In this document: in pieces, positions 1 through 44,643 of the stretch | How the letters are laid out: the number at the start of each line of letters is the position of its first letter | Numbering within the stretch: the stretch's first letter is position 1 | From: a virus | IMG/VR virus record: IMGVR_UViG_3300037258_000517 | Coordinates: 1-44,643 of that record | Length of the DNA stretch: 44,643 nt | Direction: 5' to 3' (one strand) | Translations under genes and position numbers: made by a program | The notes under the pieces: generated by a model | What the model was told of the DNA's origin: nothing | Databases searched by the model: none | The model's input: only the letters and a program-made list of their open reading frames with translations

Positions 1-1
1 C

Positions 2-457
2 GATCTACGTCTCTTCGCTGCCGATTGCGCCGAACACGTTTTATACCTGTTCGAGCGCGATCATCCCAATGACCATCGTCCGCGCAAAGCTATCGAAGCG
101 GCGCGCGACTTCGCTCGCGGCAAAATATCGGACGCCGCAGGGGCCGCCGCATGGGACGCCGCACGGGCCGCCGCAGGGGCCGCCGCATGGGACGCCGCAC
201 GGGACGCCGTAGGGGACGCCGCATGGGCCGCCGCAGGGGACGCCGCACGGGCCGCCGCATGGGCCGCCGCATGGGACGCCGCACGGGCCGCCGCATGGGC
301 CGCCGCAGGGGCCGCCGCAGGGGCCGCCGCAGGGGCCGCCGCAGGGGCCGCCGCATGGGACGCCGCAGTGGCCGCAGAGATCGAGTGGCAGCGCGTGCAC
401 TTCGACGAAATGTTCAAGGATATTATGTTCGCGGAAAATCGGAAGGAAGCACTCTAA
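2..457 (+). CDS. Imm-5-like Ala-rich protein, 5' truncated by window edge
   Basis: This reading frame is open from the window edge to TAA at 455-457, giving 151 residues. It begins with an LRLFAADCAEH-type segment, followed by LFERDHPND and then a long Ala-rich tract (AAWDAARAAAG repeats). It ends in a charged tail (EIEWQRVHFDEMF). From memory this is the layout of the 'putative immunity protein Imm-5-like' family found in phages and environmental bacteria, whose function is uncertain. The Ala tract is encoded by a 12-bp minisatellite and should form a long helix. The stop overlaps the next ATG as TAATG, which suggests translational coupling to the metallopeptidase. The true start lies upstream of the window. 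Confidence 0.7.
   Translation, partial: DLRLFAADCAEHVLYLFERDHPNDHRPRKAIEAARDFARGKISDAAGAAAWDAARAAAGAAAWDAARDAVGDAAWAAAGDAARAAAWAAAWDAARAAAWAAAGAAAGAAAGAAAGAAAWDAAVAAEIEWQRVHFDEMFKDIMFAENRKEAL
131..370 (+). repeat. 12-bp minisatellite inside the Imm-5-like gene
   Basis: Twenty tandem 12-bp units of the form GMCGCCGYAnGG each encode a tetrapeptide [A/D]-A-[A/V]-[G/W/R], with one final V in place. The length is an exact multiple of 12, so changes in copy number keep the frame. All other frames across the repeat stay open and produce spurious Gly-Arg, Ala or Cys-Gly-Pro ORFs. Confidence 0.9.
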
Positions 458-993
458 TGGGCATTACCTATAACGAATGTGACGCCAATATCTACAAGCT
501 AATCGATGACGTGATGCACAAATATCACAGATCCTTGAGCGATCAGTCCGTGACCATCCACGCGGTCTTTGCCGAGAAATATGACGGCGACGGACTTCAA
601 CTTCCCGCCATCAAGTTCCATGGTCACGATGCTGCGGCGAAGATTCAGGTGACATCGCTACAGGACCGAGCACGCGGATTGCGCGACCTGAAACTGACCA
701 TTGACCGCTATTCATGGGACCGCATGACCGAGACGCGGCAAATCGCCATGCTCGACCACGAACTTGAGCACGTCGAGGTTAAGACCGACGATGACGGTAT
801 CGTCGTGCGCGACGATCTAAACCGGCCGAAATTGCGCCTGAAGATTCACGACTGGATGCTCGCTGGCTTCGCATCGATCATTGCGCGACATGGCGAGGCG
901 GCAGTCGAACATCGTGAGATGGTCCGATGGCAGGAGGAATGGGGCCAAGCGTGCCTCTTTCCAATGGTTGGGACGAAGGCGGTGGCGTCGTGA
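457..993 (+). CDS. Putative phage metallopeptidase (PhageMetallopep-like)
   Basis: A 178-residue protein with a zinc-protease HExxH motif, HELEH at residues 101-105, preceded by MLD. A later RPKLRLKIHDW segment (about 124-133) and an IIARHG tail complete the pattern I associate with the 'putative phage metallopeptidase' Pfam family. The substrate is unknown. The start chosen is the ATG at 457, with GGAAGGAAG about 8 nt upstream and a TAATG overlap with the preceding gene. A longer in-frame start at 151 only reads the minisatellite in the wrong frame. Its stop overlaps the next gene's GTG as GTGA. Confidence 0.72.
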   Translation: MGITYNECDANIYKLIDDVMHKYHRSLSDQSVTIHAVFAEKYDGDGLQLPAIKFHGHDAAAKIQVTSLQDRARGLRDLKLTIDRYSWDRMTETRQIAMLDHELEHVEVKTDDDGIVVRDDLNRPKLRLKIHDWMLAGFASIIARHGEAAVEHREMVRWQEEWGQACLFPMVGTKAVAS

Positions 994-1181
994 GAACCAC
1001 ACAAATGGTCTTATCCGTGTTAATTCTCTTTCTGCTCGTAACGACGTTGGTCTGGCAGTTTCAGATCGACGATAACCTAGAGCGCGTCCAGCACGATCAA
1101 CTCATCATCGTTCATAACGAGACGACGCTGGGCGATGCGATCGCTAATTGTAGCTGTTCAGAACAAACGGAGTGGAAATGA
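990..1181 (+). CDS. Small single-span membrane protein
   Basis: A 63-residue protein from GTG at 990, overlapping the previous stop as GTGA; ATG at 1005 is an alternative. Residues about 6-22 (MVLSVLILFLLVTTLVW) form one clear transmembrane segment. A short polar helix and a CSCSEQ tail follow. This N-anchored layout resembles small phage membrane or inner-spanin-like proteins, but no specific family is recognised. It couples to the next gene through ATGA. Confidence 0.5.
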   Translation: MRTTQMVLSVLILFLLVTTLVWQFQIDDNLERVQHDQLIIVHNETTLGDAIANCSCSEQTEWK

Positions 1182-1630
1182 CAAAGAGATATCTCACAAC
1201 TATCACCCTCAGCGCTCTTGCTGGTATTGCCGTCGCTGTCGCCGGCATCACAATCAGTAGCTGCACGCCCTATTACTCTCAAGAGAACCTTAAACGCACC
1301 ACTCCGACTTATCAGGAGCAGTGGGCGCACGATAAAGACCTTCAACCGACGCTGGGGTATTCAGGTGCATTCGCCTGTCACACCCCTGATGGCGGATGCC
1401 TGCACATGGCCTGCAACACCAAGGCGTCATGCGACTACATGGCTGAGGCTGAAAAGCGCTGCGGCACTCCGGCTCAACTGAATAAGCTCACCATCGTTGA
1501 AGACGATACCTGCAAATCAACTGAAGCGGCGACAAGCTATCCCTCATCGACCGTGAGCGCCATCAGTAATGGTAACGTCTACACGTATACCGGCGGCGGC
1601 TGGAGGACGACGGAGAGTACGGGGCGCTGA
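1178..1630 (+). CDS. Putative lipoprotein, Cys-rich, unknown function
   Basis: A 150-residue protein starting at ATG 1178 (ATGA overlap) with GGAG five bases upstream; GTG at 1172 is less likely. The N-terminal hydrophobic segment ends in ISSC, a good lipobox, so the mature protein should be a lipid-anchored periplasmic or outer-membrane protein. The body carries several further Cys residues (FACHTPDGGCLHMACNTKASC), consistent with disulfides outside the cytoplasm. The Ser/Thr/Gly-rich C-terminus looks unstructured. I do not recognise the family. Confidence 0.6.
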   Translation: MTKRYLTTITLSALAGIAVAVAGITISSCTPYYSQENLKRTTPTYQEQWAHDKDLQPTLGYSGAFACHTPDGGCLHMACNTKASCDYMAEAEKRCGTPAQLNKLTIVEDDTCKSTEAATSYPSSTVSAISNGNVYTYTGGGWRTTESTGR

Positions 1631-1639
1631 CGATTACGT

Positions 1640-1669
1640 TGGACAAGATGTTCTGTGGTGCGCTATAGG
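1640..1669 (+). promoter_or_regulatory. Candidate sigma70-type promoter
   Basis: TGGACA at 1640-1645, an 18-nt spacer and TATAGG at 1664-1669 lie in the only sizeable gap of the left plus-strand gene series, just before the lipoprotein gene at 1700. Matches to consensus are partial. Confidence 0.35.
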
Positions 1670-1699
1670 ATGCCGTCACGTCAACAAGGGAAGGATGCC

Positions 1700-1960
1700 A
1701 TGAAACTGACGCCTGTGTTTATTGCTTGTGCCGCGCTTGGGCTCTGGGCCTGCAATTCTAGCGCGCCTCCTGCTGGAGTGTGCGAATCGGGGGAGAATTA
1801 CGTCGATTGTTTGGCGGGCACAGCCGAGGGGTGTCCCAACGGCACACACGTCTATCAATGCGAGAACGGCAAGTGGGCGATGGTTGAGCAGAACGATGGG
1901 ATGGCTGGCAGCGGGGATGTCGCTGTTCCATTCGATGTGAATCGGGACGCAAAGAAATGA
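1700..1960 (+). CDS. Small putative lipoprotein
   Basis: An 86-residue protein starting at ATG 1700 behind an AAGGA ribosome site; the longer in-frame start at 1655 lacks such a site. The hydrophobic N-terminus ends in LWAC, followed by NSSAPP, which is a typical lipoprotein signal and tether. The body holds four Cys residues (GVCESGENYVDC, GCPNGTHVYQC) that suggest a small disulfide-stabilised domain. Function unknown. It ends in an ATGA overlap with the next secreted protein. Confidence 0.58.
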   Translation: MKLTPVFIACAALGLWACNSSAPPAGVCESGENYVDCLAGTAEGCPNGTHVYQCENGKWAMVEQNDGMAGSGDVAVPFDVNRDAKK

Positions 1961-2805
1961 AACTGACCATCTTTATAGCCGCGACCGCTCTATCGATTCT
2001 GGGGGTATGTGCCTTGGCTGCCTACGCGCAGCCGTCGCCCAAGCCTACGCCATCCATCACGTCAAATTGGTGCATCAACAATACCAGCGGTGCAACGCGC
2101 GTCGTGCTCAGTAAGAACGGCAAGCTCCAGGCCTGTCACAAGGGCGAGCAGTTAGTGCCAATCATCTCGCTCGACTCGGCACCGGCACAGCCAGCGCCCA
2201 GCGCCGCCCCCTCGAGCGACCCATCGGCAACGGCCACAGTCGCTCCTACGCCAACACCCGACCCGACTGCGACGGCCACTCCCGCACCAAGCCAGAGCAA
2301 CTGTACCGATTGCGTCATCGACGCTAATGGCAACGAGGTGGGGCCGCTGGAAGTGATCAATGCTCCCTATGATGAGGTGGTGCTTGAGATAATCGGTGGC
2401 GTGGCAATGGAGCTGGAGGTCTCACCCGTCGGCTTCGTCAGCCAATACTCCCAGCAGAACATCGATATGGTACTCTATTACCCGACCGCGGATTGCTCAG
2501 GGCAGGGCTACTTGGCTCTCTATGATCAAGGTGGCAGCGAGCAGAACATCCAGCCCATTGTGCAACTAAATTATGCCGAGGGGTCTCCATACGTCTACAA
2601 CAACGTGGTGTGGTATGCGCAGCCGCCTTATTCCTCGCTCACAATGAACTCGTTGCAGGGCTATGGCGACCCGACCCAGCCCAGCATCACGGGCTGTGAG
2701 ACACCGCGAGGAGAAGCGAATTATGGGACATTGCTGGTTGGCCCACCGGCCAGCTTCAACCTCAATAGCTTGGGGCTTACACCACCGTTTTCCGTACAGA
2801 GATGA
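1957..2805 (+). CDS. Secreted protein with Pro/Thr linker
   Basis: A 282-residue protein. Residues 1-25 form a Sec signal peptide ending in AYA before QPSP. A small Cys-containing domain (NWCINNTSGATRVV) comes next, then a Pro/Thr/Ala-rich linker at about 70-112 (PTPTPDPTATATPAP). The C-terminal domain of about 170 residues contains paired Cys (NCTDC) and many Tyr/Asn residues. Linkers of this type are frequent in secreted proteins of environmental bacteria. No catalytic motif is visible. ATGA overlaps at both ends place it in one transcription unit with its neighbours. Confidence 0.55.
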   Translation: MKLTIFIAATALSILGVCALAAYAQPSPKPTPSITSNWCINNTSGATRVVLSKNGKLQACHKGEQLVPIISLDSAPAQPAPSAAPSSDPSATATVAPTPTPDPTATATPAPSQSNCTDCVIDANGNEVGPLEVINAPYDEVVLEIIGGVAMELEVSPVGFVSQYSQQNIDMVLYYPTADCSGQGYLALYDQGGSEQNIQPIVQLNYAEGSPYVYNNVVWYAQPPYSSLTMNSLQGYGDPTQPSITGCETPRGEANYGTLLVGPPASFNLNSLGLTPPFSVQR

Positions 2806-3143
2806 GCGCTGAGTACGATATTCTGCTGCCATCGCAGATGTCGGGAGTGGCTAATCACCACTTTGAGTGTGAGAAGCGCATGGTCTTTGCCGTGCTGGAA
2901 ACTGCGATTAACGACCTAAAGTACAAGAAGACCAAGCGGTCGGTATATGACTGGCTGACCGACCTGAGCACGGAGCAGATCTTTAGCCTGCGCTGGGTCT
3001 GCGATTTTCTAAAGGTCGAGGAAGCGGAGCGGATAGCAAAAGCGATTAGAAGCGGGGTGAAGATTACGCTAAGGCGACGATCGGCGCCGCACGCCTATCC
3101 CCAAATGGTCGAACATAGAGTCAAAAAGAGGAAACGCGCATGA
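2802..3143 (+). CDS. Hypothetical phage protein with WL-FSLRWVCD motif
   Basis: A 113-residue cytoplasmic protein, ATGA-coupled on both sides. A helical segment (LETAINDL) is followed by YDWLTDLS and FSLRWVCDFLKV, then a basic tail (KITLRRRSAP, KKRKRA). The spacing AI-DL...WL...FS-WVC--L recurs in small phage and bacterial proteins I have seen annotated as hypothetical. The basic C-terminus would suit nucleic-acid binding, but that is inference. Confidence 0.5.
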   Translation: MSAEYDILLPSQMSGVANHHFECEKRMVFAVLETAINDLKYKKTKRSVYDWLTDLSTEQIFSLRWVCDFLKVEEAERIAKAIRSGVKITLRRRSAPHAYPQMVEHRVKKRKRA

Positions 3144-3418
3144 GGTATCTTCTACCAGCCACAGTGCCTATATTCCACGACCTGACATTAGACCAGATGG
3201 ACATCAAATCCCGATTCAACGAGTTGGGCTTCAAAGAGCTGGTGAAAGTTCACCTCTCGATCATTGCTACAAAGCCTAGTTGGTATCATCCCCTACAGTA
3301 CCGACGGTGGAAGAAAGACATGGCGGATTATCAGCGGGTCGTCGACTGCTTCCGCGCTGCATTCGCGCGCGGCCAGCAATTAGGGCTACCGATTCGCCGT
3401 CGTTCTACCCGTGAATAA
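3140..3418 (+). CDS. Small hypothetical protein, last of plus-strand series
   Basis: A 92-residue protein, coupled to the previous gene by ATGA. It is mostly helical and basic, with YRRWKKDM and a RRRSTRE tail, and has no signal peptide or recognised domain. Its 3' end overlaps the 3' end of the minus-strand lipoprotein gene by 14 bp, so the two series meet tail to tail with no room for a separate terminator. Confidence 0.45.
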   Translation: MRYLLPATVPIFHDLTLDQMDIKSRFNELGFKELVKVHLSIIATKPSWYHPLQYRRWKKDMADYQRVVDCFRAAFARGQQLGLPIRRRSTRE

Positions 3419-3800
3419 TCGCCAACGGTAGCGCGCTGGGATGGTACGCCGCAGGCGGATCGTCTGGCACTGGCGCTTTTAGGGCTGCCGGTGGCGGAAC
3501 AGCAACCGGCGCAACCGATCCGCAACTATACGATTGGACGCCCCACGCCAAGGTATCTATCGTCATCGTTCCATTGCTGGTTGGCGATGGTGCCGCAGCC
3601 GGAGCCTTGGCCATTAACGCACCACCCGCCGACAATGCCGCCACCTCGCCCGCCAAGGTCGTTATCGCGCCGATATAGTCAGGTCCGTTGATGGTGCTGG
3701 TTACGATGCGATCTGGCGGACAGGAGAGCGTGACGTGGCTACAGCCGCCCAGCATCAACAGACCGATTAGCGCTAACTTTTGTCCCAGGGTCTGGACCAT
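3405..3800 (-). CDS. Putative lipoprotein, last gene of late operon
   Basis: A 131-residue protein. A basic/hydrophobic N-terminus ends in the lipobox LGGC (about residues 17-20), then SHVTLSCPPD. An Ala/Pro-rich region and PPPAALKAPVPDDPPAAYHP follow, looking unstructured. The strong GAGGAGGAAA ribosome site lies before ATG 3800. The start overlaps the 3' end of the interrupted 64-codon gene in another frame. A small Pro-rich outer-membrane lipoprotein near lysis genes could be an outer spanin, but this is only positional inference. It ends in TAG. Confidence 0.5.
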   Translation of the reverse strand: MVQTLGQKLALIGLLMLGGCSHVTLSCPPDRIVTSTINGPDYIGAITTLAGEVAALSAGGALMAKAPAAAPSPTSNGTMTIDTLAWGVQSYSCGSVAPVAVPPPAALKAPVPDDPPAAYHPSALPLAIIHG

Positions 3801-3956
3801 TTACGGGTTTCCTCCTCGACAACATCCTTCTGCGATGCCCCATACCAGCCGCTAGGCGATGGATCGGGGGTGGCGGCTGGCGCAGCCTCCTGCATAAACT
3901 CGCCGCAGGTAGCGCAGCGCATCCAGTCGCGATACAGCTTCTCCCATTTGTGAACA
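3773..3956 (-). pseudogene. 3' part of a 64-codon CxxC gene interrupted by the IS
   Basis: Minus-strand coding sequence from the IS left junction down to TAG at 3773-3775. It contains KLYRDWMRCATCGEF, with a CxxC zinc-type pair, and a Pro/Ser-rich tail. Removing the element (3957-6526) and one copy of the 8-bp duplication joins it in frame to the 19-nt 5' piece at 6527-6545. The rebuilt gene has exactly 65 codons including the stop (MSDCVHKWEKLYRDW...WDKS) and adds an upstream Cys-x-His. It is probably a small zinc-ribbon protein. As present, the gene is inactivated. Confidence 0.8.
3949..3956. repeat. Target-site duplication, left copy
   Basis: TGTGAACA directly flanks the left end of the element and is repeated exactly at 6527-6534. 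Eight bases is the duplication size known for the IS1595 family. Confidence 0.85.
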
Positions 3957-3981
3957 GGGAATTATGTCTCACTTGACAGTA
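3957..3981. repeat. Left terminal inverted repeat of IS
   Basis: 25 bp starting GGGAATTATGT; pairs with 6502-6526 at 20 of 25 positions. The innermost seven bases (GACAGTA) are also identical. Confidence 0.85.
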
Positions 3982-4001
3982 GAACCTCGGTGCGCTAATC
4001 T
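3973..4001 (+). promoter_or_regulatory. Transposase promoter starting within the IS end
   Basis: A perfect -35 hexamer TTGACA at 3973-3978, a 17-nt spacer and TAATCT at 3996-4001. Transcription should begin about 4008, only a few bases before the ATG at 4011, so the mRNA would be leaderless or nearly so. No ribosome site is visible. Confidence 0.65.
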
Positions 4002-4010
4002 CCAATCATT

Positions 4011-4940
4011 ATGGACGAGAAAGTAGAAGCAGGTAAGCCACTCACGACTCAGCCAAGCATGACGCTCCGTCAGCTACGCGACCGATTCAAGACGGAAGAC
4101 GATTGCAAGGTGTTTATCCGCGATAGCCGCTGGCCTGATGGCGTCCGCTGTCCGCGTTGCGGCAACGATAAGGTCTATACCCTTAGGCAACCTTGGAAAT
4201 GGCAGTGCCAGAGCGCCAAGTGCGGCAAGAAGGGCTATCGCTTCGGCGTCCTAACCAAGACGATCTTCGAGAACACCAAATATCCGCTCAGGGTATGGTT
4301 CGAAGTCGGCTATCTGATTTGCCAGTCCAAGAAAGGTATGAGCGCCCTACAGCTACATCGTCAAATCGGTAGCGGCGATTATCGCACTGCTTGGTATATG
4401 GTTCACCGTTTCAGAGCGGCGATGCAAAACGAAGAATTCAAGCAGCTAACAGGCGAAGTTGAAGTTGACGAAACCTATGTCGGGGGCAAGGAAAAGAATC
4501 GCCATTGGAACAAACGCCAGCACAAGAAGGGCGGACCTCGCACGTTCGGCAGCGTCGGCGGGGTCGGCGCCATCGCGCGCAAGGGCAATGTCATAGCCCA
4601 AGTAATCGAGAACCTGAGCGCCGATACCCTGAGCACCTTTGTCGAGAAGGCCGTAGCCGACAAGGTGGAATTGCTCGTTACCGACGAAGCGCGCGGCTAC
4701 AACGATCTCAAGTACTTCTATCCGCATGAAGTCGTGAAGCACAGCAGCGAGGAATACGTGCGCGGCAACGTGCATACGAACTCGATTGAATCGTTTTGGG
4801 CTTTACTAAAGCGCGGGATTATCGGGACGTACCACCAAGTCGGCAAGGCCTATCTGCCGCTGTATCTGGCCGAATTCACCTTCCGCCACAACGAGCGTAA
4901 GAATCCTGACATCTTTGAGAAATTGATTTCATCTTGCTAG
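4011..4940 (+). CDS. IS1595-family (ISXO2-like) transposase
   Basis: A 309-residue transposase. An N-terminal zinc ribbon is formed by C47/C50 (CPRCG) and C66/C71. The ISXO2-like DDE core has D153 in VEVDETYVGGK, D225 in LVTDEARGY and E260 in HTNSIESFWALLKRGI. The C-terminal YLAEFTFRHNERK block is also typical. The length matches the family and all catalytic residues are present, so it should be active. The start is set by the promoter immediately upstream. It ends in TAG and lies on the strand opposite to the phage late operon and to the two main cargo genes. Confidence 0.93.
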   Translation: MDEKVEAGKPLTTQPSMTLRQLRDRFKTEDDCKVFIRDSRWPDGVRCPRCGNDKVYTLRQPWKWQCQSAKCGKKGYRFGVLTKTIFENTKYPLRVWFEVGYLICQSKKGMSALQLHRQIGSGDYRTAWYMVHRFRAAMQNEEFKQLTGEVEVDETYVGGKEKNRHWNKRQHKKGGPRTFGSVGGVGAIARKGNVIAQVIENLSADTLSTFVEKAVADKVELLVTDEARGYNDLKYFYPHEVVKHSSEEYVRGNVHTNSIESFWALLKRGIIGTYHQVGKAYLPLYLAEFTFRHNERKNPDIFEKLISSC

Positions 4941-5004
4941 CCGACCTGCTACTAACATGAAAGCGCTTCGCAGCAATCGCAGCAAAAGGAGGAGATACGA
5001 ATAA

Positions 5005-5199
5005 ATGCTTTCATCGTATTATGGCATAAGTGTCTCTCCCCAATTTGGACCGAATCCACTAGGCCACAAAATCACAATCTTAGATCTGAATGACTTGAAC
5101 CCCCGCAGGGACGGAGAAGTCTCCGATTTCATGGACCAAGCCGAATTTGAGCGCTTCCTGCGGCGACAAATAAATCTCTCGACTCCGCTTCGAAAGTAA
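5005..5199 (+). CDS. Small ORF in IS, possible cargo
   Basis: A 64-residue ORF preceded by a strong GGAGGAG ribosome site about 10 nt before the ATG, downstream of the transposase on the same strand. The protein is mixed and acidic in the middle (LDLNDLNPRRDGEVSDFMDQAEFERFLRRQ), with no recognised domain. Its last 120 bp are antisense to the ClpP-like gene, whose C-terminus is better supported, so one of the two may end differently or this ORF may be spurious. Confidence 0.35.
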   Translation: MLSSYYGISVSPQFGPNPLGHKITILDLNDLNPRRDGEVSDFMDQAEFERFLRRQINLSTPLRK

Positions 5200-5637
5200 T
5201 ATTTCGTCGGTAATTGTAGTTCTGGCGCGGAAGATTTGATCGGTCCGATCATCTTCAGCATCTGCGTACGCAACGGCTGATTTTAGTTCCTGCCCATTTA
5301 TGGCCACAGGGTATGGGCCTACTGTTGTCGCATGAATCAGAAACAAGGAATTGTCAGTAGCATAGCGAACCTCTGCCGCTACGAATGCGATGGCAGCGAT
5401 CGAAGCAATCAATCCAGTCGCATGTAAAATCATCTTAACCGGCAACGCTCTAATGTGATTGTACAAATAAATCCCATCAGCCACCGCGCCACCAAATGAA
5501 TTTAGACAAAGATAAATGAAGTCAGCGTTGTTGTTGGACGCGATGTTAAGCGCTTGGCATAAACGAGTCACGCTCGCAGTATCAATCACGCTAGTATATC
5601 CGTAATAAGTCACATTCTTGCCTGTTAGATCGATCAT
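5080..5637 (-). CDS. ClpP-like serine protease, IS cargo
   Basis: 185 residues from ATG 5637; the frame extends upstream to 5703 but that part looks non-coding. ClpP-fold motifs are present: LNSFGGAVADGIYLYN (about 46-60) for the SPGG turn, GLIASIAAIAF with candidate catalytic S79, and FLIHAT with H102. The C-terminal REIYLSPQEALKFGLVHEI matches the usual ClpP ending. Family members degrade proteins with a Clp ATPase, but self-standing forms also act as maturation or signal-peptide peptidases. It is shorter than standard ClpP and its partner is unknown. The coding direction matches the late operon. Confidence 0.72.
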   Translation of the reverse strand: MIDLTGKNVTYYGYTSVIDTASVTRLCQALNIASNNNADFIYLCLNSFGGAVADGIYLYNHIRALPVKMILHATGLIASIAAIAFVAAEVRYATDNSLFLIHATTVGPYPVAINGQELKSAVAYADAEDDRTDQIFRARTTITDEILLSKRSREIYLSPQEALKFGLVHEIGDFSVPAGVQVIQI

Positions 5638-5690
5638 TTTGAGGTATTCCCGCTTTCTCGATTTAGACGTGATGTGACATACTGGAAGCC

Positions 5691-5825
5691 ATGCCGAAGT
5701 CATTGGAGATCAACTCACACGGCCTTGAGTTCGACCAGTTTATGAAGGCAATCGCTCGCGTTCCGGTTGAAAAGCCGGAGCGTAAGAAGCGAACGAAGAA
5801 GAAGGCGGCCCCGAAGAACCGCTAA
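5691..5825 (+). CDS. Small basic protein in IS
   Basis: A 44-residue ORF divergent from the ClpP-like gene. The N-terminal half is mixed (MPKSLEINSHGLEFDQFMKA) and the C-terminal half is strongly basic (KPERKKRTKKKAAPKNR), which would suit nucleic-acid binding. No clear ribosome site. It is followed by a GC-rich hairpin. Confidence 0.4.
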   Translation: MPKSLEINSHGLEFDQFMKAIARVPVEKPERKKRTKKKAAPKNR

Positions 5826-5844
5826 CCGCTCCCTAATAAGGGAA

Positions 5845-5868
5845 GAAGGCCCCCTTTCGAGGGCCTTC
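5845..5868 (+). terminator. Possible hairpin terminator after small ORF
   Basis: Stem GAAGGCCC/GGGCCTTC with an 8-nt loop, 20 bp after the stop of the small basic ORF. There is no T-run afterwards, so intrinsic termination would be weak. Confidence 0.4.
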
Positions 5869-5948
5869 CATTGGGCGGGGCTATGAACTATTATTGAACG
5901 TGTTCATGTATCCTCCTGCTAAGGCGTCGGTCAACGACGCCAAGCTTC

Positions 5949-5990
5949 GCGCCGCTAGTGTTAGCACCACTAGCGGCGCAAGTTTTTATA
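5949..5990 (+). terminator. Rho-independent terminator inside IS
   Basis: A perfect 12-bp stem (GCGCCGCTAGTG and its complement) with a 7-nt loop, followed by a run of five T on the plus strand. A second 7-bp hairpin lies at 5923-5941. It should stop plus-strand transcription before the convergent winged-helix gene, and the hairpin may also act downstream of that gene. Confidence 0.75.
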
Positions 5991-6501
5991 GGGCATAGGT
6001 ACTTGGAGCAGGACGCTTTATTTTGCCGCTGTTCATGTAGCCGCATAGGGTGCTGACGAGCGTTGCTTCCGCTAGATTTGGTTTCCCTTTTGCCCGGACC
6101 TGTTCCAAAATTTCCTTGACGTGTACTGGCCTTGCGGCTTGGCGCAGAACTTCTAACGCGAGTGCTCCAATCGATCCGGGTACTATCCGCGATCCAATCG
6201 GTGCTACGCCGTTGCCGTTCCCATCGCCATCTGTGAGCAAGGACTTAGCTTTCCTGAGCGTATCAAGCTGAGCCGCTATCAATCCGAGCCGTTGAACTAA
6301 TGGCTGCAACCGCTCTGTTTCGGCTTCTAGTTCCTTTATTTTGCTGTCGATGTCCATAGTGTCTACCGCTGAATCCATATTATCGGATTCGCCGATGGTG
6401 TCAATAGCGGTAGAACCGTTAGTCTGTGGATAGGGGTTGCTGTTACATATGGCTGCAATCCGACCTGTCACGTCTGCGCTATTATATCGCTTTTCATCCA
6501 T
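5986..6501 (-). CDS. Coiled-coil plus HARE-like winged-helix protein, IS cargo
   Basis: 171 residues from ATG 6501, or 130 from the internal ATG at 6378. Residues about 50-95 form a coiled coil (KIKELEAETERLQPLVQRL). A Gly/Asn linker follows. The C-terminus (GALALEVLRQAARPVHVKEI ... STLCGYMNSGKIKR) looks like a HARE-type or RpoE-delta-like winged helix. Such domains bind DNA or regulate transcription, which would suit element control. A TATAAT lies inside the reading frame, so the real start could be the downstream ATG. The first four residues (MDEK) equal those of the transposase. Confidence 0.6.
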   Translation of the reverse strand: MDEKRYNSADVTGRIAAICNSNPYPQTNGSTAIDTIGESDNMDSAVDTMDIDSKIKELEAETERLQPLVQRLGLIAAQLDTLRKAKSLLTDGDGNGNGVAPIGSRIVPGSIGALALEVLRQAARPVHVKEILEQVRAKGKPNLAEATLVSTLCGYMNSGKIKRPAPSTYAL

Positions 6502-6510
6502 TACTGTCTA
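6481..6510 (-). promoter_or_regulatory. Candidate promoter starting in the right IS end
   Basis: On the minus strand TAGACA (6510-6505), an 18-nt spacer and a perfect TATAAT (6486-6481). The -35 falls in the inverted repeat, mirroring the left end. Transcription would start near 6475, downstream of the ATG at 6501, favouring the later start of the winged-helix gene. Confidence 0.45.
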
Positions 6511-6526
6511 CTCCAACATAATTCCC
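6502..6526. repeat. Right terminal inverted repeat of IS
   Basis: 25 bp ending in ATTCCC; the inverted copy of the left end, with 20 of 25 positions matching. Confidence 0.85.
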
Positions 6527-6545
6527 TGTGAACACAATCGCTCAT
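6527..6545 (-). pseudogene. 5' piece of the interrupted gene, including right target duplication
   Basis: ATG at 6545-6543 overlaps the stop of the upstream gene as ATGA. The codons for MSDCVH run to the IS junction. The right copy of the 8-bp duplication occupies 6527-6534. It continues in frame at 3948 when the element is removed. Confidence 0.8.
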
Positions 6546-6820
6546 GGCAGACTCGTCGGCTTGCGCGCCGGCCCAAGCTGTACGTTCTCGCTAGCGCCTG
6601 CCGTCGTCGCTGACTCGCTGTAGTAGCAGGACGGCGATACCACTAGCTGACCAGCGCTCGGCGGTGTGGTGGGCGTCGGCTGCACACTGGCTACCCATGC
6701 GCGCACTGCTTGGCAATCGTTGAAGTTAGCAAAGCCGTCGTTATTCCACAGGCCGCCGTTGGACGGGGACAGAACCCAGAAGCCGATCCCGGTGATCAGG
6801 ATTGCCGCTAGCTGCCTCAT
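6542..6820 (-). CDS. Small secreted or membrane-anchored protein
   Basis: A 92-residue protein. The N-terminus (MRQLAAILITGIGFWVLS) is a hydrophobic signal or anchor. A polar region with two Cys residues (NDCQAVRAW, SPSCYY) and a Pro/Thr stretch follow. No family recognised. It overlaps the cysteine-peptidase gene by ATGA on one side and the IS-split gene by ATGA on the other. Confidence 0.5.
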   Translation of the reverse strand: MRQLAAILITGIGFWVLSPSNGGLWNNDGFANFNDCQAVRAWVASVQPTPTTPPSAGQLVVSPSCYYSESATTAGASENVQLGPARKPTSLP

Positions 6821-7524
6821 TCCGCCTCGTCCGCGTCCGCCTTAATGATAGTGGTGGGCTGGCGGATCCATGCTTCGCCTGTTATGGCGAGTAAACTCTG
6901 GGTATTGAGAATCCCGATCGTAGACCAAGTGAACAGCCCCCATCCGGGTTCGTTAGTGCCAACGTTGGACGGTACGGAGGCGTCCAACTGCTGCGCCAGC
7001 CATCCCATCGTTCCATACCCGCACAAGCTCACACAGTGGTCTTGAGGACCGCCCTGCAAGCCTGTCGCAAACCAGCCATTAGTCTCTTTCCAGACTGCTT
7101 CGAGCGGGTCGCCCGACACTCCCAGCTTCACCGGCCCGATACTAATAGCGTTCTGGAGCAGCGCCACATCGGTCCAATCGACCGAACGGGCGGGGCCGTC
7201 CAGATAGGTATTACCGTCGTATTCGATACCTTCAGATGCCATCAGGTGGAGTATCTGCCCAAGTTCGGCACCGTTGCGGACGCCATGATTCTTGGCCCAC
7301 TCGCCAGCCTTCCATTGAGGCAGGAAGATCTCAGGCGTGTGGCAAGCCTTGGCGAAGAACTCCTCGGCCGTGCAGCAATCACCCCACCACTGGTTGCCCC
7401 AGAAACTGAGTTCCGAGGGCTTATAGAGTTTGTTGGGCGGCGTGCTCCCGACTGTTTGATGCGGCATTGCGGCCGCCAGCTTGTGCCGCGGTGTCGGTAT
7501 CGCTCCCCGAAATAAAGTGGGCAT
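6817..7524 (-). CDS. Papain-like cysteine peptidase (phage type)
   Basis: A 235-residue protein with AGGAG six bases before ATG 7524. The motif GNQWWGDCCTAEEF (43-56) matches the N-x-x-x-GDC-T active-site block of phage papain-like proteins, with Q45 and C50/C51. QDHCVSLCGYG (161-171) supplies the His. The usual Asn-Ser-Trp third site reads FTWSTIG, so the third residue is not obvious. It could cleave virion or host proteins or peptidoglycan peptides; the position beside muramidase and holin-like genes hints at lysis or host interaction. Its 5' end overlaps the previous gene by 104 bp in a different frame. Confidence 0.6.
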   Translation of the reverse strand: MPTLFRGAIPTPRHKLAAAMPHQTVGSTPPNKLYKPSELSFWGNQWWGDCCTAEEFFAKACHTPEIFLPQWKAGEWAKNHGVRNGAELGQILHLMASEGIEYDGNTYLDGPARSVDWTDVALLQNAISIGPVKLGVSGDPLEAVWKETNGWFATGLQGGPQDHCVSLCGYGTMGWLAQQLDASVPSNVGTNEPGWGLFTWSTIGILNTQSLLAITGEAWIRQPTTIIKADADEAE

Positions 7525-8929
7525 TTGGTGCTCCTATGATGTGGCCAATCGAATAAGGGCCGTATTCGTTAACTTCCATCTCGCGCGTCAATTCAACGGG
7601 CGGCGCCCACCGTCTAGTGACAAACTTGCGCGGGTACTCAACGCTCGGCACGGGACGACCGAGAAAGCGGCACAGGGCGGGCCAGTCGTGCGGCTCCTGC
7701 ATAACGAGCAGGTCTTTAGGACGATTCCTGAAATACTCTATTACCTCAGCGTTGTGCCGCCGATAGCGCTGAAGGAACGTCACCGCCTCGAAATCCTTAC
7801 GCCCATAAACCGCTTTGTGCATCCTGTTCGAGAATGGGTACACATTCCACTCCCACCGGTGAGGATTCTTATCGGTGAAGTGGTCGCGCACGCTCCTGAG
7901 CCAGTCCACCTCGTCGCGTAGCGTTAGGATAAACTTGGAACCTGGATAGGCGCGGTCGAGTTCTTCATAGAGGATGCTGATGGGCAAGTCGGACGCGGCA
8001 TAAGAGCCCTCGAGCGTCGGCGATAGGCCCGTGCCGCACATCTCATCGTAAACCTTTCTGGCCCAGCCGCCCGACGGCCAGTGTGAACTCTCAAAGCCGA
8101 GCATCTGTAAAGCGGCGTGCAGGGAGGTGGTCGCCGTCTTGTGCATTCCAATCCCGAAGATGCGGGTAGGAATGGGCGCTAGTTCTATCTTTGAGCCATC
8201 TCGTCGATAGACCGTCCCGCCCCCAACGTTACCGTAATTAGCGATGCCGCTACGCGGTGGCGGAGGTGGCTGGTCTGCCGTTTGATCGTCGGGCTGGGCC
8301 TCTGGGTAGTCTCTGAAGCGCAAGCCGTCACCATGCGGTATGCACTCGAGAAACGACAGCGGAATTTCTACCGGCTCGTATCCTAGGAACTGCAAGCGCT
8401 GGTTGAAGTCTGTGTCGTCGTGGCCCCAATGGACGAACTTCTCATCGTAGCCGCCAGCTTTTAGGAATGCCGCGGGCGTGACTGCTATTCGGCCACTCAC
8501 CCCCCTTAGTTTACGACCCTTCCCCCGAACTACCCCCGCCCAAAGGAAGGGCCGCGCGTTATGAAGCCCGGACCGCTCGGCATTGGCATCACCTCCCTTA
8601 AAGACAGATGCGACAAAGTCCTCGAAGCCGTTGTGCAGATAGTTATCGGCATCGACATTGACCAGCACGTCGGCGCCCTCGAGAATACCCAGCCGATGCG
8701 CCATGTTCTTGGCATGGGCCATCCTGAAAGGACCGTCGGTGCGATACTGATAGACCGATACTTGGGCGAAGTGCGCGTAGGGCCGCAGCATCCGCGTCAA
8801 CTCGGCATCCTGGCCGCCATAGTCGAGAATGATGAATCTTGACTTGGGGTTGCCCATTAGGTTCTTGGGCAAGGTCTGGGCGAGATGCGCCGTGCGCCCT
8901 TTCACGGTAGTCACCATCGCGATCTTCAC
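7421..8929 (-). CDS. Glycosyltransferase family 2-like - sulfotransferase fusion
   Basis: 502 residues from GTG 8929. Residues 1-210 form a GT-A fold: MVTTVKGR start, DAD at 93-95 (VNVDADN) for nucleotide-sugar/metal binding, and GHDDTDFNQRL (169-179) as the acceptor-side acidic motif, as in chondroitin-polymerase-like enzymes. A PPPPP linker (about 221-225) leads to a sulfotransferase domain from about 255: GIGMHKTATTSL (259-270) is the PAPS phosphate-binding loop and LTLRDEVDWLRS (335-346) the 3'-phosphate site. One polypeptide could thus add and sulfate a sugar, perhaps on host surface polysaccharide or virion glycans; that role is inference. The last 34 codons overlap the next gene. Confidence 0.75.
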   Translation of the reverse strand: MKIAMVTTVKGRTAHLAQTLPKNLMGNPKSRFIILDYGGQDAELTRMLRPYAHFAQVSVYQYRTDGPFRMAHAKNMAHRLGILEGADVLVNVDADNYLHNGFEDFVASVFKGGDANAERSGLHNARPFLWAGVVRGKGRKLRGVSGRIAVTPAAFLKAGGYDEKFVHWGHDDTDFNQRLQFLGYEPVEIPLSFLECIPHGDGLRFRDYPEAQPDDQTADQPPPPPRSGIANYGNVGGGTVYRRDGSKIELAPIPTRIFGIGMHKTATTSLHAALQMLGFESSHWPSGGWARKVYDEMCGTGLSPTLEGSYAASDLPISILYEELDRAYPGSKFILTLRDEVDWLRSVRDHFTDKNPHRWEWNVYPFSNRMHKAVYGRKDFEAVTFLQRYRRHNAEVIEYFRNRPKDLLVMQEPHDWPALCRFLGRPVPSVEYPRKFVTRRWAPPVELTREMEVNEYGPYSIGHIIGAPNAHFISGSDTDTAAQAGGRNAASNSREHAAQQTL

Positions 8930-8938
8930 GGCTCCATC

Positions 8939-9115
8939 TCAATTCGCGGGAAAGTGGCACTTGCAATAGCACAGCGGCCCTTCGGCCCAGTACGGAACGC
9001 TGAGAATCGTGCGACACGCTGCATGGCGTCCGTCCGCGCATTGACTCGAGGTCGCCGCTAGGTTGAGCGTCAACCAATCCGCTACGTCTCTGATAACTTC
9101 AAGAATGCCCTTCAT
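8939..9115 (-). CDS. Small Cys/His protein
   Basis: A 58-residue ORF whose ATG overlaps the previous stop as ATGA. The C-terminus carries CYCKCH and two further Cys lie upstream (SQCADGRHAACR), so a small metal-binding or disulfide domain is possible. The stop lies 10 bp before the GTG of the fusion gene. No family recognised. Confidence 0.45.
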   Translation of the reverse strand: MKGILEVIRDVADWLTLNLAATSSQCADGRHAACRTILSVPYWAEGPLCYCKCHFPAN

Positions 9116-9393
9116 GGTGCCTTCATCTGGGCGATCGTTGTAGATTTGCTCGTTGACCCCGAGCTCGACCCAAACAAATAGTTGCGCTCGGTGGTGACTA
9201 TCCCGATCATGGCCTGAACGACCATAACCAGTATCGCCATCACCGGCACACCCGGCGTTTCTTTAGTGTAAATCAGGTAGCCGCAGATGCCGCCTACCAG
9301 AATCAGGAACACGATCGAATCGATACCGGCGACTACTTTGCGCACGCCATCGTCAGCGGCAGGCGGGGGAGTTATGGATGTCGGGTCTGCCAT
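9112..9393 (-). CDS. Holin-like two-span membrane protein
   Basis: 93 residues from ATG 9393, with AGGAAG upstream; a TTG at 9429 would add 12 basic residues. Two hydrophobic spans (IVFLILVGGICGYLIY and VMAILVMVVQAMIGIV) are joined by a short KETPGVP turn, with a Ser/Thr/Lys tail. Size, topology and position directly after the muramidase gene fit a class II-type holin, but no family signature is recognised. Confidence 0.5.
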   Translation of the reverse strand: MADPTSITPPPAADDGVRKVVAGIDSIVFLILVGGICGYLIYTKETPGVPVMAILVMVVQAMIGIVTTERNYLFGSSSGSTSKSTTIAQMKAP

Positions 9394-9425
9394 GTTAAGC
9401 CGTTTCTTCCTTTTCTTCTGAGTCT

Positions 9426-9818
9426 TCAAAACAGGTTGTCGATTAGCTTGGTGTAGACATCGAGCGCATTGGATACCCAGTTTTTATTGATGCCCTCAGG
9501 GTCGTTCTCTGCACCGATGGGCGCATAGAGCGATCCAAACCAGATGATGAACGATTCGGTGTAGCGCAGGCGGGCGCGTTGACTAGTTACCTGCTGGAGT
9601 TTGAAGGGATTCTGGCTATAAGCAAAGAGCCGCGCCTGTACTGTCGCGCAGCATATCCGCAACTGATCGGCATAAGTTGGGGCTTTCTTGCTCAGGATGC
9701 CGAACTGCCTGCCGTCGCCGCCATTCTCAACCTTTCTGATGGTCTGGACGAATAAAGCGTCGACACCGTAGAGGTTCGCTTGAACGGCAATTTGGTTAAC
9801 TTCCTCAGCCCACAACAC
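9426..9818 (-). CDS. Phage muramidase / lytic transglycosylase-like endolysin
   Basis: 130 residues from GTG 9818. TIRKVENGGDGRQFGIL (about 26-42) has the catalytic Glu context I associate with small phage lysozyme-like peptidoglycan hydrolases. YADQLRICCATVQAR, RLRYTESFIIWFGSLYAPIG and GINKNWVSN match later blocks of the same group. There is no signal peptide, so release would depend on the neighbouring membrane protein. The ribosome site GGAGGTGGGG also encodes a Gly run if the upstream TAG were read through. Confidence 0.68.
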   Translation of the reverse strand: MLWAEEVNQIAVQANLYGVDALFVQTIRKVENGGDGRQFGILSKKAPTYADQLRICCATVQARLFAYSQNPFKLQQVTSQRARLRYTESFIIWFGSLYAPIGAENDPEGINKNWVSNALDVYTKLIDNLF

Positions 9819-9842
9819 AGCCCCACCTCCACCGCCAGATAT

Positions 9843-9989
9843 CTAGAGTCGTCCGCCAAGAAGCAGAACTAAAATGATTACTATGAGAAGAACGGGGGCA
9901 ATGCCGCCGACTGGGCCATACGCTCCGTATCCCCAGTAGCCGCCGCCACCGCCGCACAGCAACAACACGATAATCAGAACTAAAAGCAT
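9843..9989 (-). CDS. DUF3309-like small membrane protein
   Basis: A 48-residue protein behind GAGG seven bases before the ATG. Two hydrophobic stretches (MLLVLIIVLLLC and APVLLIVIILVLLL) flank a GGGGGYWGYGAYGP turn and it ends GGRL, the pattern of DUF3309-type small proteins frequent in phages and proteobacteria. Function unknown. Its TAG stop is in frame with the next gene's GTG. Confidence 0.62.
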   Translation of the reverse strand: MLLVLIIVLLLCGGGGGYWGYGAYGPVGGIAPVLLIVIILVLLLGGRL

Positions 9990-9998
9990 TTCATTACC

Positions 9999-10325
9999 TC
10001 ACTGTCCTCTGCGTTCACGCTTGGCAATCGGCATCATGCCCATGTGCTCGATAATCATGTCGAGGGAGCGGTTGCTGTATGCAACGCCCGCCTCGACTCG
10101 CTTTAATTTCTCGTCGAATAGCTTGGCCTGATTCTCGATCTGTTCCCTGAAATGCCCCTCCATCTGCTCACGGGCGGTCGCCGCCGCCTTGGCGACCTGT
10201 TCCATCGCTGTCTGAATCATGCCCCTAACATCCTCATGCGACGGTTTGGTTCCCCATGCGATCGCAAGCAGGCCACCAATAATGAGAACAAGGACACCTA
10301 GTACCCAATGGATGATTTCCCACAT
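9999..10325 (-). CDS. Membrane-anchored coiled-coil protein
   Basis: 108 residues from ATG 10325; TTG at 10358 would add 11. One N-terminal transmembrane segment (IIHWVLGVLVLIIGGLLAIAW) is followed by a charged helix of about 60 residues (GMIQTAMEQVAKAAATAREQ...) likely to form a coiled coil. N-anchored coils beside endolysin and holin genes are typical of inner-spanin-type proteins, but no sequence signature confirms it. Confidence 0.5.
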   Translation of the reverse strand: MWEIIHWVLGVLVLIIGGLLAIAWGTKPSHEDVRGMIQTAMEQVAKAAATAREQMEGHFREQIENQAKLFDEKLKRVEAGVAYSNRSLDMIIEHMGMMPIAKRERRGQ

Positions 10326-10398
10326 CCCGACTTCGTTGCCATCCGTGTATGCGCTCAATACTAGCTTATTGTTAGCAAGGTGCTAACTGATTGTCACC

Positions 10399-13122
10399 TT
10401 ATGGCCCTGATGGCGCGGGATTAGGCGGATTGCCCGTGGTACACCCGCTGCCGACGCTATCGCAGCCGCAGCCCGAACTGGTCGCCGGGTTGTAGCAATA
10501 GTTCTGGCTCCAGGTGCCGCCCTCGCCCTCTAGGGTAAACTCGCCGCCCGCATTAACAAACTCATTGGTATTGTGCGGACAGGTCGGCTGGCTATTGCCG
10601 CCTGCGTCCATGATGTTGCCGGTGGCCTCGCAGGACGTTCCTGGGCGATGAAGGGTGCAGTAACCATCCAGCCCGCCAAACCCGCCGCACCACTGGTAGT
10701 AATACCCAACGCCATAGTGGACGTAGATATAGTTATAGTCGTTAAAGTACGTCCCTACCTGGGTAGATCCCGATTCCATCTCATTGCCGAAACGGCAATC
10801 CTTGTAATAGTTGTGCGCGATATGAGAGTTCGTGACGTTATCCGAAGTCGCACCATACAGAGCGCAGCTATCAAAGGTGTTCCAGATCATGCTGGCGTTC
10901 GAGCAATCGGGACTGCCGCTGCTACCGCAAATCGCTTCTACTCCAGCCTGCCCCTGAGTATTCGTCACCAAATTGTCTTCAAACGTCACATTCGATGCGT
11001 GCTCGATCAGGAACGGGAATGAACTACCTTGCGGCAATCCGCCGGGACAGCCGACACCGGTACAGCCGCCATAGCCAAAGCTGGGGTTCTGGCCCGGCTG
11101 ACCATTCGTGCCATTAAAGATGCAGTTGCTTTGGGTCACGTCGTGTCCGACGCCCCCATTATTCGGGCCGCTCACCTCAAACGAGGCATATCCGGGATTA
11201 TTCGCAGTCGGATTAAATATGATCGTCTGCGGATTAGCACACTGAACATCGGTATAGGGCGGGATAAAGAAGGTGCTCGTCATGTCGCATTGCGTACCCG
11301 TGATCTGCACTCCCTTGCGGTTATTGCTAGTGCCCCCCGCCCCCGCCGCAGTGGTTAGGCGTCCTTCGTCGCCTGAGTTATTTTGGCAAGGAACCGTGAC
11401 CATGTTCGATGCATTGAGCGTCGGAAGCGTTGTCCCGCCCGCCCCATAGGTCACGGAGTTGAAGTTGCAGCCACCCGCCGCTCGCGCCGACGTACTGCAA
11501 GCGAATGAAGTGCTAAACGTGCCCGATGGTGCCGGAGTTGGCGTGGGAGTCGGCGATGCTTGTGAGTTTGCTACCTCGGTCCACTTGGTGCCTGTCGAGA
11601 CGGCGCGACAGATATTACTCGTTGCCCCGCCGTAGCTAGGGGTCGTGCCTTGGGAGCAGGGCGAGGCGACGTTGGTCACGACCGTCGTCTGCCCTAACGT
11701 GCCGTTGCCATAACTCGACGACAAGAACTGCGCCGAGATGGGCGGTAGCATGCTGCCGACCGATTGAGACGCCAACTGTACGCCGCTGCTGAACTGTACC
11801 AGCAGCGCGTGATCGTTCAGGGTCAGCGGCACCGATGAGACATTGGAATAGGATGCGGTCGGGGTGGTCCCTTGCGTTATGTCGTAGGCGGCGACATGGG
11901 AGTATGTCGCGCCTAGGTTAACGGTAATAGGTGTTGAGGTTTCGCTGGCAAAAGACTCGCCCCAGACCGCAAGAACGTAACTTCCATTTGATTTCTGGAA
12001 AAGCTGGCTATAGCCAGTGGACGGCAGGCCCGTGACCGTCACCGGCAAGGTATTCGGCGTAAAGCCCGACGAGGTGTCGGCGAGAATGCTGGTCAGATTA
12101 TGGGTATAGACGCCCATCAAGGTTGCATTGCCGGCGTCAGCCTCGTCGCCATTGACGTTGAAGAAGCCCCACCCCGAATCGTCGTTGAACATCAGATAGA
12201 CGAAGGTGTGGGAGAATCCCAACTGATAGGCGTCGAGGTACACATCAGTCAGCAGCTTGCCTTGCGCCGCCTGCCCGATATTCGCGGTGTTTATGTTCCA
12301 GCCGGTCTCGGTGGTTTCCTTGGGTCGGTCGTTCTGGCCGGTAGATGCACCCGCGAAGCCCTTATTCCAGGTGTTGCCCCAGTACTCGCCACATAGATCC
12401 CAAGGACCGCCTGAGCATACAGTCTCCGCTAGGCGCGCGTGATTATTCTCTAATGTCGTGCCCGCGCTGCCGTTGCCCTGAACGTAGTTGTGTATGTTGG
12501 CGGTATCGGCGTAGACCGTGCCATCCGGCATCACCAAACCACTACCGCTCGGGATGGTCAGCCATTGCACGCCGACGTTATTCGGCTCGGCTCCCGGCGA
12601 AGTCATGCCGAGCACCGGAAAGTTCTTCAGTGCGTTGTCGCCCTTAACCATTGAGTAAAGGGCGGTCTGAAACTGCGCACAGGGCAGGAACGTCGTATTG
12701 ATGTTGCACTGGGTGCCGTTGTAAGTGAAGGGGAAATTATTAGGCTCGTTCGGCCCCTCAGCCTGCAAATACGCGCCGCACCCTGCTAGCTGATCCCACT
12801 CTGCCTGTGTATCGGAGACGTTATTCGGGTCGCTGTTGACGACAGGTAGCTCATCAACCAGCGCGCCTGTGGCCGTGTGGATATTGCACAGGTCTAGTCG
12901 GCCGGGAGAGCCCGATGAGGTAGAGGCGTCGTCGCGAATGTTACGAATGCCTAAATAGCCAATACCATTAATGACGCTCTGTGGCGTGTTCAGCCCTTGA
13001 ATGACGTGCGTCGCCGCACCCATCGTGTTCAGAAAGTCGTTGGCACGCACCGCTGTCACTGCCATCGTCTGCGTGGCGTAGCACAGCCAGAGCAGCGGCA
13101 GGTATTTCAGGATACCGGTCAT
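10399..13122 (-). CDS. Tailspike-like: clan GH-A glycosidase domain plus beta-helix, with signal peptide
   Basis: 907 residues from ATG 13122, which overlaps the previous stop as ATGA. Residues 1-20 are a signal peptide ending TQTMA. About 25-420 resemble a GH39-like (beta/alpha)8 glycosidase: GPNEPNN gives acid/base candidate E126 and TTETGWN nucleophile candidate E272, followed by a beta-sandwich. A linker with PTPTPTPAPSG precedes a C-terminal region rich in Asn, Gly and Cys resembling a right-handed beta-helix. Such proteins bind and cut polysaccharide receptors. The signal peptide is unexpected for a phage tailspike. Confidence 0.65.
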   Translation of the reverse strand: MTGILKYLPLLWLCYATQTMAVTAVRANDFLNTMGAATHVIQGLNTPQSVINGIGYLGIRNIRDDASTSSGSPGRLDLCNIHTATGALVDELPVVNSDPNNVSDTQAEWDQLAGCGAYLQAEGPNEPNNFPFTYNGTQCNINTTFLPCAQFQTALYSMVKGDNALKNFPVLGMTSPGAEPNNVGVQWLTIPSGSGLVMPDGTVYADTANIHNYVQGNGSAGTTLENNHARLAETVCSGGPWDLCGEYWGNTWNKGFAGASTGQNDRPKETTETGWNINTANIGQAAQGKLLTDVYLDAYQLGFSHTFVYLMFNDDSGWGFFNVNGDEADAGNATLMGVYTHNLTSILADTSSGFTPNTLPVTVTGLPSTGYSQLFQKSNGSYVLAVWGESFASETSTPITVNLGATYSHVAAYDITQGTTPTASYSNVSSVPLTLNDHALLVQFSSGVQLASQSVGSMLPPISAQFLSSSYGNGTLGQTTVVTNVASPCSQGTTPSYGGATSNICRAVSTGTKWTEVANSQASPTPTPTPAPSGTFSTSFACSTSARAAGGCNFNSVTYGAGGTTLPTLNASNMVTVPCQNNSGDEGRLTTAAGAGGTSNNRKGVQITGTQCDMTSTFFIPPYTDVQCANPQTIIFNPTANNPGYASFEVSGPNNGGVGHDVTQSNCIFNGTNGQPGQNPSFGYGGCTGVGCPGGLPQGSSFPFLIEHASNVTFEDNLVTNTQGQAGVEAICGSSGSPDCSNASMIWNTFDSCALYGATSDNVTNSHIAHNYYKDCRFGNEMESGSTQVGTYFNDYNYIYVHYGVGYYYQWCGGFGGLDGYCTLHRPGTSCEATGNIMDAGGNSQPTCPHNTNEFVNAGGEFTLEGEGGTWSQNYCYNPATSSGCGCDSVGSGCTTGNPPNPAPSGP

Positions 13123-13256
13123 CGACAACCAGCCACATACTCCGCCGTGTCGGACGCCGTACAAGTAAACGTGAAGGTTGATGGCTGTGTGCCGGTAAAT
13201 CCACACAAGCATATCGCCAGTGACAACCCGACTATATATTTGACTATTCTCAGCAT
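13119..13256 (-). CDS. 45-aa signal-peptide ORF, remnant or leader of a fibre gene
   Basis: Encodes MLRIVKYIVGLSLAICLCGF plus a short Thr/Cys tail. The first 26 residues duplicate the N-terminus of the gene at 15269. Its start overlaps the upstream stop as ATGCTGA, and its stop overlaps the tailspike ATG as ATGA, so it is probably translated. Most likely a fibre gene that kept its signal and lost its body. Confidence 0.5.
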   Translation of the reverse strand: MLRIVKYIVGLSLAICLCGFTGTQPSTFTFTCTASDTAEYVAGCR

Positions 13257-13259
13257 CCG
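13183..13259. repeat. 77-bp direct repeat, copy 1
   Basis: Identical to 15196-15272 except for one base. Covers the start codon and signal-peptide coding region of two minus-strand genes. Confidence 0.9.
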
Positions 13260-14044
13260 CCCCCCGATTCTATCCAGTTCGTTCCGTTCGACCAAAGCTC
13301 GCACGCGGTCGATCCACCGCTGGTGTAGGTCGTGCCTGAAGTGCATAGCGTCGAATCCGACACACATAATCGCGCATGGTTGTGGGCAGATGCGGCAGGA
13401 ACCGCCGTTCCCGCTGCCGAATAGACAGTGTTGAAGAACATCACTGTCCCAATTCCCACGCCTTGGGTTGTGCCGAATGACGCAACCACGGTGGCGCTGC
13501 TGCCGTTACCCGGGCCGTCTACAATATTAACGACGCCAGTCGTTCCGGTGCCATATTGGTTCTCCCCTATGTCGACGTTGCCTGTGCTCCCCGATCGAGC
13601 TCCCAAATGGAGACATGAGCCGTTACCCGCAAAATTCAGCAAATCGGCGTTGCAAATATCTTCCCACGCTTGTCCGTAGCCGGTGTCACCGGGCGCGCCG
13701 TTTGGGCCGACGTCCAAGGCAGTCACCTTAGTGGCTGTCGTTGACCTAAATAGAGGAACCCCGAACGAGAGATCACCGTTAGGGTCGCGGGAACTGAGGC
13801 TAAACCCACTAGTGTTCGTCCCAATCGCGGTGTCAATCTGAAGATTGCCGGTAGTAATTAAAAAGTCGTGTGACGAATCGGTAAGAAGGGTCGAATTGCC
13901 GGAGGCGGTATTCGTTCCAGTAAATGACGGAATCTGGAATTGCGAGCCAGTTAGACTTCCACCGCTGCTGCTCCCAGGTGTTCCCTGGAAACCACATAGG
14001 AATACTACGATCAGCGTAGTGAGTATGATGCGAACTACTTTCAT
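13250..14044 (-). CDS. Fibre-like protein with signal sequence
   Basis: 264 residues from ATG 14044 (TGATG overlap). The N-terminus MKVVRIILTTLIVVFLCGFQ is a signal sequence related to the duplicated one downstream. The body is Gly/Ser/Thr/Asn-rich with beta-type repeats and ends in CELWSNGTNWIESGGGC, the 'SNGTxW' ending typical of phage fibre domains. It probably forms part of a tail fibre or adhesin. Confidence 0.55.
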   Translation of the reverse strand: MKVVRIILTTLIVVFLCGFQGTPGSSSGGSLTGSQFQIPSFTGTNTASGNSTLLTDSSHDFLITTGNLQIDTAIGTNTSGFSLSSRDPNGDLSFGVPLFRSTTATKVTALDVGPNGAPGDTGYGQAWEDICNADLLNFAGNGSCLHLGARSGSTGNVDIGENQYGTGTTGVVNIVDGPGNGSSATVVASFGTTQGVGIGTVMFFNTVYSAAGTAVPAASAHNHARLCVSDSTLCTSGTTYTSGGSTACELWSNGTNWIESGGGC

Positions 14045-14367
14045 CAATAACCCAATGTCGCGAAAATTCCTTCCGGCACTCCGCCCGGCGCGAGAATCGG
14101 AACAGCTACCGTCGCCCAATCATCGGAGATATCCATCGTTGCTGAGGCCGACGAAGTGTGAGTAACACCGACTTGGTCGAGCACAGCAAAACTCGCTGAG
14201 AATGGAGCCACGTCACCGTTGAAATTAAGCAGAGTGGTCCACGGCGATCCCGACGGAGTAATCGTCGCTATACCAAATCCGCCCACGCCGGCCGTTTGGG
14301 CAGACGCGACGCCCGCTACTGATAGCCACAGCGCGAGAACGATGACGGTAAAGCTGTGAAGTCTCAT
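14044..14367 (-). CDS. Small secreted fibre-associated protein
   Basis: 107 residues. Signal peptide MRLHSFTVIVLALWLSVAGVASA cleaved before QTAG. The C-terminal VPEGIFATLGY resembles the end of the 716-residue protein at 18356 (PGGIYATLSY), suggesting a shared assembly or adhesion module. No catalytic motif. Confidence 0.5.
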   Translation of the reverse strand: MRLHSFTVIVLALWLSVAGVASAQTAGVGGFGIATITPSGSPWTTLLNFNGDVAPFSASFAVLDQVGVTHTSSASATMDISDDWATVAVPILAPGGVPEGIFATLGY

Positions 14368-14369
14368 AC

Positions 14370-15269
14370 TTAATGCATCATTACGCCGGCACCACCGAAG
14401 ATCTGCGTCACCGTGCCAGAGGATTCGATCAGCGGGCGTGCCACGCCGTAGCCCGCGCCGAGCATCGCCGAGTTGGGGCCGGCTAGTACAATCGGCAGCG
14501 GATTAGTCGTCGAACCACTGGTTCCCTGCCCCTGCGCACACAACACCGTAAATTCACTCGCCGAATAACTGCCGCTCACCGGGGCTCCGATGATGGGATT
14601 AACTGCCGCTGACGTGTTGCCAAGCTTGAACGTGCCATCGACGGACGTGCACTGAGCCAAGCCGTTGACGGCTATTTCTGAAGCCGCGCCAGTGGCCGTA
14701 CCTGTCCAAGTGACCGCATAGCTGCCGGACTCGGTGCCCGTTACTACGCGGGAACATAACACCGCCTGAGATTGATTGGTGCCATCGGTCAAGTTTCCGC
14801 CCGTTATCAGCGAGGTCCAGCCCGACGGACAGCTAATAATCGTGGTCGGCTTGATTACCGCACCGCCGCATAGAAACAAACATTGATTCGCCGAAATGCC
14901 GCTGACGGTATTTATCGATTGCGTAGTCTCCGAGCCAGTTGGGACCGCCACCGTCGGCACTCCGGCTATGCTCACTTGGGGTAATTGCTGAATCGGCAGG
15001 TTGCCCGTTGTGATATTCGATGCGCTGAGGCTCGTGTTGCCGCTCAGCGTCAGGCTCGATCCGAACGTTGAACTGGTTAGCGCATTGCCCTGCGAATTGA
15101 CGACCATACAATTCAGCGATGCTCCAGTCTGCGTACAGGCGGAAAAGTCGCCCGCACCTGCGGTGATATTGGTTCCGCTGCCGCTGCTGCTTGAGGGCTG
15201 TGTGCCGGTAAATCCACACAAGCATATCGCCAGTGACAACCCGACTATGTATTTGACTATTCTCAGCAT
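14370..15269 (-). CDS. Fibre-like protein carrying the duplicated signal sequence
   Basis: 299 residues from ATG 15269, overlapping the upstream stop as ATGCTGA. Signal MLRIVKYIVGLSLAICLCGF then a Ser/Gly linker. The body has beta-repeat composition with six or more Cys (SACTQTGASLNC-type spacing, CLFLCGG), which suggests disulfides. Ends in a hydrophobic GAGVMMH. Part of the fibre cluster; not assigned to a family. Confidence 0.52.
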   Translation of the reverse strand: MLRIVKYIVGLSLAICLCGFTGTQPSSSSGSGTNITAGAGDFSACTQTGASLNCMVVNSQGNALTSSTFGSSLTLSGNTSLSASNITTGNLPIQQLPQVSIAGVPTVAVPTGSETTQSINTVSGISANQCLFLCGGAVIKPTTIISCPSGWTSLITGGNLTDGTNQSQAVLCSRVVTGTESGSYAVTWTGTATGAASEIAVNGLAQCTSVDGTFKLGNTSAAVNPIIGAPVSGSYSASEFTVLCAQGQGTSGSTTNPLPIVLAGPNSAMLGAGYGVARPLIESSGTVTQIFGGAGVMMH

Positions 15270-15272
15270 CCG
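15196..15272. repeat. 77-bp direct repeat, copy 2
   Basis: The partner of 13183-13259, one mismatch in 77. It includes the conserved ATGCTGA start/stop overlap. Confidence 0.9.
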
Positions 15273-16204
15273 ACCCATGCACTCCCGTTTGAACACACAG
15301 GACATTGAACAGAACCACTACCCGATGGCGCCGACCCCGCCGTACACGCACCCACATTCTCCACTACCGTCTGACATCCCGCCGCTGGCACTGGATAAAG
15401 GCCGAGCAGCCCTAGAGTGATCGGCGGGTACTGGCAGATATTCCCCACGCCCGGCCCATTAGGACCGATCGCCTGACCTGTGACGGGCGGCGTGGGAATA
15501 AACCCGAGAATCATGCCTGCGGTGGGCGATGATGTGACGGTCCAGCGCAAGCCATAAGCCGCCGCGCTGGTCACAAGCTGATAGCCGCCGACGAGGGTCT
15601 CGCCGCCGCTGCTTGAGGTCTGCCCCTGATTGGTAAAGGCGGTCGGCGTGCCGCCGCCGGATCCATAATCGACCAGCCCCGACGGTGTTTGGACGCTATC
15701 GGTAATGCCGCCTGCGATAAGCACTTCCTGTTGCGCGCTGCCCGAGGCATTGAGCACGCCCGACTGGATCAGGGTTTGCCCCGTGGTGTAGGTCGTGGTC
15801 GCAAAGCCCGCGGTATCGACCGAAGGCACGAGCCCCATTCCTGACCATTCCGATACGCTCAAGCCCTCAAAGCAGCCGCTAGTCGGGACAGTAAGGGTGA
15901 CTGTGGTCGAACCTGAATTGGCCGTCGGAACCCAGTAGTAACCGATACCTGGTCCGGTCTGAAGCGCAGCCGCCACTTGGTAACTATTCGTGTTGTTGTC
16001 GGCGACGCTGGTGATGCTGGAACAGCCCGTGCGCGCGATGACGACCAGCATATCCTTGGCTGTGACCGAACTGCCAAGCGTGCAGGCAACCGTATTTGCG
16101 CCGCTGCTAACTACCACATTGGCGCAGTCCTGCACCTTGGCCGGAGCCGCAAAGGCGGGCAGCGCCAAGCCAAGCCAGATTAGAGCGGCAATTAGGTAGC
16201 GCAT
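15263..16204 (-). CDS. Secreted fibre-like protein
   Basis: 313 residues. Signal MRYLIAALIWLGLALPAFA before APAKV. Cys-containing beta-rich body (VQDCANVVV, TVACTLGSS, TGCSSITSV) similar in style to the N-terminal repeats of the 716-residue protein at 18356. The ending CPVCSNGSAWVGC is a fibre-tip-type motif. Likely an adhesin or fibre component. Confidence 0.55.
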   Translation of the reverse strand: MRYLIAALIWLGLALPAFAAPAKVQDCANVVVSSGANTVACTLGSSVTAKDMLVVIARTGCSSITSVADNNTNSYQVAAALQTGPGIGYYWVPTANSGSTTVTLTVPTSGCFEGLSVSEWSGMGLVPSVDTAGFATTTYTTGQTLIQSGVLNASGSAQQEVLIAGGITDSVQTPSGLVDYGSGGGTPTAFTNQGQTSSSGGETLVGGYQLVTSAAAYGLRWTVTSSPTAGMILGFIPTPPVTGQAIGPNGPGVGNICQYPPITLGLLGLYPVPAAGCQTVVENVGACTAGSAPSGSGSVQCPVCSNGSAWVGC

Positions 16205-16205
16205 C

Positions 16206-18356
16206 TCAAAATCCGTGAATTTCCGCCCATCCGGTGTAGGTCCCGGTCATATTGTCGGGAAAGGTAAAAGTCGTATTTGTGCTGGCACTCAAAGGCACCG
16301 AGTTGCCGACGAAAAAAGGCGTATTGGTGAAGGCTGTCCCTGGCGTGCCGCCGCCCGAGCCTGTCGCATAGACGCACGTCTGACTAGGGCCGCCCGCGTT
16401 CTGGTAGGCATTGAAGTAGACCAACGCGACCTTGTAATTGGTGCCTTGAATGGGCTCATAGACGGTCGCCGTGCCCGTCGTGATGCCGGTGATATTGCAG
16501 ACGGCAGCGTTGATCGTGCCGCCGCAGCCCGCCCCGCTTCCCGAGACCGCGCCTGACGAGTTGGCCTGCAAGCACTGAGTAGAGCCCGTGACGCCCGTAT
16601 CGGTCAGGGACGAGAAGGAGCCCGCCGCTGGCGTGACGCCGCCGATGGCCGGTGGAGTCGTGAAGTTTTGCGTGGCAAAGGTGCCGAGCCCGAGATTGGT
16701 GCGCGCGGTAGTGACGCTGGCCAAATCGCCTAGATTGCTGGCGATCGCGAGTGCGCCGATATTGTTGGCCGCGGTCGCCCCTGCTGCTGCCGCTCCGGTG
16801 CCGCCCTGCGCCACGCTCAAGGGAGTAGTCAAGCCGGTTAGCGAGGTGATGTCGGAATTGGCGCCGGATTTAGCAGCGCTCAGATTGGTCCGTGCCGTTG
16901 TCGCACTGGCTACATCGGATAGGTTACTTGCTTCGGCCAGAGCTCCAATGTTGTTTGCCGCAGTCGCGCCCGCTGACGTAGCGCCCGTACCGCCGCGAGC
17001 GACTGTCACCGGGATAACCAAGCTGACGGTCGAACCCGCCGCGGTCAGACCCGTTCCCGCAGTATTGAAGCCGCCCGATCCGGGGGCTGTTACGCCGCCA
17101 CCCGGATTCCACGACGTACCCTGATAGGTGACGGTACAAACCGTCGACCCGCTGCCTGACGTGACCGGCGTACCGGCAACGCAGCCGGAATTGGAATCAC
17201 TGATGATGCAGGTTGTGCCCTGCGCCGGGGTCACGGGCAAGGTCGAGTAGGTCAACTCGCCGGGACATTGCGTACCGCCTTGCGCAACGCTAAGTGCGGT
17301 CGTTAGTCCCGACAAAGACGTAATGTCGCTGTTTGCGCCGAGCGCCGCAGCGCCAATATTGTGCGCAGCGGTTGCACCCGCCGACGTGGCATTGGTGCCG
17401 CCATTGGCCACCGGCAGCGGGCTATTAAGCGAAATGGTGGGGGTGGCGCCGCCGGTCGAAGCTAAAGGTGCGGAGGCATTTACTGCAGTCACGCCTCCCG
17501 TCGCCGCGCTGACGGCGCCGCCTGCGGGAAGCCATGAAGACCCTAGAAAGACGCACTCACAACTCGACGTTCCGCTGCCGTTACACGCCGTGCCTGCGGT
17601 ACAGGATGAGCTATTGGTAACGGTGCAAATGGTGCCTTGCGCAGGTGAGCCGGGCAGGCTGGCGAACGGTCCCGCGCTCGAGCATTGAGTGCCGCCTTGG
17701 GCGACTGTTAGCGGGGTTGTCAGCCCCGCGAGTGAGGTAATGTCGGAATTTGCACCTTGAGCAGCGGCGCCGATGTTATGAGCGGCCGTGGCACCGGCGC
17801 TGGTTGCTCCGGTGCCGCCATTGGCTACCGCTACAGGGACGATTAACGAAATGCTCTTTGTCGGGAAACTACCGGCAACAACAATGCCCGTTCCGGCCGT
17901 CTCGCCCGGCGATGCGCTTCCGGTTCCACCATTGGCGATCGGCAACGGACTCGTGATCGTGATATTTGGAGTCGCGCCGCCCGATGAAGAGAGTGGAGAC
18001 GAGGCGGTGACGCTGGATACTCCGCCGCCTGAACTGCTACCGTTGGCCGCCGCGGTGATCTGCCCGAGTTGATTTACCGTGAGGTTGGTATTGGTATAGT
18101 TCCCCGGCACGACCGCCGTGGCCGCAATGTTGAGCGCGCCGCCACTGATCACCAAGCCGGTGCCGACCGTCAGGCCGCCGCAAATTCCGCCATTGTTATA
18201 CTGAAGCTGATTGTTGAGCCCGCAAGGGACAGGCGTGCCCCCACCGCCACCTCCGCCACCGCCCGATCCAAGGCCGCCGATAATGACTATATCCGCGCTG
18301 GCCAGGCGAGCGACAAGAAGCAGCGCGCACGTTATGGTGAGTACGATTCGTTTCAT
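16206..18356 (-). CDS. Tail-fibre protein with repeats and signal peptide
   Basis: 716 residues from ATG 18356 (TGATG overlap). Signal MKRIVLTITCALLLVARLASA before DIVIIGG and a Gly9 run. Repeated phage-fibre blocks follow: LPxANGGTGATSAGATAAHNIGA, GANSDITSLxGLTTPLxVAQGGT, and NLSDVASATTARTNL near residues 450-560. CxFLGSSW and CTVTYQGTSW inserts with Cys clusters (SCTAGTACNGSG) interrupt them. The fibre motifs leave little doubt about phage-fibre ancestry; a cleavable signal peptide is highly unusual in this setting. Confidence 0.8.
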   Translation of the reverse strand: MKRIVLTITCALLLVARLASADIVIIGGLGSGGGGGGGGGTPVPCGLNNQLQYNNGGICGGLTVGTGLVISGGALNIAATAVVPGNYTNTNLTVNQLGQITAAANGSSSGGGVSSVTASSPLSSSGGATPNITITSPLPIANGGTGSASPGETAGTGIVVAGSFPTKSISLIVPVAVANGGTGATSAGATAAHNIGAAAQGANSDITSLAGLTTPLTVAQGGTQCSSAGPFASLPGSPAQGTICTVTNSSSCTAGTACNGSGTSSCECVFLGSSWLPAGGAVSAATGGVTAVNASAPLASTGGATPTISLNSPLPVANGGTNATSAGATAAHNIGAAALGANSDITSLSGLTTALSVAQGGTQCPGELTYSTLPVTPAQGTTCIISDSNSGCVAGTPVTSGSGSTVCTVTYQGTSWNPGGGVTAPGSGGFNTAGTGLTAAGSTVSLVIPVTVARGGTGATSAGATAANNIGALAEASNLSDVASATTARTNLSAAKSGANSDITSLTGLTTPLSVAQGGTGAAAAGATAANNIGALAIASNLGDLASVTTARTNLGLGTFATQNFTTPPAIGGVTPAAGSFSSLTDTGVTGSTQCLQANSSGAVSGSGAGCGGTINAAVCNITGITTGTATVYEPIQGTNYKVALVYFNAYQNAGGPSQTCVYATGSGGGTPGTAFTNTPFFVGNSVPLSASTNTTFTFPDNMTGTYTGWAEIHGF

Positions 18357-20506
18357 CAATAACTCAAAGTTGCGTAGATTCCTCCAGGGATGACCGGACC
18401 AATCAGGGAAAACTCACTTACTGCGGGATTGTCGCCCGAGCCGGGCGTAGTTCCTGTCGGGGTGTAGCTGCCGTGAGCCGTCTGCCATCCCATCCAGTCA
18501 TTCAGGCCAGTAGGTGCCGCCGTGGTGCTCGACTTGACGACGAAGGTGTCGCCTGAATTACCGACGATGCCGGTGCCGCCGACTGCGGAGACATCGGCGC
18601 CCGCCCATACGTCGAAGGTCGGGCCTGCCGCGGTAAGGGTGCAGCCGGTCTGAGATGGACCAGCAGGGCCGTGAATAGATGTGGCGCAGGTATTGCCCAA
18701 GGTCGCGTTGCGAAAACTCGAATCGATACCGTAGGACACGACGCAACTCGTAGTCGGCTCGGGTTGAGTCCAAAACTCAGTGGAACTGCCGTTATTGATG
18801 ATGAGGTCGGAGACCGATGAGTTGATCGCGTTGCTGGTATTATTCGAGCCGGATGCGATCGCCGGAGCGGGCAGGCCGAACGGGTTGATCCACACGGGAT
18901 TAGCGTTGAAGCTGTCGGGCTCGTCGGTGGTTATGTAGAGGTCGCCACTAATAGAGCCGTAAGGAATGAAATGCGCCGTGACCGAGCAGGGCGCCGACCC
19001 GGTGATGGTGCTGGTGCTTGCCGGATTGTAGGTATTCGCCAGGATGCCCGCCGCGACGTTGGTTAGCGCCGGGGCGGCAGTAAGCTTAAAGGCTTGCGTG
19101 AACGCCGCCCAACCGTTGCTGGTAGCTTTCTTCTGGAAGGTGCCATGTAAGCCGGTAGGATCCGAAGTCGGCTGGATGTTCGCTGTCATCAGGCCCACGC
19201 CGGCGCCGTGCGATCCGGCATTGGTGGGATCGTCCTCGTTGCCATCGGTAAAGCTGGTATCTGAAATCCACCAGTTGCCGCCCGAGATCGCGCCCGCTCC
19301 AAACAGGTTCAGGTAATTGTGAATAATCAGATCCCCTGCCTGAGACGGCGTGACTGATGGTGCTGTATCGGGCAAGACCGTGCCGCCCCACGTGGTTATC
19401 GATACGGCATCGAGGTATGGCGCCGAGCCTGATGTATCAACGCTGTAGAAGACGCCACATTGCGTAGTGGTTTCTTCGTCGGCGTCGGCCCATGTCCAGG
19501 TATAGGTATTGGTGTACTCGTTCGTGCCGGCCTTTTTGACGTAGCTGCACATGACCGCGTTATGGACTGGCGGCGAGGTGCTGGTGACACAGGCGGTCGC
19601 GCCATTGGTACTAAGCGCGGGAGTCCAGCCTGCCGGAGCGCTGCTAGGACCGACTGGGGTAACGCCGGTGTCGCGCGAGATGTTGCAGACCATCAAGTCG
19701 CCGGATTGCACCCACGGATCGGGCGAATAGCTAAAGCTCGTGCTGGAGCCTTCGATAAAGGTGAAATCGCGATAGGGCAGGAAATGGTTGGTGGCCGCTG
19801 CTACTGGCGTAGTCGCCTTGAAGTAAGTCGAGAACAGTATTTGCGCCGGATTGGAACAGCCGCCCGCCGTACCCGCGCGATACACAGCCGCTTTGGGATG
19901 CAGATGGTCCCAGTTGATGCCAAAGGTATCGACATCCACTAAGCCCGAGATAGTTTGCCCAATGCCGTAATCCCATCCGGCTAGCTGACCTGGCGTGTAC
20001 TGATAGGGCACGTTGTTCGTACAACTGGCCTGAATGCCGGTGTTCATCACCAGGTCGTGATCGTAAGTCAGGCTAGGTGGAGTAATGGTCGCGCTCTGCG
20101 CCGTGCTCGCCGCGACAGTGGTTTTGGCGTTGGAATCGACAACGGTCGAGATGTCGACATTGCCGAGCGCGTACATGGTCGAATTAACGCCGCTGCTGGA
20201 ACCATTGCACTGAAAGTTGTAAGAGGCGCTGGCACCGGCGGCCAGGCGCTGGCAGGTCACTCCTGAAAGCGCAGAACCGACGACTGCCGCATCGATCTGG
20301 GTAAAGCCCGAAGGACAGGAACAGCCGCTACCGTTGGCCACATCGGCCGATGCGTAGAGCACGGTGCCGCCCGAGGGCGTGGTGATAGAGCCGGACTGCG
20401 CCGACGCCATGTTGACGACGTAGGGCTCTGTCGCCGCATTGGCAAGGGTCGCCAGAAGTAGGAACAGGCTACCCGTTATAGCCGAGGCTAGGCGGCAAGA
20501 AATCAT
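18356..20506 (-). CDS. Large secreted fibre/adhesin-like protein
   Basis: 716 residues from ATG 20506. Signal MISCRLASAITGSLFLLLATLANA before ATEPYV. Two or more repeats of a beta-sandwich-like unit with conserved SGDLxI(H/C)N, W and paired Cys. It contains many Thr/Ser/Asn residues and ends IPGGIYATLSY. Probably a multi-domain fibre or surface adhesin. The 5' end overlaps the upstream gene by 38 bp. Confidence 0.58.
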   Translation of the reverse strand: MISCRLASAITGSLFLLLATLANAATEPYVVNMASAQSGSITTPSGGTVLYASADVANGSGCSCPSGFTQIDAAVVGSALSGVTCQRLAAGASASYNFQCNGSSSGVNSTMYALGNVDISTVVDSNAKTTVAASTAQSATITPPSLTYDHDLVMNTGIQASCTNNVPYQYTPGQLAGWDYGIGQTISGLVDVDTFGINWDHLHPKAAVYRAGTAGGCSNPAQILFSTYFKATTPVAAATNHFLPYRDFTFIEGSSTSFSYSPDPWVQSGDLMVCNISRDTGVTPVGPSSAPAGWTPALSTNGATACVTSTSPPVHNAVMCSYVKKAGTNEYTNTYTWTWADADEETTTQCGVFYSVDTSGSAPYLDAVSITTWGGTVLPDTAPSVTPSQAGDLIIHNYLNLFGAGAISGGNWWISDTSFTDGNEDDPTNAGSHGAGVGLMTANIQPTSDPTGLHGTFQKKATSNGWAAFTQAFKLTAAPALTNVAAGILANTYNPASTSTITGSAPCSVTAHFIPYGSISGDLYITTDEPDSFNANPVWINPFGLPAPAIASGSNNTSNAINSSVSDLIINNGSSTEFWTQPEPTTSCVVSYGIDSSFRNATLGNTCATSIHGPAGPSQTGCTLTAAGPTFDVWAGADVSAVGGTGIVGNSGDTFVVKSSTTAAPTGLNDWMGWQTAHGSYTPTGTTPGSGDNPAVSEFSLIGPVIPGGIYATLSY

Positions 20507-21167
20507 ACGCAATGCCTGTTCCGTTAGATTGGCAATCGATCCCTGCGATATCGATCTTATTGTTTGTCGCTGTCCAAGAGGGCGCGCCCGAAGAGTTGTA
20601 GTTAAGCGTGTCGCTGCCAGAGACAGCGAAAGTCGGCGTGAACGATCCTGTATAGGCCAGTTTGAGGAATAGGTGCTGTCCCGAGATGCAGCCCGATAGG
20701 GTGATCGTTACGTTTGACGAAATAGTCAGTAGAGCCTCTGAGCCAAGCGCCGCATTGAATGTCGCCGTCGAGGCGTTATAAGCGGCCGGAGTCTGTGGCG
20801 GGGTAATGGGCGCGGTGACGCTTGAGGAGCAAGTCACGTTGGCCACTGTGGAGAGCGCTTCCATCCACTGGCCGGTACAGGTAATGCCTCCAGGTAGAGT
20901 CGCCTGATAGGCATTGACACCCGTGCGCGTGAAGGTAATTGCGCCGCTAACTGTCTCTGCTTCGCAGGTGCCGCCGCCCGTGTAACCGATGATTTGCGGG
21001 GCTGTGCCGACCGCTTGGCAGCCCGTGCCGCCGCCGCCCCCACCTCCCGTGCTGCCGCCCCCGATCAATACCCAGTCGCTACTCTGTGCATGGGCAAGAG
21101 TAGACAACGCCATCGCGCACAAGAGCGAGATGAGGAAGATACAAAGGCGCTGGCGTCTAGTAATCAT
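20469..21167 (-). CDS. Secreted fibre-like protein
   Basis: 232 residues. Signal MITRRQRLCIFLISLLCAMA through LAHA, cleaved before QSSDW. A GGGSTGGGGGGG run follows, as in the protein at 18356, then a beta-rich body with a GCISGQHLFLKLAYTGSF block. That block resembles a phage-fibre C-terminal domain that packs against a partner. Stop is TAG. Confidence 0.55.
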   Translation of the reverse strand: MITRRQRLCIFLISLLCAMALSTLAHAQSSDWVLIGGGSTGGGGGGGTGCQAVGTAPQIIGYTGGGTCEAETVSGAITFTRTGVNAYQATLPGGITCTGQWMEALSTVANVTCSSSVTAPITPPQTPAAYNASTATFNAALGSEALLTISSNVTITLSGCISGQHLFLKLAYTGSFTPTFAVSGSDTLNYNSSGAPSWTATNNKIDIAGIDCQSNGTGIAYDFLPPSLGYNG

Positions 21168-21170
21168 TCC

Positions 21171-21578
21171 TCAGTGACAGTAAGAGTACCCAACGTTGGC
21201 GTTACCCGACATTCCGATCGCGCTTATGGTCTGCGTCGGAACGGCGCCGATATTATTGGCGGTGCCCAGATTCGAGTAGATATAGGGATTGCCCGCCGCC
21301 AGGACGAATCCGTTGCACACGCCGTTTGTGACCGTCGCCGTTGTTCCCTGCGCGATGCAGACCGAAGAACTCGAAGCAGGCTGATTCTGGATCAGGAGAC
21401 AACGACGAATGCCATCAGCGGCGAGTAGTTGTATCGGCGAGGTCGTAACCTGATAGCCGTAAGTCTTGCCGCTGATGCAGGGTGTGGTCGCGTCGGCGCA
21501 AGCCACCGACTGCGCGTGTGCGAACTGCGGGACGGCCAGTCCCAGAGCAAGCACGATTAGAACTAGAGCCTTCTTCAT
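21171..21578 (-). CDS. Small secreted protein with phage decoration-like fold
   Basis: 135 residues. Signal MKKALVLIVLALGLAVPQFAHA before QSVAC. The body (VTTSPIQLLAADGIRRCLLIQNQ ... VLAAGNPYIYS) follows the pattern of small phage structural proteins usually written TxxQTILAANxxRxxLLIQN...IxAGGS, but with extra Cys and a signal peptide. A relative lies at 28961-29344. Confidence 0.6.
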   Translation of the reverse strand: MKKALVLIVLALGLAVPQFAHAQSVACADATTPCISGKTYGYQVTTSPIQLLAADGIRRCLLIQNQPASSSSVCIAQGTTATVTNGVCNGFVLAAGNPYIYSNLGTANNIGAVPTQTISAIGMSGNANVGYSYCH

Positions 21579-21784
21579 CGATGAGACCTCCTCAGACGGC
21601 GCTTGGCACGTCGGCCGATGTGTTTACGCTTCGCTGCTACATGCTTCGATTCGGGCGAATTGATGGGTCGCCCTTCGTTAATCCGTTTGTTGAGCGTGGC
21701 GTAATATATTTTCTTGCCTTCTTTGCCGCCGTACTCATCGGCAAAGTGACGTTCCATTTTCTCGTCCGATTCACTGAGTGGCAT
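21575..21784 (-). CDS. Small basic phage protein
   Basis: 69 residues from ATG 21784, with GGAG six bases upstream. DEKMERHFADEYGGKEGKKIYYATLNKRINEG is a helical block seen in small phage proteins near ejection or portal genes. The C-terminus is strongly basic (KRKHIGRRAKRRLRRSHR). Nucleic-acid binding is possible. Confidence 0.5.
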   Translation of the reverse strand: MPLSESDEKMERHFADEYGGKEGKKIYYATLNKRINEGRPINSPESKHVAAKRKHIGRRAKRRLRRSHR

Positions 21785-23831
21785 AAGCGTCTCCATCGTC
21801 GGACGGTTGAACTTGTCGGAGTTCTTCGAGAGCCGCACCCATGCCAATTCGGGCGATTGCCGATGATGCGCGCCGAATATTCTTGTCAGTGATCGCCGAG
21901 AGAAATGCCGCGCGGGTTTTGTCGTTGCGCATGGCCGCTTTCCAAATCATGCTACCCGCCGCCCCAATGAATAGACTTGCGGGGACTCCACCGGGCATCT
22001 TGTGCAGAATGCCAAATCCCATTGCCGCCTCGATCGGAGCCATGATTCCGAGGTAGCGAGCGGCCCAACCCATCTTGCCTTTGGCGAATCCGCCTTCAGC
22101 CCATTTCTTCAACGATTCGTCTAGTGCTTGTCGGCCTGATGCCATCGACAGCAGTTTCTGTTCTTCAGGTTGGAGCTTCGACAAGACCGCCGAATACTGA
22201 TCTATAAAGGCGCGGCCTTCGGGAGTCGCCATCGCGTCTTTAAGTCCATCTTGCACGGCGGCGCGCCCCATTGGTGATGCGGCTTGGGCGGCAAGGCGCC
22301 GCTCGGCGGCCAACGTAGAAATCCAATCGCCAAGATGGCCATATCGGCCGGGATAAAGCTTCGCTAAAGTCCCATCGCGATCCAGTTTCGTTAAGGTGCC
22401 GATCGTCTTGGCAACGTCACCTTCGGAGCGCGGGACGATCGCATCTGCTACCGAACGTCGGATATGTTCCAACGCTTCAGGTTGCGCGGTCGCAGAATCT
22501 ACTATCCGAGCGATGACGTGCGGCGGCTGTTTGAGCAGCTTGTCGCCTAAAGCGCCGGGCGTCTGCGTGCGGCTACCCCGCATCAAGTCGCCGAAGTCGG
22601 TATAGAACGATCGGGTTTGGGCCTTGAGCGCCAAATGTTGTTGCTTTTCGGCAGGACTCAGGAATGCGCTGTCGCCAAGTTCATCGAGGCTGCCTTGAGC
22701 CGAACGGAACACACGGCTGGCTACTGACTTGTCGGTGGCGCTTGCGGACGGATTGCGTAGTATCTGCTGCGCACGAGACTGCATCGTCAACAACTGGTCG
22801 ACCGTCGGTCCCGGTGCTTTCTTCTCGTTGTTCTTAGGACCACCGCGCCCCTGAATAGTGCTCGCACCTTCTGCGGGAGCAATTTCGGCCTTGGCGTGAG
22901 CGAAATAGCCTCGTAACCCCTCTTTCTCTTTAGGCGACATCTTGGCTAGGTCTTCCGCCGAGAAGTGCGCCAATAACGGGTCAGGGCTGCCCAGTTCAAT
23001 CGCGTCGTTGAGTAGCTTGCGGGTCGGCGCGCCCAACTGAGAATCACGGCCTTGCGTCTCTAGCTGAGTACGCAGGTCGATTAGCGGCGCGGCTAAGGTC
23101 TCCGCGTTTGTGGTGTTCTTCTTGTAGGGCGCGAAGAGCCTTTCGTAGCCCGAATTGATGTCGCGGTGGATGCTATTTATTGAATGCCATAACGCGTTCT
23201 GGGAGTCGCGCGTGCCCTGATTGATTATTTCGGGCGGCGCCTTTGGATCCGTGCCACCTAGTATCGTGCGAATCCGCTTGATCGCATCGCTCTCGGCGAT
23301 GAGCTTCGCTCCACCCGCTACTTTCTGTTCAGCAATGTCGGAAGCTTTCGTATCTCTATCAGCGGTCATCTGGGCTGCCTCGGCACGAGCCTTGGGCAAT
23401 CCCGATGCCGCACTCGCGAGACCGCTGGCAGCTTCGGCGAGCGGCTGGAATGCGACACCCTCGTCGAACCGTAGCGCTTCACCTTTTAGGCTTAGACCTG
23501 ATGGCTGACCGCGCAACTTGCGCCCGACGCCTTGTGCTATGTCACTAGCTACAGTCTCCGTCCCGGTTATTCCGGCACGAATGCCCCGATAGGCATTGCG
23601 CTCAAGGAATCCCGCCCCTTCGCGAGTCTCAGGGCCGCCGTAGAGGTAAAGCGGGAGAGTAGCTACATCCGTGATTGCTTCAGACTTGCTCTTGGGAGCG
23701 AACTGAATACCAGTCAGATCGGGCGAGACTTTGAGCAGGCCGCCAGATACCGCGCCCAACTCCGCATTCTCCAAGTCTTCTTGGCTAATGGGCGTCGGCG
23801 CGCCGCTTTTATTTACAGTGAGCAGCGGCAT
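21771..23831 (-). CDS. Large internal virion / ejection-like protein
   Basis: 686 residues, almost wholly helical and charged. Ala-rich, with a hydrophobic segment near the C-terminus (VPASLFIGAAGSMIWKAAM). Size, helical content and position between fibre genes and other Ala/Gly-rich virion genes fit a podovirus-type ejection or internal core protein. No enzymatic motif seen. Confidence 0.5.
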   Translation of the reverse strand: MPLLTVNKSGAPTPISQEDLENAELGAVSGGLLKVSPDLTGIQFAPKSKSEAITDVATLPLYLYGGPETREGAGFLERNAYRGIRAGITGTETVASDIAQGVGRKLRGQPSGLSLKGEALRFDEGVAFQPLAEAASGLASAASGLPKARAEAAQMTADRDTKASDIAEQKVAGGAKLIAESDAIKRIRTILGGTDPKAPPEIINQGTRDSQNALWHSINSIHRDINSGYERLFAPYKKNTTNAETLAAPLIDLRTQLETQGRDSQLGAPTRKLLNDAIELGSPDPLLAHFSAEDLAKMSPKEKEGLRGYFAHAKAEIAPAEGASTIQGRGGPKNNEKKAPGPTVDQLLTMQSRAQQILRNPSASATDKSVASRVFRSAQGSLDELGDSAFLSPAEKQQHLALKAQTRSFYTDFGDLMRGSRTQTPGALGDKLLKQPPHVIARIVDSATAQPEALEHIRRSVADAIVPRSEGDVAKTIGTLTKLDRDGTLAKLYPGRYGHLGDWISTLAAERRLAAQAASPMGRAAVQDGLKDAMATPEGRAFIDQYSAVLSKLQPEEQKLLSMASGRQALDESLKKWAEGGFAKGKMGWAARYLGIMAPIEAAMGFGILHKMPGGVPASLFIGAAGSMIWKAAMRNDKTRAAFLSAITDKNIRRASSAIARIGMGAALEELRQVQPSDDGDAYATQ

Positions 23832-24889
23832 TAGGGCATCCAGATAATCGGTTTCCCGTCCTTGGAGCGCCCGACCACGGTTCCCGCTTTGAGCGGCTGC
23901 CCCGTCAAGGGATCGCGCCCTGCGCTGAGTGCCAGTTGCGTCACGCGCTTACGCACGAAGGCGGCTTGCGAGCCGGGAATCATGCTTCCCATGCTCGGCG
24001 GTAGTTTCTGCCAATCCTGTAGAGCGAGCGCGTTGGCATTCTTGAGAAAGTTGATGGCGTCTTCCGGGCCGGGCGGCTTTTGCTGCTGCGGCTTGGCCGG
24101 ATTCACGCCTGTCGGATATGCGTGGAACGTTGGGGGGCCGATACCGCCGGGCGTTCTCGGAATTGACGTAAAGCCCGGTACCGTCGACCCCGGCGTTGGT
24201 CCTGGTCCAGTCCCGCCCGGCAAAATCGTCGGAGCGAGCGGACGCGCGGTAACGAATCTCTCGTAGGCTTGATTGCGCGCTGGCGCGGGCATGGCGCGGA
24301 ACTGGTCGGGCGTCATCCCCATGACATCGTGCACGTACTGCTCAAATGTGCCCTTAGGGGCATCACCGCCACCGCCAAGCAATCCCGACGTTTTCAGCGG
24401 GCCGAAGATTTTGTAGCCTTGCGAACGTGCCGATGGGATTTGATCGATCAGGGCTTGCTTTAATTGCGGATCGGTCTGTTTGTTAATTAGCCCTTGCAGA
24501 ATCGATACAGCGCCATCGCCCTCGCTATTGCCACCGAGCAACTTGCCCGCCTCGCTCATATCCATGAGTCCGGCCTTGACTGCGCGAATGGCGAGATCGG
24601 GATTCATCACATGGCCAGAAGCGTCCCAGTCTTTCTCCCATTGCGCCTGCAGGTCTTTCTGGTGGCTGTCCTTGACGAACTGCATCACCAAGTCGGGATT
24701 AACGCCCGCATTGAGCGCCTTATCGACGTTGGTATAGTCGCCAGGTCCTGCGTACTGGTGGATCAACCCCGCCAGCGCCGCTTTGCGATTGGCACTATTG
24801 TTCTGAAGCTCGTCGTTCAGACCCTTTTGCTGAAGGGCGCTGCCCGCCGCCATCGCTCCCGGAACAAGAAAATTTAAAAACCCTGCCAT
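23831..24889 (-). CDS. Virion protein, probable ejection component
   Basis: 352 residues from ATG 24889 (TAATG); 24946 is an upstream in-frame start without support. N-terminus MAGFLNFLVPGAMAAGSALQQ is a hydrophobic/amphipathic segment, then helical repeats and a Pro/Gly linker (PGGTGPGPTPGSTVPG), then a helical end. Likely part of the same internal-virion group. Confidence 0.45.
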   Translation of the reverse strand: MAGFLNFLVPGAMAAGSALQQKGLNDELQNNSANRKAALAGLIHQYAGPGDYTNVDKALNAGVNPDLVMQFVKDSHQKDLQAQWEKDWDASGHVMNPDLAIRAVKAGLMDMSEAGKLLGGNSEGDGAVSILQGLINKQTDPQLKQALIDQIPSARSQGYKIFGPLKTSGLLGGGGDAPKGTFEQYVHDVMGMTPDQFRAMPAPARNQAYERFVTARPLAPTILPGGTGPGPTPGSTVPGFTSIPRTPGGIGPPTFHAYPTGVNPAKPQQQKPPGPEDAINFLKNANALALQDWQKLPPSMGSMIPGSQAAFVRKRVTQLALSAGRDPLTGQPLKAGTVVGRSKDGKPIIWMP

Positions 24890-25659
24890 TATGCCTGCGC
24901 GTACAGTTGCGCTAGTTGCCCGCCAAAATCGCCTAATTGACCCCACGGGTCTTCGGCCTGACTGGCCCTAATTGAGTTCTCGTATTCCGATGCGGCTTGC
25001 TGCTCCTGGTTGTACTGATAGGGAGCCAGCGCCTGCGCCAATGCCTGTTTGAATAGTCCCGGAGCCTCACCCAGTCCCGCTTCTTGCATCTGCGCTTGGG
25101 TCTGTGCGCCGATAGCGCCCTGTAGCGATGCACTCAAGGGCTGCTGTAGCTTGGCGATTTGACCCTTGATGTAGTTCGGATTCTGAAGGTTTTGTTGAAG
25201 TTGATACTTCTGGTACGAGTCGATCGCCTTGCCGATCGAACTCAGCAACAGCCCCATATTGGTTGCATTAGTGTTTGTTCCCGGCTGACCGCTGCCGCCT
25301 GCACTTGGAGTCGCGCCGGTAGGGTTAGGCCCCCCACTTTGAGGAGAGACGCCCGTAACCTCATTCGCTCCGACGTATGAGGGCAGCGACGGGCTAAGCT
25401 GCGCTGCGGTTGGGGCGCCGTTAGTGCCCGGCGCGCTCATGGGAACCGCGCCGGTAGAGAGATTGGTGGAAGGATTCACAGCACCCGCGGACGGCGTCCC
25501 ACTGACTGACGGCAGTGCGTTCCAGAGCGAACTGATGCCGCTCGCGACCGGAGTATAGACATCACTTGCGGCCGTGCCGACACCGGAACCGATAGCGCTA
25601 CCGATGCCGCCACCGGGAGCGCTGTAGGAGTTTGTCGCTGCTTGGAGTGCGTTACTCAT
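24889..25659 (-). CDS. Ser/Gly/Pro-rich virion protein with helical C-terminus
   Basis: 256 residues, TAATG-coupled on both sides. The N-terminal two thirds are low complexity. The C-terminal part is helical (YQKYQLQQNLQNPNYIKGQI, Gln-rich). Its position between two other hydrophobic or helical virion genes suggests an ejection or tail component. Confidence 0.42.
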   Translation of the reverse strand: MSNALQAATNSYSAPGGGIGSAIGSGVGTAASDVYTPVASGISSLWNALPSVSGTPSAGAVNPSTNLSTGAVPMSAPGTNGAPTAAQLSPSLPSYVGANEVTGVSPQSGGPNPTGATPSAGGSGQPGTNTNATNMGLLLSSIGKAIDSYQKYQLQQNLQNPNYIKGQIAKLQQPLSASLQGAIGAQTQAQMQEAGLGEAPGLFKQALAQALAPYQYNQEQQAASEYENSIRASQAEDPWGQLGDFGGQLAQLYAQA

Positions 25660-26087
25660 TAGCTATTCTCGAACCCTGCGCCATAAGGGTCTTGCTGAGG
25701 GCTGGCTCCATAGGACTGCATCGCTTGCTGGACGGCTGCTTGCCCTGTCGGCGCGCCGCCACCGCCAAATCCACTAGTGGGCGATAGCCCTGTGCCGGGC
25801 GAGTTTCCGGGGATGCCCGCTACGAAGGGGTTATTGTTCGACGCCGTACTGCTAGTCGTCTGCTGTAGTCCCTTAGGTAATCCGAGCGCCTGAGTCGCGT
25901 CTTGGAACAAGGGCGCCAAGCCTTCAGCGAGCGTTCCCGCCGTGGCCGCCGCGGTTCCGAGTCCCGCCGCAGTCCCAGCGGTCAGTCCGGTTGCTCCCGC
26001 GACCGCGCCTGCGCCTGCGGTTGTCGCTCCCGCTGTACCCAAGGCAGTAACGATTGCTGGAATAGCCAGTGCTATCGCTTGCGGCAT
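25659..26087 (-). CDS. Ala/Gly-rich hydrophobic virion protein
   Basis: 142 residues from ATG 26087 (TAATG). The first 80 residues are Ala/Gly/Thr-rich and hydrophobic (ALAIPAIVTALGTAGATTAG), the style of membrane-inserting phage ejection proteins. A polar Gly/Gln tail follows. Confidence 0.42.
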   Translation of the reverse strand: MPQAIALAIPAIVTALGTAGATTAGAGAVAGATGLTAGTAAGLGTAAATAGTLAEGLAPLFQDATQALGLPKGLQQTTSSTASNNNPFVAGIPGNSPGTGLSPTSGFGGGGAPTGQAAVQQAMQSYGASPQQDPYGAGFENS

Positions 26088-26467
26088 TAGCGCCACGCCT
26101 CCATGCGTCCGACCACGATCGCGCCATTCATGGGAAACTCGCGCGCCCCGCGGCGACGGCACATCTCACGCAATTCTTTTTCGCCCTCCGAGTCGCTGCC
26201 AATCCACGTCAGATACATTCGATAGCCACGCCCCTCGCACTCGCGTATCGCGGTACGCAATAGAGCGTTGATGCAGGAGAGCGGCGCCACGTCGAGACGA
26301 TGGAGACGGATCGGCATAACCAGCCCGTGCCCGCGCACTGCGACTAGGTAAGCTACGATCACATCGAACTGGTCACGCGCTACCCAAATCCACGCATCCT
26401 CCGCATCGGGCAGGAGCAATGCGCCATCTGGTAGCTGTTCGCCGTCTCTCAGGTGGTCGACGATCAT
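26087..26467 (-). CDS. GNAT-like acetyltransferase-type protein
   Basis: 126 residues. WIWVARDQFDVIVAYLVAVRGHG, LHRLDVAPLSCINALLRTAI and ECEGRGYRMYLTW follow the beta-alpha order of short phage GNAT-type proteins found beside tail genes. The acetyl-CoA loop is weak, so catalytic activity is uncertain. ATGA- and TAATG-coupled to its neighbours. Confidence 0.5.
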   Translation of the reverse strand: MIVDHLRDGEQLPDGALLLPDAEDAWIWVARDQFDVIVAYLVAVRGHGLVMPIRLHRLDVAPLSCINALLRTAIRECEGRGYRMYLTWIGSDSEGEKELREMCRRRGAREFPMNGAIVVGRMEAWR

Positions 26468-28353
26468 GCGGCTTGCCCAAAAGGCCGGGGCGGTTTGATG
26501 ATTAATTGATAGTCAATTCCTTCTATCGTCACCTTCCCCGTTCCTGAGTATTGAGCGACGATCGACGGCGCCGTCTCGGCAATATCGAACGACACCGCCA
26601 AGTCTTGATCACCTTCGTAACTAGCCTGCCCAACCACGTTAGGGGCGTTGATGCCTGAGCTATTGGGACCGGCGGGTGCCAGCGCATCGTTGGCTGCGGG
26701 TAATGCAGCCGCGCCGAGTGACGCTGCCATTGTCATCGTTCCCGAGGTCAGCGCGTGACCGCGTACCATTGATCGACGGAAGTAGGCGCGTGAGCCAGGA
26801 TCGCCTACCGCTGGAGGTGTGAAGCTCCAAGGAATGGCTACACCGTCTGCCGTTAGATCGCCGCTCTGAATGCGTCGGACGTTGTAGGCGCTCTGCCCGA
26901 GTGACAACGATCCATCACCCACATAGGTCGTGACTGGTCCCGCGCCGGGCACGCGGATTTGATTGATCGCACTCCAGCCCTGACCGCCCCACTGGCTTAC
27001 ATCAAGAATGAGCCAACCTTTGAGGACAAGATCGTAACAAAGGACACGCTGGATGATGCCGTTGGACCCGACCGTCGGCACGCCAAGGATATACATGGGC
27101 GGATTGACGACGAGCGCGGCTCGTGAATTTTGAACATTGGCCCAGTCGATCGCGGGAATATCAGCACGCCCAAAGATGTACGGATTGATTTCCGCGGAGA
27201 TGAGCTGGTCATGCACGCCATCAAATAACCCCACTCCAAGATGGGTCAGCCGCGCTACGCCCGATCCAGTACAAAACACCGGCGTCCGGCAGGCGACGCA
27301 GCCCATGTCGGACTGTACCTGCTGAATGGCAAAGTTCTGTGCGCCGAATACTCCCGTCACTTGGTAAGTCGAGAAATTCTTGAACAGAACCAGGGAGCCG
27401 GTGGGCGAGATGCCCGCCTCAGCAATGGTGAAAGTGGCTATGCCGTTGCCGTAGTCTCCGTCGTCCCGATTGACGTAGGCCATGTTTACCGACGGCCACG
27501 AATTGGGGTTGTTGACGGTGCTCTGGCGAATGACGCTGGGACCGTCTAACTGACTGACGCTGTTGTTTGGCGCCGTATTCCATAGCCACAACGCGCCGGC
27601 ATAGACGATGCCGTGTGCGCCTGCCCAAGGAACCGCCTGCGCGCCGAGATTGGAGGTGGCCGCAATGTACTGCCAAACCAACTGATTATCGTCGATGTGC
27701 GCGCCCACATCCGTAACTGGTATCGCTGACCAGTTCGGCTCCGTATTCCCCGAGAAACCCGAGCCAGTAACAGGGTTATTACTTGAGGTCTGGGAGGTGT
27801 TGGACCCGGTGTTCGTGGAGAAGGTCAGCGATAGGCCAATAACCTGAAAGGTGCGCGAGCCGAGCGTGACGATCTTGTCGCCAATCTGGTAGAGCGTATT
27901 CGCCTGCCAGCCGGGCTGAGTAGTCAGATCGCTGACTGCGCTTCCGTTGAAGTTGTAGGTGGCCTGATTATTCCCGTTGGTGATAATGCCGACGCCGCCG
28001 AACATGAAGAACTGCGGATGCGTCCAGCCCGCCGTCAGCGCGCCATTCGTGATTAGCGTCGCCGGATTAGTGTTGAAATTGTAGATGCCGTACTGGTTGG
28101 TGCCAGAGATGGCGAGCGCAACGAGAGTAGACGAGAAACTGTCGGGTTCGTAATTGCCGAGCGTAATGATCGGCCCGGCACCGCCAGGTATGGCGGATTG
28201 TATTAGAGAGCCGTCACAAGTCTGTAGCGCGCCACGCTCGCCCATGAGCATGTTGAGCGCTTGCAGCACCGCGCCCTTGGGCACGGAGAAGCGGTTGGAG
28301 ACGGCAATTACGCCCTTTGCCCAACCCTTCTGTGATGTGACTTTCCACGCCAT
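26464..28353 (-). CDS. Tail nozzle-like, beta-rich structural protein
   Basis: 629 residues, start MAWKVTSQKGWAKGVIAVSN. RFSVPKGAVLQALNMLMGERGALQT and FGGVGIITNGNNQATYNFNG resemble the beta-propeller proteins that close podovirus tails (for example P22 gp10-like). No signal peptide, unlike the fibre genes. Position between the ejection-type genes and the head-proximal block supports a tail role. Confidence 0.5.
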   Translation of the reverse strand: MAWKVTSQKGWAKGVIAVSNRFSVPKGAVLQALNMLMGERGALQTCDGSLIQSAIPGGAGPIITLGNYEPDSFSSTLVALAISGTNQYGIYNFNTNPATLITNGALTAGWTHPQFFMFGGVGIITNGNNQATYNFNGSAVSDLTTQPGWQANTLYQIGDKIVTLGSRTFQVIGLSLTFSTNTGSNTSQTSSNNPVTGSGFSGNTEPNWSAIPVTDVGAHIDDNQLVWQYIAATSNLGAQAVPWAGAHGIVYAGALWLWNTAPNNSVSQLDGPSVIRQSTVNNPNSWPSVNMAYVNRDDGDYGNGIATFTIAEAGISPTGSLVLFKNFSTYQVTGVFGAQNFAIQQVQSDMGCVACRTPVFCTGSGVARLTHLGVGLFDGVHDQLISAEINPYIFGRADIPAIDWANVQNSRAALVVNPPMYILGVPTVGSNGIIQRVLCYDLVLKGWLILDVSQWGGQGWSAINQIRVPGAGPVTTYVGDGSLSLGQSAYNVRRIQSGDLTADGVAIPWSFTPPAVGDPGSRAYFRRSMVRGHALTSGTMTMAASLGAAALPAANDALAPAGPNSSGINAPNVVGQASYEGDQDLAVSFDIAETAPSIVAQYSGTGKVTIEGIDYQLIIKPPRPFGQAA

Positions 28354-28359
28354 CCATTG

Positions 28360-28515
28360 TTAGCGCCGCGATGCGCGCCTGCGCCCCACTTTGGCCTTCA
28401 ACTTGGCCTTGTCGTTCTTGCGACCCTTATTCACCGCATCCGACATCATCGCCTTCATGTAACTTGGCGGCGGATTGGCGGGTGCGCCCTTGCGTCTTGG
28501 TTGATGTGGTTTCAT
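28360..28515 (-). CDS. Small very basic protein
   Basis: 51 residues. MKPHQPRRKGAPANPPPSYMK and a C-terminal KAKLKAKVGRRRASRR. ATGA overlap with the preceding gene. Probably binds nucleic acid or acts as a virion accessory; no family known. Confidence 0.5.
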   Translation of the reverse strand: MKPHQPRRKGAPANPPPSYMKAMMSDAVNKGRKNDKAKLKAKVGRRRASRR

Positions 28516-28937
28516 CGGCTTTGCATCAGGAAGTTGCAGTTAGTGCTAGTGAAAGTGCTCTGTACCGATGAGCAACAAAACATCGCGCCAGAATTAAACA
28601 CCCAGCCATAATCGCCCCCTACCTGCATGTCGCGGTCTGAGGTGGAACTGATGTTCCAACTCACTCCGCCAATGGGAGTGGCCGAGGCGGTCGGCGTGGC
28701 CGTACCCGTGAATGGCTGCACGTAGACCGTCGAGCCGCTCGTATTCGTCACATGGAAGCCGTAGATGAGTACGGCGCTGGCGGTGGACGGCACCGGAACG
28801 GCACAACAGCCCGCCGCCTTACACGCGGTAATAGTCAGTCCTTCCTGCGGTATCTGGGCGAGTAGCGGAAGCCCGCCGAAGGCCAGCGAGCAGAGAAATC
28901 CGCCCAGAAACAGGAGCGCGATCAAACGCTTCTTCAT
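28512..28937 (-). CDS. Secreted Cys-rich small structural-type protein
   Basis: 141 residues. Signal MKKRLIALLFLGGFLCSLAF through LPLLA before QIPQE. Body with CKAAGCCAVPVP, a central beta domain and MFCCSSVQ. The pattern of paired Cys plus phage-type small beta domain matches the group at 21171 and 28961. Confidence 0.52.
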   Translation of the reverse strand: MKKRLIALLFLGGFLCSLAFGGLPLLAQIPQEGLTITACKAAGCCAVPVPSTASAVLIYGFHVTNTSGSTVYVQPFTGTATPTASATPIGGVSWNISSTSDRDMQVGGDYGWVFNSGAMFCCSSVQSTFTSTNCNFLMQSR

Positions 28938-28960
28938 AACTCAGTTCGCAAACGCCAGTC

Positions 28961-29344
28961 CTAGTAATCGCTGTAGACGATGGTCGTGCCGCCATTGACC
29001 GATATGCAGGCCCAGTCGTTAGCCGGCTGGAGCGACCCCGGCGAACTGCCATTCGGAGGCACGGGCATCGGCGAGCCCGGCAACTCGTAAAAGCCGGTCA
29101 TGCCGATAAAGATGCCGTTTAGAGTCGTCGCCGCATTGCTGGTCTTTTGCGCGCACCAAGCCGGATTATTCCCAATGTTGATCATCAGAATGTAGTTGCG
29201 GTACGTCCCAACATCGTTGGCGAGAACAATCTGCGTTGATGCCGTAGTCACGCTGACCGCGCCAGCGCCCGCATAAGAGGCCCGAGGTGCCGCAAACAGG
29301 AGCGCAGCGAGCGCAAGGCCGATTAAGTATCTGGAGAGTTTCAT
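28961..29344 (-). CDS. Small secreted protein related to 21171 gene
   Basis: 127 residues from ATG 29344 behind GAGGGAAGAA. Signal MKLSRYLIGLALAALLFAA through ASYA before GAGAV. VTTASTQIVLANDVGTYRNYILMINIG repeats the TxxQxxLAxxxxRxxLLI pattern of small phage structural proteins. It ends in TAG. Confidence 0.58.
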   Translation of the reverse strand: MKLSRYLIGLALAALLFAAPRASYAGAGAVSVTTASTQIVLANDVGTYRNYILMINIGNNPAWCAQKTSNAATTLNGIFIGMTGFYELPGSPMPVPPNGSSPGSLQPANDWACISVNGGTTIVYSDY

Positions 29345-29354
29345 TTCTTCCCTC

Positions 29355-29810
29355 TTACTGCTGGGTATAAACCAACACGCCGTTAGTGCCGGTGGTGCTG
29401 GCGCCGGAGAGCAGACACACCGCCTGACTGGCCGGTACTGAGAACTGAGTAGAACCGTTGGGGTTCTGGGTGACAGTACTTGCCGCTGCATAGGCACCGG
29501 TAAACTTAACCGTCGGAGTAGTGCAGGCCGCCGTCAGCCCATACTCAAGCGTCGAGGTGCCGCCGACTGAATTGAGGTAGACGCCGCAGATATTGTAGGA
29601 CTGCCCCGCCGGACTCGGCACACCGAGCAGTCCGGTAGTAGTCGCCGTCGCCGCCGAGATCGGGGCGTATAGATAATTCGCCGGATTCTTGCAGGGGTCG
29701 AAATTGCCAGCGCCATAGCTGGCCTTGGCGGTGGGCGCGATCACACCCGCAAAGTAGCCGACTGCCATTATCACCAGCAGGGGAATTGCTAATCTCAGAT
29801 ACCGTTTCAC
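29355..29810 (-). CDS. Small secreted structural-type protein
   Basis: 151 residues from GTG 29810, with GGAGG five bases upstream. Signal MKRYLRLAIPLLVIMAVGYF through TAKA before SYGAG. Body has four or more Cys (FDPCKNP, NICGVY, AACTTP) and a beta-rich ending (GVLVYTQQ). Member of the same secreted group, placed directly behind the adaptor-like gene. Confidence 0.52.
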   Translation of the reverse strand: MKRYLRLAIPLLVIMAVGYFAGVIAPTAKASYGAGNFDPCKNPANYLYAPISAATATTTGLLGVPSPAGQSYNICGVYLNSVGGTSTLEYGLTAACTTPTVKFTGAYAAASTVTQNPNGSTQFSVPASQAVCLLSGASTTGTNGVLVYTQQ

Positions 29811-29824
29811 CGCATCCTCCTCAA

Positions 29825-31117
29825 TTACATGATGAACCAGCCGAAGCCGGATCCATTTACGTTGTAAACATCGTGGCCGCCGCCCCAGCATCCATCGCCG
29901 CCAACCTGGACTTGTCTGGGTTTGGTCGGCCCGACTGACTGTTGCGAGATGCCTTTGACATTGGCGGCAAAGTCTTTCAGTAGAGACGCCGCCCCCTGTT
30001 CGTCCTGCTCCATCGAGCGGTACTGCGACAGCATGTGCAACACCAGGGACGAGTCCCACGCGGGCGGCACGCGCAGAGGCAAGTCGGACTGTCCCACCTT
30101 GTAGGTAGGCGCCATCCGTTTGCCGGAGAGCCTGATATTCAGTTCTACAACTGGCGCCCCGATGTTATGAGTGGCGGGGATAGTGCCGCCCATGCCGCGT
30201 AAGATGCCGGTCATCTGGGTATTGCTGGACTGGCTAAAGGCCATTATCTCGGAATCGACCAGCATGATGCCGAGGGAAAGCTGGAACGACGAGCTATTGA
30301 CTACATTAGCCACCACATCCGCCACACCCATCGCACCCGATAGCGTCGTCGCCCCAGCAGTTGAGTCAGTCTGCGGCCAGAACTGCACCACCGGCGCGTC
30401 GCCGTCGTGCTCGAATGAGGCAAGACCGGAAAAGCCAGTGACTACGTTGCGCAGAAAGATTTGACGGCGCGCAACCACGTCCATCGGGTAGCCGTTGTAC
30501 CAAACGTTGGTGAAGTTAAAGAATGCGTTGGCGTTGGGCGTGGTAATCCGATACATCGCCGTACCGGTAATCGAAGGCACGCCGATGACATCGGTGATTC
30601 CATTCGACAGCCGCACCATTTCATCCAAGGCACGCTTGAGCAGTTGGTAGGCGCTGTACGCACCCAGAAAGCTGCCGTCGGTGTCAGGTAGAAAGGCGGT
30701 ATTGCGAGTCGGCGGAATGCCACCGCCCTGCGCCGGTCCAATCGCGGTCGAGCCAGTCGTATTGAAGTCGGTAATGAAGAACGGGAGGGTGGTCGTGCTG
30801 TAGTAAGCCGCCTCCGCGCCAGATGCCAAACCGATATAGACGCGCAGGGTCACGCCCGCGGTCAACGGATTGGAGGTGTTTACCTCAATCGCGTTGTTGT
30901 TACCGACTTGAACACAGACTGCGGTTACTTCAGCGCTGGGCGAAGTCTCGCCCCATTCATTGACTATCGTTGCGACCAGGTAGTAGGTCGCGGCAGGCAT
31001 GGACGAGTCGCCCGGATTGAAGACAGGCGTAGCCGTAATCGTCGGCGGAAAGGCGACAGCGGGGAGATCTGGTCCCCGCCGTCTCAAGTCCATTATCAGG
31101 TCGCCTACAAGCGGCAC
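29825..31117 (-). CDS. Head-tail / tail adaptor-like virion protein
   Basis: 430 residues from GTG 31117 (ATG 31093 also possible). An Ig-like N-terminal domain (PAATYYLVATIVNEWGETSPS) is followed by a region with LRGMGGTIPATHNIGAPV, seen in phage structural proteins, and a helical C-terminus (LVLHMLSQYRSMEQDEQGAASLL). No signal peptide. Follows the decoration and capsid genes, which suits a connector or neck role. Confidence 0.45.
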   Translation of the reverse strand: MPLVGDLIMDLRRRGPDLPAVAFPPTITATPVFNPGDSSMPAATYYLVATIVNEWGETSPSAEVTAVCVQVGNNNAIEVNTSNPLTAGVTLRVYIGLASGAEAAYYSTTTLPFFITDFNTTGSTAIGPAQGGGIPPTRNTAFLPDTDGSFLGAYSAYQLLKRALDEMVRLSNGITDVIGVPSITGTAMYRITTPNANAFFNFTNVWYNGYPMDVVARRQIFLRNVVTGFSGLASFEHDGDAPVVQFWPQTDSTAGATTLSGAMGVADVVANVVNSSSFQLSLGIMLVDSEIMAFSQSSNTQMTGILRGMGGTIPATHNIGAPVVELNIRLSGKRMAPTYKVGQSDLPLRVPPAWDSSLVLHMLSQYRSMEQDEQGAASLLKDFAANVKGISQQSVGPTKPRQVQVGGDGCWGGGHDVYNVNGSGFGWFIM

Positions 31118-31137
31118 GCACGTCCCTCACTCCAGAA

Positions 31138-31602
31138 TTAAAGCGTTCCAGTACCAGTCGCCGGCACTCCAACGTTGCCGACCAGTTCGATATCGCACTG
31201 ATACTCAATCGACCCAGCTTTGGATCCGCTGGGCGTAATCTTGGCCGAGGCTTTATTGACGGCGAGGTCGCTGACCCACGGAATGACCAGGTCGACGTTC
31301 TGGCCGTTGGTCTGGTCCGCAGATGCCGGATTAAAGCCGCCGATGCTTCGAGTCGTCGAGCCATCGGTAACGGTCACGAGGATAGACGCGATCTTGACCG
31401 ACGCATCAACGCTGGTAATCGCGATGCGCACATAGCCCTTGTTCGCTGTGCCCGCGGAGACTGCGGTTGAAGTGGTCGCGGCGGTGTTGTCGGTCGAGGG
31501 CTGCGCAGTGCCGGTCACGCTGACGGACGAGCCGCCATCGTTACCCTGCGTGCCGAATCCCGGCATGATCGCGCCGGCGCCATTTTTGATTGCGTATGCC
31601 AT
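31138..31602 (-). CDS. Capsid decoration-like protein
   Basis: 154 residues, Ala/Thr/Ser-rich, without signal peptide. Directly downstream of the capsid gene, with an Ig-like beta composition (KGYVRIAITSVDASVKIASILVTV). Position and size fit a head-decoration protein. Confidence 0.42.
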   Translation of the reverse strand: MAYAIKNGAGAIMPGFGTQGNDGGSSVSVTGTAQPSTDNTAATTSTAVSAGTANKGYVRIAITSVDASVKIASILVTVTDGSTTRSIGGFNPASADQTNGQNVDLVIPWVSDLAVNKASAKITPSGSKAGSIEYQCDIELVGNVGVPATGTGTL

Positions 31603-31619
31603 TGGCTATTCCTTCAACT

Positions 31620-32627
31620 CTAGAAATTATTTATGGCGCAGCTCATCCGGGGGCTGACATCCGAGTTCTGCCAAGTGAGCGTCACCTGAGCGACGAGCAC
31701 CTTTTGGTTGCTGGGCCGAATGAACGGATCGACATCGAAGTAGTTGGCGGGATGAAATACCGGCCAGTGATACTTGGTGTTGTAGATGAATCCCAACAGG
31801 CCGCTGGGGCCGCCGCCGCTGGTAATGCTCGACAGGAACCGATCCTGGAAGACGACGAGATTGTTGTATTTCAGGTGATACCGGAATCCGAACTGTACCG
31901 CCTGATCGTCCTGGTCGGGCTGGTTATAGCGAATCTGCCCGATGTAGCTCTTGCGGAAGGCCCGATACATCAAGGGCGGCAATACGCACAGGTCAGGCTC
32001 GTCAAAGCCATAGGTGATGTTCTGATAGCCCTGCTCCATGTCGTCGGCAGTTAGCGCGCCCGAGTTGGCGACTACTGCGGCGGTACCGGGGAGCCAGAAA
32101 GCATTTGCTGCCTGAGTGCGGTCGATACCGGCAATGACGTTGTTGGTGGTAAAGGTCCACGCCACGTTGTCGTCAATGTCGATGGCGGTGTTCTGCGGGA
32201 TCAGATGCCACAGCGCACGCGACAGCTTCATCAGCAGCGATGCCGCGCCGACCGCCCACTTGGCCTTGGCCAGTTTGATTACGCCCTCCGGTCCCGAGTT
32301 GATAATCAAGTCGGTAAAGGGGATAGCCACTGACTGGTAGTAGAACTTCCAGACCTGGTTGGCTGGCTGAATCGAGTCGATTACCTGCGTCTGCAGAATT
32401 TGGTCGCCGTAGTACGCGCCGCCCGTTAGCTCTTCCTGCGTGGCCAGCGGATAGACCAACTCACCACCATGAAAGTGCCGCCCGTTCCGTGTCGTCCATT
32501 GCAAATACGGCGACGGAGTAAATGCGTTGTCCGCCAGTTCTGGGTGAACGTACTTCTGGGTGATCGAGTTCAGCGTATTTATTAGCTGTGCTGGGGGTGT
32601 ATTGATCCCAGTTCCGACGGTCGACAT
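31620..32627 (-). CDS. Major capsid protein
   Basis: 335 residues between scaffold and decoration genes. Contains an E-loop-like segment (TTRNGRHFHGGELVYPL) and FYYQSVAIPFTDLIINSG, a block I associate with HK97-fold capsid proteins of phages. It ends in TAG followed one codon later by TGA. Confidence 0.68.
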   Translation of the reverse strand: MSTVGTGINTPPAQLINTLNSITQKYVHPELADNAFTPSPYLQWTTRNGRHFHGGELVYPLATQEELTGGAYYGDQILQTQVIDSIQPANQVWKFYYQSVAIPFTDLIINSGPEGVIKLAKAKWAVGAASLLMKLSRALWHLIPQNTAIDIDDNVAWTFTTNNVIAGIDRTQAANAFWLPGTAAVVANSGALTADDMEQGYQNITYGFDEPDLCVLPPLMYRAFRKSYIGQIRYNQPDQDDQAVQFGFRYHLKYNNLVVFQDRFLSSITSGGGPSGLLGFIYNTKYHWPVFHPANYFDVDPFIRPSNQKVLVAQVTLTWQNSDVSPRMSCAINNF

Positions 32628-32637
32628 AGGCTATCCT

Positions 32638-33489
32638 TTAACTCTGAAAGTTCGGTTGAAACGTTGCTAAAATGTCAGGGTCACTTAGGATGTCACCCTC
32701 ATCGATCTTCTCTATGCCGCCGTACTTCTTGCCCTTGGGGGCTGCGTTCGGGCCGCCGCCGCTGCCTCCGCCATTAGGCATGGAGACAAAAGGCTCGCGC
32801 CGTGCGCCCTGCGCTGCGTCGCGCTGAGCCGCTTCGCGCTCTTCCTTGCGAATCTTATCGCGTTCGGCCTTGAGGTTGGCTTCCTGACGAACCGGGGCGG
32901 TGATGCGTTCGTGGACTGCATCGAAGTCGGGATAGCCCATCTCATCGACGAGCCGATTCTGCTGCGCGTAGGTAATGGCCTTGCGCGTATCGAAGTCCTT
33001 GGGCCAGTCCTGATAGGAGCGGTAGTCGCGGTCGATCTGCTTGCGCGTGTGCCAGGTGATGGTACGTTCTACATCTTGGCGATTCTGTTCGCGCGCCGCC
33101 TTTTCTGCCTTGATCGATTCATCGACGGCATTTAAACGGTCGACGAGAGGCTTGAAGTAATCGCCCGGCTCCTTGAATATGTCGACCTTATTGCCGTTTC
33201 GCACGCCTTTTAGCAGGTCCACTAGCTCTTTTAGCTCAGGATCAACGGTCGCGGCGGGATTCTGCTGTGCCGCTTCGATGCGGGCGCGCATGGCGGCCAC
33301 TTCATTCGCGGCAGTCTCTAGCACGCCTTCGCGCTGAGTGAGCTGCTGCGTCTGCTGCTGGATGCGTGCATCCTCTTCAGCGTTGTAGGTACGCAGATCG
33401 CCCAAAGTCACCTTGACCCCATCGGCCAAAGTCACTTCATGGTTATCTGGGTATTCTTCTTTCTTGCTCAGAAATTCGCGTAGATTCAT
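32638..33489 (-). CDS. Scaffolding protein
   Basis: 283 residues, highly charged and helical (QQQTQQLTQREGVLETAANE; KAERDKIRKEEREAAQRD), Gly/Pro-rich near the C-terminus (NGGGSGGGPNAAPKGKKYGG) and placed immediately upstream of the capsid gene. Typical of phage scaffolds. Confidence 0.65.
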   Translation of the reverse strand: MNLREFLSKKEEYPDNHEVTLADGVKVTLGDLRTYNAEEDARIQQQTQQLTQREGVLETAANEVAAMRARIEAAQQNPAATVDPELKELVDLLKGVRNGNKVDIFKEPGDYFKPLVDRLNAVDESIKAEKAAREQNRQDVERTITWHTRKQIDRDYRSYQDWPKDFDTRKAITYAQQNRLVDEMGYPDFDAVHERITAPVRQEANLKAERDKIRKEEREAAQRDAAQGARREPFVSMPNGGGSGGGPNAAPKGKKYGGIEKIDEGDILSDPDILATFQPNFQS

Positions 33490-33731
33490 CGCTCGTTGTA
33501 ACCTTCGATCCAGTTCGGAAAGTACAGGTGGTTCAGAATTGCCGTTGGCTTGAATTCACGCGTTTGATGCACTTTCCCTGCATCCAATCGTCCGTTTTCA
33601 TTCCATACCGCGACCTTGTAAGGGCCGGCGACCATTCGTGGGTGAACTCCGTAGCGGTCGATGTAAACGAGCCTGAGCGCTGTCAACCGGGCGCATCCAA
33701 ATGACCTATAAAATCGGTACTGTTTGATCAT
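33486..33731 (-). CDS. Small hypothetical protein
   Basis: 81 residues, ATGA-coupled to the scaffold gene. Mixed beta composition (RYGVHPRMVAGPYKVAVWNENGR). No family recognised. Confidence 0.45.
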   Translation of the reverse strand: MIKQYRFYRSFGCARLTALRLVYIDRYGVHPRMVAGPYKVAVWNENGRLDAGKVHQTREFKPTAILNHLYFPNWIEGYNER

Positions 33732-34183
33732 TACATTGGACCTGAGGGGCTGACCGGTAGAGCGCCGGTATCCGCCTGTTGCGCACCACTAAAGTTGATC
33801 GGAGGGCCAGCCGCGCCGTTTTGCTTCCCTGCGGTCTCGGCCGCCTTCATCGCCATATCGAGCGAGCGCCAGGCGGAAGCCATGTGACGAGCGACTTCCG
33901 GGTGTGACTGATCCAGATGAGCGATCATCACAGCCGCAAGCCGCTTCATGTTGTCGATCTGTTTGGTCGGATACTGCTTGTCGGCTTGCCCACTTTGCGA
34001 CATGAGCTTGCCGAGTATGCCTTCCAGCATCGCCGGATTGGGGCCGCCACCACCGGGCGGTCCACTAGGATCGCCGGGCTGACCCGGTACTGCCCCTGCG
34101 GTCGGGGCGGCGTTGCCCATGCCACCGGGCGGCAATGCCGTCCCTTGGCGCAGCATGAGCATGGTTTCCGGCGAGAGCGGCAT
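33731..34183 (-). CDS. Hypothetical protein of head-gene block
   Basis: 150 residues. Pro/Gly-rich start (PGQPGDPSGPPGGGGPNP), central helices (IDNMKRLAAVMIAHLDQSHPEVARHMASAW) and a Pro/Gln end. Proteins of this style sit between portal and scaffold in several podovirus-like genomes. Confidence 0.45.
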   Translation of the reverse strand: MPLSPETMLMLRQGTALPPGGMGNAAPTAGAVPGQPGDPSGPPGGGGPNPAMLEGILGKLMSQSGQADKQYPTKQIDNMKRLAAVMIAHLDQSHPEVARHMASAWRSLDMAMKAAETAGKQNGAAGPPINFSGAQQADTGALPVSPSGPM

Positions 34184-34260
34184 TTAGTTTCGTTCCGCTT
34201 CTTCGCGCTTATCTCTCAGCGCACCCAGCGTTTCGAGTCTCTCCACACCGCGCTCATCAC

Positions 34261-34458
34261 TTAGCGTCGACCGCGGCCCTTGCCCGTGGTCAGTGTGCCT
34301 TTAGGAAAGTGGCCGAGGGGGTCGCGCGGGGACATGCCGGGAGGAATATCGCCGTCGTCGACAATGTCGCGCTTCTGCGGCCGTGCATTGAGCGGACTAC
34401 GCATAATGTCCAGCTCAGGACGGCTGCGATCTACAGTTCGATTGAGTCGATTAGCCAT
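34261..34458 (-). CDS. Small hypothetical protein
   Basis: 65 residues from ATG 34458. Polar and basic, ends GKGRGRR. No family recognised. The 77 bp between its stop and the next start hold no convincing gene. Confidence 0.35.
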   Translation of the reverse strand: MANRLNRTVDRSRPELDIMRSPLNARPQKRDIVDDGDIPPGMSPRDPLGHFPKGTLTTGKGRGRR

Positions 34459-34530
34459 TGTTGCCTTGTTGAGTAGATGGACGAGCGCAACCGAAGCTGC
34501 GCCCATCCGTCGGTTTACTTCACCGGATAA

Positions 34531-34587
34531 TTACTTCCGATGCCCGCGACGCATTTTCTTGCCTCGGTGACGGTTTCGCTCTTCCAT
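34531..34587 (-). CDS. Very small basic peptide ORF
   Basis: 18 codons (MEERNRHRGKKMRRGHRK) behind an AAGGAG ribosome site. Too short for a domain call. Confidence 0.28.
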   Translation of the reverse strand: MEERNRHRGKKMRRGHRK

Positions 34588-34599
34588 CTGCGTTTCTCC

Positions 34600-34890
34600 T
34601 TATGCCGCGCTTAGCGCGGGAAATTCACTCCCCTCCTCAAGGGAAATGTACGAGCCATCTTCTCGGTAACGGACTTTGCGGCAATCGCCGTACTGACGCA
34701 GCAGCACAATGCCGTCGTGCATCAACTTGGTAAGGCGCTGCTCTTCGGAAAGCTCTTTCCAGTTGGATTCGTGAATATCCATTGGGACGGCCAAACGTCC
34801 GTCAATCGCTACTTGCACGCAGCGATAGCCCGTCCGTGAATCCGGGAAAGAGTCGTATCTAACGATTTCTAAGTGGCGGTTTATTCTCAC
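34600..34890 (-). CDS. Small hypothetical protein with hairpin over its start
   Basis: 96 residues from GTG 34890. Mixed alpha/beta composition (HLEIVRYDSFPDSRTGYRCVQVAID). Its GTG lies in an inverted repeat (34889-34896 / 34916-34923) that could hide the start. No family known. Confidence 0.42.
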   Translation of the reverse strand: MRINRHLEIVRYDSFPDSRTGYRCVQVAIDGRLAVPMDIHESNWKELSEEQRLTKLMHDGIVLLRQYGDCRKVRYREDGSYISLEEGSEFPALSAA

Positions 34891-34923
34891 GTTCCCAACC
34901 GATAATGGTCAGTGGGGGAACGT
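34889..34923 (-). promoter_or_regulatory. Hairpin overlapping the start codon of the 96-aa gene
   Basis: ACGTTCCC and GGGAACGT pair across a 19-nt loop, enclosing the GTG and the bases in front of it. Confidence 0.4.
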
Positions 34924-34956
34924 AGAATCAATTCGCTATGGAGAAGTAGTAATAGA

Positions 34957-35229
34957 CTATGGAGAAATTGTACGGATTTTGGTAAGGATTCGGTCTAGTC
35001 CAGCGCGGTTTTCTTCACTGATGCGGATAAAGTGAACGCCCTTCAAGTCGCGATATATCGAATAGCCAAATTTCTTTAGTGTACCGTCACGCAACCAATT
35101 ATAGATGGTCGATTCCCGGCGGTTCATCAACAAAGCGAACTTGCCGACCGTTACCCACAGATGAACATTTCCATCATCGGCCCACGGCGGAGACGGCAAC
35201 AAACTAGGCTTGTGCTTGGGCTGCTTCAC
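34957..35229 (-). CDS. Helix-turn-helix DNA-binding protein
   Basis: 90 residues. HLWVTVGKFALLMNRRESTIYNWLRDGTLKKFGYSIYRD (about 23-61) is an excisionase/MerR-type HTH with a wing-like end. Probably a small DNA-binding regulator. It ends in TAG, followed within seven codons by another TAG in a partly repeated sequence (CTATGGAGAA twice, 21 bp apart). Confidence 0.6.
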   Translation of the reverse strand: MKQPKHKPSLLPSPPWADDGNVHLWVTVGKFALLMNRRESTIYNWLRDGTLKKFGYSIYRDLKGVHFIRISEENRAGLDRILTKIRTISP

Positions 35230-35262
35230 GTTTAGCGAGACATCTCCGCACTGGCCATCTAC

Positions 35263-37038
35263 TCATTTCGATTTGACCCCTTTGGAACTCTTGTGCGCGG
35301 CTTTTTGCTCATCGCGAATGGCTGCGTTTTGCGCTGCCATTTTGGCTTCTTCTTGGAGGCGTTTAAGGACTTCTTGTCTATTCGGAACAGTGAGCATGTC
35401 GAGAGCGGTTGCCACATCGAGTAAGCCGAGGTTTCGCAGCATGGGAACCATATTTCTCAAAACGACGGCGCTCATCGGCTGCAAGGAAGCGGGATCCAAG
35501 AACGCGCCGTAATCGACCAGCTTTTGGCGGTCAATCGGTTTCCAATCTACGTGACCTATTCCATCAGCTTTGAAATCGACGAATTTACGCTCACTCGTGT
35601 AGTATTGCCCCATCGTACTAAACATGAGCCACGCCAGACGCTGCACGCCGGGATACATCAGGCGCGCGCGGCCGCGGGTTACTACATGGCTTTGCGCGAT
35701 GGCGCCCTCGAACAGGGGAGCGGACACGTTGCCGGCAGCTACCTTGCCCTGGCGCTCGTCGGGGAAGCCCTGTAGGCGGCGCTGCAGGGCCAGCAGCACG
35801 TCAGGCAGGGCGAACATTTGTTGCGGCATCTGGCCGGGAAATACCAGCGTCGGAGCTTCCGAGTTGGCATTCATCATCTGCACTTCGCCCGGCAGACCAC
35901 CAAAGCGCTCGGGATCTATGCCTGTAGCTTCAGACACAAACCACACACCATTATTGGTACGAATCGCATTCTCGAATAGCTGAGTGTAGAAGCGCTCGGC
36001 TAGGGTCTGAATATCCTTGGTGTAGCGCACGGGCGGCGGCGCCCAGAAGCCATAGAGCGATGGCATTCCGATAAAGCGCACGATGGGAATTTCGCCATCT
36101 AACCGCGGATTATCACCGTCGTAGAGAACGACGCCCTCGCACTCGATAATCATGCGGCCGCGCGGGTAGCGCAACTTGTAGGTCGGCTTGGCAATGCCCT
36201 CGGTCTCGAGCTTCATTACCTTGTTGTCGGGAGCAACCTTGACCACGCTGCCATCTTTGATGAATGCGGTACGGACACGAAAGCGCGCATCGCCGGGAGT
36301 GCTGGTAGTGGGAAACGCCGAAGTCATCATCTGCATCGGCCCTGACGGCACTTCCAGACCCAAGCCCAAACCGGCACGCTCGGCGGCGCTGGTCATGCCA
36401 GCGTCGGGACGCGGCATCCTCTTGCCCCTGATGCGATCGGCCTGTTCGGGCCACAACCGCTTGACCTCATCCTTCCAGTAGAAATCTTCCAAGATGCAGA
36501 ACTGCATGTTGGTTTCGTCAGTGGCATAAGGGTCGGGAAAGACGGTCTCTGGGTCGCGGAAAACGGCGGTTACGTCACCGCGGCCGAAACGGCGGTTGGC
36601 GTCGTAGCCCACCTGCATGAACGAAGTGCCGCAGAACCAGGCGGACAGTTCGGCGAGCATCAGATTGAGATTAGTGCCGCAGTCACGCCATTGGGCGCGC
36701 AGGGCGGACTCGGCGATGTTGTCCTGCTCGAGCGAGTCGAGATTCTTGCAGAGGTAGATCTGCGGCTGAATGTCGGTTACTTCGATTGACTCTTTGATGC
36801 CGAGAATCTGGAGCTCGGGGACGGAGACGCGGGGACGAAAGACCGGGGCGGTAGTGGCGTTGTTGACGAGCGTGTAGAACTCGCGCACCTCTTTGAAGAA
36901 ATCCTTCCCGAGCTGATCATTCTTCTGCGCACGCGAGATGCGTTGCATCGTATCCAGCTGATCGGTAAGACGCGCTTCGGCCTGGAGCAGTTCTTCGTAC
37001 TCGGTTTGTCTTCTAGCCCCTCTCGGTGCCGCTGCCAT
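35263..37038 (-). CDS. Portal protein
   Basis: 591 residues with strong ribosome site GGAGGAGG before ATG 37038. Region EVTDIQPQIYLCKNLDSLEQ, RDPETVFPDPYATDE and IQTLAERFYTQLFENAIRTN follow the P22-type portal layout, with a C-terminal helical barrel-like region. Located between terminase and scaffold genes as expected. Confidence 0.72.
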   Translation of the reverse strand: MAAAPRGARRQTEYEELLQAEARLTDQLDTMQRISRAQKNDQLGKDFFKEVREFYTLVNNATTAPVFRPRVSVPELQILGIKESIEVTDIQPQIYLCKNLDSLEQDNIAESALRAQWRDCGTNLNLMLAELSAWFCGTSFMQVGYDANRRFGRGDVTAVFRDPETVFPDPYATDETNMQFCILEDFYWKDEVKRLWPEQADRIRGKRMPRPDAGMTSAAERAGLGLGLEVPSGPMQMMTSAFPTTSTPGDARFRVRTAFIKDGSVVKVAPDNKVMKLETEGIAKPTYKLRYPRGRMIIECEGVVLYDGDNPRLDGEIPIVRFIGMPSLYGFWAPPPVRYTKDIQTLAERFYTQLFENAIRTNNGVWFVSEATGIDPERFGGLPGEVQMMNANSEAPTLVFPGQMPQQMFALPDVLLALQRRLQGFPDERQGKVAAGNVSAPLFEGAIAQSHVVTRGRARLMYPGVQRLAWLMFSTMGQYYTSERKFVDFKADGIGHVDWKPIDRQKLVDYGAFLDPASLQPMSAVVLRNMVPMLRNLGLLDVATALDMLTVPNRQEVLKRLQEEAKMAAQNAAIRDEQKAAHKSSKGVKSK

Positions 37039-37080
37039 TACTCACATCCTCCTCCACATCATCATCCGCAGGCACGAATC

Positions 37081-37359
37081 TTAGATACTCGCGCAGGTAA
37101 TCAACATCGTCTGCACGATATGTCGTGCCTCATCCAAATGACCACGATAGATTGCGTGCTCTGCGTTACGCGCCGCGCTCCAGAACGAATAATCCTTATC
37201 CTTGTGGCGCCGCTGCATATCAGCCGGACAGATGAAATTGAGTTGGGCAGCGGCATGAACGACATCGCCGCTATTCAGCGCTTCTAGTGCACGCTTCGTT
37301 CGTGCGCCGTATACAGGCGAGTCCTGCCTCGTTCCACGCAATTCTGGAACTGCTAGCAT
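37081..37359 (-). CDS. Small hypothetical phage protein
   Basis: 92 residues, TAATG-coupled to the upstream gene. Mostly helical (TKRALEALNSGDVVHAAAQLNF). A neighbouring frame from 37129 to 37013 reads as an acidic protein (ADDVDYLREYLRF) lacking an own start, so a frameshift product is possible. Confidence 0.45.
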   Translation of the reverse strand: MLAVPELRGTRQDSPVYGARTKRALEALNSGDVVHAAAQLNFICPADMQRRHKDKDYSFWSAARNAEHAIYRGHLDEARHIVQTMLITCASI

Positions 37360-37649
37360 TACCTATCTTCCTTGATTTCGCTTTCATCGTTGTGCGTCCA
37401 CTTTAACGCCATCACGTCGAGAGGTTCCGAGGTGGCGCCCTGCTGACTGCCACCAAGTATCTTCTGGTCGACTTCCATCAGAATCGCGATAATATCGCGC
37501 AAGGGCTGTACGTAGTGCGCCTCGATCAGGGTCGTCAGATTGAGCATTACCGTGTCGACCACCTTGCGCCACGCGTCGCGCCGATTCTTGCGAATCGCAG
37601 CAACGAAATCCGACCCGATCTGATCTAATATTTCCTTGGCCGTCGGCAT
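37359..37649 (-). CDS. Small helical hypothetical protein
   Basis: 96 residues, TAATG-coupled on both sides. Helical throughout (FVAAIRKNRRDAWRKVVDTV). No family recognised. Confidence 0.45.
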   Translation of the reverse strand: MPTAKEILDQIGSDFVAAIRKNRRDAWRKVVDTVMLNLTTLIEAHYVQPLRDIIAILMEVDQKILGGSQQGATSEPLDVMALKWTHNDESEIKEDR

Positions 37650-37903
37650 TAGTAATCGTACACCCTAACTGCTACCGGTTGTCCATCTTCATCCAACGAG
37701 CGACAGGTCACCATATCGCTGTGCTTTAAGCCGTCCAGCCTTTTGCCGCCTTTGCAGTGGGTAGTAAGCGGCGTGACGGGATAGCAGACCGATGCGTCGA
37801 CCCTGAACTCGGGACCATTATTGACCTTGCATATCACCGCGCGCTCAGGAGCGATGACGATACCCGCGCCGATGAGAAGCGCCGCCAGAATCTCACTTCT
37901 CAT
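37649..37903 (-). CDS. Small exported or anchored protein
   Basis: 84 residues from ATG 37903 (GTG 37915 adds four). N-terminal hydrophobic segment EILAALLIGAGIVIA, then four Cys (VICKVNN, SVCYPVT, THCKGG, VTCRSL) consistent with a disulfide-containing domain outside the cytoplasm. Function unknown. Confidence 0.45.
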   Translation of the reverse strand: MRSEILAALLIGAGIVIAPERAVICKVNNGPEFRVDASVCYPVTPLTTHCKGGKRLDGLKHSDMVTCRSLDEDGQPVAVRVYDY

Positions 37904-38294
37904 CGTATTGCTCACGCTCTTGGTATCGAAAACTGTCGGGACGTTTCTCCTGTTCGGGCTGCTCGGGACCAGCCATCATGCGCCGCCAGTTCTGATCCGC
38001 TTCCAGTTTCTTTAACTCGGCGTCGTTCAGCACCTTGCGTTTCTGACGCTTCTTTTTGGCGGGTGGCCCTGCTCCAATCTCACCGCCGATAGTGTCGTTC
38101 ATGCGACTGCCCAGCACCTTCTCGCCACTGCCTTTGTCGATGAAGAAGGCGTTGAGATTGAGGCTGACTTGCCACGAAATGGCGTCTGAGGTCTCGCAGG
38201 TGGTAATACAGCGCTGGCGCAACCATGCCCCGACCACTTCGCCGAGTTCAGAGAGGAAGCGCGTATCAGGGGCGGCTAGAAATACTTGTCTCAT
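37893..38294 (-). CDS. Hypothetical protein with basic middle
   Basis: 133 residues. The first half contains NLNAFFIDKGSGEKVLGS. A basic patch (KKKRQKRKVL) and an acidic/charged helix follow (ELKKLEADQNWRRMM). ATGA-coupled to the small gene upstream. Confidence 0.42.
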   Translation of the reverse strand: MRQVFLAAPDTRFLSELGEVVGAWLRQRCITTCETSDAISWQVSLNLNAFFIDKGSGEKVLGSRMNDTIGGEIGAGPPAKKKRQKRKVLNDAELKKLEADQNWRRMMAGPEQPEQEKRPDSFRYQEREQYDEK

Positions 38295-38452
38295 TTCTTG
38301 TGATTGATGTCGCGCACAATGATCGTGTGCTCAGGATATTTCAGGTGCAACTCGCACTGCTTCGCGTCCATCGCCTTCCTAATAATTTCGGTTGGTGTAT
38401 CGTGGCGACGAAGCAAGTCAATCAGGGTCCTCTCTTCAGCTTTAGTGATCAT
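38291..38452 (-). CDS. Small hypothetical protein
   Basis: 53 residues. Compact and charged (TLIDLLRRHDTPTEIIRK). ATG just after the terminase-part stop; ATGA overlap at its 3' end. No family known. Confidence 0.42.
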   Translation of the reverse strand: MITKAEERTLIDLLRRHDTPTEIIRKAMDAKQCELHLKYPEHTIIVRDINHKK

Positions 38453-38453
38453 C

Positions 38454-39224
38454 CTAAACTCCTCTGAGGGGATCTTCTGCTAAAGGCATACGCATACCTT
38501 CGAGTACCATGAATTTCTCTCTTAGGCGTGCGCTGGGCTCGCTCTCGAAGAAAGGAAAGGCCGGCTGATCCTTTTCGTTCCGGGTCATTACGTTGGAAGT
38601 ACGATTGGCCTGCTTGGGCGGTGGATAGTCGCTGATGGCAATCGCCGCCAGGGCCGTCGCGATGAGCAGATCGTCGTGGCCTTTGGTGACTTCCCAGCGC
38701 AACAACGGATCGTCGCGCATCGCGTTGCCCATCTGGGAGACCACGCGAGGATCGCGGATTTTGAGAAATCCGCCGCCCACGCTCTCGCGCATTACGACCA
38801 GCAGTCGCTGGCGGGATTTCCAGGTGGTCTCGTAGCCGAGCGTGGGGGTGCGTCCGGGACGCTGGCCCAGCTTGTCGTCGCGGCCTTTCCAGATGTACCA
38901 GTTAGAGTAACGGTAGTCGTCGCGCAAAAGCTTGTTGACATGCGAGCCGTCGCCGCCGGTCACCTCTAGATTCATCATCGCGCGGTTGTAGAAGAGACCG
39001 AGCAAGTTGAGCGTTTGCGCGAATGGCTCTACGCCTCGACGTTCAGCAAAACTAAAGGCCATCTCGCCGGTGTTGCCATTAAAGGCTACCGCTGCGCTAA
39101 AATCTCCCTCTACTTTACCCCTGGCCGCGTCCGCCCCGATATAATACTTGTCTCCTACTATCGGATATTCCCAAATATGTAACGGCGAGTGCTCGCCGGT
39201 CCCCCGTCGCAACTTAATGGCCAT
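38454..39224 (-). CDS. terL: Large terminase, C-terminal nuclease part
   Basis: 256 residues from ATG 39224. HSPLHIWEYPIVGDKYYIGADAARGKVEGDFSAAV opens the RNase-H-like nuclease, with D in GADAARG and GDFSAAV; HDDLLIATALAAIA near the end gives the last acidic pair. In intact terminases this follows the ATPase domain in one chain. Here it is a separate ORF, coupled through an 11-nt overlap to the small NUMOD4 gene. Confidence 0.75.
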   Translation of the reverse strand: MAIKLRRGTGEHSPLHIWEYPIVGDKYYIGADAARGKVEGDFSAAVAFNGNTGEMAFSFAERRGVEPFAQTLNLLGLFYNRAMMNLEVTGGDGSHVNKLLRDDYRYSNWYIWKGRDDKLGQRPGRTPTLGYETTWKSRQRLLVVMRESVGGGFLKIRDPRVVSQMGNAMRDDPLLRWEVTKGHDDLLIATALAAIAISDYPPPKQANRTSNVMTRNEKDQPAFPFFESEPSARLREKFMVLEGMRMPLAEDPLRGV

Positions 39225-39426
39225 TGATATTCTCAATGTGAGTCCACGTCACGGCCTGACGTGCGTGCCAAATGGTTGAATGGGCGACGTTAAATCGTTT
39301 CGGAAGTGTACGCTTTTGGACTTGAAATGGCTTGAGCTTTTTGGTGACGCCCCGACGATGGCTGGAATAAACGTCCCCCTGGTCGCTAACAAAATATCCG
39401 GGTGCAAAAGGAATTTCCTTGATCAC
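39214..39426 (-). CDS. Degenerate NUMOD4-HTH homing-endonuclease-like gene
   Basis: 70 residues from GTG 39426, with AGGAG upstream. EIPFAPGYFVSDQGDVYSSHRRGVTKKLKPF matches NUMOD4. After it comes TLPKRFNVAHSTIWHARQAVTWTHIE, the HTH tail that closes many HNH homing endonucleases. The HNH catalytic core that normally lies between is absent. It overlaps the ATPase gene as GTGA and the nuclease gene by 11 nt. Confidence 0.65.
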   Translation of the reverse strand: MIKEIPFAPGYFVSDQGDVYSSHRRGVTKKLKPFQVQKRTLPKRFNVAHSTIWHARQAVTWTHIENINGH

Positions 39427-40400
39427 GCCGCCTCTCCTACGTTTTCGATGTCGCCTCGGAAGATCGGCTTCCGGCGACTGGCGTCCTCCGCCATCTTCAT
39501 CTCTAAGCTGTTAAAAGCCGGATCGCCCGTCACGGTGAAAGCTTCATCGGCCGTACTAGGAAATTCGGCGTGAAAAACTTCAACATAGTCGTGGCACAGG
39601 TTAGGAATAGCCCAGCGGCGCCAGGAGAGTTGCGCGTAGGTGCATTTGTGAAACTTGACTAGCTCCTTTTCTTCCGCATCGAGGTTGGTCAGTTTCACGT
39701 CGGTCATATCGGGGTCGCGCTGGTTGCGGGGATCCAGATGCCAAGGAATAAAGATCGGAGTGAAGTCGTTCTTGCCCTCGACCGCATCCATCCAATGCTC
39801 ATAGAACGCCTGCCCCACGTCGACCTTGCCGTTAGCCGTCGATTCGATACTAACGATTGTTTGGGGCTGATGGACGACGGTATTGAGCAAGGCGGTAAAG
39901 GCATCTTCGGCCTGTTCGTAGAAGGCGGCTTCCGACAGTAGCAGAGCGGTAAGCGTCAGACCGCGCGCACCTTCGACGGTCTTGGCGGTAGCCAGCGATA
40001 GCACGCTCTCACCCTCGGCATGGGGGAACCGCAGTTCATGTTGGGTGCGGTAATCGCCATAGGGGATGTTGAAGTCGCCTAGGATGGTTTGGTGGGCATT
40101 GCGTGCAGCCTGGAAGATCGCTTTGGCATTCTTGGCGCGATGCGCCACGGTCAATGCGTTGGCGTTGGCAAAGGCCACACAATGCACTGAGTTTAAGATG
40201 CTGTAGAGGGTCGAGAAGCCGACGCGGCGGGCCTTTAAGTTGATCGTCCAGATCGGACGGTTCTTGTCCTGGAGCTCGATCATTTTGGCTAGGGCGCGCT
40301 GCTGTGGAGGATTCAGGGAAAAGGGGATCGTGCGCGACGGATGGTCGATGTCTTGGATCCTAAACGAGTCGAAGTTAACGGCGCGCAGGTTTAGACGCAT
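39423..40400 (-). CDS. terL: Large terminase, N-terminal ATPase part
   Basis: 325 residues. LNPPQQRALAKMIELQ, Walker A-like NLKARRVGFST (about 53-63), the Q/coupling region TVEGARGLTLTALLLSEAAFYEQA with the Walker B acid, and STANGK are all present. The ORF stops at DIENVGEAA where other terminases run on into the nuclease. Confidence 0.8.
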   Translation of the reverse strand: MRLNLRAVNFDSFRIQDIDHPSRTIPFSLNPPQQRALAKMIELQDKNRPIWTINLKARRVGFSTLYSILNSVHCVAFANANALTVAHRAKNAKAIFQAARNAHQTILGDFNIPYGDYRTQHELRFPHAEGESVLSLATAKTVEGARGLTLTALLLSEAAFYEQAEDAFTALLNTVVHQPQTIVSIESTANGKVDVGQAFYEHWMDAVEGKNDFTPIFIPWHLDPRNQRDPDMTDVKLTNLDAEEKELVKFHKCTYAQLSWRRWAIPNLCHDYVEVFHAEFPSTADEAFTVTGDPAFNSLEMKMAEDASRRKPIFRGDIENVGEAA

Positions 40401-40518
40401 AGCGCTTTGTCCAACTGTGCCAGATAGTCAGGTGCGGATGGGTAAAGATACCTCGGCCAAAATCGTCCCTAAATCGTAAACTCCCGCGACGACGATGCCC
40501 TAAGCGTAGAGCGTTCAT
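40375..40518 (-). CDS. Small basic ORF upstream of terminase
   Basis: 47 residues, ATGA-coupled to the preceding gene, and overlapping the ATPase start by 26 nt. Arg/His-rich (LGHRRRGSLRFRDD). Reality uncertain. Confidence 0.4.
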   Translation of the reverse strand: MNALRLGHRRRGSLRFRDDFGRGIFTHPHLTIWHSWTKRYASKPARR

Positions 40519-41000
40519 GCGTGAGAGAACTTGGAGTGCTGGCGCTCGAGTGCGGTCTGCTTCTCGGTAGCCATGATGCCCTGAATCACGGCATAGCAGG
40601 CAGGACTACAAGCTCTCAGCACGCGGATGTTGTTAGCAATCAGGGGGTCGTGGAACGAGAGCTCGCCGAAGTGCCTGATATTGCCGAAGGGGCGGGCGCA
40701 CTTGGGATTGCCACAGAACTCGCCCGAGCGCTTGTCGACGATAATACGCAGGCGATTGGCGGCGCGTTCCTTGGCCTCATCGATGATCATAATGGCGCGA
40801 CGCAGATACGATTCACTCTGTTCCTGCCACTGGGTTGCGCGTAACGACTCGAGCGGGTCGTAGTCGGTCGGGTGCTGGAGCTCCACTACGGCGGGGAGGT
40901 GCTTGCGCTCTTCCTTCTTGCGAGCGCGGCCGGCCTTCATCTTTTCAATCTGGGCGGCGCGCGCCTCTGGCGTCAGCGTATTAAACCAAGGCTCAGCCAT
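40515..41000 (-). CDS. Zinc-motif protein, small-terminase candidate by position
   Basis: 161 residues. Charged N-terminal helices (PEARAAQIEKMKAGRARKKEERK) and a central helix (AIMIIDEAKERAANRLRII) are followed by CGNPKCARP and RACSPACYAV, which together form a zinc-type four-Cys set. Immediately upstream of the large terminase; this position suggests a small-terminase or packaging role but no fold is recognised. Confidence 0.42.
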   Translation of the reverse strand: MAEPWFNTLTPEARAAQIEKMKAGRARKKEERKHLPAVVELQHPTDYDPLESLRATQWQEQSESYLRRAIMIIDEAKERAANRLRIIVDKRSGEFCGNPKCARPFGNIRHFGELSFHDPLIANNIRVLRACSPACYAVIQGIMATEKQTALERQHSKFSHA

Positions 41001-41183
41001 CTAGTTTCTCTCCTGAACTGGTCGGGGGCGTGGACGGTCCTCTTTGGTAAAGACCTGCAGGCCGTGGCACGTTCTACAGAAAAAACTCAAGTGCCGATTG
41101 TCTTCCTTGGCCACGACGACGTCGCTGCGCGGGCAGGCGCCGACGGGGACGTTATTGCAGGTGGGAATTTTATCAGGTCTCAT
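41001..41183 (-). CDS. Small zinc-ribbon protein
   Basis: 60 residues from ATG 41183. Cys residues at about 9, 18 and 37/40 (TCNN, ACPRS, FCRTCHG). Ends QERN, TAG, with the next ATG directly behind in the same frame. Confidence 0.45.
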   Translation of the reverse strand: MRPDKIPTCNNVPVGACPRSDVVVAKEDNRHLSFFCRTCHGLQVFTKEDRPRPRPVQERN

Positions 41184-41370
41184 TAGTGCGCCAGTCCATA
41201 CGATCGATTTCTGATAGCAGAAAGCTGGAAATCGCGATGGGCACATAGCCCTCCCCCCGTGCGTCTACTTGTCCGATCTCAACTTGGAGTCGCCCGTTAA
41301 AGATGCGGACATGACGTAAATCGGTCTAATCGAATCGACGGCCGTCTCTCAGGACAACAGTAAGTATCAT
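41173..41370 (-). pseudogene. 65-codon phage gene with in-frame TAG at codon 15
   Basis: ATG 41370 overlaps the upstream stop as TGATG. Codons 1-14 read MILTVVLRDGRRFD, codon 15 is TAG (41326-41328), then the same frame runs on as TDLRHVRIFNGRLQVEIGQ and ISSFLLSEIDRMDW until TGA at 41173-41175, which overlaps the next ATG. The two halves look like one phage protein (RDGRxFDxTDLRHVRxFNG). Either a nonsense mutation or TAG decoding. Confidence 0.6.
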
Positions 41371-41819
41371 CAATTAAAGTTCACCTTGCCTTTGCTGGCC
41401 TCTCTGAAGTCGGCATCGCCGATGTCGGTCTGGACGACACCAGACGCACGAGGATGGCCGGGCGGCAGGGAATGGGGAACGCTCGAGTCAGGCTCCCAGC
41501 CGACATAGCTACCCTTCAGGCCAAGTATGGGCGGGTGGGGCTCGTCGCCATCAGGGGACGCGGGGGCGGTCGCAAGGGGAAGGTTGGCCTTGCGGGGCCG
41601 CCCCCGTTTCGGCGCAGCGGTGGAAGGGGGGACGACCACCGCGTTGTCGATTGGCTTGGGTGGAACAGTTCCGGAAGGGGAGCCGAAGCCTTTCCAGAGT
41701 TGCTCAAACCAGACTTCCGATTTGGTCAGGGCATCGCGCAGGGATTGGCGCAGCTCGACAGCCTTGGCGGCTGGCAGGCTATCCCAATCAATCGCTGCGA
41801 GTTCGTCGTGCAACGGCAT
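41370..41819 (-). CDS. Hypothetical protein with AT-hook-like motif
   Basis: 149 residues. Helical N-terminus (LPAAKAVELRQSLRDALTKS), then KRGRPRKA, an AT-hook-type DNA-binding motif, and a Pro/Gly-rich region. Overlaps the preceding gene by 32 bp. Confidence 0.48.
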   Translation of the reverse strand: MPLHDELAAIDWDSLPAAKAVELRQSLRDALTKSEVWFEQLWKGFGSPSGTVPPKPIDNAVVVPPSTAAPKRGRPRKANLPLATAPASPDGDEPHPPILGLKGSYVGWEPDSSVPHSLPPGHPRASGVVQTDIGDADFREASKGKVNFN

Positions 41820-41976
41820 CAGGGCCGCCCTCTTGGAACGCTTTGAACCACTCTAACGCCCATCTAACAATCTCCGACTCCGTCAACCCTGCCTTCTCCG
41901 CATAGTCTCGTAACCATTCGCGCTGACTAATCAGAACGTTGACATGAAGGGTTATCGTGCGCTTGGGTCGGCTCAT
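41788..41976 (-). CDS. Ribbon-helix-helix-like DNA-binding protein
   Basis: 62 residues. RTITLHVNVLISQREWLRDYAEKAGLTESEIVRWALEWF follows the strand-helix-helix pattern of CopG/Arc-type proteins. A likely DNA-binding regulator. Confidence 0.55.
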   Translation of the reverse strand: MSRPKRTITLHVNVLISQREWLRDYAEKAGLTESEIVRWALEWFKAFQEGGPDAVARRTRSD

Positions 41977-41994
41977 TCATTATTTCTTGCCCTT

Positions 41995-42309
41995 TCACTT
42001 GGGTTGTTCGGGCTCAGGCTGGGGCGGTGGCTCCTCAGGAGCAACGGGACGGCTTAGCTGCTCGACCTGCCCTTCCAGTTCCTTGATACGCCCTTCAAGC
42101 TGGCCGACCCGCTCCTGGGTTTGAATACGTAGGGCGTCGTGAGCCTCGGAGGCTAGCGCCCACTCGGCCGCGTGCTCCCGTTCAGACTCCACCATCGCAC
42201 CCAGCATATCCCGCATCTCGTCGATGATACGGCGGTCATCAAGCATCTGCCGATATTCCACCAGATTCCCTAAATATGCCTTTATCTGTTCCAACCGCTC
42301 TTTAGTCAT
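41995..42309 (-). CDS. Coiled-coil protein
   Basis: 104 residues from ATG 42309. Heptad-rich (RLEQIKAYLGNL, ERVGQLEGRIKELEGQVEQL), with an acidic Pro-rich tail (APEEPPPQPEPEQPK). Function unknown. Confidence 0.48.
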   Translation of the reverse strand: MTKERLEQIKAYLGNLVEYRQMLDDRRIIDEMRDMLGAMVESEREHAAEWALASEAHDALRIQTQERVGQLEGRIKELEGQVEQLSRPVAPEEPPPQPEPEQPK

Positions 42310-42394
42310 CAAATTCCTCTATCGTTACCGCTATCGCTATTCCCACCAACCCAAATACCAACGATATTCCCAGGATGATAAATAGCGTCAGCAT
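42302..42394 (-). CDS. 30-aa single-span membrane peptide
   Basis: MLTLFIILGISLVFGLVGIA plus an acidic end (IEEFDD). Overlaps the next gene by 8 nt. No strong ribosome site. Confidence 0.35.
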   Translation of the reverse strand: MLTLFIILGISLVFGLVGIAIAVTIEEFDD

Positions 42395-42395
42395 C

Positions 42396-42551
42396 CTACT
42401 GTAGTAAATCCGGGTAGGGGGATGAGCCACGTCGCTTGCGCACGACATCCTGGGTATCTGCGTCAATCGCAGCCTAGTCGACCGTAGGTGGCGGCGGAGG
42501 CGGTTTAGGAGCCGCTGGCGGCCTTGGAGGGCCTGAGAACAGAGTGCTCAC
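42396..42551 (-). pseudogene. Pro-rich phage protein with in-frame TAG at codon 26
   Basis: GTG 42551 overlaps the previous stop as GTGA. Codons 1-25 read MSTLFSGPPRPPAAPKPPPP...TVD, codon 26 is TAG (42474-42476), then AAIDADTQDVVRKRRGSSPY continues to a second TAG at 42396-42398. The layout MSxLFxxP-(Pro-rich)-xxxAxxxAxxxxxxRRRGxxS is a common small phage-head gene, with both halves in one chain. Confidence 0.6.
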
Positions 42552-42949
42552 TTCCGATGCGTTCCTTCGACACCACGAGATAAACGCTCGCGAGTGCGCA
42601 TCTGTAATTCGTTGAGCGCTAATCGCAGATGATGAAGCGCCCGTTCATTTGATTCAGATGCGAAAGAACCGGCCTGGAAGGACTTTAAATGGTCGATACA
42701 AATCGCAATCAGAGCTTCGTGAGTGATGCCGTTCACTCCAACTTCTTTGATAGGACCATTCTGGAACCCAAAAGCTATGGAACCAAGTACATTCAAGATC
42801 GTGTCAGGTGTGTTGCGAATCGGAGCACCCCACGAAATCCGATAGGCGTGATTTGCGCCGCCAGACCCAGGTTCATCGGTCACTTCGATGATAAGTTGAT
42901 GATTAACTGAGTCGCCCTCGACAACATGATCGGTTAGTTTTCTCATCAT
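42548..42949 (-). CDS. Acb2/Tad1-like hairpin-domain protein
   Basis: 133 residues; start ATG 42949 within the ATGATGA overlap. The N-terminal 60 residues form a beta-rich domain (HQLIIEVTDEPGSGGANHAYRI). The C-terminal part, VGVNGITHEALIAICIDHLKS, FQAGSFASESNERALHHLRLALNEL and RLSRGVEGTH, matches what I know as the Acb2/Tad1 C-terminal hairpin. Related phage proteins sequester cyclic nucleotides and so block CBASS or Thoeris defences. That function is inferred here; many homologues with this domain are untested. Confidence 0.62.
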   Translation of the reverse strand: MMRKLTDHVVEGDSVNHQLIIEVTDEPGSGGANHAYRISWGAPIRNTPDTILNVLGSIAFGFQNGPIKEVGVNGITHEALIAICIDHLKSFQAGSFASESNERALHHLRLALNELQMRTRERLSRGVEGTHRK

Positions 42950-43032
42950 TTCACCTCATCCAGATGAATATGGACCTCCAGCCCGAGGCCCACATTGATT
43001 TGCTGTTTTTCGCTCGGGAACACTGTAGTCAT
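42946..43032 (-). CDS. Small ORF opening the late operon
   Basis: 28 codons (MTTVFPSEKQQINVGLGLEV...HLDEVK). Its stop overlaps the next ATG as ATGATGA. The ribosome site is weak. Confidence 0.35.
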   Translation of the reverse strand: MTTVFPSEKQQINVGLGLEVHIHLDEVK

Positions 43033-43035
43033 TAT

Positions 43036-43063
43036 TTTCTACCAGTGTAGGAATATTTGTCAA
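43036..43063 (-). promoter_or_regulatory. Candidate promoter at head of late operon
   Basis: On the minus strand TTGACA (43063-43058), a 16-nt spacer and TAGAAA (43041-43036). It lies between the tRNA genes and the first late gene. A TATGGCCATA palindrome (43067-43076) sits just upstream. Confidence 0.35.
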
Positions 43064-43115
43064 TGCTATGGCCATACCTAAATATGGGATTTATTCCTAT
43101 GGCAACAAGGGTATA

Positions 43116-43187
43116 GCCGACAAGCCGAGTCGAACGGCTAACCTGCGGTTTACGATACCGCTGCTCTACCTGTTGAGCTATGTCGGC
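43116..43187 (-). tRNA. tRNA-Thr (anticodon CGT)
   Basis: A 72-nt canonical cloverleaf: acceptor GCCGACA/TGTCGGC, D stem GCTC/GAGC, anticodon stem GCGGT/ACCGC with loop ATCGTAA, T stem AGCCG/CGGCT with loop TTCGACT. CCA is not encoded; bases after the acceptor read TATACC. Confidence 0.92.
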
Positions 43188-43201
43188 TTAATTAGGAAAG
43201 C

Positions 43202-43380
43202 TGGAGCCACCGGAGAGGACTTTCACCTCTCGACCTCCGACTCATGCGAGGACGCTGTTGCCTCCAGTTCGTGATCGGCCGTGTCACGATCCTTTGGACT
43301 CGAACTGGCAGCGCTACCCTCTAAGGCCGGTGCTCTATCTCTTGCCCCATAAGAGCAAGACACTCCTGAGCTACGGTGGC
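43202..43380 (-). tRNA. tRNA-like gene with insertions in D and anticodon loops
   Basis: Read on the minus strand from 43380: acceptor GCCACCG pairs perfectly with CGGTGGC (43206-43212), followed by T and an encoded CCA. T8/A9, D stem GCTC/GAGC, anticodon stem CCGGC/GTCGG (one G-U pair), 5-nt variable loop AGGTC and T stem GAGAGG/CCTCTC with loop TGAAAGT are all in order. The D loop is about 32 nt and contains the hairpin TCTTGC/GCAAGA. The anticodon loop spans about 84 nt with a nested stem GAGG, GCGCTG, CCAGTTCG and complements. Removing a 77-nt intron-like piece could leave CTTATGA or CTCATGA (anticodon TAT or CAT). It may be an intron-like tRNA or a decayed gene. Confidence 0.5.
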
Positions 43381-43387
43381 ATTCCTA

Positions 43388-43667
43388 GAAATGCCATATT
43401 TTCTCTCTTATGGCAAGCATGGCCATAGATAGAATCAAGATTCCATAGCTCAAACCTAAGGGCAGTATCGTCACCAGCGTGACGGGCAGGGAGGGGGCTC
43501 GGGACTACGCCCGCAGGCCCAGCCAGGGCAGGCTAGCACAGAAGGGTGGACATATAAGGAATAAAGAGCAAGGAGGGTGCCAGACGGTCGGAGAGGTCGC
43601 GTAGTTGACAGAATGATACTTATGCGAAGTTGTGAATGTAACAAAATCAAGGACTTACGAGACTAGC
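43388..43667. other. 280-bp region upstream of tRNA genes, no clear gene
   Basis: Contains ATGGCCAT (43419-43426) near two single ATGGC/GCCAT half-sites, then a G-rich stretch. No ORF, tRNA or terminator is convincing. Confidence 0.5.
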
Positions 43668-43850
43668 TTAATCGAGCGATAAGTGACGCCCAATGCGCTT
43701 AGGTTGAGCCTTGAGCGCACGTTTGGCAGCTAGAGCAGCACGAGCACGGACCAGATTAGGATAGCCGAGAGACTTCCAGAAGAGATTGCGGTGGAGCGTG
43801 CCGAGACGAGCCCTTGCAGAATAGCCTTGTTGTGACGTTGAGAAAGGCAC
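43668..43850 (-). CDS. Small basic ORF, uncertain
   Basis: 60 codons; Ala/Lys/Arg-rich (NLVRARAALAAKRALKAQPK). No overlap with another gene, but no ribosome site of note either. May be spurious. Confidence 0.28.
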   Translation of the reverse strand: MPFSTSQQGYSARARLGTLHRNLFWKSLGYPNLVRARAALAAKRALKAQPKRIGRHLSLD

Positions 43851-43913
43851 GCGTGGGAGAAAGTATACCAGAAGAACGCCAGATTATGTCAACTACGGAG
43901 ATAAGAGACGGGA

Positions 43914-44042
43914 CCTGAGGCTTTGCTCTTCGCGGGAGTTACCTCAGGCCCGCCGTCGGAAGGAGGCGATTTATGATAACCGCTAGCCGGTAAAACCGGC
44001 GTGGCAGAGGACGACGTTTCACGTGGACGTTTAGTCCTCTGC
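43914..44042 (+). promoter_or_regulatory. Structured leader with six-codon ORF
   Basis: Three hairpins precede the gene at 44088: CCTGAGG/CCTCAGG (43914-43948), GCCGGT/ACCGGC (43986-44000, loop AAA) and a 9-bp stem GCAGAGGAC/GTCCTCTGC (44004-44042). Between the first two, GGAGG leads into ATG 43973 and a six-codon ORF (MITASR) whose stop falls in the second hairpin. The arrangement resembles an attenuation or translation-coupled leader. Confidence 0.42.
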
Positions 44043-44087
44043 GCTGCTCCCGAACTGTTTATATCAGACTCGCGATGGAGGTGAAAC

Positions 44088-44429
44088 ATGGGTACTGAAA
44101 TCGATTACGGCGCGGTCCTCGTCGATTTGGAAGCGAAGCGCTTGGCCATAGAAGCCGCCATCGCGGGGGTTCGCCAAATGCTAAACCTGGGAGCCGAACA
44201 GGGCACGGCAACGCCTTCGACCTTGGAGAGGCAAGAGCAAGCCACACAAGTACGGTTCGATTCGTTTTTTCGGATGCCGATGCCCGCCGCGATCACGAAG
44301 TTTCTCGAGATCGCGAAATCGCCTCAGTCCGTTTCCGATGTAACGACAGCGCTCCTGAATGGTGGTTTCAAGACGACCTCGAAGAATCTGATGCCAAGTG
44401 TCGGTTCTACTCTCTCACGCACAAATTAG
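44088..44429 (+). CDS. Coiled-coil plus winged-helix-like protein
   Basis: 113 residues; GGAGG six bases before the ATG. Helical N-terminus (DYGAVLVDLEAKRLAIEAAI) followed by a linker and FFRMPMPAAITKFLEIAKSPQSVSDVTTALLNGGFKTT, a HARE-like or winged-helix block. Resembles in layout, not in detail, the cargo protein of the IS. Probably regulatory. Confidence 0.55.
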   Translation: MGTEIDYGAVLVDLEAKRLAIEAAIAGVRQMLNLGAEQGTATPSTLERQEQATQVRFDSFFRMPMPAAITKFLEIAKSPQSVSDVTTALLNGGFKTTSKNLMPSVGSTLSRTN

Positions 44430-44486
44430 GACACTACCCATAAGAGACTAGACTAGCACGCGCGCATCATGCTACACAATCTACAC

Positions 44487-44643
44487 ATGAGCACTAACAC
44501 CGAAGGCAACAAGGCCGACACGTATCCGATAAGACTTAGGCTAACTAAAGAGCAACGTAAAGCATTAAAGCAGGCCGCGCTCGACCGCGACATCTCCGTC
44601 GTCACGCTTCTCTCCGACCTCGTTAAAGATTTCTTGCTAGATG
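44487..44643 (+). CDS. RHH-like DNA-binding protein, 3' truncated by window edge
   Basis: 52 residues visible. TYPIRLRLTKEQRKALKQAALDRDISVVTLLSDLVKDFL follows the CopG/Arc ribbon-helix-helix pattern. No clear ribosome site. The gene continues beyond the window. Confidence 0.55.
   Translation, partial: MSTNTEGNKADTYPIRLRLTKEQRKALKQAALDRDISVVTLLSDLVKDFLLD

Follow-up and report, generated by a model that had tools for sequence, protein, structure and literature searches.

Predicted Sec signals and paired cysteines on fibre-like proteins in a clade of short-tailed phages

The window, the whole stretch of 44,643 nucleotides that we analysed, is a 44.6-kb IMG/VR virus record with the late region of a short-tailed phage on its minus strand (all genes given below are on this strand). 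The late region contains genes for the portal protein (35263..37038), a scaffold-like protein, the major capsid protein (31620..32627), an adaptor-like protein (29825..31117), a nozzle-like protein (26464..28353), a small acetyltransferase-like protein, and ejection-type proteins that extend to 21771. The last ejection-type protein (21771..23831) has neither a signal nor a cysteine. PHROG identified the portal and capsid; the roles of adaptor, nozzle and ejection proteins were read from gene order, weak profiles and relatives. Co-directed with these virion genes are thirteen genes, designated A to M. Three small ones (M, L and K) occupy the interval from adaptor to nozzle; the other ten (J to A) begin directly behind the last ejection gene. 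No signal-less fibre candidate was found in the late region of the window. To identify a host, we searched genome contigs and found no prophage, and the relatives of the IS1595 transposase were all below 60% identity and spread over many phyla.

The thirteen gene starts listed in an initial annotation of this DNA all exist, and their start codons open the frames given there. Shine-Dalgarno sites are weak at some of them. M (29355..29810; 151 aa, 4 Cys) is an exported-type protein with a GTG start, a strong Shine-Dalgarno site (GAGGAGG) and the predicted signal MKRYLRLAIPLLVIMAVGYFAGVIAPTAKA, followed by S. L (28961..29344; 127 aa, 2 Cys) has the predicted signal MKLSRYLIGLALAALLFAAPRASYA, followed by G, and K (28512..28937; 141 aa) has a signal and then a CC.VPVP core beta-sandwich. 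Predicted cleavage sites (marked by a slash) end the signals of J (21171..21578; 135 aa; PQFAHA/QSV), I (20469..21167; 232 aa; STLAHA/QSS), the beta-rich H (18356..20506; 716 aa, 14 Cys; ATLANA/ATE), G (16206..18356; 716 aa, 16 Cys; ARLASA/DIV), F (15263..16204; 313 aa, 10 Cys; ALPAFA/APA) and D (14044..14367; 107 aa, no Cys; AGVASA/QTA). E (14370..15269; 299 aa, 8 Cys) has a hydrophobic, signal-like N-terminus, MLRIVKYIVGLSLAICLCGFTGT, with an ambiguous site. C (13250..14044; 264 aa, 6 Cys) has an N-terminus of the same type (FLCGFQGT) and a C-terminal module in common with a fibre of the relative G012. A (10399..13122; 907 aa, 28 Cys) combines a clan GH-A-like glycosidase domain and a beta domain behind a weak signal (TQTMA/VTA). 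The listed genes are real, but B (13119..13256) is a remnant of only 45 aa, in which codons 1-33 of E are duplicated and followed by a short tail. The signal regions of B and E are encoded by the two copies (13178..13263 and 15191..15276, respectively) of an 86-bp direct repeat that are 97% identical.

We found that 12 of the 13 proteins score as Sec substrates. We used a rule-based scorer that looks for a positive n-region, an 8-residue uncharged h-core and an [AVSTGLCI]-x-[AGSC] cleavage site, and that recovered 14 of the 15 E. coli signals used as a yardstick, all of them known. Ten of the window proteins scored 3.9 or more; B scored 3.5 and M scored 2.5. The initial annotation had placed Sec signals on about thirteen proteins, and A is the exception, scoring none because Pro and Tyr sit in its hydrophobic core. 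Its count of ten clear A-x-A sites was too high: a strict A-x-A at a sensible place is present in seven (D, F, G, H, I, J and M), and L, K and A have an x-x-A site. The n-h-c organization with small residues at -3 and -1 that typifies substrates of Sec and signal peptidase I was found in this set, with B, C and E ambiguous; these three have a common odd motif, [FC]LCGF.GT, at the N-terminus and no normal cleavage site. Only 2 of 79 antisense ORFs scored positive, as did none of 12 core virion proteins, in agreement with the claim that virion genes of the same operon lack signals. The portal, major capsid, adaptor-like and nozzle-like proteins have no signal; the last two belonged to this comparison set. 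Published example phage genomes have zero to two predicted signals (PMC5723332, PMC4128745). We rejected autotransporter or lipoprotein export: there was no visible translocator domain, the window proteins had no second membrane segment, and B, C and E lack a canonical lipobox.

Signal-bearing fibres are a trait of the whole viral clade, a large set of short-tailed phages that are uncultured. Searches with the major capsid protein and the adaptor gave approximately 100 relatives: four close ones by capsid protein, eight more distant ones by adaptor, and 98 stretches by capsid alignment. Downstream of the adaptor we inspected 44 contigs, of which four stop within the ejection genes or shortly after them and 40 extend into the slot that follows. 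A long signal-bearing protein occupies this slot in 39 of the 40 (29 found in a first pass, then L123, L132, L137 and L150, then L119, L144 and L149, then L131, L138 and L152), or in 36 of 37 distinct contigs when three near-duplicate pairs are merged; the signal of L119 scores weakly. The initial annotation had proposed a search for other phages with such fibres, and these contigs provide them. In several relatives the fibre start codon overlaps the stop codon of the last ejection gene. Across 739 kb of relatives, long signal-bearing ORFs numbered 64 in the sense direction versus 2 in the antisense direction, and in four pairs pN fell below pS within the signal. The signals of G005 and G006 diverge, yet the stretch directly behind them, QTTHVNNLQADGNINANG, is identical. 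Homologues of K carry signals in all four close relatives (G001-G004). There was no close cultured relative among 50,697 phage records, and searches of cultured phages with M, K, A and G gave no matches.

The cysteines of these proteins also point to export. The initial annotation rightly described many paired cysteines: cysteine makes up 2.82% of the 13 mature parts versus 0.44% of the core virion set. After residue 25, the number of cysteines is even in all 13 window proteins (zero in one of them). Among complete signal-bearing proteins of at least 250 aa in the clade, even numbers outweigh odd ones by 46 to 6 (P=5e-9 if both were equally likely, for a set partly related by descent and thus not fully independent). 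In contrast, proteins encoded on the same contigs in which the rules detected no signal were divided equally (46 even, 46 odd). This control set holds some signals that the rules missed, so the contrast is conservative.

A module of approximately 110 residues immediately follows the signal in 37 entries of our protein set; a few of these entries list one protein under two names, so that 34 distinct sequences are represented. Cysteines in the module come and go in pairs. For positions 16 and 47, ten sequences have both cysteines, none has a single one and 24 have neither; the corresponding counts are 21, 1 and 12 for positions 75 and 86, and 4, 0 and 30 for positions 36 and 64. The median pairwise identity of the module is 31%, so the pairing does not reflect only close relatedness. 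Even and pairwise conserved cysteines are the pattern of disulfide-bonded extracytoplasmic proteins. A secretion signal together with cysteine pairs suited to form disulfides makes export of the proteins, and their oxidation beyond the cytoplasm, very probable. Judged from sequence, cysteine parity and co-variation, together with conservation in 39 of 40 contigs, are independent evidence by which export is strongly supported, and fibres of the window type are very likely both exported and disulfide-bonded.

One relative, G052 (L130), lacks the signal. Two of its fibres, encoded in the same slot, contain the module but no upstream signal, and the module begins at residues 2-5, versus residues 17-36 in signal-bearing proteins. 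The usual cysteine pairs of the module are missing from both fibres. This suggests that a fibre can do its job without being exported, and that the disulfides of the module accompany export. The bodies of the two fibres retain 20 and 22 cysteines, indicating that a high, even number of cysteines is not strictly tied to export.

The signal-bearing proteins resemble fibres and spikes by homology and position. Fibre repeats had been claimed for the bodies, and G, a tail-fibre repeat protein, does match PHROG tail fibre families. In the clade, bodies (including those of G008, G012 and L157) match PHROG tail fibre (up to 1e-45), tail spike, K1-lyase_C and pectate-lyase-like families; many others match no family. 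Within the late region their genes follow the ejection genes, as expected of tail fibres and spikes; the absence of a signal and folding in the cytoplasm, which are usual for fibres and spikes but do not strictly define them, do not apply here. The profile matches and position define a fibre- and spike-like group with export signals, and the fibre- and spike-type proteins of the clade are very probably exported, being made as predicted Sec pre-proteins. A conserved N-terminal anchor with variable bodies is found in the wider clade. The module was not found in J to A of the window, so fibres are identified there by G, by synteny and by relatives. Searching PDB sequences with the module yielded no significant match. 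In the glycosidase domain of A, NE and ETG, which would correspond to the acid/base and nucleophile motifs of the (beta/alpha)8 enzymes of clan GH-A, are invariant in three homologues; a structure model of low confidence (pLDDT 39.5) had PslG and GH5/GH30 enzymes as its best matches, which were weak and partial. The model of K (pLDDT 78.5) had no match among solved structures at E<=0.001, and its best viral matches were uncharacterised phage proteins, with a fold match including Ralstonia phage RSK1.

The cytoplasm is where known tail fibres are assembled. We know of no Caudoviricetes tail fibre or spike that is made with a Sec signal, and a search of the open-access literature gave no report of signal-bearing tail fibres. 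The clade proteins are like Caudoviricetes fibres and spikes in their profile-matching bodies, in their location behind ejection genes, and in combining a conserved N-terminal module with variable bodies. What sets them apart is that they carry signals and that most have between 4 and 44 cysteines, the number being even with few exceptions. Four very distant outgroups, Myxococcus phage Mx9, Bradyrhizobium phage ppBjS10J-1 and the Manatee Spring phages ct52p938 and ctMlz233 (22-27% identity in the major capsid protein), have a late gene order similar to that of the window phage. None of their late proteins had a convincing signal; the scorer gave 2 weak hits in 86 CDS, neither of them a fibre. 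An acetyltransferase-like gene lies behind the nozzle gene in three of these four phages. Other phage proteins also use host Sec. The endolysin Lys44 of fOg44 and the SAR endolysins do so, but they are lysis enzymes (PMC6116005). Lom of lambda is likewise exported by a signal and its gene adjoins fibre genes, but it is an outer-membrane barrel, the product of a single gene, that modifies the host (PMC12309495). Bacterial surface-displayed DGR targets are likewise exported ligand-binding proteins. DGR proteins of phages are reported to have no signals (PMC6199706), the usual state in phages.

How might exported fibres be used? We suggest that host Sec machinery would export the fibres late in infection, that signal peptidase I would remove the signal, and that host disulfide enzymes would oxidise the fibres in the periplasm. 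Less certainly, heads with adaptor, nozzle and ejection proteins would be built in the cytoplasm; lysis proteins would then break the envelope, the two pools would mix, and the conserved module would dock finished fibres on the tail. Fibres that remain free, such as the glycosidase-like A, may in addition break down polysaccharide of the host or block receptors. Late docking is physically possible, given that P22 tail spikes and T4 fibres will join particles in extracts that are complete in other respects. We give this whole chain, from Sec pre-proteins through export and oxidation to docking on virions at lysis, an even chance. The final step, that fibres dock on virions at lysis rather than acting off the virion, could about equally well be right or wrong.

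A substantial though smaller chance attaches to the alternative that the proteins are exported and disulfide-bonded and never join the virion, acting in the envelope or outside the infected cell as polysaccharide-degrading enzymes, receptor blockers against superinfection or free decoys, with the nozzle or another protein binding the host. Signals and cysteines fit this alternative. So do the GH-A-like glycosidase in A, a homologue of which is inserted in the linker of the K homologues of G002 and G004, the up to ten very different exported-type bodies in one genome, and the nozzle proteins enlarged to 860-930 aa in several relatives. However, the slot is that of the ordinary fibres of outgroup phages, the bodies are homologous to tail fibres and tail spikes, G052 has a signal-less version in the same slot, and one conserved N-terminal module with variable bodies is the plan of virion-anchored receptor-binding proteins. 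The initial annotation had inferred export to the periplasm or cell surface, which is strongly supported, and roles as adhesins, decoys, depolymerases or a surface layer, which are only possible. The common slot, the fibre and spike homology, the module at the mature N-terminus and the signal-less G052 point instead to virion receptor-binding proteins that mature outside the cytoplasm.

It is quite improbable that the N-termini are uncleaved and do not export, acting instead as hydrophobic anchors that sit within the virion tail or touch the membrane during infection. B, C and E, without a normal cleavage site, would fit such anchors. Clade signals, however, have a charged n-region and small residues at -3 and -1, and the junction xx[AGS]-Q occurs in 62 of 76 signal proteins versus 108 of 323 controls. 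In addition, the predicted cleavage site is where the module starts, cysteine pairs of the oxidised type lie directly behind the signal, and G052 manages without a hydrophobic N-terminus. An artefact of wrong starts or gene calls, with chance hydrophobic stretches taken for signals, is very improbable and was rejected for the clade as a whole: weak Shine-Dalgarno sites at some starts would fit it, and the conservation in 39 of 40 contigs, pN < pS in the signal, and the 64 to 2 sense/antisense count argue against it.

Host range is determined by fibres and spikes. Their assembly is generally placed in the reducing cytoplasm, and textbook accounts make no provision for their export. Our tentative proposal, slightly less probable than an even bet, is that this clade finishes its virions outside the cytoplasm: exported, oxidised receptor-binding fibres would dock on fibreless particles at lysis, and a lysate could draw on up to ten exported fibres. 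With cysteine parity and co-variation measured against the internal 46/46 control, the question is open to direct test. If true, secreted disulfide-bonded fibres would add a second assembly route for phages and account for phage use of stable binders stapled by disulfides, and the annotation and laboratory expression of such proteins would change.

We found that signal sequences seem to have been copied from gene to gene. The signal regions of B (a 45-aa remnant) and E (a 299-aa protein) are encoded by an 86-bp direct repeat (13178-13263 and 15191-15276; 97% identity).

Some proteins in related phages had no signal. In two signal-less fibres from one relative (L130, 9676-13275 and 13823-16303), the cysteine pairs of the module that directly follows the signal cleavage site in clade fibres were lost, but the proteins still contained 20 and 22 cysteines, respectively. 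In another relative (L012), a 247-aa beta-rich protein (9739-10482, minus strand) adjoining signal-bearing fibres had no signal of its own.

Signal or lipoprotein-like ORFs were also present in the window beyond the interval of the initial annotation, at 1178-1630, 1700-1960 and 1957-2805 (plus strand) and at 3405-3800 and 6542-6820 (minus strand). ORF 3405-3800 contains an LGGC lipobox, and its product could be an outer spanin.

Close to the lysis end, we assigned by eye a ClpP-like protease (5080-5703) and a papain-like protein (6817-7524), both on the minus strand; no Pfam support was found for the papain-like assignment. The window also contains a zinc-ribbon IS1595/ISXO2-type transposase gene (4011-4940, plus strand), whose relatives (<60% identity) are on plasmids from many phyla, and a tRNA-Thr (CGT) (43114-43188, minus strand). 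Behind the nozzle gene is a small acetyltransferase-like gene (26087-26467, minus strand), assigned by eye and position; it has an equivalent place in phages Mx9, ppBjS10J-1 and ctMlz233 and in clade members.

Domain matches identified a fusion of Glyco_transf_7C (galactosyltransferase-like) and Sulfotransfer_4 (sulfotransferase) at 7421-8929 (minus strand), a rare sight among phages. The predicted enzyme might be a modifier of surface polysaccharide.

Follow-up and report, generated by a model that had tools for sequence, protein, structure and literature searches.

The large terminase of the virus studied here is split into an ATPase ORF and a nuclease ORF, and these two genes probably provide a working enzyme made as two chains, which was split once in the ancestor of seven phages. 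The window, by which we mean the whole stretch of DNA analysed, corresponds to one complete virus entry of IMG/VR (IMGVR_UViG_3300037258_000517) with a length of 44,643 bases. The original prediction had described a terminase divided in this manner around a degenerate homing endonuclease and proposed that it might work as a two-chain enzyme. The division is confirmed, and the two-chain enzyme is retained as the best reading, in which function is inferred.

The three ORFs of the window

All three predicted ORFs are present. They are located on the minus strand in the order ATPase (39423..40400, 325 aa), middle ORF (39214..39426, 70 aa) and nuclease (38454..39224, 256 aa), whereby stops and starts overlap. 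The start/stop coupling that had been described is likewise found: the ATPase stop and the GTG start of the middle ORF share GTGA, and the stop of the middle ORF and the nuclease ATG share 11 nt (ATGGCCATTAA). An AGGAG within the ATPase gene (39434..39438, minus strand) probably serves the middle ORF as ribosome-binding site. The coordinates given originally imply a nuclease start at an in-frame TTG (39236), but the ATG at 39224 coincides with the nuclease starts of the relatives and is the likelier start.

A portal protein gene is located downstream of the terminase (35263..37038, minus strand; Pfam P22_portal, 1.2e-7), and portal relatives occupy the same position in L007, L008 and L087. The arrangement is not due to chance, given that both outer ORFs are intact domains for which relatives exist and that a P22-like portal gene comes after them. 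Directly upstream of the ATPase lies an unassigned gene (40515..41000, minus strand). L007 has a weak match to its product, likewise on the upstream side of the ATPase (31% over 80 aa, E 1.7e-6). The window also contains a tRNA gene (43115-43187, minus strand; Rfam, 62.9 bits).

The best solved relative of the ATPase is T4 gp17 (phmmer, E 1.1e-5), and the protein matches phrog_9 'terminase large subunit' (1.3e-5). The nuclease matches phrog_38407 (1.3e-7) and phrog_24361 'terminase' (1.4e-7). Neither is matched in Pfam or NCBIfam. In an alignment of five sequences K56/R58/G61/S63/T64, S156-E157 and S187-T188-G191 of the ATPase are invariant. We take these residues to be the Walker-type, acidic B and coupling motifs, and with them the ATPase has the equipment of a T4 gp17-type packaging ATPase. 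The deviant Walker motif K-x-R-x-x-G-x-S-T is common to the window and its fused relatives. In the nuclease, D32, E87 and an HDD motif align with the T4 gp17 triad D401/E458/D542 (PMC3012670) and form an RNase H-like D/E/D set. What the window does not have is both TerL domains on one hinged polypeptide, as stops separate the two ORFs.

When joined, the two halves give a single continuous blastp alignment with the TerL of Roseobacter phage CRP-7 (E 1.6e-35, query 4-544) and continuous alignments with Vibrio phages 252E42.2 (2.4e-28) and douglas 12A4 (5e-20). The break falls into a linker of variable length between '...KPIFRGDI' and 'SPLHIWEYP'. The joined chains have complete domains and motifs, as expected of a gene in pieces. 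No segment is absent in the alignment of both ORFs with intact terminases; missing segments had been named beforehand as the mark of a dead gene.

The middle ORF matches Pfam NUMOD4 with an E of 0.041, which is under the curated cut-off, and phrog_59 'HNH endonuclease' with 6.8e-6 in two stretches. Taking both matches together we consider the NUMOD4 motif as present. Scanned apart, the N-terminal part corresponds to phrog_59 positions 141-171 and the C-terminal part to 250-276 (weak alone, E 0.16). The positions between 171 and 250 have no counterpart in the ORF, and it is this region which presumably holds the HNH core. Judging from these matches, the ORF is a NUMOD4 + HTH homing-endonuclease relic without a catalytic core, in agreement with the original prediction of an insert that had lost its HNH centre.

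Split relatives and the content of the gap

Searches of viral contigs for close relatives with single window proteins returned nothing; alignments were needed as queries. Scans based on alignments found six IMG/VR records that are about 55% identical to the window in both halves (L199, L200, which equals L007, and L201 to L204). Each of them has the two halves as separate ORFs, and the break falls into the same loop as in the window. The gaps between the ATPase and nuclease matches measure 346, 477, 524, 1120, 1264 and 1298 nt, compared with 201 nt in the window. All members of the group are metagenome contigs and none is a cultured phage. Scanning genome contigs with an ATPase alignment of five rows yielded 32 loci, the best of them 34% identical and none from the group of seven.

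Our census comprises 320 locus entries, with some contigs entered twice and one entry being that of the window itself. A single open frame is found in 198 entries. Fifteen entries are split and represent 8 distinct records, namely the seven of the window group and L009. The remainder shows the ATPase only (83 entries), the nuclease only (22) or neither (2). Among the 83 ATPase-only entries 76 continue in frame, 5 run into the end of the contig and 2 terminate early; among the 22 nuclease-only entries 7 are open far upstream, 9 run into the end of the contig and 6 start close by. Several candidates were set aside. In L223 and L238 the part that seemed absent goes on in a different frame, so they are not regarded as splits, and L089 was not counted as it lies at a contig edge. 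Another locus, L255, is a fused terminase with an in-frame, intein-like insert of about 1 kb in its ATPase part (about 3830-4845); the insert starts with Cys and ends with His-Asn, which we assume to be an intein motif.

The break itself is uniform. R310, K311, P312 and G316 of the ATPase tail are invariant in the seven split records, and the N-termini of their nucleases coincide. In L202, L203 and L204 the nuclease start and the preceding gene overlap by 8 nt, a single base separates the two in L200, and L199 and L201 have no ATG for the nuclease and require TTG or GTG. ATPase and nuclease are in different frames in five of the six relatives and in the same frame in the window.

A sequencing or assembly error is the least credible source of such a break. 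The authors of the phiPDS1 study blame the codon table or an assembly issue for a comparable case (PMC10773633), and we find a frame change in phiPDS1; here, in contrast, seven contigs carry different coding genes in the gap. phiPDS1 was also looked at as a further case of a split and set aside; its frame change comes without a gap gene. Fusion by stop read-through or frameshifting was rejected in view of gaps of 201-1298 nt that differ in length and frame. Stops and separate starts likewise dismiss an intein in the window gap.

The gap could alternatively be a self-splicing intron or its remnant, removal of which would restore one frame and one chain. There is precedent, as the terminase of Campylobacter phage IBB_35 is reported with an intein and an intron (PMC3322345) and ICP1 terL is described as spliced (PMC10448857); moreover the ATPase and nuclease of the window share a frame. 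The halves are nevertheless in different frames in five of the six relatives, and the nuclease is provided with a separate start, which lies at the end of the preceding gene or overlaps it. The gap gene of 118 aa in the relatives is under purifying selection, and the window gap of about 200 nt is nearly all coding. The Rfam intron families gave no match in the window region (E<=10), in nine sources (gathering level) and in eight loci (E<=1), a search that reaches those introns which Rfam recognises. Hence the spliced intron, named at the outset as a possible counter-finding, is not supported, and a gap gene which the relatives share is conserved coding sequence. We regard the intron as improbable.

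A tree of 72 representatives was built on joined ATPase and nuclease. The seven split records group as a single clade (SH-aLRT 100) surrounded by fused relatives, and the clade is recovered on the nuclease alone (SH-aLRT 99). Since there is one clade and the nuclease N-termini and ATPase tails are aligned at the same break, a single ancestral split is the simplest assumption.

Selection was estimated according to Nei-Gojobori for pairs among the six relatives; the window itself has no close relative. The dN/dS amounts to 0.054-0.115 for the ATPase (13 of 15 pairs with finite dS), 0.047-0.114 for the nuclease (9 of 15) and 0.077-0.271 for the 118-aa gene (14 of 15). As dS is often above 1 and near saturation, the most reliable values are those of the least saturated trio, L202-L204, with 0.054-0.098 for the two halves. 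Both halves are under purifying selection among the six relatives. The shared split in one clade together with this selection indicates that the split is old and that both chains were retained. It is accordingly hard to believe that the terminase is the dead gene of a decaying or defective phage. The gene is indeed broken, and splitting T4 gp17 is reported to abolish translocation (PMC3012670), but seven records retain both halves with all motifs, dN/dS is only 0.05-0.11 among the six relatives, and the stem branch of the clade (0.81) resembles that of a fused group (0.79). For the window alone a dead terminase keeps some probability.

The content of the gap is not uniform. A gene of 118 aa is present in the gaps of all six relatives (6062-6421 in L202, with equivalents in the other five that are 57-84% identical to the L202 copy). 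A scan for this gene matched only these six records; the window is without it. Its product is predicted to fold as alpha-beta-beta-beta-alpha (pLDDT 80.9). The model has no Foldseek match at E<=0.001, and its best VIA Z is 8.1, about the level which the tool calls 'common'. The gaps of L200, L203 and L204 hold an additional gene of about 200 aa, the order of the genes differing. L007 has a gap gene of 51 aa (4041-4196) with a 43% identical copy at 552-710 of the same contig (E 2.9e-9), which suggests a duplication into or out of the gap.

The window relic was searched in the gaps of the six relatives using tblastn. The best hit has an E of 0.059 over 11 aa on the opposite strand, and no relic is found. 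The relatives with a full HNH gene at the split site, which the original prediction had asked for, are not present among the loci fetched. Its claim that a homing endonuclease caused the split is thereby not supported: the six nearest relatives are split alike without a detectable relic and hold other genes in the gap, so the relic need not have been the cause. It may have entered a terminase gene that was already split, and it is one of several different genes found in the terminase gap.

A homing endonuclease could still have made the split in the common ancestor, having been replaced later in the six relatives and having decayed in the window, which leaves the two-chain outcome unchanged. 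The relic occupies precisely this gap and overlaps the genes on either side, and homing endonucleases are described as having split Aeh1 nrdA and T4 gene 60 (PMC2988022). On the other hand the relic is found in none of the six gaps of the relatives, the genes there are unrelated, and for gp43 the same review allows the invasion of a gene already split (PMC2988022). We give this origin a substantial chance, albeit below even.

Position of the break in the terminase fold

The structure was modelled on a read-through of the window region that includes 67 junk residues, using an alignment of 65 rows (64 relatives), with a pLDDT of 83.1. The top match of the model is T4 gp17 (Foldseek 2.4e-21; VIA Z 26.2 over 442 residues, rmsd 16.8). 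Given this rmsd only the single domains are well superposed. The ATPase part aligns to terminase ATPase domains with VIA-align Z of 19-21, the nuclease part to the RB49 and G20c nuclease domains with Z of 24. The nuclease crystal of RB49 is matched from model residue 293 onwards (191 of 198 residues, rmsd 2.2) and that of G20c from residue 289 (181 of 188 residues, rmsd 1.7). The match to the T4 ATPase crystal ends at model residue 289 (T4 357).

Residues 289-293 lie inside the ATPase ORF, 32-36 residues before its end. The remaining C-terminal tail (residues about 293-325; 39423..39524, minus strand) has a predicted helix (298-307) and a predicted strand (314-320). Most of the tail segment should be part of what was aligned, as long low-confidence stretches were trimmed in those rows. 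From the model we infer that the nuclease fold begins within the ATPase chain, with this helix and strand as its first elements. The model also suggests that the natural break is located about 33 residues past the T4 ATPase/nuclease border and that the hinge stays covalent in the ATPase chain.

The experimental split of T4 gp17 is said to have been made at residue 360/361. When T4 gp17 is split at the linker, the ATPase and nuclease activities are described as kept and translocation as lost, and reviews call the hinge between both domains essential for packaging (PMC3012670, PMC9958956). Hence a two-chain motor cannot simply be assumed to function. The natural split could be tolerated, since a break beyond the border leaves the hinge covalent.

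Further splits, proposed mechanism and known parallels

Splits are seen outside the window clade. The ATPase ORFs of L130 and L138 end with '...TPK[VI]GMLVE..VV' and are followed, after about 375 and 443 nt respectively, by a nuclease that starts at a separate ATG. In a phage record with 52.5% identity to the L138 ATPase the terminase is fused. The AU test rejects a common clade of L130/L138 (together with L089) and the window group (p 0.005), for a grouping picked after the tree was seen. By ORFs and tree, this second lineage appears to have been split independently in the same loop. L009 is probably a further split. The AU tests do not reject a common clade of L009 with the window group (p 0.109, nuclease) or with L130/L138/L089 (p 0.535), and we thus claim two independent splits only.

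L113, L114 and L118 have a terminase ORF with the nuclease only, and in L113 and L118 an ORF of 343 aa ends about 265 nt upstream. This ORF has what we take to be a Walker-like motif, and with the nuclease it is possibly another split terminase. The three were not counted as extra splits as the 343-aa ORF, tested in L118, matches no terminase in Pfam, PHROGs or PDB.

We propose the following course of events for the two-chain terminase. A single interruption would have hit the terminase gene in the common ancestor of the window phage and its six relatives, in the loop that follows the first nuclease strand, as one clade with one break site indicates. Both halves have since been kept, each with a start close to or overlapping the preceding gene, as the sequences show, while the gap would have gained and lost passenger genes; the passenger in the window is the core-less endonuclease relic. 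The ATPase chain, with hinge and nuclease-fold helix and strand, may then dock into the nuclease chain and drive it as in a one-chain motor. Such a reassembly is conceivable with a break away from the hinge, as the ATPase chain retains hinge, helix and strand. A more far-reaching version, which we consider rather doubtful, is that the two-chain motor evolved more than once via one permissive loop, that the gap is a slot for genes and that the 118-aa protein is a third, dedicated terminase part in the sister clade.

If the two-chain reading is true, packaging may not need the covalent ATPase-nuclease link thought to be essential. A clade that has kept its split terminase through long divergence makes this need directly testable, and where the break lies suggests a concrete explanation for how the natural split could work although the T4 split failed. 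Moreover an endonuclease relic that is a mere passenger of the gap would warn against taking every such relic as the splitting agent.

A literature search, followed up in part, returned no report of a natural two-gene terminase arrangement. SEA-PHAGES labels reportedly exist for separate genes of the terminase ATPase domain and nuclease domain, which would mean earlier annotation.

Several parallels are known for the individual features. Aeh1 nrdA (mobE) and the T4 topoisomerase gene 60/39 (mobA) are described as essential phage enzymes made as two chains around a homing-endonuclease gene, the Aeh1 enzyme having been shown to be active (PMC2988022). The window differs in that the enzyme is a terminase, the endonuclease is without a core, and relatives are split without any endonuclease. 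Closer in this respect is the DNA polymerase 43A/43B of Aeromonas phages 25 and 44RR, where, according to the same review, the gap content differs between relatives and the endonuclease may have come second; it is another enzyme, however, and its chains are reported as co-purified and active, whereas those of the window are known from sequence (PMC2988022). ICP1 terL and the terminase of Campylobacter phage IBB_35 are also interrupted by mobile elements, in ICP1 an intron shown by RNA and in IBB_35 an intron and an intein (PMC10448857, PMC3322345), but the window has no signs of intron or intein. Parabacteroides lytic phage phiPDS1 is reported to have the two terminase domains in two CDS (PMC10773633); it differs by a frame change in the region before the annotated nuclease CDS and has no gap gene. 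T4 gp17 finally has the same two domains, motifs and fold as the window terminase. In contrast it is one chain, and its artificial linker split reportedly lost translocation (PMC3012670), whereas the break in the window lies about 33 residues further on. The split terminase of the window would be a testable exception to the result of the T4 gp17 linker split.
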